Shown: piece by piece, positions 1 through 64,000 of the stretch | Numbering within the stretch: the stretch's first letter is position 1 | Layout of the letters: each line of letters begins with the position of its first letter | NCBI GenBank assembly: GCA_943736015.1 | Contig: OX031072.1 | Span: forward strand, 320,001 to 384,000 | Length of the DNA stretch: 64,000 bases | Reading direction: 5' to 3' | Source: Tridacna crocea | Taxonomy: Eukaryota; Mollusca; Bivalvia; Cardiida; Cardiidae | Translations under genes and position numbers: made by a program | The notes under the pieces: model-generated | Told to the model about the DNA's origin: nothing | What the model saw: only the letters and a program-made list of their open reading frames with translations | Databases searched by the model: none

Positions 1-81
1 TTTTCTCCTTTTCCTACAGTGTTTTCAAAAGGCTTCTTTCTCAGGGGCGTCAAAAGTAGGGATTGTGTGGTAATGGGTTAA
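1..81 (+). mobile_element. Family M MITE, right half
   Basis: Ends gtggtaatgggttaa at 81. The window starts inside the hairpin. Confidence 0.6.
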
Positions 82-805
82 GGATCCATAGGAACCACTT
101 TGTTTCAATTAGCAAACTAATTATTAGATAGATTGATCCTTTGACAAACAGAAAATTAGAGACCAATAGTGGAAAGTTTTCCCCCGGTCAGCCTGCACAG
201 ATTGCGCAGGCTGACCTGGGGTGATACTTTTTTCAAATGCATGAAGCACCCTTTTCACAGAGCATGGCTTATGTAATAAAAGTGTGTTATTCAAAAAAAT
301 AGCACATATGTCTCAATTATTTTGAACTTTACTGTATGAAACAATGAACTGCTTGTTATTTGATATTAAAATTATATCAGATGAAATATAACGTAAACAT
401 TTTGAGTATTTCTTTCTTTGCCCTTTCACAGTTTTAATGTTATTTAAAATTGTTCGCCAGATGAGCTTATTAGGGCTTGATAAGGTTAGAAAACATTGTG
501 GGATTGCCACAATCTTTTCTAAAGGCTTTGTTCTCAGGGTTGTCAAAAGTAGGGATTGTGTGGTAATGGGTCAATGCATCACTACAAAGTATCGACCAAA
601 CTTAGCCTCCGCAATTAGCGTAGGCTGACCTGGGTAAAAACTTTTTGCTTCTGGTAAATTTTCTGTATTTCATAAAACTAGCGTACGTCACAGCTTTAGG
701 GATGTTTGATACACTGGTGACTTGATTTATATCATACATCAGGGAGATGCTTTATGCCCCCTTTTCACAGAGGATGGTTTATATAATTATATTTTTAGAT
801 CGTAA
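82..805. other. Intergenic, with a short hairpin and a truncated MITE
   Basis: An inverted repeat ggtcagcctgc / gcaggctgacc lies at 186-216 and a shortened family M copy at about 448-575. No gene is seen. Confidence 0.5.
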
Positions 806-966
806 TTAACTCTTTACCAAACAACAAATTTTAGACTGGTCCAACTTGAAACACTTGCAATGTCAAAAAAATGTGACTCAGAATTTGAATTTCTTTTCCC
901 ACAATGTTTTTGAAAGGCTTCTTTCTGAAGGTCATCAAAAGTCGGGATTGTGTGGTAAAGGATTAA
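806..966 (+). mobile_element. Family M MITE, internally deleted
   Basis: TTAA ends at 806 and 963. The left hairpin arm is missing; the right arm (cccacaatgttttt) and the tail gattgtgtggtaaagg are kept. Confidence 0.6.
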
Positions 967-1872
967 TGAAAAACATTACTCAAAATTCTTACATGCTGCA
1001 ATAATAAATGGTATGCACTAGATTGATAACAGCAAACTGTCTCTGAAAATTACAGGGCCAAGTCCATTTCTGTGCGCTAAACATCTGTAATCAGCAATAG
1101 TCAAGGTTTCCAACAAGCATATTTATATCCACACACATATATATATGGATATATAATATGCATGTTGGAAAATTTGAAAATCACTGACTACAGACATTTT
1201 GTGCACAGAAATTAATGTTTGCAATCTCTTTGGATACTTTGTTATTTGTTGGTACACAGGTAGTAGTGGTAAAGTATGTATGCAGAAAAGATTGTAAATT
1301 CTTCGAATTTATGAAATCGCAAATAAATTCCACATAGTAGAAATTTCGACAAATAAATATGGTATTTGAATGGCTGAATGAATTTGAATAAGAGCCGACA
1401 TAAAACATACATGTATGACATTACTCAGGTGATACTCCCACATACCTTTGCAAAATTCTATGTCAAATCTAAAACAAAGCCCATTCAGGAAGTAACACTA
1501 CAATTTTTTACAGGAGGTTTATAAACCTTTTCTGCACAATCTCAACTTTTAACAACCCTGAGAAAGAAGCCCTTGAAAACATTTTGTGAAAAAGAGAAAG
1601 CAACCAGCATTTTCTCCTTTTTCCCACAATGTTTTCTACCCTATCAAAGACAAATTCCATCTTTTGAGTTAAATTTAAAATATAGTCTGCAAAATGTGCA
1701 AATGCTTTCCGTTTGGACAACTCCTTATTTTACTTGTTTTGTGAAGGGTTACAGTAATACACATTCAGATCTTTTGTCTCTTTCTCATTTGAATAAGGAT
1801 TGTATTGTAAATAACTCAATCTTATCAGTAGAGGAAGTTATCATGTTGAATCACCAAATAAAAATTGTTCAT
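967..1872. other. Intergenic, AT-rich
   Basis: Nothing gene-like at 967-1549. A degraded minus-oriented family M copy lies at about 1550-1760; the open frame over it is a shadow. Confidence 0.5.
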
Positions 1873-2420
1873 TTAAAGGTGGGTATTTAGAATTTTTACA
1901 TCTCACCAAATTAAAAAATATATATATCACTGAAATTCATATGAAAAAATAATACAAATCATCAATAATTAATACTCATAAAATTACAAAAAAAAAAATT
2001 TTTGATGGTATTCCCTTAAAAGGCTACGTAGCCTCTTAAACTATTTTTAGATTTTGCGCCAAAAATCAATAAAGCATTGTGGGAATGTCAAGTGACTGGC
2101 ACGTGACTCATAACGCTTAAATTCCCTATCATAACAAACATGTAATAATTATTTTCCATAATGTCTTCTTCGGACGCTATCTTTGAAGCTTCTTCTGTGT
2201 ATTCTTGTAAGTAAATGAGTGAATTGATCATCTAAAAATAGAATGTGTCTCCCGTTGGTGTCAATCTGGGCGGTAGTACATCTCTAATTTCTCATGTTGT
2301 CGGACGGATTTCGACCACTGGGGTTTTATGAATGAAAATTAAAAGGCTTTGGGAGTATAAGGATGATTTTTTTGCACTTTTGTGAAATTTTCGTCCCAAA
2401 ATCTGAAGGGCCACCTTTAA
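1873..2420 (+). mobile_element. Family K element (AGGTGG ends, TTAA-flanked), 548 bp
   Basis: TTAAAGGTGG at the left and CCACCTTTAA at the right. Noncoding interior with conserved blocks (ggctacgtagcctctta, gtgactggcacgtgac). The same family recurs in every long unit of the TNFR array and at 60886. Confidence 0.85.
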
Positions 2421-2993
2421 TTGGCATTTAACCTTTATCCTGCTTATCGCGACTTCTTGACCTTTTGCGGACAGCATAGATCAAGATCAGACTGCACAGA
2501 ACGTGCAGTCTGATCTTGGATCTAGGCTATCCGATATGGAGATCTTTTTCTTTTACAAAATCTATTTAAAATAGCATCGTTTTGAATTTCACTATTGGCT
2601 TGAAAAGTTTCATTTAATTTATTCAGCAGGAGAAGGGTTAAAGCAGTTACAGAAATGCCTTGCTCTGTGACAATGGGGATTAATGGATCTACAAAAAGTA
2701 TTGACCCAAGTCAACCTGTGCAGTCTGCACAGGTTGACTTGGGCCAAAACACTTTTCCATTGGTTAATTTTCTGCATCATAAAAATCAGCCTACCTCATA
2801 CTTCAGTTTCTTACTCTGGATATTGAGGATCCATTATGAGTAGTGACTAGCCAGGTAAAATGCATTGCCCGAGATACATTACGTTCCCTGTTGCCAGAGC
2901 ATGACTCAAGTGTATTTCACATTACACCTGCACAATAGATTTCATTGTCCCTGATTACTGGGTAAGGTTAAACGAGAGCGTGGGTAAGGTTAA
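2421..2993. repeat. Two short perfect hairpins in intergenic sequence
   Basis: Arms AAGATCAGACTGCAC (2483-2497) and its complement (2503-2517), then 19-bp arms CCCAAGTCAACCTGTGCAG (2705-2723) and its complement (2725-2743) separated by one base. Nothing gene-like otherwise. Confidence 0.75.
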
Positions 2994-4267
2994 ACAAGAG
3001 CGCATGGCCCTGAATTGCTCACCTGACTTTTTGAGGGGACCATAGCCAATTTTTTGAGGTATTGAAACTTTGGAAACAAGATCATTATTTTTGCCAAGCA
3101 ATTTTGAAAAGGTCACCAGTAAGAGTCCTTTCAAAATCTGTCAACACCCCTACAATCATCACCACAATAATGGTTTTGATGAATCAGAATTCTGCAAATA
3201 AATTTTTGGATAGATCACCCAAGGACAATTCCTCGAGCACATGCTCGATAGTGACTAAAAACATAGGTCGAACAAAAGCACCACATGCAGCTGCCAACAA
3301 TTGCTGTTCTTTTAAATGGATAAAAATTTTCTTTACAATTTTTGAAAAGGGTCACCCTAGGTACATTTATGTGAAATTATTTCAAAATCTGACCAGCCAT
3401 TTCAGACAAGAAGAATTAAAAAATTCCTCTACATTATTTCAGAGAAGAACAATTTTTAAGAATTTCTTTATATCATAGCATAAATAGTCCACAGCCATCA
3501 GAGCCATGTTTCTTGATGGATAAAAATTTCTTGAACAATTTGCCAAAGAGGTTACCTAAGAAACAGTTCTGTGAAATTATTTCAAATTCTGACAAGTTGT
3601 TTCAGAGAAGGAGAATTTTTAAGAATTTCTTCATTGACTTCAGCCGTGTCAATGAAAAAGAATATATAAGAATTTCTTCATTTCCGTATAGTGCATGAAG
3701 CACCACTTCACCAGAGCCATCGGATCAAATTTTTGCAAACCTTCTTTTGAAAAGGGTCACCCAAGGAACATCTCTGTGAAATTATTTCAAAGAGATGTTC
3801 AAATTTTCAAGAGTACTTTTTGAAAAGAGTCGTCCAAGGAACATCTCTGTGAAATTATTCCAAAATCTGATTGGCTGTTTCAGAGAAGAAGAATTTTCAT
3901 GAATTTCTTCATTTCTGTAGAGTGCAAGTAGCCCCCATTCACCAGAACTATGTTTCTTGACAAATCGAAATTCAGCGAACAATTTTTCGAAAAGGGTCAC
4001 CTAAGGAATATCTCTGTGAAATCTGACAAGTAGTTTGAGAGGAGAAGATTTGTACTACATGCCATAGCAACAAATTTTTGAAAAAATCAAATTCTGTGAA
4101 CAGGTTTTTTAGAAGAACTCTCAAGAAACATTCTAGCCAAGTTTGGTCCAGATTGGCCCAGCGGTTTAGGAGAAAATCGATGTTTACAGAACTGTTGACG
4201 ACGGGCGACAGAATATGGATACCCGTGATCCTAAAGGTCCCCTTGAGCATGTTGTGCCCAGGTGAGC
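2994..4267 (-). mobile_element. GCTCACC-family element, copy 1
   Basis: Minus-oriented: the 3' end (ggccctgaattgctcacctg) is at the left and the 5' end (caggtgagctaaaa) at the right. The interior is tandem diverged units of about 170 bp built around gaaattatttcaaaatctga and accagagccatgtttcttga. Short open frames here are translations of these units. Confidence 0.8.
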
Positions 4268-4270
4268 TAA

Positions 4271-5378
4271 AACAAGATGGCCCTGGATTGCTTACCTGAA
4301 TTTTTGAGAGGACCAAAGCCTTTTTTTTGAGGTATTGAAACACTGAAAACAAAATAATTATTTTGCCAAGCATTTTTCAAAAGGTCACCTTTAACAGTCC
4401 TTTCAAAATCTGACCAGCAGTTTCAGAAAAAGAAGAATTTATAGGAGTTTCTTAATTCCGTACAGTGCAAGTAGCTCCCATTCACTAGAGCCATGTTTCT
4501 TGACCTATAAATGTTTTGCGAACAATTTTTGAACAAGGTTATTTAAGGAACATTTCTGTGAAATCATTTTAAAATCTAACCTGCCATTTCAGAGAAGAAT
4601 TTTCAAGAATTTCTTCATGTCCGTATAGTGCAAGTAGCCCCCATTCACCAGAGCCATGTTTCTAACCCTTACCCTTTCATGAACAAATTTTGAAAAGGGT
4701 CACAAAGGAACATTGCTGTGAAATTATTTAAAATCTGACAAAGGGTTTCATAGAAGAAGAATCTTAAAGAATTTCTTCATTTCCATATAGTGCAAGTAGC
4801 TCCAATTCACCAGAGCCATGTTTCTTGACAAATAAAAATTTCACGAACAATTTTTGAAAAGGGTCACCCAAGGAATATCTCTGTGAAATTATTTCAAAAT
4901 CTGACCAGCCTTTCGAGAGAAGAATTTTTAAGAATTCATGGCAACCACAGATTTTGATGGAATCAAATTTTGTGAACATTTTTAAAGAGGACCTCTCAAG
5001 GAAAATTCCAGCCAAGTTTGATCCAAATTGGCCCAGCGGTTTAGGAGGAATTGATGTTTAACCCTTTCCCAAACAATCCCTGGTTTTTACGAAGCCTTTT
5101 GAAAACATTGTGGAAAAAGGAAAAAAATGCTGGTAACCAGCATTTTCACCTTTTCCCACAATGTTTTCTACCCTATCATATAGAAAAATCATCTTTTTGG
5201 CAACTGTTAATTTGTCATCAGCAAAATCCTTTCAACTTGGTCTGGTCCAAAATTTGCCGTTTGGGAAAGGGTTAAAGAATTGTTGACGACGTACGACAGA
5301 AGATGCACGACAGACGACGGACACAGGGTGATCCTAAAAGCTCCCCTTGAGCACGCTGTGCTCAGGTGAGCTAAAAAA
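4271..5378 (-). mobile_element. GCTCACC-family element, copy 2, containing a MITE
   Basis: Directly abuts copy 1 in the same orientation. Its 5'-proximal part is interrupted by the TTAA MITE at 5058-5275. The uninterrupted version of the same segment is at about 17836-17870. Confidence 0.8.
5058..5275 (+). mobile_element. Hairpin MITE, TTAA-flanked (family M)
   Basis: TTAA at both ends and a perfect 13-bp terminal inverted repeat, CCCTTTCCCAAAC / GTTTGGGAAAGGG. The host repeat without insertion reads gatgtttaaagaattg (17840s); here the TTAA is duplicated around the element. This is direct evidence for a TTAA target-site duplication, the hallmark of piggyBac- and Kolobok-type transposition. 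Confidence 0.88.
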
Positions 5379-5553
5379 CCTGTATCTGAACTCGTTATGC
5401 CAAATTTTAGGATTGACCATGATTATTAAATATACCTGCAGACTACAAACTGAATATGGATTAAATGATGTGATTTGTCTGAAAGGGGGTGGAAAACATT
5501 GTAGTAAAAGCAGCTGGTTACACACATATTTTTACTGTTCTCACAATGTTTTT

Positions 5554-5880
5554 AGCTCACCCGAGCAGAACTTGCTCAAGGGGAGCTTGTAGGATTATGC
5601 TGTGTCCGTCATCCATCGTCAACAAAGCTTTAAAAACATCTTCTCCAAAAGCGCTGGGCTGATTTGGACCAAACTTGGCTGGAATGTTCCTCTTTAAAAA
5701 TTTTCCCAGAAATTGATTGGCAACTACATGGAATTTTCCAAGAAATTCTTTAAAATCTTCTCCTCTGAAACCACTGGTCAGATTCTGAAAATATTTTACA
5801 GATACCGGTATGTTTCTTGGGTTACCTTTTTTAAACTTTGTTTATGTCTTTTGATCTTTTGATCCATCAAAAAACATGGC
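5554..5880 (+). mobile_element. GCTCACC-family 5' fragment
   Basis: tttttagctcacccgagcag followed by the GTCCGTCATCC run and a few hundred bases of the 5' region; 3' truncated. Confidence 0.7.
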
Positions 5881-6076
5881 TGGTGTAATACAGAGAAATT
5901 CTACGCAGAGAAATGACCCCAGACTGGAGAGAAAGGACCCCCTTCTAGCTGTAGTAGAATGACCACCTCATGAAAAGAAAGGATCCCCGTAGAGTAATCA
6001 CGCCCCCTTTTTCCCCCTGTAACATTATTGTTGCTGTAGATGCTACTAATCGTATCTCTACTACCCCCTTTTTGCC
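5881..6076. other. Degenerate C-rich tandem repeat
   Basis: Repeats of a gaaatgacccc / gaaaggacccc type theme. An inverse-orientation relative sits at 10681-10900. Confidence 0.5.
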
Positions 6077-7889
6077 TTAAAGGTGGCCCTTCAGATCTTC
6101 GGATGAAAATTTTACAACAAGACAGCAAGGATGGCCCTGAATCGCTCACTTGAATCTTTGAGAGCACCATAGCTTATTTTTTTTTAGGTATTGAGACATC
6201 GGAAACAAAATCATTATTTTGCCAAGCAATTTTCAAGAGGTCACATGCAAAAGTAATTTCAAAATCTGACCAGCAGTTTCAGAAAAGAAGAATTTTTAAG
6301 AATTTCTTCATTTCCATATAGTGCAAGTAGCCCCCATTCACCAGAGTCATGTCTCTTGACAGATCAAAATTTCGCGAACAATTTTTTGAAAAGGTGATTC
6401 AAGGAACATTTCTGTGAAATTATTTTCATATCTGACCAGCCGTTTCAGAGAAGACGAATTTTCAAGAATTTCTTCATGTCCGTATAGTGCAAGTAGCCCC
6501 CATTCACCAAAGCCATGTTTCTTGACGGATCAAAATTTCACCCACAGATTTTGGAAGGGGTCACCAGAGGAACGTTTCTGTGAAATTATTTTAAAATCTG
6601 ACAAAGGGTTTCAGAGAAGAATTTTTGAGAATTTTTTCATTTCTGTATAGTGCAAGTAGCCCCCATTCACCAGAGCCATGTTTCTTGACGAATCTAAATA
6701 CGGGTACAATTTTTAAAAATGATCACCCATGCAAGGAACATCTCAGTGAAATTATTTTAAAATCTGACCAAGGGTTTCAGAGAAGAAGAATTTTTAAGAA
6801 TTTCTTCACTTCCATTGCTGTGAAATTATTTAAAATCCAACAAAGGGTTTCATAGAAGAAGAATCTTAAAGAATTTCTTCTTTTCCATAAAGTGCAAGTT
6901 CACCAGAGCCATGTTTCTTGACGGATCAAAATTTCACGAACAGTTTTTGTAAAAGGTCATCCAAAGAACATCTCTGTGAAATTATTTCAAAATCTGACCA
7001 GCTGTTTCAGACAAGAAAAATTTTCAAGAATTTCTTCATTTCTATACATGTATAGTGCAAGTAGCCCCCATTCACCAGAGCCATGTTTCTTGACCGATCA
7101 AAATGTCGCCAACAAGTTTTGAAAACGGTCACCCAAGGAACATTTCTGTGGAATTATTTTAAAATCTGGCCTGCGGTTTCAGAGAAGATTTTTACATATT
7201 TTCTTAGAAAATTTCATTTGGTTGCTATGGTAATCAAAGTTTTTGACGGAATGGAATTCTTTGAACAATTTTGAAAGAGGACCTCCCAAGGAACATTCCA
7301 GCCAAATTTGGTCCAAATTGGCCAAGCAGTTTATCAACGGGTGATCCTAAAGGCTCCCCTTGAGCATGTTGTGCTCAGGTGAGCTAAAAATACAAAAAAA
7401 TCACCCTTATACTCCCAAAGCCTTTTAATTTTCATTCATAAAGCCCCAGTAGTCGAAAACCATCCAACAGCCAGAGAAATGAGAGCTTTACTACTGCCCA
7501 GGTCAACACAGACGGGAAACATGGCCTATTTTAACATGAGCAACTTGCTCATTTACATACCAAAAATATGCAGATGAAGCTTCAAACAAGGTGTCTGAAG
7601 AAGTCATAATTACAAATAATTACATGTTTGTTATGTCAATGAATTTAAGCGTCATTAGTCACGTGTCAGTCACTTGACATTCCCACAATACTTTTTTGAT
7701 TACCGGCGTGAAATCCAAAAATACCTTAAGAGGTTATGTAGCCTTTTAAGGGAGCACCATCAAATTTTTTTTTGTGTGATTTTATGATTCTAAATTAGTG
7801 ATGATTTGTATGTATTTTCATATAAATGTAAGTGATATACATATTTCTTAATTTGGTGAGGTGTGTAGAATCTAAATACCCACCTTTAA
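6077..7889 (-). mobile_element. AGGTGG TTAA element (family K) with nested GCTCACC element
   Basis: Begins TTAAAGGTGG (6077) and ends CCACCTTTAA-like at 7889. Interrupted at about 6119-7388 by a minus-oriented GCTCACC element. An intact comparison at 60886 reads ttttacaaaaatgc across the break. Confidence 0.8.
6119..7388 (-). mobile_element. GCTCACC-family element, copy 4
   Basis: Left end gatggccctgaatcgctcac, right end gtgctcaggtgagctaaaa; interior tandem units as in the other copies. Nested in the family K element. Confidence 0.8.
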
Positions 7890-8140
7890 CATTGTTATTG
7901 CTGCTGATACTGCTGATGTTTCTACTGCAACTAATACTACTTCTACTACTACATCTGCTGCTGCTACTACTATTACTTCTACAATTACTACTACTACTGC
8001 TACTACTACTACTACTTCTTCTGATGTTACTACCACTACTACTACACTACTTTCACTACTTCTGCTGCTACTACTACTACTACTACTACAACCACTACTT
8101 TTACTACTATGACTGCTACTACTACTACTACTACTACTAA
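7890..8140. repeat. Trinucleotide microsatellite (CTA/CTG)n
   Basis: About 250 bp of ctactactac, ctgctgcta and cttctactac runs directly after the family K element. The long Leu/Tyr-rich open frame across it is an artefact. Confidence 0.9.
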
Positions 8141-9175
8141 GGGTGTCCCAGAAATATGTAGGCTTTTGTTTTACCTTTTGTATTTGTTGTATGTTTCTAA
8201 ACCAAATTTTACCAGTACAAACTTTAGGAGATTTACAGTAAATCAGTGAAACAGATTTTCAAATCAAATGTCAGAAAAATACCATTACTTTGTTTGTTAC
8301 CATAGTAACTGAGGATACGACAGGCACAAATCTTCGATACTTGGCTATTAGATCTACCATAGCAGCCTGCAATGGCTTGTCCGACCATATATCTATGTCG
8401 GCTCCGTTGGGTAGCTATCCGGTGCGTGAAGTTTTACAAGACTTCAACCCGGCCAATGTTTTCTGGAAATTAAGACCCCTCGGGACGCCCCCAGATGCGG
8501 GTGGATTAGGCACAGATCGTCGGAAATTTCAAAGAAGAAGATTATCAACTCACTGCAACTTTTGGCTGGTCTGACCATAAGTATCGATTGGCTTTATCGG
8601 GAAGCCAACCGGGTGAATTTGAAAGCCTTTGACCCGACAAAATGGGGCTCGAAATTTTAACTTCTTTGGTGCCCAGGACAAAATTCAAGTATGAAAAACA
8701 ACAAAGGACAATAACTCAAAAATTAAGCTAGCAAGAGTTATGATTCCTGTGCACTGCACTCCCCCTTGATGAGATCTATCCACCCATGAAATTTCATAAC
8801 CCTAGCTAGAATAGTTTTGGAGATACGCTCCGGACAAAGAACCGGACACCGCCCGCCCACCCGCCACGGGTGATCCCATAATGATCCCGTCTTCAAAAAG
8901 TGACCGCGCGTAGCTTGTCACCAATGTTTCAGTTTGACATTAATCATAACCCATGATGCATGAAGGATATGCTAAATGTGTAGATAAAGATCAGATTGCA
9001 AATCACATATTTTGTCTTGGATTTAAACTAGCTGCTTTGTACAATAAGCACTTTAACGTGTAGTTCTTCCTCACTAAGAGTAAATTTCAATTTTAAAAAA
9101 AGTCTTAACTTCTGTACTGGTGGAAGTTTAGCTCAATAGGCAAGTTGTAAATTTTTCTTTTTACTTAGCTGTTGC
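8141..9175. other. Unassigned intergenic stretch with a GC-richer 95-codon frame
   Basis: A plus-strand frame at 8290-8574 is somewhat GC-richer than its surroundings. I recognise no family, and it has no clear start context or splice sites. 8690-8900 resembles the 3' part of a common bivalve repeat (acaaaggacaataactc, then caccgcccgcccacccgcc). An old transposon remnant is the simplest reading. Confidence 0.3.
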
Positions 9176-10680
9176 AACTGTTTACCAAATAACCCCGAGT
9201 TTTACCGATCCTGAGAAAGCTTTTGAAACCATTGAGGAAAAGGTAGAGAATGCTGGTAACATCAATTTTCTTCTGTTCTCAAAGTGTTTTTCGCTCTTTC
9301 AAAAACGAAATTTTAACTTTTTAGTTATTCATTTTGTTCTCTGCAAATATTTGAGTTTGAACTGTTCTAAAAATGTTGTCATTTGAAGTAGAGGTTATGC
9401 TGATAAGCACATCTGCACATTAACACAACTGGGTGTGTTGATAAACTATTAATTTAGGCAGTGTATTTAGTTGCAACCCAATTTGCCACTCTAATCAGCT
9501 CGACCACCCGTTGTCATCAGTATATCAAAAGATAAAACAATCTACCATATCATTCATATCTGAATGTCCAAAGTCAAATCACTTAAGAGATCAATTTAAC
9601 ACCAAAACTGCAAAATGATTAAATATAAACCCTGATACTCTAACATGGACAGACACACTTATACAGGACTGTACTCATCCAGCGGTTACAGACAACCTGA
9701 TTATAAAGAATGCATTTATATCAGATTTTGAACTATGTACAAGGGAGATTTTACAGTCACTTCATACAAACAGGGTTGTAATTCTTAAAGCAATTGAATC
9801 AAGCAGAGTAAGGGAAAAATCATCTGATGACAGAATAAAACCAGTAGGTGTTGTGACTTAATTACTTAACAAATCTACTGGTACTTTAAGTACATGTATC
9901 TTTTAAATACCCCCTCTTGTGTAAATAGTCTTGATATCTATGTTGAAAGTGAATAGTGTACAGCTGTGTGTTTTTTATTAAGTATACGACCTGGATATTA
10001 CCATTGATTAAGACCTAGGGTGCTCAGACAAATCAACGGAGGAATCTAAATAATAACAACAATAACAACAACAACTACTATCAATGATATCAACAAGTTT
10101 CTTAATTGCCAGCATACTTAATGCATTTTAAATTCATCAGACAAACCTTTTCCATTTAACGTGATATTTGAATTTTTCATTAACTTAAGCCTTTCTGTAG
10201 AATCAGGGATCTATAAATTTTTCGAAATGCTTGTAATTCAGTGTTATTTAAGTTGGTATGATTTTGAGAGGACAACACTTTCCCAACAAAAGCAATAAGT
10301 ATCTTCAATTCTTTTAGTCTGTGGCAAAGTGGAGATCTGTTGATGTCTTTTATTCTTTTACATTTAAGTTCAAAACTTTGTTAAAACAAGTATATCTTTT
10401 ACAACCTTTGTAGCCCCCATAATTCGCCCTTCTTGTACATTTCCTTATGAAAATTAGTTTAAGCATCTTTAAATTAGGCCTACTTACTGAGAATATATCC
10501 TTAGCAGAGACATACGATTAAAATATTTTTACCAGAATTTTATTAAGAGAAATAGCCATGACAGCATAATTTAAGTAGCCTTTCTGCTATACTATGTATG
10601 TATTTACTACAGTTGCAACTTGGGAGCCCTTGGCAACAGTAACCAAGAAAGTCAGTTTATCTTATCACCATGGATCCATG
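9176..10680. other. Intergenic, little visible
   Basis: A weak family M relic at about 9180-9395 and an AAC-type microsatellite at 10048-10080. The rest shows no gene, RNA or repeat I can name. Confidence 0.45.
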
Positions 10681-10909
10681 TATGTTACAGGGGGAAGAAA
10701 ATGAGGGTCATTTCTCTACGGGGGTCCTTTCTTTTCATGAGGGGGGTCATTCTACTATAGCTAGAGGGGCTCCTTTCTTTTCGGTCTGGGGTTATTTCTA
10801 TACATAGAACATTATGATCTGGGTCATTCCTCTTCATAGGGAAATGACCCATGGGTCATTTTATAGGGGAGGGTCATTTCTCTGCATTGCTTGGAGGGTG
10901 TGGCTCTTT
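10681..10909. repeat. G-rich degenerate tandem repeat
   Basis: Recurring gggtcatttct and gggtcctttctttt units with runs of G; related in inverse orientation to 5881-6076. Confidence 0.6.
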
Positions 10910-11412
10910 GCATCCAGTGGTGTCAACAATTCTTTAAACATCTTCTCCTCTTTAACCACTTTGCCGACAATTGTTCTCTAGTAAAAAAAGCAGGCCATAC
11001 AACAAGGGCAGGTAACTCTAAAATTGTTTTATCTTTATTATGCCCCTTTTGCGACTTTGAATTTTAACTTGCTATCCAGCAAGCAACAGTTAATCATTGG
11101 CACCCTCATGAGGCGCTATTGTTCAACTTAATATTCTTAGCCACTAATTGGCACTTGCTCTTGTTCAAGAAATGGTCTTTGGGTGGTCTATCCGAAAATT
11201 TGTTTGCTGAATTCCGATTCGTAAAAAATATGGCTATGGTGATGATTGCAGGGGTGGTGACAGATTTTGAAATGATTTTTACAGGTGACCTTTAATTTCA
11301 TAACTGGTTGGCAAAATAATTATTTTGTTTTCAAAATTTCAATACTTCAAAAAAAGTTGGTTATGGCACTCTCAAAAATTCAGACGGGTGATCCAGGGCC
11401 ATCTTGGCCCTC
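10910..11412 (+). mobile_element. GCTCACC-family 3' fragment
   Basis: Plus-oriented 3' portion ending in gggccatcttggccctctt after a diverged tcaaaaattcagacgggtgatcc segment. The 5' end is missing. Confidence 0.65.
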
Positions 11413-11653
11413 TTCAAACATGAGATTGCTCTATAAGGTATAGAAGAAATCCAAAATTACTAGTTTTCAGACCCATCCTAGATATTTCAAGATCAACATT
11501 CTGACAAGCTTTCAAGAGTATTTGGCTGAGAATGTGGCATCTAGAGTGAACACAAGGTTTTACATATTATATCCCATTTAACTGCTTTTGACCTGTTATG
11601 ACTCATTTTTGAAATACCTGTAGATGTATATTACTGCATATCAAGTTGCATTT

Positions 11654-11880
11654 TTAAACACATTACCAAACAACAAAATTTTAGGTTTGTCCATATCGAA
11701 AGCATTTGCAAACAAGACAAAAGTGACCAAAAATTTGAAATTTGTTTTTTGAAGGGTGGAAAACATTGTGGGAAAAGGAGAAAATGCTGGTTACCAGCAT
11801 TTTCTCCTTTTCCCACAATGTTTTCTAAAGGCCTCTTTCTCAGGGGCATCAAAAGTTGGGATTGTGTGGTTATGGGTTAA
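11654..11880 (+). mobile_element. Family M MITE with perfect 33-bp hairpin arms
   Basis: TTAA at both ends. The core is an inverted repeat: arm 11759-11791, one-base loop 11792, arm 11793-11825, with no mismatch. The arm begins gaaaacattgtggg and ends atgctggt. Confidence 0.9.
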
Positions 11881-12391
11881 AGCCCCAATAGAAGCCAAAA
11901 GTAAACAATACTGGTGGACAATGTTGGTGGTAAAATGCAGTGAAATTCAAATCATATCATGTAAGAGTGTGGAAGTTATTTTGAAGATGACAGTCTTTTA
12001 TCATACCGTCAGTCAAAGAGATAGTGACTGGCAGAAGAATGAATTTTAAATGTGTGTCAAAAGTTGCAATATCTGTTGTTTATCTCTTCTGTTTTTTTTG
12101 TTCACTTTTTACCTGCTTTTAAATTTTATATTTCTGCCTGCCACTTACACTTGTACCAACCGTACGAAACAGATATGGAGCCCTACATGCCAAACCGGGG
12201 GCCTGACTTCAGGATCTTTCATGTACAATATTAAGCTCAAGATCAGACTGCATGTTCTCTGCAGTCTGATCTTGGATCTACACTGCCTAATAAGGGATTC
12301 CCCCCCTCTCCCCCCAAAAAAAAGACTTTGAAATAGCAAACAACATTTTGGGCTTACCACGTTGAACAATTCATATAATTTATTTAGCAGC
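11881..12391. other. Intergenic with a small hairpin
   Basis: 14-bp arms AAGATCAGACTGCA at 12239-12252 and complement at 12260-12273, the same family as 2483-2517. No gene is supported. Confidence 0.6.
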
Positions 12392-12600
12392 TTAACGCTT
12401 TTCCAAACGACAAATTTTGGACCAAACCAAAAGAGTTTTAGATTTGGAGAAAATGGCAGAAAGTTCTCAAAAAGGGTAGAAAACCCTGTGGGAAAAGGGA
12501 GAAATTGCTCCTTAGGAGCAATTTCTCCTTTTCACCCAGTTTTTCAAAAGACTTTTACTGCAGACACCTAAAAATCAGGGCTTGTTTAGGAAAGGTTTAA
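12392..12600 (+). mobile_element. Family M MITE, diverged
   Basis: TTAA ends at 12392 and 12597. The hairpin tip differs (attgctccttaggagcaat) from the main consensus, so this is a subfamily. Confidence 0.75.
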
Positions 12601-13098
12601 GGGTTAACATTCTGGCATAATTTATGTTATGGAGCCTATTTTTTCCCAAGTTCAAATGGCTAGAATTAAGTTGAAAATAAGACTGATAGAACCCAGGAAA
12701 GTGCAGTGAGTTTTCAGCTCTCTCTTTGAATTAACTGTTTGACATTTTTTTTGATACTCAGAGAAAATAAAATCAGCTAGCAAGTTTAGACTTGACATAG
12801 ATCTAAAATCAGAGTTAAAAACATTATATGAAAGCACTACATGTTTGTTTATATTACTGTATACATTGATATATTTGAGTGTTAGAAGAGTTGCGAATTA
12901 CCCATTCTGGACATTTTGTGAACAAAAATGTTTGTGAATTCAAGACACTCGGTATTTTTGGGTATACTTGTAGTTACATACGCAAATAGAAAAGTTTGCA
13001 ATTTTTTGTAAGTGCAAGAATTTCCATGTTGCAAAAATTTTGGCTTATACAGTAGTTTGACTACAAACTAAATTTTTTTCATGAAGCTATGATTTTCT
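12601..13098. other. Intergenic, nothing recognised
   Basis: AT-rich. The minus-strand frame at 12652-12837 has no recognisable domain. Confidence 0.4.
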
Positions 13099-13328
13099 TT
13101 TAACCCTTTACTCCACAGATACTCATTTCTACGCATTGCTTGTTGGAGCATTTGGAAAACATTGTGGCAAAAGGTGAAATTGCTCGTGACGAGCAATTTC
13201 ACCTTATGCCACAATGTTTTCTATGCTATCAAAAGGTGTCATATACATATAAGAAATAGCTTCATCCTTGCTGTTATTTAGGGTCAATTAGAGATACCAT
13301 AGAAATGCCTTATGGGGTAAAGGATTAA
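13099..13328 (+). mobile_element. Family M MITE, third hairpin type
   Basis: TTAACCCTTTA at the left and GGGTAAAGGATTAA at the right. The hairpin tip is attgctcgtgacgagcaat. Confidence 0.8.
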
Positions 13329-13971
13329 GCCAATCAGAACTAGGCAATGTTCATGAAAACAACTAATTCTGAATTATATTGTTATGACTAGAACATTTTA
13401 TTTCATAACAAGTAGCAGTTTAGTGATTTCTTCATTCTCTACTGATTCTGTCTAATTCAAAAAGAATATTTACAGTATCATCCTCTCCTAACTTGTGTCA
13501 CAAGGTAATGAGTAAAATGGGTTACATAATTTTCTTCCTTTATGTAACTTGTGCCAGTTTTGTCGCATGAACAATATGAGGGTAGTTCAAAAATGCAGTA
13601 TAATCATATTTTATCTCATGAAATAAAGCAAACTTTCATTTAAATTGAAGGGCGCCATGTGGGGAATTTATTTTCAGACACATATCATCAAAAAATGGGT
13701 AATCAGGTATAGCCATGTGGCCCAGTGAACAGTAAAATCATCACTAACTTGCAGCATCGCATAACCACAGTTTTTCAACATACTTCCCTGCATGGTGCAC
13801 ACTTTTCATGCCTCCTAAACCAGTGCTTGAACACTTTGGCCTGCCATTTTTCAATTCACTGTCCTGCCAATCCATGGAATAACGTTGGTGCTACATGTAT
13901 GAGTATTTATAATGAGCTTCCTACTAACGGCATTGTACTGTTTAGCTGAATTCTTTTCTTCAATGGTTTAC
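13329..13971. other. Intergenic, nothing recognised
   Basis: No repeat copy or credible gene is seen here. If the exon at 13972 is real, this would be its first intron. Confidence 0.35.
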
Positions 13972-14045
13972 CCAGGTGTCATACTGAGCACAACACAGTC
14001 TTTGATGTCAGATCCCTGTGCCTTATTGTCGCTGGAAGTCGCCAT
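13972..14045 (-). CDS. Possible first coding exon of a minus-strand gene
   Basis: ATG at 14045 in a good start context (A at -3, G at +4; AAAATGGCG also fits a YY1-type promoter element). It encodes 24 codons, MATSSDNKAQGSDIKDCVVL and on, to a plausible donor (ctgg|gtaaac); unspliced, it stops two codons later. I do not recognise the peptide and find no clear second exon. The case rests on the start context, the donor and the CpG-containing upstream motif. Confidence 0.3.
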
Positions 14046-14115
14046 TTTTGAAAGTCTGATCGCAGTAACTTCATGAAAATAGTCACATTTGACATCATTT
14101 CTACAAATCGTCGTA

Positions 14116-14130
14116 TGACGTCGCGCCAAA
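14116..14130 (-). promoter_or_regulatory. CRE/E2F-like element
   Basis: TGACGTCGCGCCAAA combines a TGACGTC core with TTTGGCGC on the minus strand, about 75 bp upstream of the possible start codon at 14045. CpG-containing motifs of this kind are rare in the window. Confidence 0.35.
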
Positions 14131-14218
14131 ATTTGACAATTTTGTCTATACAAATTTGACTGGATTTGATTGAAATATTTATGTTGGTTCCTGCATTAAA
14201 CTAAATTATCCTATTCCA

Positions 14219-14480
14219 CTCTAATTATTATTTTTCTTGTGGGCTGCTAACCCTTACCATGGGTTACAATTTTTTCTACTTTAATACACAGTGAAAGCTG
14301 ACATTCATTTAAGTGTGTAATTGTTTGCACAACAGTTGTAGCTATTTGTAGTCCAGTCAAATTGTGAGAAGACCCAAAACAAATTGCAACACAAACACTT
14401 TTTTCGTTTTCAACATCCTTAGAGACACCTTTTAACATATGTAAAGTAGGACGAAATCGGAAGATATGAAATTTGATTTT
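14219..14480. repeat. Diverged repeat shared with 18640-18800 (inverted)
   Basis: Both contain gtaggac(g/a)aaatcggaagatat and a gggtta/taaccc-type end, in opposite orientation. Family unknown. Confidence 0.5.
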
Positions 14481-14799
14481 TTAAGCTTTTTTGAATTCGT
14501 ATGAATTTTGCCATTTTAAACTTTATTACAGCTCATCTCGCATTCCTACTCGATTTTTCTCTTAAAAGTAACAGTAAAATCCAATAGCAACTCAGTACAA
14601 CCTGCCTGCCATGATTTACATATAAGGCAGCATCCCTTCTGTCAATTTAGTTCTACACTGGAATTGGTTTACCCCACCCACCAATACAAAGGGAAGGACC
14701 ACTGTAAATATACAGTAAACTAATTTGTTGAAATACTGATTAGTACTTCAGACCACATTTTTCTCTTTAAATGTACAGAAACTTGTTAGTAACACTTTG

Positions 14800-15178
14800 T
14801 TAAGGTACATGTAGAGGACCCATAATACTTCTAGTGCAGCATGGCATAAAATTTCTTGACCGTTGATAAAGACAGGTTTATATAGATATAATACTTTTGC
14901 ACATTTTTAACTGACCAGAAATTCCTTTGATGTCTATTTTCAAATTCTCTGTTGATACTTTTGTTAGTCTCCAGAAAAGGGAGATAATTATTCCATCTCT
15001 TAGTAATGAGAATAGAATGGTTTTAGATAAATTTATTAATGGTAATTCCAGGAAGGACAAAATGAAAAAGTGGCTCGGTGAAAGTAGTACAATAATACTC
15101 ATTTTTAATATTAGCAAATTTTGTAGGATAATAATATAGTGGAAATATCTGTTTTCTATTATGGGTCCACTTCGTTAA
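14800..15178. mobile_element. Family N element, TTAA-flanked, 379 bp
   Basis: TTAA at both ends and inverted GGACCCATAATA / TATTATGGGTCC near the termini. The interior (agaaattcctttgatgtcta) recurs at 57419 and in the large nested element at 52175. Confidence 0.8.
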
Positions 15179-16959
15179 GTGGTATAAATTTGGTGTTAAA
15201 GAAGCGAGAAGGTAGTTTTGCGGTCCGAATATGATATACCCATTTGACTGCCATTCCACATAATCTTTGCATGCTAATGATCATGTGACATTCCAACTTG
15301 CATTTGCAAATTAGTTTGAAAACTAGATTTACAATGAATCATAGGCTACGTATCCGTGTAAGACAATACCACAAAAGACCTGTCTTAGTCAAATGGATAC
15401 GTTAGCAAATACTGACTTACTCTTTACAGATATTAAGTACAGAGTTCCACAGAGATACACTGGGGATATTTCCATTTATGTTGCACATAAAATTATCATC
15501 AATATAATATATAAATCTTTTTATATTTTTGCAATGTATGATAAAAAAAAAAAAACTTGTAGAAATATGATACGTCATGATTGTCTGTCCACAGTTCACT
15601 CCGTCCTGCATGTTCACAGGACAAAGGGCCGAAGAAGAAACATACTTGTTGCCACAATAGTTTACATTGGGAAAGCTGGAGAAGCCCATGAAGAAAGCTT
15701 TGTTTAAGTGAAAGCCTAGATCTAATGTGGGAGTCATGAGTAGATTCCAAGTCATAAGATTTTTGAGGTTCTGGAAAGGTCATAAACTGGTTTAAAGTGG
15801 CCAAGAATATGCGCTTCTTAGCAAATTATATTCTTACAGCTGAGCAGTCTTGCCATTGGCTTTCCCTTATTCTTCTTTGCTGGCATTTTTATCATTAGTA
15901 GTTGATATAAAACTACTGATAGACTGAAGTAACCTAGTGCAGTTACCTCCTGGTTCACGCACGGAGATCAGCTAACATATTCACCACGCGGACGTCATTC
16001 GATTGTCAGAAGGTCACCCATCCCAATACCACCTAGCATTCTAAACTGTTTGTTTCCAAACTTGGTTGAAAATTATCCAACGATTCTTTCATTTGTAAAC
16101 ATGCAAAGAAATAATACTGGATCAAACTGCAACCTGTCCGAGTCCATAATTCACTGATATCTATCATACTTCATCATCAAAGAACTAGATTTGGCTGATT
16201 GCATGATGTCTCTGAAATTATTAGAGCTTTAAGTTTCTCCTTGGTAACACTGTTTCAGATATTGTCGTACCTTTGTAGACACTCTGCTTTCATAACATCG
16301 GCATTTATGCAGATGTACTTTAGCATTCATTGCATGGTTTGTAACTTATCAATTAGTCTTTTCTATATATAAGATATGTCCGAGGCATGTGTCTACTGGC
16401 TGGCTAAGAAACATTTTACCATAGTGCACACCTATATTCAATAGATGCGGTATAACCTTAATTATTTTCAAAAAATGCTCGATGTCATTCAGTTATCATA
16501 AAAGACCTACTGGCATTTTTTATCAAGAGTACATTTAGGACAACCCTTGCTTATGGCTTTTGAACACTTGCATGCGAATATCATTTGCTTAGCTTGTAAA
16601 GTGAGTCCCTTATCAAGTTTGACAGATACCATCACAAAACCAGTATAGTGGCCTTTTTGTAACTTAAAATGGCAACAAATTGGATAAGAAATTGCTGCTT
16701 GAATTCAAAATAAGATAAGAAAAAGAACATTATATGGTTGAATAATGAAACCTTAAAGTTGGAACTTTGTATGTGTAGGTTATAAATCTAAGTTGTAAGA
16801 CTTACAATTATCATTGGTTCATATGATAGCTTTGCTTGAATACATCTATGGGAGTACTTGTCTTTAACCCTTAATTGACTTAATATGCCCCTGCAGTTGA
16901 TAGCGGTGTGTTTCCTTTTATTAAAATGGATGTTCAAGGTTTGCTTATTTATAGACAAG
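15179..16959. other. Intergenic with a possible 5S rRNA-like fragment
   Basis: 16001-16030 on the minus strand reads ggtattgggatgggtgacct, close to the 3' half of 5S rRNA (which contains ggatgggtgacc). Overlapping frames at 15393-15804 on both strands lack recognisable domains. The remainder shows nothing. Confidence 0.35.
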
Positions 16960-17926
16960 AGGGCCAAGATGGCCCTGGATCGCTCACCTGAATTTTTGAG
17001 ATGACCATAGTTTTTTTTTTTTTTTTTACGTATTGAAACATTGGAACCAAATTTATAATTTTGCCAAGCAATTTTCAAAAGGTCACTTGTAAAAGTCATT
17101 CACCAGAGCCGAACAAATTTTGAAAAGGGTCACCCAAGGAACAAGTCTGTGAAATTATTTCAAAATCTGTCCAGCTGTTTCAGAGAAGAAGAATTTTTAA
17201 GAATTTCTTCATTTCTGTATAGTGCAAGTAGCCCCAATTCACCAGAGCCATGTTTCTTGACCAATCAAAATTTCGCGAACAATTTTTGAAAAGGGTCACC
17301 CAAGGAACAACTCTGTGAAATTATTTCAAAATCTAACCAGCTGTTTCAGAGAAGAAGAATTTTTAAGAATTTCTTCATTTCTGTATAGTGCAAGAAGCCC
17401 CCATTCACCAGAGCCATGTTCTTTGACCAATCAAAATTTTGCGAACACTTTTTTAAAAGGGTCACCCAAGGAGCAACTCTGTGAAATTATTTCAAAATCC
17501 GACCGGCGGTTTCAGAAGAAGATTTTTAAAGAATTCCTTCATTTCTGTATAGTGCAAGAAGCCCCCATTCACCAGAGCCACATTTTTGGACGGATCAAAA
17601 TTTCACGCACAGTTTTTGAAAAGGGTCACCAAAGGAACATATCTGTGAAATTATTTCAAAATCCGACCAGCGGTTTCAGAGGAGAAGATTTTTAAAGAAT
17701 TTGCAAAAAAATTCCATTTGGTTGCCATGGCAACCAGAGTTTTTGATGGAATCAAATTCTGTGAACAAATTTTGAAGAGGACTTCCCAAGGAACATTCCT
17801 GCCAAGTTTGGTCCAAATCCGCCAAGCGGTTTAGGAGGAGTTGATGTTTAAAGAATTGTTGACGACGCACGACGGACACCGGGTGATCCTAAAAGCTCCC
17901 CTTGAGCACGTTGTGCACAGGTGAGC
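16960..17926 (-). mobile_element. GCTCACC-family element, copy 6
   Basis: Left end acaagagggccaagatggcc, right end acaggtgagctaaaa. It contains the uninterrupted segment gatgtttaaagaattgttg that serves as the empty site for the MITE at 5058. Confidence 0.8.
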
Positions 17927-19270
17927 TAAAAAAGCAATAGGGCAAGTATAAGACCAAAAAGATGTTGTAAATTTTGTTTATTATCATAGCTTGAATTTTT
18001 ACCTGCATCTTGTCAAAAACATCCTAACACAGTTTTCTAACTGTATTAAAACACAATGATTCAAGTTATTTCTATGTTTTTCGCGGGAGTGTTGTTTGGC
18101 AGGACACTTCAGATCCCAAGCCTCTTACTGGAGAAATGTGAAATGTGAAATGTCACAGTGGTATGAATGAAACCAAGCTGATTGTTTCATAAAAAAGTCA
18201 TTCAACCAAACATTCAAGTTTATTCATAAACAATTTTGTTGTTTCACAAAATCTATGATAAGACCCAGATTCGGCATTCATGATTCCATCAAAAGACATT
18301 TTGCCAGACTTTTTTCAAATGGCAGCCATTGAAAGAATGTGTGTAGGCTTTTGATAAGCAATTATTATCATATAGGGAATGGTCATGCACATAGCAGTTC
18401 ACTTCCCCCAAAAAAATTGACACTGAAAATATAATACAAAAAGTTGTGGGTGGCGTAAATTGATATTTGCTTCATCATTATTTTAAGTAAAAAAGCAGAA
18501 AGAAGAAAGAATAATATTTCAAATAACTAGATAATTCAACACCAGAGTTATCAGAAAATGTTACATGCAATATAGAAAGCTCAAAAGAGTTCGAATAATG
18601 TAAAATTTACACATAAACTACTACATGTATTTGTACACAAAGTGCCGCTGGAAACAAAACGCGAAAAAAATCGAACTTAATATCTTCCGATTTTGTCCTA
18701 CTTTTTATATATTGTTTAGGGACGGTAACCCCTCATAAAAATCAATGAATGGCTTTTATTTCAATAAGTTTTGGGTTAAGCCCTTTTTTTCATTATTTTG
18801 ACTGGACTATTGCGTGTGGGGTTTCAAGGCTGTATTGTTCTGTTTGGACTACTTTCTAAACCATTCTATGGGATTTTGGGACAACCCTCATAACATACAG
18901 GGGTATGTGAATAATTTGGTTATTTTTAAGCTAAACCTTACAAATAATTGGATTACACGAAACTCACAGACTGGATTTGACAGGGTTGATTTGAAAGTTT
19001 TTCAGAGCTTTGAGGCATTTAATTTGTTTAGTGGAAGCTTTGCAGTAACAAATTAATGAGGCTCAATCAATGGAAGTTGTCTTTGTAGGGAAAGAAAACA
19101 TTGTGGAAAATGTGTAGAATGCTGGTTACCAGCATTTTGTTACCAGCATTTTCTTACAATGTTTTTAAGTCTTCCTCCTGAAGTTTGTTAAAAGCTTGGC
19201 TTTGTATGGAAAAGGGTGAAATAAAAACTTTCATGGATTAATTTCAAATGTAGAAACAGAGGATATACAG
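17927..19270. other. Upstream region of the TNFR gene
   Basis: Contains the repeat copy at 18640-18800 and a family M relic with a duplicated hairpin tip at about 19088-19215. A 5' UTR exon must lie here or further upstream, but I cannot place it. Confidence 0.4.
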
Positions 19271-19275
19271 CAAAA

Positions 19276-19693
19276 ATGACAAGGAAGATAAACAATTTCA
19301 TATGTGTGATGCTGGCTGTGTGTGTACAAATTGTGTGGACTATTCAAGAAGAAAGGTGTGAACAATTAACATACCTGTCGCCCAGCGGCCTGACCTGTTT
19401 TTATTGTATCCCTGGCACATACAAGGTCGAGGATTGTAAAACCAACTATACGGGTGCATTGTGTACGAAATGTCCAAAGAATACGTATCAAAGAAACTGT
19501 AACAGGGCCGAGTCCTGTGAACTATGTAGCCTTCAATGTAAAGCTCGATCCCAAAAGGTACAGAACTGCACACTGTACGAGAACATTATTTGCAAGTGCC
19601 GAGAAGGGCATTATTTTTTTCAAGAGCCATCGACTGATGGAGTGTGTCTGCAACACAAACCCTGTGAAGTTGGGTATGGAATGGTAAATCCTG
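19276..19693 (+). CDS. TNFR exon 1: signal peptide and cysteine-rich repeats 1-3 (first part)
   Basis: Encodes 139 codons plus one base. The first 25 residues are a typical signal peptide with a hydrophobic core (FICVMLAVCVQIVW). Then come closely spaced cysteines in TNFR style, such as CFYCIPGTY, CTKCPKNTY and CKCREGHYFF, ending in a CxxGYGMVNPG-type segment. The ATG is chosen because an acceptor (gatatacag) lies 5 nt upstream and the upstream frame does not extend, so a separate 5' UTR exon is implied but not located. I place the donor after the first G of the GGT codon at 19693 (G|gttcgt). This joins in phase to exon 2 and gives GYGMVNP-G-NPYNDTEC, which matches the known family pattern across CRD3. 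Potential N-glycosylation sites include NYT and NCT. If unspliced, the frame would stop at 19737. Confidence 0.9.
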
Positions 19694-20056
19694 GTTCGTA
19701 TCAAATTTTATATGCATGCCTTTTTACCATGTTTTAATTTTAGTTGTATTTATATAGATTAAAGCTCACTTATCCATGTGTTTTTGAGTTTTACTTTGAC
19801 TGCATTTTTCATAGTTTGGTAAAGGTTCCTCACTGAAGAGTCCAGTATTTAGGACTATAACATACCCACATTACAAGCTGTTATGAACCATCAAACATGT
19901 ATCTATAATACTGGCAATTTTTTATGAATTTCTATTTTTGCACACAAAGCTATTAAAAGATGACAAATATCTAAAGAGAGGGAAAAAATTATTTTGCTTT
20001 CAATTTAGAAAAGTCTACTTTTCTTTCATGAGGTAAACAATTAAACAGAGTCACCT

Positions 20057-20290
20057 TTAAATAACTCTATACCACACAATCCTGAGATTTAATGACCCTA
20101 AGTAATTAGCCTTTCGAAAACATTGTATGAAAAGGAGAAAATGCTGGTAACCAGCATTTTCTCCTTTTTCCCACAAAATTTCCTAAACTATGAAATACAG
20201 CTTTCATCACTTGCACCACATTTAAATTGTCTTCTTGAAATGCTTTCAATTTGGACAAATCTAAAATTTTGTCGTTTGGTAAGGAGTTAG
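20057..20290 (-). mobile_element. Family M MITE in TNFR intron 1
   Basis: TTAA at the left and a TTAG-degraded right end. Hairpin around aaaatgctggtaaccagcattttctcc-like arms at about 20115-20180. It would be transcribed as part of the pre-mRNA. Confidence 0.75.
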
Positions 20291-20600
20291 AACTAACTAA
20301 CATCGTGAAAAAGGATATTCTTGCTGTTCAGTCTCTCTAGTGTAGGATGAGATATACACAGACCGACTAGCAGAAGAGCTGACAATGGGAGATAAAACTC
20401 TACTTCTGTAGAAATTGTTCAGTATTGTCTGACAAAAACCACTTCCATGTATTTTAAAATCCACAAAAAATACCAAGAGTACTATCAAAATACATGTAGT
20501 TATATGCCTAGTGGAGAAGAGAAAGAAGAATAGGAGAAAGAAGATGAAGAGCAAAGGGCTTATTTATGAGCAAACACTTAAATTTAATGATTTTTGAAAC

Positions 20601-20629
20601 AATGATGATGATGATAATGATGATGATGC
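20601..20629 (+). repeat. ATG/ATA microsatellite beside the exon 2 acceptor
   Basis: aatgatgatgatgataatg-type repeat ending about nine bases before the exon 2 acceptor. Confidence 0.8.
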
Positions 20630-20637
20630 TTTTGCAG

Positions 20638-20787
20638 GCAATCCATATAATGACACAGAATGCAAAGAATGCGACAATGGGACATTTTCCAATTCAACAA
20701 CATTTGACAGATGTAGACTCTGTAGGGAATGTGATAATTACAAGACACTATGTACTACCAAAAAAGATGCAGAATGTCAGGATGTCT
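20638..20787 (+). CDS. TNFR exon 2: end of CRD3 and CRD4
   Basis: A 150-nt exon, entered after one carried base and leaving one base (phase 1/1). It encodes NPYNDTECKECDNGTF and then CRLCRECDNYKTLC...CQDV, a complete cysteine-rich repeat. The acceptor is cttttgcag at 20636-20637; I place the donor at gtatgt, 20788. The stretch just upstream of the acceptor is an ATG/ATA trinucleotide microsatellite, leaving only about nine bases of conventional pyrimidine tract. Because the exon is symmetric, skipping it would stay in frame and remove the membrane-proximal cysteine-rich repeat. Part of the donor context (gtctgtatgt) offers a weaker alternative GT six bases upstream. Confidence 0.85.
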
Positions 20788-21035
20788 GTATGTATACAAG
20801 AATGAATCTTATACCGTATAACTGTTTTTTTTTTACTACTGTAAAAGTTTACGAATTTGAGCTAAAAACCCGTGATTTGATTTTTTCTTTACGATTTTTA
20901 CGGTATCTATGAACCCACAATGTAATCTGTTGCACACACAACTGAAATTATAGTGGTTGTATTTAAAACAGGTGTCTCTCTAAGGTTCCTTGGAGTTAAC
21001 TGCAAAAATGATTACTAGTACATGTTCTTCATCCT

Positions 21036-21360
21036 CATGGGCGGATCCAGAGGGGGGGATCGGAGGTCCGGACCCCCATGGAATTTTGGCAAAAATGTGG
21101 TTATCGGATTCGTGAAATGGTACTGGTTTGATATTGCACAACATTTATGTAAAATACAGTCATAAATTTAAAGAAAAAAGTTTCTAAATGTGGAAACCTC
21201 CTCATGGTTAGAACTGGAAACATAGACTTTTCTTGTAAATGGCTTACATCCACAAAAATCCGGAAAATCAGAGTATCATATAATAAGACGAGTGCGTTTT
21301 CGTTGGGACACCCCCCCCCCCCCCCCCCCCCCCGAGAAAGATCTCTGGATCCGCGCATGA
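21036..21360. mobile_element. Inverted-repeat element with a 23-C run
   Basis: Left end TCATGGGCGGATCCAGAG and right end the complement of TCATGCGCGGATCCAGAG (one mismatch). A 23-base C run starts at 21311. Noncoding; superfamily not assigned. Confidence 0.7.
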
Positions 21361-22742
21361 TCCTTATCATGGAACATTATGTCTATAATATTTAAGTGGG
21401 AAAGCAGCCAGTTGTTTGAAAATATGTGGTTCGTTCTGTTTTTGATAAAGTTCAAAAGTGTTATTCCCTGAAAAATAGATCATATTGATTGCCGTATTTC
21501 ATGGTCATCCTCGGCTGCACACTTTCAATTTCAGGACCTTTTTGCAATATGTTTGTCATATAACTGAGCCCTGCTCTGGCAAAAGAGGATTTAATGCATA
21601 TTTGTGATGCATTATACCTAGCAAGTCATCATATAATTATTCAGCCTTGAAACCCTTAATATGTAGAAATTTGACCAATTGCAAAAAGTTTCGACCCAGG
21701 TCAGTCTGCATGTCTGCATAGGCTCTCATAAGTATTGAACTGAAAATATAGCCTCTAGGTATACACAAGGCTCCCCTATGATGATCAACTTTATCACCAA
21801 TTCACAATAGAAAAACAATCTGGCATTTTCATGAATAACTGACTTAACATATGACCTGTAGAGTGAATTCACGGTCTTTCAATGAACTGTTTCACTGTCC
21901 TGCTTTTTGTACATTACAACCATTTTCAAACTCATTAGAGATACCATCAATACAGACAGTCTGACCAATCTTTATGAGTAATGCACTTTAGGTTTTTCTG
22001 AGACTTGTCCAAGCCACTCACTTTTCGACCTGATTTGACCCACCATCAAACTTGCCCAAGATATTATCTAGACAAACACAGACCAAATTCTTCAAGTATT
22101 GGACCTTTAGAATGCACATTAGATAATGGTTGATGGCTGGATGATCGGCAATAGCACGGTCACAAGTTCTCAGTTGAGCTAAAATTCAGTAAGCACAAAT
22201 CTGAATTAACTGACATTGTAATATGTCGGTAGATACGACGTACAGCCAATGTCTTCTTAACAGGGGCAAAATTCTCATAAAGTATTGGGGTTTAGATATC
22301 AGTAAATAAACTGTGAAATTGTGTAACATCTATGAATCTAAACCAATAGTTGCTAACAAAAGACCCAGCTTATATTATAGATATGCTATTTCACTTAAAC
22401 TTGATTACCAGTAAACCTGTGGTTCCACACATTGTATTCTCAAATGTACAGGATGCTTCAAGAGTCTGACTGTTTTACATGCTATGCTACAGTATGTGTG
22501 CATAAAAATAAAGCAAAATCTTTGGTGCTCTCCACTGAAATAAGTGCTCGTAGGATCTTTAAATCAAAAAGGTTATACTTTGATTGATTGATTAATTAAA
22601 ATCATTCAAATAAAAAAACATGTTACTCTACCTCCAAGTACAATTCTTTTGAGATATAGAAAAAAGCTCTATGCATATGATTTAGATGCTAAATAACTTT
22701 TGGCTTCTGCACTGATAACACAATAGCCTTCACTACTTTAAT

Positions 22743-23811
22743 TATACGCCCGAAGGGTCGTGTTATGTTATACCCCCGGCCATCCGTTAGCAATTTCTTG
22801 TGTGCGCAACTCCTCCTACAGTTTCCATCGGAATTATTTGAAACTTGCCACAATGAATCTCCATGATGTCTAGTTGTGCACCTGGGTCTTAGAATTTGGA
22901 TTGCTGTTTGTGTTCTAAAATTATCTGCCCCTCATTTCTGAAATAACCAACTTTTCACTTTGAATTTTTGTTCAGGCTGTAACTTCCATACTATAAAAGG
23001 TATCAACTTGAAACTACATATGCTGATAGAACACATTATGGAGAAATGCTGTGCACATAAACCATAACTCTGCCACCGGTATTTTTCAGTTGCTGCCCTT
23101 TGTTAATTTTCACTTTGAATTTTTGTCCAGGCCATAACTTCCAAACTATAAAAGCTATTAACTTTGAACTTCATACACTGATAGAACCCATTATGGAAAA
23201 GTGCATTGCACATGAACCATAACTCTGCCACCTTTATTTTTTGAGTTATTGCCCTTTGTTAATTTTCAGTTAGAATTTTTGTCCAGGCCATAACTTCCAA
23301 ACTATAAAAGCTATTAACTTGGAACTTCATACACTGATAGAACCCATTATGGAAAAGTGCACTGATTATGAATCATAACTCTGCCATCTTTATTTTTTGT
23401 GGTATTGCCATTTGTTAATTTTCAGTTTGCATTTTTGTAAAGACCATAACTTCCAAACTTCAAAATCCATCATCTCGAAACTTCAAAGACTAATAGAACA
23501 CATTATGAAGAAGTGCATTACACAAGAACCATAACTCTGCTATCCTTCTTTTTGAGTTATTGACCTTTTCACTTTAAATTTTCGTCAGGGCCATAATTTC
23601 TAAAATATAAAATATATAATCTTGAACCTTCAAAGACTGATAGAACACCTTGTGGATAAGAGCAATTCACAAAATTTGTAACTTTGCCACCCTTATTATT
23701 TTAGTTATTGCCCTTTGATATTTTTCACGTATCATGGAGAATACCTACTCTTCATTCATGGCCCATCCTTCAATGCAACTCATTTCACTGACAAGCCCCT
23801 TCGGGCGTATA
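22743..23811. mobile_element. Element with TATACGCCCGAAGGG ends and tandem core
   Basis: Perfect 15-bp inverted ends at 22743-22757 and 23797-23811. The core is about five diverged copies of a roughly 145-bp unit (ccataacttccaaactataa ... cataactctgcca). No coding capacity. Confidence 0.85.
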
Positions 23812-23874
23812 TGCGCCGCTCTGCAAAGCTCTTGTTGAGCCATGCTCTGACAAAAGGGGGGCTTATTGCATCTG

Positions 23875-23935
23875 CTAAAAGTGTCGACCCACGTCAGCCT
23901 GCGCAGTCTGCACACGCTGACCTGGGCCGAAACTT
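23875..23935. repeat. Hairpin repeat (GTCAGCCTGCGCAG type)
   Basis: cgtcagcctgcgcagtctg / cacacgctgacctgggccg, related to the hairpins at 186 and 2705, and flanked by the same aaag...cttttt borders. Confidence 0.65.
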
Positions 23936-24702
23936 TTTGCAATCAGTCAATTTTCTGTATGTCGAAGGATCAGTCTACCTAATAATTAAGTACATTTTTA
24001 AATAAGTGGCAACAGTATAGATCCATGATTATGTGATGGCTTGCTTGGAATCGTGCACCATGGAGATGCATTAAGCCCCCTTTTGCCAGAGCATGGATCA
24101 TTTACATGTTTTTCCTGCATGTTATTTAAGATTGGAAAATTATTTAATAATATTAGTTTAACCTTTACCAAACAAATCTATATTTTAATCTGACAGCCAT
24201 CAAACTTAGGCCATGACCCTGTATCAAATGTACATACAGTTGTGTTAATCTTATTTAAATCATCTTCACCTTACCACACAGTCCTGACTTTGAACAATCC
24301 AGAAAATGCTGGTTAACATTTATTTTGTTCCTGTAAATGCTTTCAATTTGGACCATGCTTAAACTGCTTGTCAGAAAAAGATTAATCCTTTGAGTCCTCA
24401 GCATAAGTTCAGCAACTATTTGAACAGTAAAATACAATACAATAGTCTAACAGAATATTTAGGCCTCCAGCCCGTGTACATAGATGTGATGAAACATTCA
24501 TAAAAAGAAGAGAAGAAAGAAGAGAGGAATACACAGTATTATTGATGTACAACAATTATACATATAAGGAGATAAATATACATAACGACAGAAGATTTTC
24601 GTTGAGCATGTACTACACGGTGTCTAAAACATTAGAGCGCTGAGAATAGCTTAGTTGTAACAATATGAATACATGTATATAGAGGTCATTTGTCTTTTTT
24701 TT

Positions 24703-24833
24703 TGTGAAAGATCAAAATTTATTTCATTGAGTGGACATCATCGATAATATTTTCACAAGTGGCACAGCCATGAGTGAAAATATTACCGATGGCGTTCACG
24801 AGATGAAATAAATTTCAATCTTTCACGGCAAAA
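24703..24833. repeat. Foldback repeat
   Basis: gtgaaagatcaaaatttatt at the left pairs with aataaatttcaatctttcac at the right; inner segments atcgataatattttcac and gtgaaaatattaccgat also pair. Confidence 0.7.
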
Positions 24834-24846
24834 CACAAATATTCTA

Positions 24847-25128
24847 TTTATTTCATGCTTTTAACCTTTTCTAGGAGGAGCTTTATCAAAATCCAGTACA
24901 TTTCTTTTCCGTTATTCCCCGTGACGTACCCCTCCCGCATAGCAATGCATTACAATAAATATTACGTCAAACGCGAGAAATGTAAGGTAAATGACGTCAT
25001 ATTTCCATCTGGTTATGAGGCATGTGCAATTAACCTAGGCAACAAGAACATGAAGATCGGTACTAGTGTAAGTCGAAAAATATTTTCACTGCTATTTCTC
25101 GATATTCTACTGGAAAGCATGAAATAAA
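24847..25128. mobile_element. Short inverted-repeat element upstream of the TM exon
   Basis: Perfect 15-bp ends TTTATTTCATGCTTT / AAAGCATGAAATAAA. The 90-codon frame inside it is not supported as a gene. Confidence 0.7.
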
Positions 25129-25328
25129 GAGTCTGGATCCAGGCTGCCATTTTGCTGATTTCGCAGATGGTGTAAAGGTAACTGAAAATGACAGTGCACA
25201 GTACAAAAATGTCTAACTCCTAGAAAAAATGCCTTAAAAGTTATAATGATTTGGGCTATTTTTTTATCTTAAAAATTCCATTTTTTCATTCATTTAGAAA
25301 TTAAACAGGCTTCAAAATTTCTTTGCAG

Positions 25329-25545
25329 CAGATAGGCCAACGCAGACAACAGAAAGGTATAATAGTTCCACAGTACATAGCTCTACAGCCCACTTGCCAA
25401 AACAGACAACAGAGTGTAGTGATGGTTTCAAGGGCCAATTTGCCATTCTAGTTGTACTGAATTCACTGATTTTATTGATCTGTGTATTCATATGTGTACT
25501 TATCTATGTGTCAGGGAAGTGCACGCGAGTTCAGGAGCTCTCGAA
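25329..25545 (+). CDS. TNFR exon 3: Ser/Thr-rich stalk and transmembrane helix
   Basis: A 217-nt exon. It completes a codon begun in exon 2 and ends with two bases of a codon finished in exon 4. It encodes about 36 residues rich in Thr and Ser (TQTTERYNSST, HSSTAHL), typical of an O-glycosylated stalk, then a hydrophobic helix (FAILVVLNSLILLICVFICV) followed by basic residues (SGKCTR). This orientation fits a type I receptor. The acceptor is a tandem NAGNAG (tttgcag|cag|at), so either AG keeps frame with one codon gained or lost. The donor is aa|gtaaga. The phase match with exon 2 supports direct joining, though another exon in the 4.5 kb intron cannot be excluded. Confidence 0.85.
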
Positions 25546-26579
25546 GTAAGAACACAATATTTTGAGCCTATAGTCTCCAATTGTCTGCTTCTTTCTTTAC
25601 CATTATAATTTATTTTTGTCTCAATGCCCCTTTGTCGGCCTGCCAGTCTGTCTCAGTCTGTCAGTCTCCACCTTTCCAATATCTCCCTTTGTTTCTGTCC
25701 ATTTGTCTTTCTTCTTTCTATATTTCTTTCTGTCTACCTGTTTGATATGTGTTTGTCTGTCTGCCTTCTTATTTATCCCCTTGGATAGTTATTTTCCCAC
25801 GCCAAAGGCGAGGGGATAGAGTTTTTGTATTATCTGTCCGTCCTACCGGTGGTCCGTTTGTTCATCCGTCTGGACATACATATATATATATACTAAAATC
25901 ACTGACAAAAATATGCGAAACTTCATACATGTGTTCCTAATGATAGTCCACCGAAGGATTTTTTTTTTAATGCCGGTGTCATAAAAAAAGGGGCTTGATG
26001 TATTTTTCTATTTTGGACCAATATATCTTTAGCTATAGGACAAATTTTATGAAACGTAATTTTCAAATTATTCATCATAAACCACGTTGCGACAGACAAT
26101 CATTTTTTTTTCCAATAAAATGCTGTGTCGTGAAAAAGGAGGCTTAATGTATAATTTCATTTTGAACCCACAACAAAAAGGCCATATGTACACGCAAAAC
26201 ATGTGTTTGTATCGAAAACAGATAGTTGTTTTGGCGGGGTGTATCATTTCAACAAAATCGCTTGTTAGTCTTTTTCTGAAATGCAATTTGAAGTTTTGTA
26301 TTAGTTTTGAAAATCAATGAATACTGACAATTTTGTTTCATTTCTTTATACTGTTTGTAGATCAATTAAAAGTAATTGAAGTTTTGCTGCAATACTGCTA
26401 CCTCTGCAATAAAATATATGAAGAAAGCATACTACTACCATCATTATAATTGCTATTTACTGATATTACTACAAGCAACATAGTCTTCATCATCATGTCT
26501 TTAGGTTCACTAGCATTACAGCCAGCACAGCTATTGTTATTGTTACAAGATTTAATACTTTTGTCTTTATTAAATCCAG
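25546..26579 (+). other. Intron 3 of the TNFR gene
   Basis: Contains CTGT-rich low-complexity sequence (25600-25780) and a short relative of the GTCCGTCC repeat family (about 25790-26268; begins near cgccaaaggcgagggg, ends near atcgcttgttag). No exon is seen. Confidence 0.55.
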
Positions 26580-26622
26580 ATGTTCCTGTTGTCCGAACTG
26601 CCGTAATAGGCCCGCAAATCCT
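26580..26622 (+). CDS. TNFR exon 4: cysteine-rich juxtamembrane segment
   Basis: A 43-nt exon (one base plus 14 codons) that completes the AAA codon started in exon 3 and ends in phase 0. It encodes CSCCPNCRNRPANP. The acceptor (taaatccag) has a weak pyrimidine tract; the donor is ct|gtaagc. Four cysteines in seven residues just inside the membrane could be lipidation sites or a metal-binding cluster; that is speculation. Support comes mainly from phase, since it bridges the phase-2 end of exon 3 to the phase-0 repeat exons. Confidence 0.7.
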
Positions 26623-27590
26623 GTAAGCATCATTATTACTCTGTATTTCCCTGGCATGCAGATGAATTAACTCTTATCTTGCTAAATACGTGAAATGAAA
26701 CGTTCAAGTCAGAAGCAAAAACCAAAACTTTGCTATTTCAGTGGGATTTCTATGTATATTGTGATTATTATGCTCAAATAAGTCTGAAATCATTTTGACA
26801 AAGGAAGGACTAGTAATTGCTCATTTTGTCAATAAGAGTCTGCTACAAAACAGAAATAATTCCATGACAAATGTCAAAGTGGTAGACTGTTACATGGATT
26901 GTCAAAAAAGCCTCATGTTAGATGCCCTGAAATTACAACTCAGTTAGCAAAGAACTTTATTTACTGTAAACTTGTCAGGTTACAATCCACTTAAATCAGC
27001 ATATTATTATCACTTTATCAGTACTTAAGCAATGCTACAAAGAAGTCATCATAAAATTTGATAACCTAGGATGATATTCCCAGATTATTATTAAACTGTT
27101 AGGTCTGGTGGGGTAACTTGAATATTACTGACGCTTTACAACACAATGTTCAGTTTAAATGACCCTAGAGGAAAATGTTTTTTTTTACTACTTACCAAAC
27201 GACATAATTTAATGCTAGTCCAAATATAAAGCATTTGCAGACGACAATATTAATGTGAATTAAACACTAAAATGGGAAGGGTAGAAAACATCAAGGGAAA
27301 AGGAGAAGATGCTGAAAAGAAGAAAATGATGGTTACCAGCATTTTTTCTCCTTTCCCACAAAGTTTTCAAAAAGCTTTTTCCTCAGGATGGTGAAAAGGT
27401 TTCTTTGAGCGGTAAAGGGTTAAAACATTGTGGAAGATGAAGAAAACACAATGTTTCCTACACTCTCAAGATCATATACCATTATTTAACCCGCTTGTAA
27501 ATTGTCGTTTGATATACTTTCAATTTGGCAAGTATTGATACTTTATATATAGCAATGAGTTAACTACATGTCGCTTTTTATTTATTACAG

Positions 27591-27641
27591 GGAGTGAACG
27601 CTTCTCCACTGAATACAAACAGTGAAAGTGGCAGGCTATCG
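27591..27641 (+). CDS. TNFR tail exon, repeat copy 1 (51 nt)
   Basis: Flanked by atttattacag and |gtaaagtga. It encodes 17 residues, GVNASPLNTNSESGRLS, with no carried bases at either end, so it can be spliced in or skipped without changing frame. It is the only copy with Leu at residue 7; all others have Pro. I do not recognise the peptide as a known domain. It is Ser/Asn-rich and predicted disordered by composition. Confidence 0.8.
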
Positions 27642-28361
27642 GTAAAGTGACTTCTTTTTTAGAGATTCAGAAATTACAGCTTTAACCCTTTGCCTTACGA
27701 AAACATGTTTTAATGACTTTAAGAGAGAAAGCCTTTAAAACCATTGTAGAGAAATCATATTCACGTTACCAGCATTTTCCTTTTTCCACCATGTTCACTA
27801 CCCTTTCGGTTAAAAATGCCATCAATTCAGCCACTCTAAATTTGTAGTTTTCAAGGAGTCTAAAGTTTTCTTGTATGTAAATATTCAAACCTTTTGTCAC
27901 CTTGAATCATGTTTCATAAAACTGAAATAATTTTACTCCAAAATATTTGGTATTAAAATGAAATTACAGTTAAAGCAAGTCTAAGAAAAAAGTTGATCTT
28001 TGTTATTCTTCAGTCCTACAGAGATTTATAGTTCTTATAAATGCATTGTGTCCCTGAAAGAAAAAGAAGCGCAAATTGCACTTTCACCCTTGTTAGCAGA
28101 TGAGGTAGTATAAGAAAACAGTTGATATTTGATATTTTCCTGTCCCACATAGATTTATAATTATCATAAATGGATTGTTTCATACAAGGAAAGAAAAAAG
28201 AGCAAAATGCACTGGCATTGTTGGCAGATGAGGTTATAAATACTTATCAGTAATTATAACTCCTTGCTGATAGTCAAACATAGATCAGTTCTACTACATT
28301 ACCTCTTTTATAAACCCTTGAAATCAAAAAAACCCTTGTACCAAATGTGCAGCTGTAATCT

Positions 28362-29431
28362 TTAAAGGGGATTTAGGTTTCTCACATCTCACCAAATTAA
28401 AAAATATATATATCACTGAAAGTTATATGAAAAATCAATACAAATCATCAATAATTATGAATCATAAAATTAGACAAACAATTCTTTTGATGGCATTCCC
28501 TTAAAGGTGGATATTTAGAATTTTCACATCACACCAAATTAAAAAATATATATATCATTGAAATTTATATGAAAAAACAATACAAATCATCAATAATTAA
28601 GAATCATAAAATTACAACAACATTTTTTTTTTTTATGGTTTTCCCTTAAAAGGCTACGTAGCCTCTTAAGCTATTTTTAGATTTCACACCAAAAATCAAT
28701 GAAGTATTGTGGGAATGTCAAGTGACTGGCACGTGACTAATAACGCTTAAATTCCATTATATAACAAACATGTAACAGTTATTTTCCATAATATCTTCTT
28801 CGGACGGTTGTTTGAGACTTTGTCTGTGTTTTCCTGTATTTAAATGAGAGAATTGATAATATAAAATACAACGTGTCTTCCGTTGGTGTCAACCTGGTCC
28901 GTAATAGATCTCTAATTTCTCGTGTTACCGGATTGTTTTCGACTACTGGGGTTTTATGTACGCAAATTAAAAGGCTATCGGAGTATAAGGATGATTCTTT
29001 TGCATTTTTGTAAAATTTTTGTCCCAAAATCTGAAGGGTCACCTTTAAAAGGCTACATACTTCTTTATCTATTTTTACATTTCGCTTTACAAATAAAAAA
29101 CATTGTGGGAATGTTAAGTGACTGGCACGTGACTAATGACGCTTTGAAAATTGCAAAACATAATAAACATGTTATTATTTTCCATAATGTCTTCTTCGGG
29201 CGCTATGTTTGAAGATTCATCTGTGTATTTTTTGGTTTGTAAATGAGCCAGTCGCTCATGTACAGACAGACAGTGTTTCCCGTCGATGTCAACCTGGGCA
29301 GTAGTATATCTCTAATTTCTCATGCTGTCGGATGGTTTATGACAACTATAAGGCTTTGGGAATATAAGGATGATTTTTTTTTTTTGTCCTTTTGTAAAAG
29401 TTCGTCTCAAATTCTGAAGGACCACCTTTAA
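28362..29431 (+). mobile_element. Family K element containing a second family K element
   Basis: Outer copy 28362-29431 is split at its internal cccTTAAaaggctac site by an inner copy (28501-29048) with TTAA at each end. The uninterrupted site is visible at 35040, 43684 and 47824. Confidence 0.85.
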
Positions 29432-29639
29432 AATGTCTATGCATACCGTGAATATTAATAAGTCCGAGATTAGTCATTAAGCCATTAATTCCATATGTTG
29501 CCCCAAAACGGGTTTTCTGCCTAATAAGCCTTTGAGTCATCAATAAATGATGACTTTAACAGGGGATGTGTTATGGAAGACCACTCCTTCATGCATGGCT
29601 TTGTCCCGATATAAATGTAATACCTGACAACTGCATTAG

Positions 29640-29745
29640 AGAGATATCTCTTAAGCTCAGTGGTTATGGTATTGGTCTTTTTAGTCTCGAAAAACGAGTA
29701 TATTACTTTGTCCGCATGGGTTCGAATTGCGACAGTTGCAGTTTT
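29640..29745 (+). repeat. tRNA-like (SINE-derived) segment, array copies
   Basis: A-box-like agctcagtggttatggta and B-box gggttcgaattgc, about 64 bases apart (longer than a normal tRNA), without a credible acceptor stem. Repeated at about 35667, 44309 and 48453. The same-length open frames found in all four copies on the minus strand are side effects of recent duplication. Confidence 0.5.
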
Positions 29746-30803
29746 TATTTCAGCTATACATTTGTTCATTGGTTTCTTTTGTAAAGGAGTTTGTTCGTAA
29801 GACATATGAGAAATTACTTGCCAGCATTTATGACTGCTTGCGGATAGTCAAATGGGTCAACTATGCTGTATAACCCGTCTATCATAAGCCCCTAGACTCA
29901 AAAGCTCCTGCACTCAATGTACAGCTGAAAACTTTAGAATTTTTATGTATATTGTGATTATTATGCTCAAATAAGTCTGAAATCATTTTGACAAAGGAAG
30001 GACTAGTAATTGCTCATTTTGTCAATAAGAGTCTGCTACAAAACAGAAATAATTCCATGACAAATGTCAAAGTGGTAGACTGTTACATGGATTGTCAAAA
30101 AAGCCTCATGTTAGATGCCCTGAAATTACAACTCAGTTAGCAAAGAACTTTATTTACTGTAAACTTGTCAGGTTACAATCCACTTAAATCAGCATATTAT
30201 TATCACTTTATCAGTACTTAAGCAATGCTACAAAGAAGTCATCATAAAATTTGATAACCTAGGATGATATTCCCAGATTATTATTAAACTGTTAGGTCTG
30301 GTGGGGTAACTTGAATATTACTGACACTTTACAACACAATGTTCAGTTTAAACGACCCTAGAGGAAAATGTTTTTTTTTTTTACTACTTACCAAACGACA
30401 TAATTTAATGCTAGTCCAAATATAAAGCATTTGCAGACGACAATATTAATGTGAATTAAACACTAAACACTAAAATGGGAAGGGTAGAAAACATGGTGGG
30501 AAAAGGAGAAAATGCTGAAAAGAAGAAAATGATGGTTACTAGCATTTTATTCTCCTTTACCACTATGTTTTCAAAAAGCTTTTTTCCCCAGGACCCTTTA
30601 AAGGCTTCTTTGAGCGGTCAAGGGTTAAAATGTTGTAGAAAATGAAGGAAACACTTGTCGTCTTTTCCCCTCAATGTTTCCTACACTCTCAAGAACATAT
30701 ACCATTATTTCAGCCGCATGTAAATTGTCGTCTAATATACTTTCAATTGGGCAAGTCTTGAAACTTTATATATAGCAGTGAGTTGACTACATGTCGCTTT
30801 TTA

Positions 30804-32476
30804 GCTCACCTGAGCACGAAGTGCTCAAGGGGAGCTATTGTGATCGATCAATGTCCGTCGTCCGTCTGTCCGTCCGTCTGTCCGTTCACAATTACTAAAA
30901 AAATCTTCTCCTCCTAAACTAACAATCAGATTTCACTCAAATTTCACAGAAATGATCCCTAGGTGATGCACTTTCAAAATAATTCAAAGATTTTAATTCC
31001 ATGAAGAACTCTGGTTGCCATGGCAACCGAGTGAAAAAACTTTAAAAATCTTCTCCTCCAAAAATGTGAGGGCTAGAGCTTTCATATTTGGCATATAGCA
31101 TCATCTAGTGACCCTCTACCAAAATACTTCAAATCATGGCTGTAGTGTTGAAATTGGCCCTATGTTGTAGGTTCTCGGATTTCACATAGAGATAAAGAAG
31201 GAAATCTTAGAAAATCTTCTTGTCCCAAACTGTAAGGGCGAGAGCTCTCATATTTGGCATGTTGCATCATTTAGTGGACCTCTACTAAAATACTTCAAGT
31301 TATCACCCTAGTGCAGAAATTGGCCCTATGTTGTGGGGTCTTGGATTTCACAAAGAGATAAAGAAGGAAATTTTAGAAAATTTTCTTGTCCCAAACCGTA
31401 AGGGCTAGAACTTTTATATTTGGCAAGCAGCATCATCTAGTGGCCCTCTACCAAAATACTTCAAATTATGGCCCTGGTATGAAAATTAAACCTATGTTGT
31501 TGGTCTTGGATTACACATAGAGAAAAGAAAGGAAATCTTTTAATACCTTCTGGTCCAAATGGTAATGGCCAGAGCTTTCATATTTGGCATGTAGCATCAT
31601 CTAGTGGCCCTCTACCAAAATACTTCAAATTATGTCCCTGATGTAAAGAATTGGCGCTATGTTGTGGGTCTCGGATTTCACATAGTGATAAAGAAGGAAA
31701 TCTTTAGAAACCTCTTTGTCCCAAACGGTAATGGCCAGAGCTTTCATATTTGGCATGTAGCATCATCTAGTGGCCCTCTACCAACATACCTCAAATTATG
31801 GCCCTAGTGTTGAAAATGGCCCTGTGTTGTGGGTTCTTGGATTTCACGTAGCGATAAAGAAGGAAATTTTAGAAAATCTTCTTTTCCCAAACCATAAGGG
31901 CTAGAGCTTTCATATTTGGCATGTATCATCATCTAGTGGCCCACTACCAAAATACTTCAAATTATGGTCCTGGTGTGAAAGTTAGCCCTATGTTGTTTGT
32001 CTCAGATTTCACAAAGAGATAAAGAGGGAAATCTTTAAAAGTCTTTGTCTCAATAAAATCTCACATGAGTCTGCATTTAATGCTTGTTCGGAATATAACT
32101 TTGTCATCTCAAGTCAGAACAACTTCAAAATTGGTATGCATGTTTGTTGTGATATTACCGAGCACTGTGTTCAAGAACAATAACTCTACCTAGCATTGAT
32201 TTTAAGTAATTCCACTTTGATCTTTATTTTAATAGTATTGTTTGCTTGTCCAGAGTGGAATTTTGAAGTCTCAAGTCAAATTGTTTGTTTCATTGCCTAC
32301 CCTTTGCAACTATTATACCTCCTTTACAACTTGCACTGGAATTGCATTTCTTGCGACAATTTGCCGCTCTTGTTTCATCATCATTAGCCGTTGAACCTCA
32401 GTAATTATGATCTTTGTTGTCGACCTTTGCTGCTTAGTACTCAGGTGAGCAATATAGGACCATCGTGGTCCTCTTG
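30804..32476 (+). mobile_element. GCTCACC-family element inserted in the TNFR array
   Basis: Starts GCTCACCTGAGCACGAAG, then has a GTCCGTC run. Most of the element is about seven diverged tandem copies of a roughly 160-bp unit (gagctttcatatttggca...catctagtgg). It ends with the inverted sequence CTCAGGTGAGC, a small hairpin (ggaccatcgtggtcc) and CTTGTTA. The empty site in other exon units is tcgctttttatttattacag. The flanks differ from it by at most a 3-bp ambiguous overlap (TTA), so no firm target duplication is present. It carries no protein-coding capacity. Confidence 0.85.
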
Positions 32477-32489
32477 TTATTTATTGCAG

Positions 32490-32540
32490 GGAGTGAAAGC
32501 TTCTCCACCGAATACAAACAGTGTAAGTGGCAGGCTATCG
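32490..32540 (+). CDS. TNFR tail exon, repeat copy 2 (51 nt), internal cryptic donor
   Basis: Encodes GVKASPPNTNSVSGRLS, differing from its neighbours at residues 3 (K for N) and 12 (V for E). The GAA-to-GTA change at residue 12 creates gtaagt inside the exon, a textbook donor located 33 nt in. Using it would shorten the exon to 11 codons and still keep frame. The acceptor is ttattgcag. It lies directly downstream of the 1.67 kb GCTCACC-family insertion, whose 3' end is within about 14 bases of the exon. Confidence 0.75.
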
Positions 32541-33041
32541 GTAAAGTGACTTCTTTTTTAGAGATTCAGAAATTACAGCTTTAACCCTTTGCCTTTCGAA
32601 AACATGTTTTAATGACTTTAAGAGAGAAAGCCTTTAAATTCAGCCACTCTAAATTTGTAGTTTGCAAAAGCTTCCAGTTTGGAGGAGTCTAAAATTTTCT
32701 TGTTTTGTAAATATTTAAACATTTTGTCACCTTGAATCATGTTTCATAAAATTGAAACAGTTTTACTCCAAAACATTTGATATTAAAATGAAATTACAGT
32801 TAAAGACAGTCTAAGAAAAAAAGTTGATTTTTGTTATTCTCCAGTCCTACAGAGATTTAGAGTTCTCATAAATGAATTTTGTCCCTGAAAAAGAAGTGCA
32901 AATTACACTTTTACCTTGTTAGCAGAATGATGAGGTAGTCTAAGAAAAAAGTTGATATTTGATATTTTCCTGTCCTACAAAGATTTGTAGTTCTCATAAA
33001 TGGATTGAAGGAAGAAGAAGCGCAAAATGCACTTTTACCAT

Positions 33042-33294
33042 CCTCGGATACCCCTGGGTCTCCCTATTTGCTCCGCTACATTGACCCCTGGGACAATTGA
33101 CTAATAAAACTTTGAATCAGCCGCCGAAAATCAATAGGAAACGTCATAGCGTACAGTGCACTCGCCCATCACAAAATGATGATGGAACCAATGAAAAGCT
33201 AGCATTCGGCCAGCGGCAAAGCGAGGGAAATTCAATTAATTGTCCCAGGGGTCGATGTGGCGTAGCAAATAGGGAGACCCCGGGGTATCTGTGG
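33042..33294. mobile_element. 253-bp inverted-repeat element with 15-bp flanking repeats
   Basis: Ends pair over about 55 bp (gatacccctgggtctcccta / tagggagaccccggggtatc). The flanks ATGCACTTTTACCAT occur at 33027-33041 and 33295-33309 but only once in paralogous units (for example 37178), so this is a true 15-bp target duplication. No coding capacity; superfamily unknown. Confidence 0.85.
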
Positions 33295-34114
33295 ATGCAC
33301 TTTTACCATTGTTGGTAGATGTCAGCGATTATAACTCCTTGTTTAAATTTATGCATAGATCAGCTATACTATATTATCTCTATCACAAGCCCCTGAACTC
33401 AAAAGCTCCTCTACCCAATGTACAGCTGTATGCTTTAAAATGTCTTATGTATACTGTATATGTAAATACGTCCGAGATTAGCCATTGAGCTTCAATCAGC
33501 ATGTGCATGATTATCAGTATTTAAGCAATGCTACAAAGAAGTCATCATGTAATTTGATTATTATTAAACGGAATTTGGTAGTTCCACCGTTAGGTCTGGT
33601 GGGGTAACTTGAATATTACTGACACTTTACAACACAATGTTCAGTTTAAACGACCCTAGAGGAATATTTTTTTTTTTTACTACTTACTAAACGACATAAT
33701 TTAAGGCTAGCCCAAATATAAAGCATTTGCAGACGACAATATTAATGTGAATTAAACATTAAAATGGGATTTGGGAAGGGTAGAAAACATGAAGGGAAAA
33801 ATAGAAGATCAGTGCTGAAAAGAAGAAACTGATGATTACCAGTATTTTTTTCTCCTTTACCACAAAGTTTTCAAAAAGCTTTTTCCTCAGGATGGTGAAA
33901 AGGCTTTTTTGAGCGGTAAAGGGTTAAAACATTGTGGAAGATGAAGAAAACACTTGTCGTCTTTTCCCCTCAATGTTTCCTACACTCTCAAGATCATATA
34001 TACCATTATTTAACCCGCTTGTAAATTGTTGTTTGATATACTTTCAATTGGGCAAGTATTGAAACTTTATATATAGCAGTGAGTTAACTACATGTCGCTT
34101 TTTATTCATTACAG

Positions 34115-34165
34115 GGAGTGAACGCTTCTCCACCGAATACAAACAGTGAAAGTGGCAGGCTATCG
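34115..34165 (+). CDS. TNFR tail exon, repeat copy 3 (51 nt)
   Basis: Phase 0/0 exon encoding GVNASPPNTNSESGRLS. Acceptor ttattcattacag, donor |gtaaag. It keeps Gly at residue 14 like copies 1 and 2, whereas copies 4-8 carry Asp. The distance to copy 4 is 2742 bp, the long-interval type. Confidence 0.8.
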
Positions 34166-34902
34166 GTAAAGTGACTTCTTCTTTAGAGATTCAGAAATTA
34201 CAGCTTTAACCCTTTGCCTTACGAAAACATGTTTTAATGACTTTAAGAGAGAAAGCCTTTAAAACCATTGTAGAGAAATCATATTCAGGTTACCAGCATT
34301 TTCCTTTTTCCACAATGTTCACTACCCTTTCAGTTAAAAATGCCATCGATTCAGCCACTCTAAATTTGTAGTTTGCAAAAGCTTCCAGTTTGGAGGAGTC
34401 TAAAAATGTTTTTTTTTTTTAAATATTCAAAGCATTTGTCACTTTGAATCATGTTTCATAAAATTGAAATAGTTTTACTCCAAAATATTTGATATTAAAA
34501 TTAAATTACAGTTAAAGGAAGTCTAAGAAAAAAGTTGATCTTTGTTATTCTCCAGTCCTACAGAGATTTATAGTTCTCATAAATGAATTCTGTCCCTGAA
34601 GGAAAAAGAAGCACAAATTGCACTTTCACCCTTCTTGGCAGATGAGGTAGTCTAAGAAAACAGTTGATATTTGATATTTTCCTGTCCTACAGAGATTTAT
34701 AATTATCATAAATGGATTGTTTCATACAAGGAAAGAAAAAAGAGCAAAATGCACTGGCATTGTTGGCAGATGAGGTTATAAATACTTATCAGTAATTATA
34801 ACTCCTTGCTGATAGTCAAACATAGATCAGTTTTACTACATTACCTCTTTTATAAACCCCTGAAATCAAAAAACCCTTGTACCAAATGTGCAGCTGTAAC
34901 CT

Positions 34903-35458
34903 TTAAAGGGGATTTAGGTTTCTCACATCTCACCAAATTAAAGAATATATATATCACTGAAATTTATATGAAAAATCAATACAAATCATCAATAATTATG
35001 AATCATAAAATTACACAAACAATTCTTTCGATGGCATTCCCTTAAAAGGCTACGTAGCCTCTTAAACTATTTTAAGATTTCGCTCCACAAATTAAAAAAA
35101 AAGCGGTGATTGTGGGCATGTTAAGTGATTGCCACATGACTAATGACGCTTTGAAATTTGCATAACATAACAAACATGTTATTATTTTCCGTAATGTCTT
35201 CTTCGGGCGCGATGTTTGAGGATTAATTTGTGTAGTTTTGGTATGTAAATGAGCCAGATGCTCATGTACAAACAGACCGTGGTTCCCGTCGATGTCAACC
35301 TGGGCTGTATTAAATCTCAAATTTCTCATGTTGTCGGATGGTTTTTGATTACTGGGCTTTTTTGTATGACAATTATAAGGCCTGGGGAATATAAGGATCG
35401 ATATTTTTTTTTGTCCTTTTGTAAAATTTCGTGCCAAAGTCTGAAGGGTCACCTTTAA
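34903..35458 (+). mobile_element. Family K element in array long unit 2
   Basis: TTAA ends, same orientation and insertion point as in the other long units, so it was present before the unit was amplified. Confidence 0.8.
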
Positions 35459-36856
35459 AATGTCTATGCATACAGTGAATATTAATAAGTCCAAGATTAG
35501 TCATTAAGCCATTAATCCCATATGTTGCCCCAAAACGGGTTTTCTGCCTAATAAGCCTTTGAGTCATCAATAAATGATGACTTTAACAGGGGATGTGTTA
35601 TGGAAGACCACTCCTTCATGCATGGCTTTGTCCCGATATAAATGCAATACCTGACAACTGCATTAGGGAGATATCTCTTAAGCTCAGTGGTTATGGTATT
35701 GGTCTTTATAGTCTCGAAAAACGAGTATATTACTTTGTCCGCATGGGTTCGAATTGCGACAGTTGCAGTTTTTATTTCAGCTATACATTTGTTCATTGGT
35801 TTCTTTTGTAAAGGAGTTTGTTCGTAAGACATTATGAGAAATTACTTGCCAGCATTTATGACTGCTTGCGGATAGTCAAATGGGTCAACTATGCTGTATA
35901 ACCCGTCTATCATAAGCCCCTAGACTCAAAAGCTCCTGCACTCAATGTACAGCTGAAAACTTAAGAATTTTTATGTATATTGTGATTATTATGCTCAAAT
36001 AAGTCTGAAATCATTTTGACAAAGGAAGGACTAGTAATTGCTCATTTTGTCAATAAGAGTCTGCTACAAAACAGAAATAATTCCATGACAAATGTCAAAG
36101 TGGTAGACTGTTACATGGATTGTCAAAAAAGCCTCATGTTAGATGCCCTGAAATTACAACTCAGTTAGCAAAGAACTTTATTTACTGTAAACTTGTCAGG
36201 TTACAATCCACTTAAATCAGCATATTATTATCACTTTATCAGTACTTAAGCAATGCTACAAAGAAGTCATCATAAAATTTGATAACCTAGGATGATATTC
36301 CCAGATTATTATTAAACGGAATTTGGTAGTTCCACTGTTAGGTCTGGTGGGGTAACTTGAATATTACTGACACTTTACAACACAATGTTCAGTTTAAACG
36401 ACCTTAGAGGAAAATGTTTTTTTTTACTACTTACCAGACGACATATTTTAAGGCTAGCCCAAATATAAAGCATTTGCTGACGACAAATATTAGTGTGAAT
36501 TAAACACTAAAATGGGATTTGGGAAGGGTAGAAAACATGAAGGGAAAAGGAGAAGATGCTGAAAAGAAGAAAATGATGGTTACTAGCATTTTTTTCTCCT
36601 TTCCCACAAAGTTTTCAAAAAGCTTTTTCCTCAGGATAGTGAAAAGGCTTTTTTGAGCGGTAAAGGGTTAAAACATTGTGGAAGATGAAGAAAACACTTG
36701 TCGTCTTTTCCCCTCAATGTTTCCTACACTCTCAAGATCATATACCATTATTTAACCCGCTTGTAAATTGTCGTTTGATATACTTTCAATTGGGCAAGTA
36801 TTGATACTTTATATATAGCAATGAGTTAACTACATGTCGCTTTTTATTTATTACAG

Positions 36857-36907
36857 GGAGTGAACGCTTCTCCACCGAATACAAACAGTGAAAGTGACAG
36901 GCTTTCG
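36857..36907 (+). CDS. TNFR tail exon, repeat copy 4 (51 nt)
   Basis: Encodes GVNASPPNTNSESDRLS with the CTTTCG ending shared by copies 5, 6 and 8. Splice sites are intact. The intron that follows lost about 300 bp relative to its paralogues (junction near 37128) and later received the LTR retrotransposon. Confidence 0.8.
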
Positions 36908-37471
36908 GTAAAGTGACTTCTTTTTTAGAGATTCAGAAATTACAGTTTTAACCCTTTGCCCTACGAAAACATGTTTTAATGACTTTAAGAGTGAAAGCCT
37001 TTAAAATCATTGTAGAGAAATCATATCCAGGTTGCCAGCATGTTCCTTTTTCCACGATGTTCTCTACCCTTTCAGTTGAAAATGCCGTCAATTCAGCCAC
37101 TCTAAATTTGTAGTTTGCAAAAGCTCCAGTCTACAAAGATTTGTAGTTCTCATAAATGGATTGAAGGAAAAAGAAGCGCAAAATGCACTTTTACCATTGT
37201 TGGTAGATGTCAGTGATTATAACTCCTTGTTTAAAGTTATGCATAGATCAGCTATACTATATTATCTCTATCACAAGCCCCTGAACTCAAAAGCTCCTCT
37301 ACCCAGCTGTATGCTTTAAAATGTCTTATGTATACTGTATATGTAAATACGTCCGAGATTAGCTATTGAGCTTCAATCAGCATGTGATTATCAGTATTTA
37401 AGCAATGCTACAAAGAAGTCATCATGTAATTTGATTATTTAACGGAATTTGGTAGTTCCACTGTTAGGTCT

Positions 37472-37655
37472 TGTAGTGTATTGATTTAGTGATATTAAGA
37501 CTACTTTAGGCATAGAAATTGTAACCTTTTCCTATTTGTATGTTCTGCACATGCGCAGACAGATTAAATTCGATGGCTGACCAACATGGTTGTTGTTTCC
37601 TTGTACAATGGTTAAATCCAGTTCATCCTACTCATGTGGTCTACGAAACATTATA
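37472..37655 (+). repeat. 5' LTR
   Basis: 184 bp, from TGTAGTG to ACATTATA. It carries 13 extra bases (tattgatttagtg) near its start compared with the 3' LTR, bounded by TAGTG repeats, so either this LTR gained or the 3' LTR lost one repeat interval. Confidence 0.93.
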
Positions 37656-37658
37656 AAT

Positions 37659-37669
37659 TGGCGACAAGG
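37659..37669 (+). promoter_or_regulatory. Primer-binding site
   Basis: TGGCGACAAGG starts three bases after the 5' LTR. TGG pairs with the CCA end of a tRNA, as expected for minus-strand priming. I cannot name the tRNA from the sequence. Confidence 0.7.
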
Positions 37670-37693
37670 ATAACTTTATTTGTTTTTCTGACG

Positions 37694-38971
37694 ATGGCTG
37701 CATTGATATCGACAGACGTTTCATCGATAGGTTGTTTTGACTGCCAAAACCAAACCGGAATTGCTGCTCGTTGGAAGAGATGGATACGTGCATTTGACTT
37801 GTATGCACATGGCAAAGGAATTGTCAACGCGGAACAGAAAAGGTCTTTACTTCTTCATACGGCGGGGATGGACGTTCAAGATATCTTTTATACACTTACA
37901 TTGGATGGAGAGGAAGGAGATGATGCTTTAGACATCGCTAAGAAGACCTTGGAAAACTATTTTACCCCACAGTCGAATGTTCCATTTGAGAGACATGAAT
38001 TCAGGGCAATGGCTCAAGAGCCTACAGAAATGATTGAACAGTTCGTTACACGATTGAGATTGACAGCAGAAACATGTGAATTCGATAACATGGATGAACA
38101 GATTCGTGATCAAATTATCGAAAAGTGTGCATCTAATCTATTACGGAGGAAACTGCTTGAGAAAGGAAGAACATTAAATCTTCAGCAACTCCGAGATATA
38201 GCAAGAGCTTTGGAAGACTCTGAAAGACAAGCAAGGTCCATAAAGGGAATTTGTGAAAATGTGAATAACATTTCAGTTGAGAAGTTTTCCCATAACAAAC
38301 CCAAAAGAAAGGGAAAAGGGAAACAAGAAAAATTGAAGCATGATGTCACCTGTTATAGTTGTGGTTATGAGGGCCATAAATCTAAAGATCCAAATTGTCC
38401 AGCAAAGGGAAAGAAATGTTGAAAATGTGGAAAAATAGGTCATTTTGAGGCAAAATGTAGGACGAAAATGGACAGAAAGAAAAGTGACAATCAGGTAAAA
38501 CAAGTTAGTCAGATTGAAACAGAAGACTATGCTTTTATCATAAGTCGGGTTACAGGCTCTGACAAATCGAATTGGACCATTGACATAGAATTGGGAGGTG
38601 TAATATTACCCATGATAGTCGATTCGGGAGCTAGTTGCAATGTTATTGGTCATGAGAACTGGGAGTTCCTGAAGTTGAAAAACATAGATTGTACCTCTTC
38701 AAAGGACAGGTTAAGCAAGTTATATGCTTACGGTTCACTGACGCCTTTACCTATTGCGGGTACTTTTACTACAGACGTCAAAGCCAATGGTATTAACCTA
38801 CATGTATATGACATACATTTCAAGGTGATTGAGGGTCAAGGACAATCATTACTAGGTCGTGATACTGCCATGAAGTTGAACTTACTGAGATTAGGCCCAG
38901 AACAGAGTGAGATCAATACAGTTTACAACCCGTCAAGTTCCATTTTAGGTGAATTTCCAGAATTGACTTAG
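37694..38971 (+). pseudogene. gag-protease part of the Ty3/Gypsy element, two stop codons
   Basis: I chose the ATG at 37694 (MAALIST) because the upstream in-frame start codon at 37634 lies inside the LTR. Gag reads through a capsid-like helical region to a zinc knuckle at 38351-38398 (C-x2-C-x4-H-x6-C). A second knuckle at 38417-38458 (C-x2-C-x4-H-x4-C) is broken by TGA at 38420-38422, and the same frame continues without other damage. The aspartic protease active site DSGA is at 38621-38632. A second stop, TAG at 38969-38971, again in the same frame, precedes the polymerase. Either stop could be a single point change. Readthrough of the TGA is conceivable, but its position inside a zinc knuckle makes a disabling mutation more likely. 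Confidence 0.88.
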
Positions 38972-41584
38972 GGATTCGGGAAGTTGAAAGACTTTAAACT
39001 CAAGATTCCAATAAATAAAACAGTAGATCCTGTTATACAGCCGATTAGACGTGTTCCTTACCAGATTCGTGCAAAGCTAGAAAAAAAACTCGATGAGCTT
39101 GAATCATTAGACATTACTGAGAAAGTGGAGGGTCCCACTGACTGGTTAAGCCCTGTGGTTGTTATACCTAAGAACAATAATGATGTACGCTTATGTGTTG
39201 ATATGCGATTAGCAAACAAGGCAGTTAAACGAGAGCGTTATCTTATTCCTACTGTGGATGAAGTAATCCAAGAGCTTAACAAGAGTAGTGTTTTCAGTCA
39301 AATTGATTTGAAAATGGGATATTTTCAAATTGAGCTGGATGGAAACTCTCGAAACATTACTACTTTCGGAATGCACAAGGGTCCATATCGATACAAAAGA
39401 TTGATTATGGGAATTTCTTGCGCTCCGGAAATGTACCAGAAATGTCTGCAACAAATATTGCAAGAATGTGAAGGTGCTCATAATATCTTAGATGATATTA
39501 TCATTCATGGTTCCACTCAGTCTGAACATGATGAAAGGTTAAAAAATGTTCTACATGTGTTGAAAGACAAAGGTTTGACTGTTAATCCTTTGAAATGTGA
39601 ATTTAACATGTCAAAGTTAGCATGTATGGGTCATATTTTAAGTGCTAGAGGTATTTCCCCATCAGAGGCCAAAGTGAAGTCTGTTATTGAAGCACGAGAA
39701 CCTAAGACTGTTTCAGAAGTAAAGAGTTTTTTGGGTCTCGTAACATACAGTTCCAGGTACATTCCTGACTTTTCCACTGTATCAGAACCTCTACGCAGAC
39801 TGACAAGGAAAAATGCATCTTTTCATTGGGGTTCAGAGCAACAAGAATCTTTTGATAAGTTGAAACTTTTATTGTCTAATGCTGAAACATTAGGTTATTT
39901 TGATGTAAATGCTGAAACCCAAGTTATTTCAGATGCTTCACCAGTTGGGCTAGGTGCTGTACTTGTACAAAAGCAGAATAATGAGCATAGTGTCATAGCA
40001 TATGTATCCAGAAGCTTATCTGATATTGAAAGAAGATGTTCTCAGACTGAAAAAGAGGTGTTAGGTCTTGTTTGGGCTTGCGAAAGGTTTCATCCATATA
40101 TCTACGGTGCAGAGTTTGAGTTGGTGACCGATCACAAACCCTTGGAATTTATCTTTTCTCCACGCTCCAAGCCTAGTGCCCGTATTGAAAGATGGGTTTT
40201 ACGTATGCAACCCTACACATACACTGTACGCTATTTTAAGGGTAGGTCAAATATTGCCGACGCATTATCAAGGCTATTGCCTGAGACGGAGAATGATGAG
40301 TCTATTCTAAATATAGAACAAGCTTACATAAGATTCCTGGCAGAAAATGCATCTTCATCTGCCATGACGACTCGTGAAATTGAAAGAGCTTCAGATGAAG
40401 ACTCTGAATTACGAAGTGTAAGAGATTGTCTTTTACATGGAAGCTGGTATCAGTTAGAGAACAAGCAGTTCCTGACTATTCGATCAGAATTAAGTGCTAT
40501 AGGCAAATTAGTATTGCGGGGTACCCGTATAGTCATACCCCAAAGTCTTCGTAGTCGTACGTTAGAATTAGCACACGAGGGTCATCCTGGTATTGTAAAC
40601 ATGAAGAAAACCTTACATACAAAGGTATGGTGGCCAAATATCAACAATGATGTTGAGAAGTACTGTAAAAGTTGTCATGATTGTCAATTAGTGTCACAAT
40701 TTACCAAACCTGAACCGATGATACGTACTGAAATGCCAACAGGTCCATGGCAATATTTAGCAGCAGACATGCTTGGTCCTTTACCCAGTAATGAATATAT
40801 TTTAGTTGTAATTGACTACTATAGCAGATATTTCAAAATAGAAATTCTGAAGTCGACAACCTCAAGCAGCATTATTCAAGCTATGAATAAGTTTTTTTCA
40901 ATACATGGATTGCCAAATTTCTTAAGAACAGATAATGCTACAAATTTCACAAGTGATGTTTTCCAATCTTTTTTGAAAAGTAATGGTATTCGCCATGTTC
41001 GAAATACACCTTTATGGCCGCAGGCTAATGGTGAAGTAAAGAGACAAAATCGTTCCTTATTGAAACGTATTCGCATAGCACATTCAAGTGGTAGAGACTG
41101 GAAAACTGATTTACAAACATATTTGTTAGCATATAGATCAACACCACGTAATACCACTGGAATGAGTCCAGCAGAACTGTTATTTGGTAGAAAGATAAAG
41201 ACTAAAATTCCTGATATTGAAAATTTAAGGAATGAAAATATTGAAGTCAGAGATCGAGATTCAGAGAAGAAGGGTGAAGGTAAATTATATGCAGACATGA
41301 AAAGAAATGCAGTACAGAGTAATTTGAAAATTGGTGACAAGGTACATGTATTGGTAAGACAGGACAGACAGAATAAGCTGTCTACCCCGTTTTATCCTAA
41401 AACTTTCACTGTTGTGGACAAAAAAGGGAATAGTGTCCAAATTGAATCACAAGCAGGTTCATTGTACAAACGTAATATTACTCATGTAAAAAAGTATGTT
41501 GATCGGGACAACTCAAAAGTTCAAGTTTCACTGATCAAGAGATTGTGGTGCCATATCAGGAGATATTTCCTTCTGAGGGAGTGA
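38972..41584 (+). pseudogene. pol (reverse transcriptase, RNase H, integrase) of the Ty3/Gypsy element
   Basis: Continues the gag-protease frame. Reverse transcriptase shows the FSQIDLKMGYFQI segment and the active-site box NILDD at 39482-39496. RNase H has ISDAS (Asp codon 39932) and TDHKPLEF near 40127. Integrase has an HHCC zinc domain (AHEGHPG to CHDCQ, about 40570-40690), then catalytic Asp codons at 40766 and 40931. At the spacing where the family has the catalytic Glu, just after NGEV, this copy has Lys (codon 41039-41041), so the integrase is expected to be inactive. The frame ends at 41584, and the tail continues in another frame. Confidence 0.92.
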
Positions 41585-41757
41585 TATCACATGATTTGGA
41601 ACCAAGTTCTCCGAAACAAAAAGAAGGATTAGGGAGATTAGTGGAAACGCCTAAGTCTAAGTCGAGTTCCATTCAAACAAATGAATCGACTGTAGCAAGT
41701 CGTCCTGTGAGAGCAAGGAAATTGCCTGAAAAATTAAGAGATTTTGTACTCGAGTGA
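41521..41757 (+). pseudogene. Frameshifted C-terminal tail of integrase
   Basis: In the frame one base off from pol, the sequence reads on through SRPVRARKLPEKLRDFVLE to a TGA at 41755. A basic RPVRxRxxPxxLxD-like end is common at integrase C-termini in this superfamily. The shift lies around 41515-41545 and corresponds to one missing base in this copy. A natural frameshift cannot be excluded, but two stops and a lost catalytic residue favour decay. Confidence 0.75.
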
Positions 41758-42060
41758 GTTGAGATTTACCGGTACATGTAAGATTTTTCTGTTTGAAACA
41801 CAGCTTAAAGTTTTTGCCATGTTATAGTCAAAGGTATTGACTAGAGGGTTTTGTTATGATTATCTAGGTAAGATTTATTAAGTACATTTATCTAGAAGTA
41901 CCAATTTTACCAATGTAAGTATTACTTTGGCATTCCGAAATTGCAGTAGAAATCCTTGGGAAAGACTTGTATAGTTAAGGAATATATAATCCAGTGTATA
42001 AATATTTTCTGTGAATTACTCAGATAAAATACTAATAGTGTATTACAATAAAGCCACTCT

Positions 42061-42074
42061 GAGAAAAGAAGGGA
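42061..42074 (+). promoter_or_regulatory. Polypurine tract
   Basis: gagaaaagaaggga, all purines, directly abuts the 3' LTR. This is the expected primer site for plus-strand DNA synthesis. Confidence 0.85.
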
Positions 42075-42245
42075 TGTAGTGATATTAAGACTACTTTAGG
42101 CATAGAAATTGTAACCTTTTCCTATTTGTATGTTCTGCACATGTGCAGACAGATTAAATTCGATGACTGACCAACATGGTTGTCGTTTCCTTGTACAATG
42201 GTTAAATCCAGTTCATCCTACTCATGTGGTCTACGAAACATTATA
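42075..42245 (+). repeat. 3' LTR
   Basis: 171 bp with the same ends as the 5' LTR. Three substitutions separate the two copies (in acatgYgcag, cgatgRctg and tgttgtY-type positions). Confidence 0.93.
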
Positions 42246-42759
42246 GGTCTGGTGGGGTAACTTGAATATTACTGACACTTTACAACACAATGTTCAGTTT
42301 AAACGACCCTAGAGGAATATTCTTTTTATTACTACTTACCAAACAACACAATTTAAGGCTAGCCCAAATATAAAGCATTTGCAGACGACAATATTAATGT
42401 GAATTAAACATTAAAATGGGATTTGGGAAGGGTAGAAAACATTAAGGGAAAAGGAGAAGATGCTGAAAAGAAGAAAATGATGGTTACCAGCATTTTTTCT
42501 CCTTTCCCACAAAGTTTTCAAAAAGCTTTTTCCTCAGGATGGTGAAAAGGTTTCTTTGAGCGGTAAAGGGTTAAAACATTGTGGAAGATGAAGAAAACAC
42601 TTGTCGTCTTTTCCCCTCAATGTTTCCTACACTCTCAAGGTCATATACCATTATTTAACCCGCTTGTAAATTGTCGTTTGATATACTTTCAATTGGGCAA
42701 GTATTGATACTTTTTATATAGCAATGAGTTAACTACATGTCGCTTTTTATTTATTACAG

Positions 42760-42810
42760 GGAGTGAACGCTTCTCCACCGAATACAAACAGTGAAAGTGA
42801 CAGGCTTTCG
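42760..42810 (+). CDS. TNFR tail exon, repeat copy 5 (51 nt)
   Basis: Identical in sequence to copy 4 over the exon. Acceptor ttattacag, donor |gtaaag. It is the first exon copy after the LTR retrotransposon; removing the 4.78 kb insertion brings copies 4 and 5 to the short spacing class. Confidence 0.8.
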
Positions 42811-43545
42811 GTAAAGTGACTTCTTTTTTAGAGATTCAGAAATTACAGTTTTAACCCTTTGCCCTACGAAAACATGTTTTAATGACTTTAAGAGAGAAAG
42901 CCTTTAAAACCATTGTAGAGAAATCATATTCAGGTTACCAGCATTTTCCTTTTTCCAGAATGTTCACTACCCTTTCGGTTAAAAATGCCATCAATTCAGC
43001 CACTCTAAATTTGTAGTTTGCAAAAGCTTCCAGTTTGGAGGAGTCTAAAATTTTCTTGTTTTGTAGATATTTAAACCTTTTGTTACCTTGAATCATGTTT
43101 CATAAAACTGAAATAATTTTACTCCAAAATATTTGATATTAAAATCAAATTACAGTTAAAGGAAGTCTAAGAAAAAAGTTGATCTTTGTTATTCTCCAAT
43201 CCCCCAGAGACTTATAGTTCTCATAAATTAATTGTGTCCCTGAAGGAAAAAGAAGCGCAAATTGCACTTTCACCCTTGTTAGCAGATGAGGTAGTCTAAG
43301 AAAACAGTTGATATTTGATATTTTCCTGTCCTACAGAGATTTATAATTATCATAAATGGATTGTTTCATACAAGGAAAGAAAAAAGAGCAAAATGCACTG
43401 GCATTTTTGGCAGATGAGGTTATAAATACTTATCAGTAATTATAACTCCTTGCTGATAGTCAAACATAGATCAGTTCTACTACATTACCTCTTTTATAAA
43501 CCCCTGAAATCAAAAAACCCTTTACCAAATGTGCAGCTGTAACCT

Positions 43546-44100
43546 TTAAAGGGGATTGAGGTTTCTCACATCTCACCAAATTAAAGAATATATATATCAC
43601 TGAAATTTATATGAAAAATCAATACAAATCATCAATAATTATGAATCATAAAATTACACAAACAATTCTTTCGATGGCATTCCCTTAAAAAGCTACGTAG
43701 CCTCTTAAACTATTTTAAGATTTCGCTCCACAAATTAAAAAAAAGCCGCGATTGTGGGCATGTTAAGTGATTGCCACGTGACTAATGATGCTTTGAAATT
43801 TGCATAACATAACAAACATATTATTATTTTCCATAATGTCTTCTTCGGGCGCGATGTTTGAGGATTAATTTGTGTAGTTTTGGTATGTAAATGAGCCAGA
43901 TGCTCATCTACAAACAGACCGTGTTTCCCGTCGATGTCAACCTGGGCTGTATTAAATCTCAAATTTCTCATGTTGTCGGATGGTTTTTGACTACTGGGGT
44001 TTTTTGTATGACAATTATAAGGCATGGGGAATATAAGGATCGATATTTTTTTTTGTCCTTTTGTAAAATTTCGTGCCAAAGTCTGAAGGGTCACCTTTAA
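43546..44100 (+). mobile_element. Family K element in array long unit 3
   Basis: TTAA at both ends; co-amplified with the exon unit. Confidence 0.8.
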
Positions 44101-45478
44101 AATGTCTATGCATACAGTGAATATTAATAAGTCCAAGATTAGTCATTAAGCCATTTATCCCATATGTTGCCCCAAAACGGGTTTTCTGCCTAATAAGCCT
44201 TTGAGTCATCAATAAATGATGACTTTAACAGGGGATGTGTTATGGAAGACCACTCCTTCATGCATGGCTTTGTCCCGATATAAATGCAATACCTGACAAC
44301 TGCATTAGGGAGATATCTCTTAAGCTCAGTGGTTATGGTATTGGTCTTTTTAGTCTCGAAAAACGAGTATATTATTTTGTCCGCATGGGTTCGAATTGCG
44401 ACAGGTGCGGTTTTTATTTCAGCTATACATTTGTTCATTGGTTTCTTTTGTAAAGGAGTTTGTTCGTAAGACATATGAGAAATTACTTGCCAGCATTTAT
44501 GACTGCTTGCGGATAGTCAAATGGGTCAACTATGCTGTATAACCCGTCTATCATAAGCCCCTAGACTCAAAAGCTCCTGCACTCAATGTACAGCTGAAAA
44601 CTTAAGAATTTTTATGTATATTGTGGTTATTATGCTCAAATAAGTCTGAAATCATTTTGACAAAGGAAGGACTAGTAATTGCTCATTTTGTCAATAAGAG
44701 TCTGCTACAAAACAGAAATAATTCCATGACAAATGTCAAAGTGGTAGACTGTTACATGGATTGTCAAAAAAGCCTCATGTTAGATGCCCTGAAATTACAA
44801 CTCAGTTAGCAAAGAACTTTATTTACTGTAAACTTGTCAGGTTACAATCCACTTAAATCAGCATATTATTATCACTTTATCAGTACTTAAGCAATGCTAC
44901 AAAGAAGTCATCATAAAATTTGATAACCTAGGATGATATTCCCAGATTATTATTAAACTGTTAGGTCTGGTGGGGTAACTTGAATATTACTGACACTTTA
45001 TAACACAATGTTCAGTTTAAATGACCCTAGAGGAAAATGTTTTTTTTTTTCTACTTACCAAACGACATAATTTAAGGCTAGTCCAAATATAAAGCATTTG
45101 CAGACGACAATATTAATGTGAATTAAACACTAAAATGGGATTTGGGAAGGGTAGAAAACATGAAGGGAAAAGGAGAAGATGCTGAAAAGAAGAAAATGAT
45201 GGTTACCAGCATTTTTTCTCCTTTCCCACAAAGTTTTCAAAAAGCTTTTTCCTCAGGATGGTGAAAAGGTTTCTTTGAGCGGTAAAGGGTTAAAACATTG
45301 TGGAAGATGAAGAAAACACTTGTCGTCTTTTCCCCTCAATGTTTCCTACACTCTCAAGATCATATACCATTATTTAACCCGCTTGTAAATTGTTGTTTGA
45401 TATACTTTCAATTGGGCAAGTATTGATACTTTTTATATAGCAATGAGTTAACTACATGTCGCTTTTTATTTATTACAG

Positions 45479-45529
45479 GGAGTGAACGCTTCTCCACCGA
45501 ATACAAACAGTGAAAGTGACAGGCTTTCG
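45479..45529 (+). CDS. TNFR tail exon, repeat copy 6 (51 nt)
   Basis: Same exon sequence as copies 4 and 5 (SESDRLS with CTTTCG ending). Splice sites are intact. The spacing to copy 7 is 1422 bp, the short class with no later insertion, which makes this interval the cleanest representative of the short unit. Confidence 0.8.
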
Positions 45530-46900
45530 GTAAAGTGACTTCTTTTTTAGAGATTCAGAAATTACAGTTTTAACCCTTTGCCCTACGAAAACATGTTTTA
45601 ATGACTTTAAGAGAGAAAGCCTTTAAAATCATTGTAGAGAAATCATATCCAGGTTGCCAGCATGTTCCTTTTTCCACGATGTTCTCTACCCTTTCAGTTG
45701 AAAATGCCGTCAATTCAGCCACTCTAAATTTGTAGTTTGCAATAGCTCCAGTTTGGAGGAGTCTAAAATTTTCTTGTTTTGTAAATATTTAAACATTTTG
45801 TCACCTTGAATCTTGTCTCATAAAATTGAAACAGTTTTACTCCAAAACATTTGATTTTAAAATGAAATTACAGTTAAAGGCTGTCTAAGAAAAAAAGTTG
45901 ATTTTTGTTATTCTCCAGTCCTACACAGATTTAAAGTTCTCATAAATGAATTGTGTCCCTGAAATAGAAGTGCAAATTACACTTTCACCCTTGTTAGCAG
46001 ATGAGGTAGTCTAAGAAAAAAGTTGATATTTGATATTTTCCTGTCCTACAAAGATTTGTAGTTCTCATAAATGGATTGAAGGAAAAAGAAGCACAAAATG
46101 CACTTTTACCATTGTTGGTAGATGTCAGTGATTATAACTCCTTGTTTAAAGTTATGCATAGATCAGCTATACTATATTATCTCTATCACAAGCCCCTGAA
46201 CTCAAAAGCTCCTCTACCCAGCTGTATGCTTTAAAATGTCTTATGTATACTGTATATGTAAATACGTCCGAGATTAGCTATTGAGCTTCAATCAGCATGT
46301 GCATGATTATCAGTATTTAAGCAATGCTACAAAGAAGTCATCATGTAATTTGATTATTAAACGGAATTTGGTAGTTCCACTGTTAGGTCTGGTGGGGTAA
46401 CTTGAATATTACTGACACTTTACAACACAATGTTCAGTTTAAACGACCCTAGAGGAAAATGGTTTCTTTTTACTACTTACCAAACGACATAATTTAAGGC
46501 TAGTCCAAATATAAAGCATTTGCAGACGACAATATTAATGTGAATTAAACACTAAAATGGGATTTGGGAAGGGTAGAAAACATGAAGGGAAAAGGAGAAG
46601 ATGCTGAAAAGAAGAAAATGATGGTGACCAGCATTTTTTCTCCTTTCCCACAAAGTTTTCAAAAAGCTTTTTCCTCAGGATGGTGAAAAGGTTTCTTTGA
46701 GCGGTAAAGGGTTAAAACATTGTGGAAGATGAAGAAAACACTTGTCGTCTTTTCCCCTCAATGTTTCCTACACTCTCAAGATGATATACCATTATTTAAC
46801 CAGCTTATAAATTGTCGTTTGATATACTTTCAATTGGGCAAGTATTGATACTTTATATATAGCAATGAGTTAACTACATGTCGCTTTTTATTTATTACAG

Positions 46901-46951
46901 GGAGTGAACGCTTCTCCACCGAATACAAACAGTGAAAGTGACAGGCTATCG
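46901..46951 (+). CDS. TNFR tail exon, repeat copy 7 (51 nt)
   Basis: Encodes the same 17 residues as copies 4-6 but with CTATCG instead of CTTTCG at the end. It thus combines the Asp-14 codon of the later copies with the codon ending of copies 1-3, which hints at gene conversion or an intermediate in the expansion. Splice sites intact. Confidence 0.8.
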
Positions 46952-47686
46952 GTAAAGTGACTTCTTTTTTAGAGATTCAGAAATTACAGCTTTAACCCTT
47001 TGCCTTACGAAAACATGTTTTAATGACTTTAAGAGAGAAAGCCTTTAAAACCATTGTAGAGAAATCATATTCAGGTTACCAGCATTTTTCTTTTTCCAGA
47101 ATGTTCACTACCCTTTCGGTTAAAAATGCCATCAATTCAGCCACTCTAAATTTGTAGTTTGCAAAAGCTTCCAGTTTGGAGGAGTCTAAAATTTTCTTGT
47201 TTTGTAGATATTTAAACCTTTTGTTACCTTGAATCATGTTTCATAAAACTGAAATAATTTTACTCCAAAATATTTGATATTAAAATTAAATTACAGTTAA
47301 AGGAAGTCTAAGAAAAAAGTTGATCTTTGTTATTCTCCAATCCCCCAGAGACTTATAGTTCTCATAAATTAATTGTGTCCCTGAAGGAAAAAGAAGCGCA
47401 AATTGCACTTTCACCCTTGTTAGCAGATGAGGTAGTCTAAGAAAACAGTTGATATTTGATATTTTCCTGTCCTACAGAGATTTATAATTATCATAAATGG
47501 ATTGTTTCATACAAGGAAAGAAAAAAGAGCAAAATGCACTGGCATTGTTGGCAGATGAGGTTATAAATACTTATCAGTAATTATAACTCCTTGCTGATAG
47601 TCAAACATAGATCAGTTCTACTACATTACCTCTTTTATAAACCCCTGAAATCAAAAAACCCTTGTACTAAATGTGCAGCTGTAACC

Positions 47687-48244
47687 TTTGAAGGGGATTT
47701 AGGTTTCTCACATCTCACCAAATTAAAGAATATATATATCACTGAAATTTATATGAAAAATCAATACAAATCATCAATAATTATGAATCATAAAATTACA
47801 CAAACAATTCTTTCGATGGCATTCCCTTAAAAGGCTACGTAGCCTCTTAAACTATTTTAAGATTTCGCTCCACAAATTAAAAAAAAGCCGCGATTGTGGG
47901 TATGTTAAGTGATTGCCACGTGACTAATGACGCTTTGAAATTTGCATAACATAACAAACTACATTAATTATTTTCCATAATGTCTTCTTCGGGCGCGATG
48001 TTTGAGGATTAATTTGTGTAGTTTTGGTATGTAAATGAGCCAGATGCTCATCTACAAACAGACCGTGTTTCCCGTTGATGTCAACCTGGGCTGTATTAAA
48101 TCTCTAATTTCTCATGTTGTCGGATGGTTTTTGACTACTGGGGTTTTATGTATGACAATTATAAGGCCTGGGGAATATAAGGATAGATATTTTTTTTTGT
48201 CCTTTTGTAAAATTTTGTGCCAAAGTCTGAAGGGTCACCTTTAA
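47687..48244 (+). mobile_element. Family K element in array long unit 4
   Basis: The left TTAA has become TTGA; otherwise like the other co-amplified copies. Confidence 0.75.
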
Positions 48245-49621
48245 AATGTCTATGCATACTGTGAATATTAATAAGTCCGAGATTAGTCATTAAGCCATTA
48301 ATCCCATATGTTGCCCCAAAACGGGTTTTCTGCCTAATAAGCCTTTGAGTCATCAATAAATGATGACTTTAACAGGGGATGTGTTATGGAAGACCACTCC
48401 TTCATGCATGGCTTTGTCCCGATATAAATGTAATACCTGACAACTGCATTAGAGAGATATCTCTTAAGCTCAGTGGTTATGGTATTGGTCTTTTTAGTCT
48501 CGAAAAACGAGTATATTACTTTGTCCGCATGGGTTCGAATTGCGACAGTTGCAGTTTTTATTTCAGCTATACATTTGTTCATTGGTTTCTTTTGTAAAGG
48601 AGTTTGTTCGTAAGACATATGAGAAATTACTTGCCAGCATTTATGACTGCTTGCGGATAGTCAAATGGGTCAACTATGCTGTATAACCCGTCTATCATAA
48701 GCCCCTAGACTCAAAAACTCCTGCACCCAATGTACAGCTGAAAACTTTAGAATTTTTATGTATATTGTGATTATTATGCTCAAATAAGTCTGAAATCATT
48801 TTGACAAAGGAAGGACTAGTATTTGCTCATTTTGTCAATAAGAGTCTGCTACAAAACAGAAATAATTCCATGACAAATGTCAAAGTGGTAGACTGTTACA
48901 TGGATTGTCAAAAAAGCCTCATGTTAGATGCCCTGAAATTACAACTCAGTTAGCAAAGAACTTTATTTACTGTAAACTTGTCAGATTACAATCCACTTAA
49001 ATCAGCATATTATTATCACTTTATCAGTACTTAAGCAATGCTACAAAGAAGTCATCATAAAATTTGATAACCTAGGATGATATTCCCAGATTATTATTAA
49101 ACTGTTAGGTCTGGTGGGGTAACTTGAATATTACTGACACTTTATAACACAATGTTCAGTTTAAATGACCCTAGAGGAAAATGTTTTTTTTTTTTACTAC
49201 TTACCAAACGACATAATTTAAGGCTAGTCCAAATATAAAGCATTTGCAGATGACAATATTAATGTGAATTAAACACTAAAATGGGATTTGGGAAGGGTAG
49301 AAAAGAAGGGAAAAGGAGAAGATGCTGAAAAGAAGAAAATGATGGTTACCAGTATTTTTTCTCCTTTCCCACAAAGTTTTCAAAAAGCTTTTTCCTCAGG
49401 ATGGTGAAAAAGTTTCTTTGAGCGGTAAAGGGTTAAAACATTGTGGAAGATGAAGAAAACACTTGTCGTCTTTTCCCCTCAATGTTTCCTACACTCTCAA
49501 GATCATATACCATTATTTAACCCGCTTGTAAATTGTCGTTTGATATACTTTCAATTGGGCAAGTATTGATACTTTATATATAGCAATGAGTTAACTACAT
49601 GTCGCTTTTTATTTATTACAG

Positions 49622-49672
49622 GGAGTGAACGCTTCTCCACCGAATACAAACAGTGAAAGTGACAGGCTTTCG
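49622..49672 (+). CDS. TNFR tail exon, repeat copy 8 (51 nt)
   Basis: Last intact member of the exon series: SESDRLS, CTTTCG ending, acceptor tttattacag, donor |gtaaag. Phase 0 at both ends, so it can join directly to the 54-nt exon at 57893. Confidence 0.8.
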
Positions 49673-51176
49673 GTAAAGTGACTTCTTTTTTAGAGATTCA
49701 GAAATTACAGTTTTAACCCTTTGCCCTACGAAAACATGTTTTAATGACTTTAGGAGAGAAAGCCTTTAAAATCATTGTAAAGAAATCATATTCAGGTTAC
49801 CAGCATGTTCCTTTTTCCACAATGTTCTAAACCTTTTCAGTTGAAAATGCCGTCAATTCAGCCACTCTAAATTTGTAGTTTGCAAAAGCTTTGAGTTTGG
49901 AGGAGTATAAAATTTTCTTGTTTTGTAAATATTTAAACATTTTGTCACATTGAATCTTGTTTCATTAAATTGAAATAGTTTTACTCCAAAATAATTGATA
50001 TTAAAATGAAATTACAGTTAAAGGCAGTCTAAGAGAAAAAGTTGATTTTTGTTATTCTCCAGTCCTACAGAGATTTATAGATCTCATGAATGAATTGTGT
50101 CCCTGAAAAAGAAGTGCAAATTACACTTTTACCCTTGTTAGCAGATGAGGTAGTCTAAGAAAAAAGTTGATATTTGATATTTTCCTGTCCTACAAAGATT
50201 TGTAGTTCTCATAAATGGATTGAAGGAAAAAGAAGCGCAAAATGCACTTTCACCATTGTTGGTAGATGTCAGTGATTATAACTCCTTTTTTAAAGTTATG
50301 CATAGATCATCTATACTATATTACCTCTATCACAAGCCCCTGAACTCAAAAGCTCCTCTACCCAATTTACATACCGGCTCCTTTGTTTGGATCAGGTCTA
50401 TCTTTTTCAGAAGGACCTGTCTAAACAATAGAATGAACGAGAGCAGGCCTATCTGTGCATGTGCACAGGTTGTTCCGTAGATAGAAAACCTGCCCACGTG
50501 CTGGAAAGACCTACTCCCGTGCAAGAAAGACCTGTCCACGTGCAACTGACGGATCTTGGGACGTACAGACAGGGTCGTGAAGGACATTGGTACTAGCGCG
50601 ATATTGATTTTCGGGAATTTGTTAAATAACAGAAAAAAATCTTGCAAATATGCTTCTTTCTGGTAAGACAGATTTTAATCGGATTTTTATTGGTGACCAA
50701 CTCAGCAATTCTTTGATAATTTCTTTCAAAGCAATCATTTAAAAAAATCTGTTTTTTCCTATTTACAAAATGTGCTATTTAAAACATTGTTGTCTTTTCC
50801 TCATGTTCAGTTGTTACATACAAGTAATTCATTCATATCTTAACCCAACTTATTTTTTCGCATTTTTCTAGTTTTCATATAAGTTAAATAGCAAAAGTGA
50901 GAAAAAACTTAAGGACGGACGCATAGTCTTAAACATGTCTGCAATATTTTTGTACTTTGTTCTAATGCATCCTATTTTCTATGAGACCCACTGTTGATTG
51001 TTTAGCAGTTTAGCCTCTAGAGCGAAAAAGCCCTCTCTTGTTTCTTATTGTGAAACAGCAAAACTAACAAAGGAGCACTCTCCTTTAGTGGCTGACTTGG
51101 CACAGCTAGACTCAAGAAATCAAACGAAATGCAAATTGAGGGGCCCGATCATTCCCATAGTCGAACGAACAGAATC

Positions 51177-51295
51177 GTTTTGCTGTCCTAAGCTAAATCC
51201 TAAGGTCCCGGGTTTGAGCCTCACTGAAAGTGTCGCCATGATATGACTGAAATAATGTTGAAAGTGGCGTAAAACACCATTCAGTCATTTAAGCA
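51177..51295 (+). repeat. SINE 3' portion
   Basis: B-box-like cccgggtttgagcctc followed by ccatgatatgactgaaat and gcgtaaaacaccattcagtc, a tail I recall from mollusc SINEs. Confidence 0.6.
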
Positions 51296-51698
51296 ATCAA
51301 TGAAAACTGACCTACGGCGCTACAGACTTGGGTGGATTAGTGCAAACGGACTGACGGTAGAATTAAAAACATGAGCGTTATTAACGGCAAAAGCTGAAAT
51401 CAGTGAATATTTCAATCAATTCGAACCCATTCTGAGCAATGAACTTACTCGTGTAACATCAACAAAGCTACACCAGTAAAAAAAATCCAAAAATTGATGC
51501 TCAGAGGCGTGCACTTTCAAGCCAAGATTCATTAATGTTCAAGTGACAAAGTAAAACTGATAAATAAATGAGAAAAAATATTCAAAAGTTATAAAACCAT
51601 AAAACATGTTATACCCTTCTCTTTTTGTCGAACAGGTCTTTTTGACATGATTTTTAAGTCGTCTTCTTTATACTGATGGTGGCCGGTATGTAAGTCGC

Positions 51699-51847
51699 AT
51701 ATTGACCTCGTACATCGGCCTTTCCGTATAAGAACGACCTGGGCACAAGCCTCACGAAACACCGAGAGCGCCAAGCGCTCGAGGTGTTTTGTGAAGCTCG
51801 TGCCCAGGTTAATCTTATACGGAAAGAACTCGCACTCGGTCGATATC
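51699..51847. repeat. Foldback of about 150 bp
   Basis: ctttccgtataag / cttatacggaaag outer arms and cacgaaacacc / ggtgttttgtg inner arms around a gcgccaagcgc centre. Confidence 0.75.
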
Positions 51848-53277
51848 CTATACGTACAGCTGTATGCTTTAAAAAGGTTTATGTATACTGTATATGTAAA
51901 TACGTCAGAGATTAACTATTGAGCTTCAATCAGCATGTGCATGATTATCAGTATTTAAGCAATGCTACAAAGAAGTCATCATGTAATTTGATTATTAAAC
52001 GGAATTTGGTAGTTCCACTGTTAGGTCTGGTGGTGTAACTTGAATGTTACTGACCTTTACAACACAGTGTCGAGTTTAAACGACCCTAAAGAGCATGTTT
52101 TTTTTCTTTTAAACATTGTGGGAGTCTTCTTTTCCCACAATGTTTCCTACCCTCTCAAGAACTAACTCTATTACTTAAGGTAAGACCTGTGTTATGCACT
52201 TCCGGTTAAAATTCTAATTAAGTGATAAATAAGGATTTATGCAGAAATAATATTTTTGCACATATCTAACGGATCAGAAAATCCATTTATGTCTATCTTG
52301 AAATTCTATTTTGACACTTTTGTTAGTTTTCTGAAAAGGGAGGTAATTATTATATATTTTTTAATTGAGAATATAGTAGTTTTAGATTTATAAATGATAA
52401 TTCAAAGAAGGAAGAAATGGAGAAAATGAAGAGGTGAATGTAGTTCAATAATACTCATTTTAATTATCTCCCGCTGTTGGCAGAGGGATATAGTTTAAGC
52501 GTTGTCCGTCCTTCCGTTCTTCTGTCCGTCCTTCCGTCCGTCAGTCCATGTGTCTGTCACGGCAAATATCTCCAATACCATTGGACGGACTTTCGTGAAA
52601 CCTTATACACATGTACAATGACCCATTCTCCCAGGGCACTTTTTTTTTTTTATTCGATGCAAAATGGCCGACTGAGAGCGATTTTAAGTTTCACTTAAGT
52701 TATACTTAAGTGCACTTTTGATGTTTGGAGTCTTGTCTTCAAAACTATACAAAGTTTTGACATTGAACTTGTCACACCTGTCAACCTCCATTAGGAAATG
52801 CAGGAAAAAAAGTTTCACCTACATTGACCATGCAACACCACAGTTATTTACCCTTGTTTTTGTAATAAGGTTTCATGAAAAAAGAGGGTTTCATGTTATA
52901 TTTCATTCCATTTCTTTTGAAGGCAACTCCTTCCACATTTCTTGACAGAATTGAATAGTAGAATTTTGACAGAATATTTCTTGTCATGTGACCTATTGCA
53001 TATTGTCAACATTTTGCGATTTGTAGCTGCGTCATGAAAGAAATGTTTTACTTCATTTTATTTCTTGTGAATGCAACTCGTCCCATATTTCTTGACAGAA
53101 TTGAAAATAAAAATCATAAAATGTTTCTCATCATCTGACATATTGCATATTCTCAAGGTTTTGCGATTTGTAGCTGCGTCATGAAAAAAGGGGGCTTCAT
53201 GTTTTATTTCATTCTATTTCTTGTGAAGGCAACTCCTCCCACATTTCTTGGCAGATTTGACTGGAATTTTCACATTA

Positions 53278-54582
53278 CGAGGGTCAGTCAAAAATAAGTG
53301 AGCACTGCCTAATAACTTTTTAACACTACGTGGTAAACAAATTACGTGCTTATAATCCCTCAAAGTAATCTCCCCTGGACTGGATGACAGAATTCCATCT
53401 CTTTGGCAATGCTTGAATGCCGCTTGCTCGGCTACCAATGTTGATTCGTCATACCTCCCTATTCACGGCACACTCAAATTCATCCAAACTCTCGTAGTGT
53501 ATTCCCCGTAAGTTTTAAGTTTTAGGAACAAATCAAAGTCGGGGGGGGGGGGGCCCCAAGTCAGGGGAGTAGGACGGTGATTAAGAACTTCCCACCGGTA
53601 TGACTCCAGTAGCTCCTTGACAACGTTGGCTTTATGGGGTGACACGTTATCGTGTAAAATTAGCGGCGTGTGGTCAATCATCTCTTGGCGCTTTCGGCCT
53701 ATTACTGGATGAAGTATTGTTCTATTATACATCTTATAGTACTCTTTATTCACAGTCTCACCAGTTGGTACCCTATGTGCCGTCAATACTCCAGGAAAAT
53801 CATACGCAAAGATCATCAACATTTTGGCATAGTTCTGACTTCGACGGAATTTTATGATTTTTGGGGAGTTTTTTGTATGCCATTCACTGCTTTGGCGCTT
53901 TAATTCGGGTTCAAAAGACCGAATCCATGTCTCATCGATTGCAACGATTCGTTGTAACATTTCAACACCATCTTCACCTTATCTTTTTAGAAGTTTATGG
54001 GCAATGTTTACACGTTGGTGTTTTTCAATTTCCGACAGCATATGGGGCACCCATCGGGCCACGAACTTTCTCATTTGCAGATGTTCCGTTAAAATTCTAT
54101 GAACTGACCCGTGACTTATGTCCAACTCATGAGCAATTTCATCACATGAATATCTTCTGTCATCGTTTAGCAGTTTTGCAACATTTTCCACATTTTCACC
54201 GGTCGTTGCCGACAGGTGTTTGTTGCTAAATGTATTTCGCCCGTTGTTGAATTGTCTTACCCATCGGGTTATAGAACTATATGGAAGTACAAACTCTGAA
54301 CCTACTTCCTCGAGCGCTTTCTGAATTTCTATCGCACTTTTACCCTGTCTAGCCTCAATCTTAATATATGTTACTTGTTTGTCGTGCGTCAGCGTGAACG
54401 CAAAGTCCGCCATGACAGTTTTGTAAATGACCTCATATTTACGTGAGGTCATATACAGTTATTTTTTCCCGCGCAAATTTTGCACGAGACATTATTGAAC
54501 AATTGTGCTAAGTTTTGTTAGCCTACGTAAAAAAAAATAAAAAGTTATGAGGCAGTGCTCACTTATTTTTGACTGACCATTG
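53278..54582 (-). mobile_element. Mariner element, 1305 bp, with TA duplication
   Basis: Terminal inverted repeats of about 45 bp (ggtcagtcaaaaataagtg core) and TA at 53276-53277 and 54583-54584. The same host repeat without insertion is at about 62325-62340 (cattatcatg), so the empty site is visible in this window. Confidence 0.92.
53350..54413 (-). pseudogene. Mariner transposase pseudogene
   Basis: About 355 codons, the usual mariner length, starting MADFAFTLTHDKQVTYIKI at 54413. The N-terminal helix-turn-helix domains read to 53982. The catalytic region has IDETW, HDN and PDFDLF, the three Asp positions of a DD34D mariner. Lesions: TAA at 53979-53981; a one-base loss near the third Asp followed by a 13-C tract that restores frame but lengthens the spacing; another frameshift near 53500; and a TGA before the C-terminal ALPKRWNSVI...GDYFEGL end (stop at 53350-53352). 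Not functional. Confidence 0.9.
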
Positions 54583-55619
54583 TATCATGTGACATAACAC
54601 AATGCCCCCCACATTTCTTGACAGATTTGGATGGAATTTTCACATGATCATGTGACCTACGCCATATTGTCAAGGTTTTGGGATTTGTAGCTGCATCATG
54701 GAATAAGGGGGCCTCATGTTATAATTTCATTTTTCACCAGAATCTCTTCAATTAGTGGACAGATCTAAATAGATTTGGATGAGATTTTCACAGATCATGC
54801 GACCTAGCACATGTCAGGGTTTTGCAATTTATCACTGTATCATGGAAAAAGGGGATTTCATGTCAAATTTTGTTTTTTATCAGTGTATCCCCAATTTTTG
54901 CACATATTTTCATATAGAACTTAATGGTTTTTATTGCTTGATCAAAGCCAGTGACCAATTAATCAATTGTGCATTCGTCTCTCCATGCATCAGTCTGTTC
55001 TTAACCTTTTAGATCACAAGTAATACCATATATCCATTCAGCTAGCCAGGCAGGTGCTACAAATTTCAACACTTTAGTCTCTAGCTACCTGCTTGAAATG
55101 GCAGCAGTGTGGCGGCTTATATTGTGACAGGGATATCTTCTAAAGTCTTTGACAAAAATTGATGAAACTTCATGCATGTTTTCCATTGGATAGTCCGATG
55201 ATACATTCCCCCACATATATGAAATCTTGAAATGGGTACTTAATGTATAATCCTGTAATGGACCTCTTTTATATTTTTTATGTCATGAAATCCTGTGCCA
55301 TGGAACAAGGGGGCTTAATGTATAATTTCATCATGGACCAATAACAAAAAGGCCAGATGTACATGCAAAACACAATACCTCTTACACGTTTGTATCAAAA
55401 AAGGTCTTTTTCGGCGGGGGATATCATTTCAACAAAATTGTTTGTTATAGCTAATTTTGCAGGATGATATTTTAGTGGAAATAGTTGTTTTCCATTACAC
55501 AGGTCTTACCTTAAACTGCATTTAAATTGTAGTCTAAACTACATGTACTTTCAACTGGGCAAGTCTGAAATTTTGTGATAAGCAATGAATTAAGCACAAG
55601 TCCCTTTTTATTTATAACT

Positions 55620-55671
55620 GGAAGTGAACACTTCACTACAAGGACATGTCAGAGGAAGTGACAGGATATCG
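55620..55671 (+). pseudogene. Relic ninth copy of the 51-nt TNFR tail exon
   Basis: The sequence ggaagtgaacacttcac...gacaggatatcg aligns to the 51-nt exon and its flanks (tccctttttatttata before, aaagtgactcc after). The acceptor dinucleotide is lost (aactg| in place of tacag|), the donor has become gc, and an extra base disturbs the frame. It is more diverged than copies 1-8, so it is probably an old copy that escaped the recent amplification. Confidence 0.7.
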
Positions 55672-57418
55672 GCAAAGTGACTCCTTTTTCAGAGATTCAT
55701 AGATTGCAGCTTTAACACTTTGCCCTACGAAAACATGTTTTAATGACCCTAAGATAGATAACCTTTGAAACAATTGCAGATAATCATATTCAGGTTACCA
55801 GCAGTTTTCTTTTTTTTTTTCCCACAATGTTATCTACCCTTTTCGAAGAAAATCACAACATTGAAGCCACTTTTAACTTGTAGCCTGCAAAAGCTTCGAG
55901 TTTTGAGGGTCAAAATTTTTCTCATTTAGCGAAAAATTCAACCATATTTCACCTGAATCATGTTTCATAAAATTCACACAAGTTGCTCAGAAATATTATA
56001 TATTTAAATGAAGTTACAGAAAAAGCAGTCTGAGAATAAAGTTGTTCTTTGTTTAACTCTTCCTGGTGTCCTACAGAGGTTATTAGTTCCCATAGATAGA
56101 TTTTTCCCACAAAAATAGTGCAACCCCCATTACATTTCCATAATAAAGCAATGTACAAGCTGAAACTTTTCTGTAAACCAAAAATCTATCAAAACAACCA
56201 AAATTTGCGCTAGACCAGTAAGTGAAGGATTTGCAATTCACATATTACACATAGCTCATATGATAATTTCTGGATTTAAAAGGTTCAGAAAAATTGTGGG
56301 AAAAAGAGAAATGCTGAGAGATATGTTAATTGTCTTTCGCAAATGCTTTTAAATTCAAGCAGTCTATAATACTTTCATAGTGCCATAAAATCAAACTGAG
56401 CTTCACAAAATCTCACACTATTTTGGCAGAAAATGTATTAAGGTCTGAAAATTAAGTATATAAAAGAAATTTATTCTTTTCCCATTTTTAGAAATGAATG
56501 TAGAATGCTTCCCTTGGGTCTCTTCCAATTTTTTAGTCCACATAAATACACAATGTTTTTCTTTGGTCAAATCCCTTTGTTTATAGTAAATATAGAATGT
56601 TTTCATTGGAACAAAATTCTAAGTGCATTTTCAACAGTGCTTGCATATTAAATCAAAGCGTTGAGAACGCTGAAGTGGTATTTGCCAAGGAAACCCATTG
56701 TGTGGAATTAATAGTTTGAAAGAAAAAAGACATATTGTTCAAATATTGGCTTAATAGTCAACCCACTAAGCAAATGACTACCTTACCGGTTGAAGGGAGA
56801 GTACTCATGTACCTTAAAACTGTAATTTTGAAATATCTTTAGCCTTTTGCATTTAATTTCCAATATTAAATCAATTTGCTTGAGAAAAAATGAGTTTAAC
56901 TGAGAAAAACCTAAGTACAAATTTAATCATTTATTTTATTTTCTTAATTTTTCTTTATTAGAGTCTCATTCATGTACAGCAATATTTACAACTGATCATC
57001 ATGTGATCCACACTTTATACACGAATACGCGGAAATCGATATTTGACCAATCAGATCATAGCAGTTATTTTGTCTGATGGGAAGCCTTGCTGTCTACTAT
57101 TTCAGCCTCTAAATAAATGACTGGTAACATTGGATGTTTGCCAACTGTGAATAGCACTCTGAAAAGATATTTTTCTGAACATCCCTTCTGTCATATACAA
57201 CACAATCTCAAGTGCTGATGACCCTAAAGAACAAAGCATATGAAAACATTGTCCCACCTTATAAGTCTGATGGGGATACCTGAATGTTATGAACCCTTTA
57301 CAACACAATCCTGAGTCCTTATGATCCTGGAGAACAAAGCATTTTTTAAAAATTCTGTGGGTAAATAAGAAAATGTTTTTAACCAGTATTATCTCCTTTT
57401 CCAACAATAATCTCTACC
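55672..57418 (+). other. TNFR intron sequence after the array
   Basis: Continues the diverged ninth unit to about 56100, then AT-rich sequence with no repeat or exon I can name to about 57100. A degenerate block (acaacacaatcctgagtcc) occurs near 57200, 57300, 58850 and 59660, marking local tandem duplication. Confidence 0.5.
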
Positions 57419-57788
57419 TTATGGATAGTGGACCCGTAATACTTCAAGTGCAGCATAGCATAAAATTTCTTGACAGTTGATAAAGACAGATTTTTACAGA
57501 TATAATACTTTTGCACATTTCTACCCGACCAGAAATTCCTTTGATGTCTATCTTGAAATTATTTTTTGATATGTTTGTTACTTTCCAGAAAAGGGAGGTA
57601 ATTATCACATCAATTTGTAATGAGAATATAGTGGTTTTAGATTTATAAATGATAATTCTAGGAAGGACAAAAGGAAAAAGTGGCTCGGTGAAAGTAGTAC
57701 AATAATAATCATTTTTAATCCTAGCGAATTTTGTAGGATAATATTATGGTGGCAATAGCTGTTTTCTATTACGGGTCCACTACGTTAA
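57419..57788. mobile_element. Family N element beside the SPQES exon
   Basis: tagtggacccgtaatac at the left and ttacgggtccactacgttaa at the right, ending about 100 bp before the exon at 57893. Confidence 0.75.
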
Positions 57789-57892
57789 CACAGATACCAT
57801 CGTTTGAGCCACAGTTATGTAATTCTCTGCAACAGTTTTCATGTTGGATAAATCTAAAATGTATTCATAGTTAATAACCTTTTTCTATACAG

Positions 57893-57946
57893 CAGGAAGA
57901 AGGTATGTCCCCACAAGAAAGCAGCAGTACGATTATCATCATGCCG
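57893..57946 (+). CDS. TNFR tail exon with SPQES motif, copy A (54 nt)
   Basis: Encodes QEEGMSPQESSSTIIIMP in phase 0/0. Acceptor ctatacag is followed directly by cag (NAGNAG), so the first Gln is optional; donor ccg|gtaaag. S-P-Q-E fits the published major TRAF2-binding consensus (P/S/A/T)-x-(Q/E)-E, which suggests adaptor recruitment. The exon lies in a duplicated intron segment, with its partner 1405 bp downstream. Confidence 0.75.
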
Positions 57947-58314
57947 GTAAAGTTATGTCTTTTTTTTTCCTCTGAGTTTAAGCTAGAGAGATATCTAAAC
58001 AATCTAAAGTTTTAACAAGAAAGAAATCCTTAAAATATTTTGTGGAGAGAGGAGAAACACCTCATTACACGTTTCATCATGTGATCCACACTTTATTTTA
58101 CCAAATATGAAGCCTTGCTGTCTACTATTTCGGCTCCTAAATAAATGACTGTAACGTTGGATGGGAGCAATGGTGAATAGCACTCTGAAAAGAAATGTTC
58201 TTTCCAAGTATCCCTTATGTCATATACAGGGTTAGAGTCCTCAGAAATAAATTAGGCTCAGGCAAAAAGGGGGCAAATGTATCTCTGAAGATATCATATA
58301 CATGTAATCATCGT

Positions 58315-58543
58315 TTAACTCATTACCAAACGACAAAATTGTAGGAGTGTCCTAAGCGAAAGCATTTGCAGAATACAAAATAAAGGTGACTGAAAATTTG
58401 AAAATTGTTTTGTGAAGGGTAGAAAACATTGTGGGAAAAGGAGAAAATGCTGGTTTCCAGCATTTTCTCCTTTTCCCACAATGTTTTTTAAAGGCTTCTT
58501 TCTCAGGGCATCAAAAGTAGGGATTGTGTGGTAATGGGATAAT
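58315..58543 (+). mobile_element. Family M MITE between the two SPQES exons
   Basis: TTAA at the left, degraded right end, long hairpin around atgctggtttccagcat. Confidence 0.8.
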
Positions 58544-59099
58544 TACCGATTCATAAAATTTGGGTAGAATGGTCCTCAGACATGCAGAAAACAGGTAAGC
58601 CTGGGCAAACCGTTCCCTCTGACCTGGGTCAATTATTTTTGCAGATGCTTGAGATATTACTTTTCACGAACCACACCCTTGTCTAGTCATGATCCAGTTG
58701 ACTGCATATTCTGTGCATTATTTATCACCATTGAAGTAATATCACAAGTCTAGTCAGCATGTAACTTTATAACCTAGGACTATATTCCCAGTCATTAAGC
58801 AACAGAATTTATCAGTCCCACCTTATAAGTCTGATAGGGGTACTAACCCTTAACAACATAATCCTGAGTCCTATGACCCTGAAAAACAAAGCCTATGAAA
58901 ACATAGTGGGAAAATAAGAAAATGTTTTTAAGCAGTATTATCTTCTTTTCCCACAATAATCTCTACCCTTTTTACACAGATACCACAGTTTGTTTAGTTT
59001 AAACATATTTATTTTACATTGATTGAGAAACAAGTTCTTACAACTTATTCTAATCTCTCTCGATTCTGCTTCCTGGGAACTACACCAGTACTCGCATTG

Positions 59100-59212
59100 A
59101 ATGTGTGGGCCAATGAAAAATCCCAAAGTTGACACCCACTCCCGGGGATCGAACTCAGGACCTTTTGGTTACGAGGCCGAAGCTCTACTTCACGACCACT
59201 GACACCACAGTT
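59100..59212 (-). repeat. tRNA-derived SINE fragment
   Basis: On the minus strand gtcagtggtcgtgaagtaga then gagttcgatcccc (B-box). Followed by a non-tRNA tail, so SINE rather than a tRNA gene. It lies about 85 bp upstream of the exon at 59298. Confidence 0.55.
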
Positions 59213-59297
59213 ATGTAATTGTCTGCAAAAGTTTTCATTTTGGATAAGTCTAAAATTTTGTTGTTTTGTTCATAGTTAATAACCTTTTTCTATACAG

Positions 59298-59351
59298 CAG
59301 GAAGAAAGTATGTCCCCACAAGAAAGTTGCAGTACTTGTATGAACATGTCG
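59298..59351 (+). CDS. TNFR tail exon with SPQES motif, copy B (54 nt)
   Basis: Encodes QEESMSPQESCSTCMNMS, paralogous to the exon at 57893. It has the same NAGNAG acceptor (tatacag|cag) and the same donor context. The SPQES core is conserved while the C-terminal third has diverged (STIIIMP versus STCMNMS), consistent with selection on the motif, though two copies are too few to prove it. Confidence 0.75.
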
Positions 59352-59948
59352 GTAAAGTTATGTCTTTTTATTTCAACTATACAATCCAAAGTTTTAACAA
59401 GAAAGAAATCCTTAAAATATTCTGGTGAGAGAGGAGAAAAACCTAGATACAAATTTCATCATGTGAACCACACTTTATACATGGATCCGTGGAAATCGAT
59501 ATTTGACCCATCAGATCATAGCAATTATTTTGCCTGATGGGAAGCCTTGCTGTCTACTATTTCAGCCCCCAAAGAAATGACTGGTAATATTGGATGTTTG
59601 CTATGGTGAATAGCACTCTGAAAAGAAATTTGTTCTTTCGCAACATCCCTTATGTCATATACAACACAATCCCGAGTGTTTATGACCGTTGAGAGCAAAC
59701 CATATGAAAACATTGTGGGAAAATAAGAAAATGTTTTTAACCAGTATTATCTTCCCATAATGTTTTTCAAAGCTTTGTCAGGGTCGTTGAAAAGTTAGAA
59801 TAGTGTCATCCACCCATTTTTCCTTTCTCTCGTTTTGACTGTTCTTTCAAAACTTCAGGGCGGAATAAAACTGATAAGTTTTATAGTTCAAATGATAACA
59901 ATACAAGAGAATTTAAATACCCTCAGAAAATTTTACCTTTTATTTCAG

Positions 59949-60051
59949 AATCCATCGACTCCTTATACAGATGACAGCCATGATGAATCAGACACTGAGC
60001 CCAGCTCAACGACTCCTCTAATGTCCAATCAACAAGCAGAGCAATCTTTTT
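59949..60051 (+). CDS. TNFR tail exon, acidic Ser/Thr-rich; last exon visible
   Basis: A 103-nt exon following ttttatttcag. It encodes NPSTPYTDDSHDESDTEPSS and then TTPLMSNQQAEQSF, a low-complexity acidic segment. It ends in T|gtaagt, a consensus donor, leaving one base for the next exon outside the window. If the donor is not used, the frame runs 11 more codons to a TAA-type stop at 60081-60083, giving a short tail without any death domain. Both ends are possible. Confidence 0.7.
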
Positions 60052-60083
60052 GTAAGTCAACATTATTTCAGTTACATTGCTAA

Positions 60084-60885
60084 GGCCAGTGCACCAATCC
60101 ATGCTTTCCACAGGTTTCTTTTACCAGTACTCTGCACAATATTCTTTCCAAGCTACTGCTGCTTTCCCACATACCGGTAACCATTATTGTAAAAATGGAT
60201 AGTGGTGAGAGAGAAATGAATCCTGTTGCAATGAGTAACATTAATTCTCCTAAAGAAATTGGCCCATCTAGGGATCGAACCAGCGACCTCCTGTTCTCAA
60301 CTTCTTTGCATTGGACTGTACAAAATGCAAAAGCAAGAATAAGACCTGAAGATTTACTACAAACAGTTCTGAACTGGCTTGAGGCCATGAAAATGAAAAT
60401 AAACTGTTTTGTCAATGTCAAAGTTTAGCCACTATAGTAAATGCAAGATTTTGCTTTTCATTCATTGTGTCTACAAACATTAACTTCAAAATACTGTTCA
60501 TCGAAATCATGGCCTTTCCATACTGTATAAACCCTTTTGTGCCACCCCCCCCCCAAAAATATGAACAAATATGAACAAATAAAGTTTTCATTTTAATCTG
60601 TCCATCTGTCTGTTCATCCACTTTTGTGTCTGAGTGATAGCTTTTCCCTATGACCTCAGTGTCAAAGAAACTATGCACAAATATTAACAACATGAAGAAA
60701 ATATGTCACAAGCACTAGTCATGTCTGTAGCTTACAGGTCAAGGTCACAGCAAGTTCAAATCTGTTTTGGGTAGTATATGTGTCTGGCTTTTATTTCTTT
60801 CCCAACTACTCAATTTCAAAATAACTTCTAGCAAATGTTAACCACATAAAGACAATGTGTCATGTGCAACAGTCATCTACACAGG
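60084..60885. other. Sequence after the last visible exon
   Basis: A second tRNA-like B-box (ggttcgatccc, minus strand, 60271-60281) suggests another SINE piece. From about 60650 a tandem family with ggtcaaggtcacagc units begins. Confidence 0.5.
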
Positions 60886-61398
60886 TTAAAGGTGGCCCTT
60901 CAGATTTTGGGACGAAAATTTTACAAAAATGCAAAAAAAATCATCCTTATACACTCAAAGCCTTTTAATTTGTGTTCATAAAACCCCAGTAGTCGAATAC
61001 CATCTTATAACACGAGAAATTGGAGATTTATTGCGGACAGGGTTGACACCAACAGGAGACACGTTTTATTTTTAGATTATCAATTCTCTCATTTAAATAC
61101 AAGAAAACACAGACGAAGTTTCAAACATCCCTTCGAAGAAGACATTATGGAAAATAATTATTACATGTTTGTTATGTAATGGAATTTAAGCCTTATTAGT
61201 CACGTGCCAGTCACTTGAAATTCCCTAAATGCTTTATTGATTTTTGGCGCGAAATCTAAAAATAGCCTAAGAGGCTACGTCGCCTTTTAAGGGAATACCA
61301 TCAAGAAATTTTTTTTTTGTAATTTTATTTATCTTAATTATTGATGATTTGTATTGTTTTTTTCTTTCATATAAATTTCAATGATATAAATATTTTTT

Positions 61399-63330
61399 AT
61401 CCCCCGCCATAGGCGGAGGGATATAGTTTTAGCGTTGTCCGTCCGTCCGTCCGTCCCAGCAAATATCTCCAATACTATTGGACGGAATTTCGTGAAACTT
61501 TATACACATGTACAATGACCCATTCTCCCAAGATAGTTTTTTTGTTTTTTTGATTCAATGCAAAATGGCCGACTGAGAGCGATTTTAAGTTTCACTTAAG
61601 TAACACTTAAGTACACTTTTGATGTTTGGAGTCTTCTCTTCAAAACTATACAAAGTTTTTACATTGAACTTGTAACATCTGTCAACCTCCATCAGGAAAT
61701 GCAGGAAAAAAAGTTTCACCAACGTTGACCGTTCAACACCACAGTTATTTGCCCTTTTTTTTGTAATAAGGTGTCATGGAAAAAGGGGGTTTCATGTTAT
61801 ATTTCATTCCATTTCTTGTGAAGGCAACTCCTTCCACATTTCTTGAAGGAATTGAATAGAATTTTGACAGAATATTTTTTGTCATTTGACCTATTGCATA
61901 TTGTCAACATTTTGCGATTTGTAGCTGCGTCATGAAAAAAGGGGGTTTCATATTTTATTTCATTTCTTGTGAATGCAACTCGTCCCATATTTCTTGACAG
62001 AATTGAAATGAATTTTCACAGATTCTTTCTCATCATTTGACCTATCGCATATTCTCAAGGTCTTACTATTTGTAGCTGCATCATGAAAAAAGGGTGCTTC
62101 ATGTTTTATATCATTTTTATTTCTTGTGAATGCAACTCGTCCCATATTTCTTGACAGAATTGAATAGAATTTTCACAGAATGTTTCTTATCATCTGACCT
62201 ATCACATATTCTCAATGTTTTGCAATTTGTGGCTGCGTCATGGAAAAAGGGAGCTTCATGTTTTATTTCATTCTATTGCTTGTGAAGGCAACTCCTCCCA
62301 CATTTGGCAGATTTGAATGGAATTTTTACATTATCATGTTCCCTAACACAATGCCTCCCACATTTCTTGGCAGATTTGGATGGAATTTTCACAAGATCAT
62401 GTGACCTACAGCATATTGTCAAGGTTTTGGGATTTGTAGCAGCATCATGGAATAAGGGGGCTTCATGTTATAATTTCTTTTTTCACCTGTATCTCTTTAA
62501 TTACTGGACATATCTCAACAGATTTGGACGAGATTTTCACAGATCATGCAACCTAGCACATGTTGTCAGGGTTTTGCAATTTATCACTGTATCATGGAAA
62601 AAGGAGACTTCACATCAAATTTAATTTTTTATCAGTGTATCTCCAACTTTTGCACATTATTTTCATAGAACTTGATCAAAGCCAGTGACCAATGAGTCAA
62701 TTGTGCATTCGTCTCTCCATGCATCTGTCTGTTCGTAAACCTTTTAGATCACAAGCAATACCATATATCCATTCAGCTACCCAGGCAGGTGCTACAAATT
62801 TCAACACTTTAGTCTCTAGCTACCTGCTTTATATGGCAGCAGTGTGGTGGCTTATATTGTGAGAGGGATATCTTCTAAAGTCCTTCACAAAAATTGATGA
62901 AACTTCATGCATGTTTTCCATTTCATAATCTGTTGATACATTTTTTTTTCCACCACATATATATGAAATCTGAAATGAAAACAAATAAAGGAAATATACA
63001 TAAAACCCCCTTTTTCCATGACATGTCATTATATATGACATGTCATGGAAAAGGGGTTTTTATGTATATTTCCTTTGTTTGTTTTCATTTTATGAAATGC
63101 CAAGTTCTGCAAAAAGGGTACTTAATGTATAATCCTATAATGGACCTCTTTTATATTTTTTTTATGTAATGAAATCTTATACCATGGAACAAGGGAGCTT
63201 AAAGTATAATTTCATCATGGACCAATAACAATAAGGCCACATGTACATGCAAAACACAATACCTCTTATATGTTTTTATCAAAAAAGGTCTTTTTCGGCG
63301 GGGGATGTCATTTCAACGAAATTGCTTGTT
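61399..63330 (+). mobile_element. GTCCGTCC-family element, copy B
   Basis: Starts atcccccgccataggcgg (a small hairpin), then GTCCGTCCGTCCGTCC, then five or more diverged tandem units, and ends attgcttgtt. The host sequence is continuous across it with no clear duplication. Confidence 0.85.
62974..63091. repeat. Near-perfect palindrome, arms about 56 bp
   Basis: Arms meet at atgtcat|tatat|atgacat (centre 63032). The related position in copy A (about 55230) lacks the palindrome, so it arose after the copies separated. Confidence 0.85.
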
Positions 63331-64000
63331 TAATTTGATGTGATGTGATGTGAAAATTCTAAATACCCACCTTTAAGGGTCAAGGTAACAGCATGGTCAA
63401 ATGTACCGATAGTTTGGAAATGGTAGTATTTGTTCCCGCCTATAACTTTTTTCTCTATCACTCAGTTTCAAAATAGCTTTTTTTATAAATGTTAACTACA
63501 TCAAAATGTTGTGTCTAGCACAAAAGTAATGTTTGCAGATTAAAGGTCAAGGTCACAGCAAGGTGAAATGTGTTTGCATGGAGAGGGGTGGTATTTGTGT
63601 TTGGACCATAATGTTTTTGATTATTCATAAATTCAAGAATAATTTTCTGGAATTGATAGGTACATAAAGATGATGTCTCATGCTAGAAACGTGTGATTAG
63701 GTCAAAGGTCAAAGTCACATCAAGGTAAAGTCCATTTGAAAGAAATTTAGGGGGTAATGTAATTATACAGCCTGTAACTGTTTTAAATTATGAATGAATT
63801 ACAATACAACTAGGTAGAATTGTCAACCAGGCAAAAAAGAAACATGTTGCCCACTAGAATCATGTCAACAGATGAAGGTCAAGGGAAGGTCAAATGTCTG
63901 TTTTGTGTCTGGGTTGTAACTTTTTTCCTGTTTCTTAATTTCACAATGCTTTTTCACAAATTTTTACCACATAAAGTTAATGTGTCCTGCGCAGAAATCA

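Follow-up and report, generated by a model that had tools for sequence, protein, structure and literature searches.

Does a run of nearly equal 51-nt open stretches inside a receptor gene represent a family of exons, and could these exons be spliced in and out of the part of the gene that encodes the cytoplasmic tail? We addressed this question in a window of 64,000 nt, the whole stretch of DNA that was analysed. Our reading, to which we assign a probability of about 0.6 from sequence analysis, is that the stretches would constitute a tandemly duplicated family of in-frame cassette exons where a TNF receptor gene encodes its cytoplasmic tail, with copies that can splice in or out. We read this cassette-exon family as real, as belonging to a kind that is already known and as unusual in its place.

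The TNF receptor gene and its ordinary exons

The gene is a TNF receptor, as originally predicted: its first exon matches the Pfam family TNFR_c6 and its cysteine-rich repeats match solved TNFRSF structures. The exons described here are all on the + strand. The first (19276..19693, ending in phase 1), the boundaries of which were placed from the sequence, contains the start codon, a signal-peptide-like stretch and the first cysteine-rich domains and has relatives among the solved TNFRSF structures. Alone, it scores 31.4 bits against TNFR_c6 (E = 2.5e-07, 19288-19707), which passes the cut-off of 29.4, and the joined gene model scores 28.5 bits, slightly below that cut-off. A further cysteine-rich domain is encoded by 20638..20787 (ending in phase 1), where TNFR_c6 is weak (E = 0.065, below the cut-off) and which is covered by the PDB matches of the joined protein; these relatives are solved TNFRSF structures with a best E of 6e-19. 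The stalk and transmembrane helix were assigned from hydropathy and sequence to 25329..25545 (ending in phase 2). Hydropathy of the joined protein reaches its maximum of 3.22 at residues 229-248 and a value of 2.0 near the N-terminus, and on this basis the product is predicted to be a single-pass membrane receptor with a signal peptide.

A juxtamembrane exon (CSCCPNCRNRPANP, 26580..26622, ending in phase 0), placed from sequence and frame, and a tail exon (NPSTPYTDDSHDESDTEPSSTTPLMSNQQAEQSF, 59949..60051, starting in phase 0 and ending in phase 1) had both been proposed in the original prediction, and both agree with the reading frame. No exon of the gene was found beyond this tail exon, and no death domain in the scanned part of translated 60052-64000. 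Over 19000-64000, Rfam gave no family at or above its gathering score, and an exact-pattern scan of viral contigs returned no match.

Ten intact 51-nt exons and one decayed copy

Between the juxtamembrane and tail exons lie the eight 51-nt copies that drew attention to the locus, and inspection bears out their description: each is on the + strand, open, in phase 0/0 and flanked by an intact AG and GT, the latter as part of GTAAAG. They are E1 (GVNASPLNTNSESGRLS, 27591..27641), E2 (GVKASPPNTNSVSGRLS, 32490..32540), E3 (GVNASPPNTNSESGRLS, 34115..34165) and five copies that share GVNASPPNTNSESDRLS, namely E4 (36857..36907), E5 (42760..42810), E6 (45479..45529), E7 (46901..46951) and E8 (49622..49672). 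The residues that vary among them are 3, 7, 12 and 14, exactly as claimed, with one further, silent change at residue 16. E2 contains an additional in-phase GTAAGT donor after 33 nt. Because the transmembrane segment precedes these exons, their products are likely to be cytoplasmic.

The array is larger than the eight copies first recognized, with ten intact copies and one decayed copy. Two older 51-nt exons, O1 (EEGMSPQESSSTIIIMP, 57896..57946) and O2 (EESMSPQESCSTCMNMS, 59301..59351), were found in exact register by an nhmmer profile that did not require splice sites (E = 0.0082 and 0.019, respectively); each would be 54 nt long if the first AG of its CAGCAG acceptor were used. When all 393 AG-51-GT windows were compared with the array over 87 positions, with the splice letters left out, O1 matched at 47 positions (rank 9) and O2 at 46 (rank 10), below the eight copies and above a next best of 36 and a background of 23.5 ± 4.1. 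The decayed copy (55621..55671, + strand) is 75% alike to the array over 593 alignment columns; its acceptor AG has become TG and its donor GT has become GC. A Ser5-Pro6 pair is found in all ten intact copies and is absent from the decayed one. The SPQE of O1 and O2 fits the TRAF2 pattern, but so does a match present in 1040 of 5000 shuffled versions of O1, and a TRAF-binding motif was rejected as evidence of function.

Upstream of the array the reading frame ends in phase 0, which is also the phase in which the tail exon starts. Since every copy keeps this phase, each can be included or skipped without breaking the frame, and the expectation that any number of copies would be tolerated holds for the enlarged family: none of the 1024 possible combinations of its ten intact members contains a stop. 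Splice sites were scored with generic matrices. Acceptors score 10.6 in seven of the eight array copies, 9.8 in E2 and 9.9 in O1 and O2, as compared with 6.9, 7.1, 7.3 and 9.0 for the exons of the model outside the family. Array donors score 4.4, a value included in the range of 2.1-6.5 for the donors of the model outside the family.

Origin of the array and alternative explanations

The eight recent copies form four dimers in which long and short introns alternate. The introns E1-E2, E3-E4, E5-E6 and E7-E8 match each other along their length, and E2-E3, E4-E5 and E6-E7 are of the shorter type. The repeated unit is an exon plus intron arranged head to tail, with the newest two dimers 4.14 kb apart. 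The likeness exceeds chance: in a 300-nt repeat family of nine members, seven share 96-100% identity with the reference member, whereas the remaining two, at copy 2 (where the upstream flank is interrupted) and at 55504, share 63-64% with it. The array also contains an insertion with a 166-nt tandem repeat array (30804..32477, no strand assigned), which ends ∼12 nt before E2 and has edges uncertain by a few bases, and an LTR retrotransposon in the E4-E5 intron (37483..42245, + strand) with end repeats 97.7% alike over 173 nt. The intron flanks also carry a foldback repeat that is present at many places of the window. We rejected the possibility that the exon itself is part of a dispersed repeat: together with its close flanks, it recurs outside the array only at 55.5 kb and, faintly, at 57.9 and 59.3 kb.

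We propose that a small symmetric 51-nt exon (phase 0/0) of the cytoplasmic-tail part has undergone several rounds of tandem duplication. Old duplications would have given rise to O1, to O2 and to an ancestor from which both the array and the decayed copy descend. At a later time a dimer of ∼4.14 kb, made up of two exons and their introns, would have been amplified into four, with unequal crossing-over between the repeat-rich introns as the probable mechanism. Each copy spliced in would add a unit of 17 residues, including one Ser-Pro, to the probably disordered stretch that connects the membrane to the distal tail. At least some copies are likely to be spliced into mRNA, and the number included may vary.

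The exon does not exceed its introns in conservation, which leaves selection on the recent copies unproven, and conservation was rejected as proof of function. Divergence among the eight exons is 0.036, within the near-flank range of 0.016 to 0.073 (in the flank alignment, the flanks of copy 2 were joined and one doubtful base was added directly before the acceptor). Nor does the scarcity of differences among copies indicate constraint, as the near flanking introns resemble each other to about the same extent. In the O1/O2 pair, 9 of 51 exon positions differ versus 36 of 346 in the flanks (p = 0.15), with seven residue-altering codon changes and two silent ones; for the decayed copy, the values are 13 of 50 versus 59 of 319 (p = 0.25). 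Staying open is not rare either: of the flank windows open in the reference, 54 of 192 are open in all eight copies.

That the exon is not better conserved than the near introns speaks for an alternative in which the copies are intronic passengers: one or a few would be used, perhaps just O1 and O2, and the eight recent ones would have multiplied along with a repeat-rich intron and be mostly skipped. Five sites vary among the eight copies and four of them alter the residue, and a preponderance of residue-changing sites is, as a rule of thumb, expected without selection. Inverted intronic repeats surround all seven copies tested, and the fold of one copy region is far better than those of shuffled sequences (z = −6.86, 20 shuffles), features that may favour skipping or circular RNA; the potential for skipping counts against the cassette explanation. 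However, acceptors score highly in all eight copies, and neither frame nor splice sites have been lost in any of them; we regard this explanation as rather unlikely. A pseudo-exon, in which the 51 nt were never an exon and are simply open and bounded by splice-like sites within a repeat-rich intron, is very improbable. Such stretches are common: phase 0 is open in 139 of the 393 AG-51-GT windows, a count that includes the ten of the family. A search for homologues of the joined 344-residue model yielded 224 candidates with none at E ≤ 0.01, a result that says little, as the database may or may not include bivalve or other animal proteins. Against this view, the older copies have kept register, length, frame and splice sites at ∼54% identity, and the phases of the neighbouring exons fit. 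A scan of both strands at the array's own splice scores also returned only two unrelated places, though it missed the gene's other exons, the acceptors of which score lower.

The exact number of copies is subject to another consideration. Over 3984 nt, two dimers show 97.6% identity, and the long introns E5-E6 and E7-E8 are 98.3% alike, values within the range often seen between haplotypes of highly variable marine animals. The two newest dimers, E5-E6 and E7-E8, could thus be two haplotypes of one dimer joined in the contig, such that the true number is smaller or differs between haplotypes. We consider this quite improbable; insertions private to the E1-E2 and E4-E5 introns, and the identities of 89.7-96.7% for the other long-intron pairs, show that the other units, at least, are separate loci.

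Possible consequences and relation to known systems

If several copies are spliced in as cassette exons, the inner tail of an immune-type receptor would change length in 17-residue steps with ligand binding untouched. The gene would then offer a way to ask whether signal strength in the TNFR family depends on how far the distal tail lies from the membrane or on how many Ser-Pro sites there are. The tail may be disordered, and either its length or its Ser-Pro count may affect signalling. A more far-reaching proposal, that the tail acts as a ruler whose length is determined by splicing together with copy number, with zero to ten 17-residue units per cell or individual and one Ser-Pro site in each tuning the signal, seems to us unlikely. 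The locus also presents stages of an exon array in one gene, from old diverged copies through a dead copy to a fresh burst of dimer amplification.

Cysteine-rich domains, a signal-peptide-like start and one transmembrane helix are common to this receptor and to the vertebrate TNF receptor superfamily (TNFRSF11B, TNFRSF6B, TNFRSF1B and others). Short tandem repeats occur in the extracellular stalk of TRAIL-R3, and the literature searches listed no TNFR whose tail contains a tandem exon array. The kringle IV type 2 (KIV-2) repeats of LPA, in which the unit is an exon-plus-intron block, are similar in that units are multiplied in phase inside one gene. The unit here differs in coding for 17 residues of a receptor's inner tail and is known from one assembly. 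For LPA, repeat number influences isoform size (PMC12776774).

Adjacent homologous exons of equal phase in one gene also characterize tandem duplicated exons (PMC9741552), here ten intact copies of 51 nt in phase 0/0; a mollusc case is the oyster alternative oxidase (PMC5589949). Splicing of tandem duplicated exons is often mutually exclusive. The locus differs in having ten in-phase copies, eight of them nearly equal, separated by long introns, with no feature seen here that forces the choice of one. Schistosome micro-exon genes contain symmetrical exons of very small size, from which many different sets can be spliced (PMC4350168). Small symmetrical exons make up most of the coding region of those genes, whereas here they are confined to one segment of the receptor: the exon family accounts for at most 170 residues, as compared with 276 residues of ordinary exons before the array.

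The receptor gene and its 51-nt exons

The gene opens at a start codon at 19276 on the + strand, which begins a signal-peptide-like stretch followed by TNF receptor cysteine-rich domains. The Pfam TNFR_c6 match (E 2.5e-07) scores 31.4 bits against a cut-off of 29.4, and the joined model, the receptor protein put together from inferred exons, scores only 28.5 bits. When the joined model was searched against solved structures, 31 distinct sequences were matched (E up to 1), the best being TNFRSF11B (E 6e-19), with TNFRSF6B, 1B, and 21 likewise strong. The exon borders, which were set from sequence and reading frame, place a putative membrane-helix exon at 25329-25545, an exon ending in phase 0 at 26580-26622, ahead of the array, and a tail exon starting in phase 0 at 59949-60051. 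Beyond the tail exon no 3′ end of the gene was identified, and when translations of 60052-64000 were searched in part with Pfam, no death domain appeared. PMC4346834 reports numerous oyster TNFR genes, some with and some without a death domain.

The original prediction held that the cytoplasmic tail contains eight in-phase 51-nt exons that differ little and of which any number could be spliced in. All eight (E1-E8, 27591 to 49672) are located on the + strand, starting at 27591, 32490, 34115, 36857, 42760, 45479, 46901, and 49622, each preceded by AG and followed by GTAAAG. They encode GVNASP[P/L]NTNS[E/V]S[G/D]RLS, with N3K in copy 2, and vary at four residue-changing sites and one silent site, in agreement with the few differences predicted. 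Together with two older 51-nt exons described below, ten such exons lie between 26580-26622 and 59949-60051, and the reading frame stays open in 1024 of the 1024 possible subsets, so that any combination would, as predicted, preserve the frame.

Older relatives and conservation of the exon

A profile built from seven array copies and a decayed relative also recovered copy 2 and gave weak matches at 57878-57965 (E 0.0082) and 59283-59369 (E 0.019); subsequent matches had E values of 4 or worse. Both weak matches are in exact register with an open 51-nt stretch flanked by AG and GTAAAG, namely O1 (57896-57946) and O2 (59301-59351). As a register check, every AG-51-GT window on both strands (n = 393) was scored against E8 with the four splice letters excluded. 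The eight copies, including E8 itself, rank highest (79 to 87 of 87), followed by 57896 (47/87) and 59301 (46/87); the next best scores 36, against a mean of 23.5 (sd 4.1) for all windows below the eight copies, these two included. The register-check windows were preselected by splice letters, whereas the profile matches were not. The decayed relative, at 55621-55671, is ~75% alike over 593 columns and lacks both splice sites. Ten intact members and a single dead copy therefore make up the family, and Ser5-Pro6 occurs in each of the ten but not in the dead copy. At O1 and O2 a CAGCAG tandem acceptor (57890-57896 and 59295-59301) allows 54 or 51 nt, in phase both ways.

Mean exon divergence among the eight copies is 0.036, within the 0.016-0.073 of the near flanks (−499 to +151); further downstream the flanks reach 0.234. 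O1 and O2 differ at 9/51 exon positions (seven residue-altering, two silent) and 36/346 flank positions (p 0.15; gaps excluded), the same stretch being 73% alike with gaps counted; the relic differs from E8 at 13/50 and 59/319, respectively (p 0.25). Among 549 overlapping 51-nt flank windows of the eight copies, 124 show no indel in any copy, and 54 of the 192 open in the reference are open in all eight. Flank splice letters are retained at 27 of 42 AG and 15 of 31 GT places, and 24 of 78 open windows in the O1/O2 flanks are open in both. Because flanks keep open frames and AG/GT at such rates, the intactness of the eight recent copies is by itself weak evidence. The length, phase, and splice sites kept by O1, O2, and the array across ~46% divergence (of compared positions) are the stronger evidence.

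Splicing signals and known systems

Splice sites were scored with generic matrices. Seven of the eight array acceptors score 10.6, E2 9.8, and O1 and O2 9.9, compared with 6.9-9.0 for the model's other acceptors; the array donor scores 4.4, inside the 2.1-6.5 of its other donors. In E2 (32490-32540), the E-to-V change at residue 12 creates an internal GTAAGT donor, which yields an in-phase 33-nt form encoding an 11-residue unit. The whole window was scanned for candidate exons of 30-200 nt that are open and a multiple of three in length, at thresholds set by the array itself (acceptor 9.8, donor 4.4). The + strand yielded 12, namely the eight copies, O1, O2, the 33-nt E2 form, and a single further candidate, and the − strand yielded one; the remaining exons of the gene are missed, their acceptors falling below threshold.

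Seven of seven tested exons lie between introns that carry inverted repeats (32 to 224 nt, 61-81%; for example, 42310-43070), the shortest around E8; E2, whose upstream intron is interrupted, was excluded. The E5 region folds with a z of −6.86 relative to 20 shuffles, and in predicted folds (two copies, plus one more) the upstream and downstream introns pair with each other, enclosing the exon. Such repeats could promote exon skipping or circular RNA.

We favor, at a probability of about 0.6, the reading that the 51-nt exons are a cassette-exon family of the receptor tail; their inclusion or copy number may plausibly vary. Tandem exon duplication is a known kind of arrangement. In form the array comes near to coding copy-number repeats such as LPA KIV-2 (PMC12776774) and partly resembles micro-exon genes (PMC4350168). 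PMC5589949 reports a tandem duplicated, alternatively spliced exon in oyster alternative oxidase; the accessible parts of PMC8917759 and PMC3308963 contain nothing on exon arrays. A literature search with thin coverage of subscription journals, from partial texts, turned up no TNFR with such a tandem exon array.

Growth of the array and other repeats

The array is one dimer, an exon pair with its introns, present four times, with a period of ~4.14 kb between the newest dimers. With the insertions in E1-E2 and E4-E5 removed, the long introns (E1-E2, E3-E4, E5-E6, and E7-E8; 2.67-3.17 kb) are mutually 89.7-98.3% alike across the full query length or close to it (e.g., 3167/3174). Of the short introns (E2-E3, E4-E5, and E6-E7; 1.09-1.57 kb), E4-E5 matches E6-E7 at 96.3% over 1089/1089, and E2-E3 matches E6-E7 at 95.0% over 1321/1574 and E4-E5 at 93.1% over 989/1574. 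Long and short introns have only 821 to 1342 nt in common, at 85.4-93.9%, and thus differ in content more than in the identity of their shared part. A foldback repeat whose core resembles AATGCTGGTTACCAGCATT is abundant in the array introns and occurs in both orientations at many places in the window (1-20300, array introns, 55700-59800); the intronic copies would be a likely substrate for unequal crossing-over.

The E1-E2 insertion (about 30804-32477) starts near AGCTCACCTGAGCAC and contains a 166-nt unit repeated six times in tandem; it ends about 12 nt upstream of E2, whose acceptor remains CAG. The E4-E5 insertion is an LTR retrotransposon (37483-42245) with end repeats 97.7% alike. Its RT-RNaseH-integrase reading frame is above the Pfam cut-off, gag-like and protease-like stretches are below it, and the coding stretches share one frame interrupted by two stops. 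Mariner-like transposase pieces lie on the − strand at 53463-54458; their Pfam matches, to HTH and DDE domains, all fall short of the cut-off. Tandem repeats of 156 nt (22952-23728), 147 nt (52873-53260), and 157 nt (61773-62330) are also present, the latter two with similar consensus units. Downstream of the array, two stretches recur in the same order at 52536-55234 and 61437-62977 with 88-89% identity, a further old duplication in this region.
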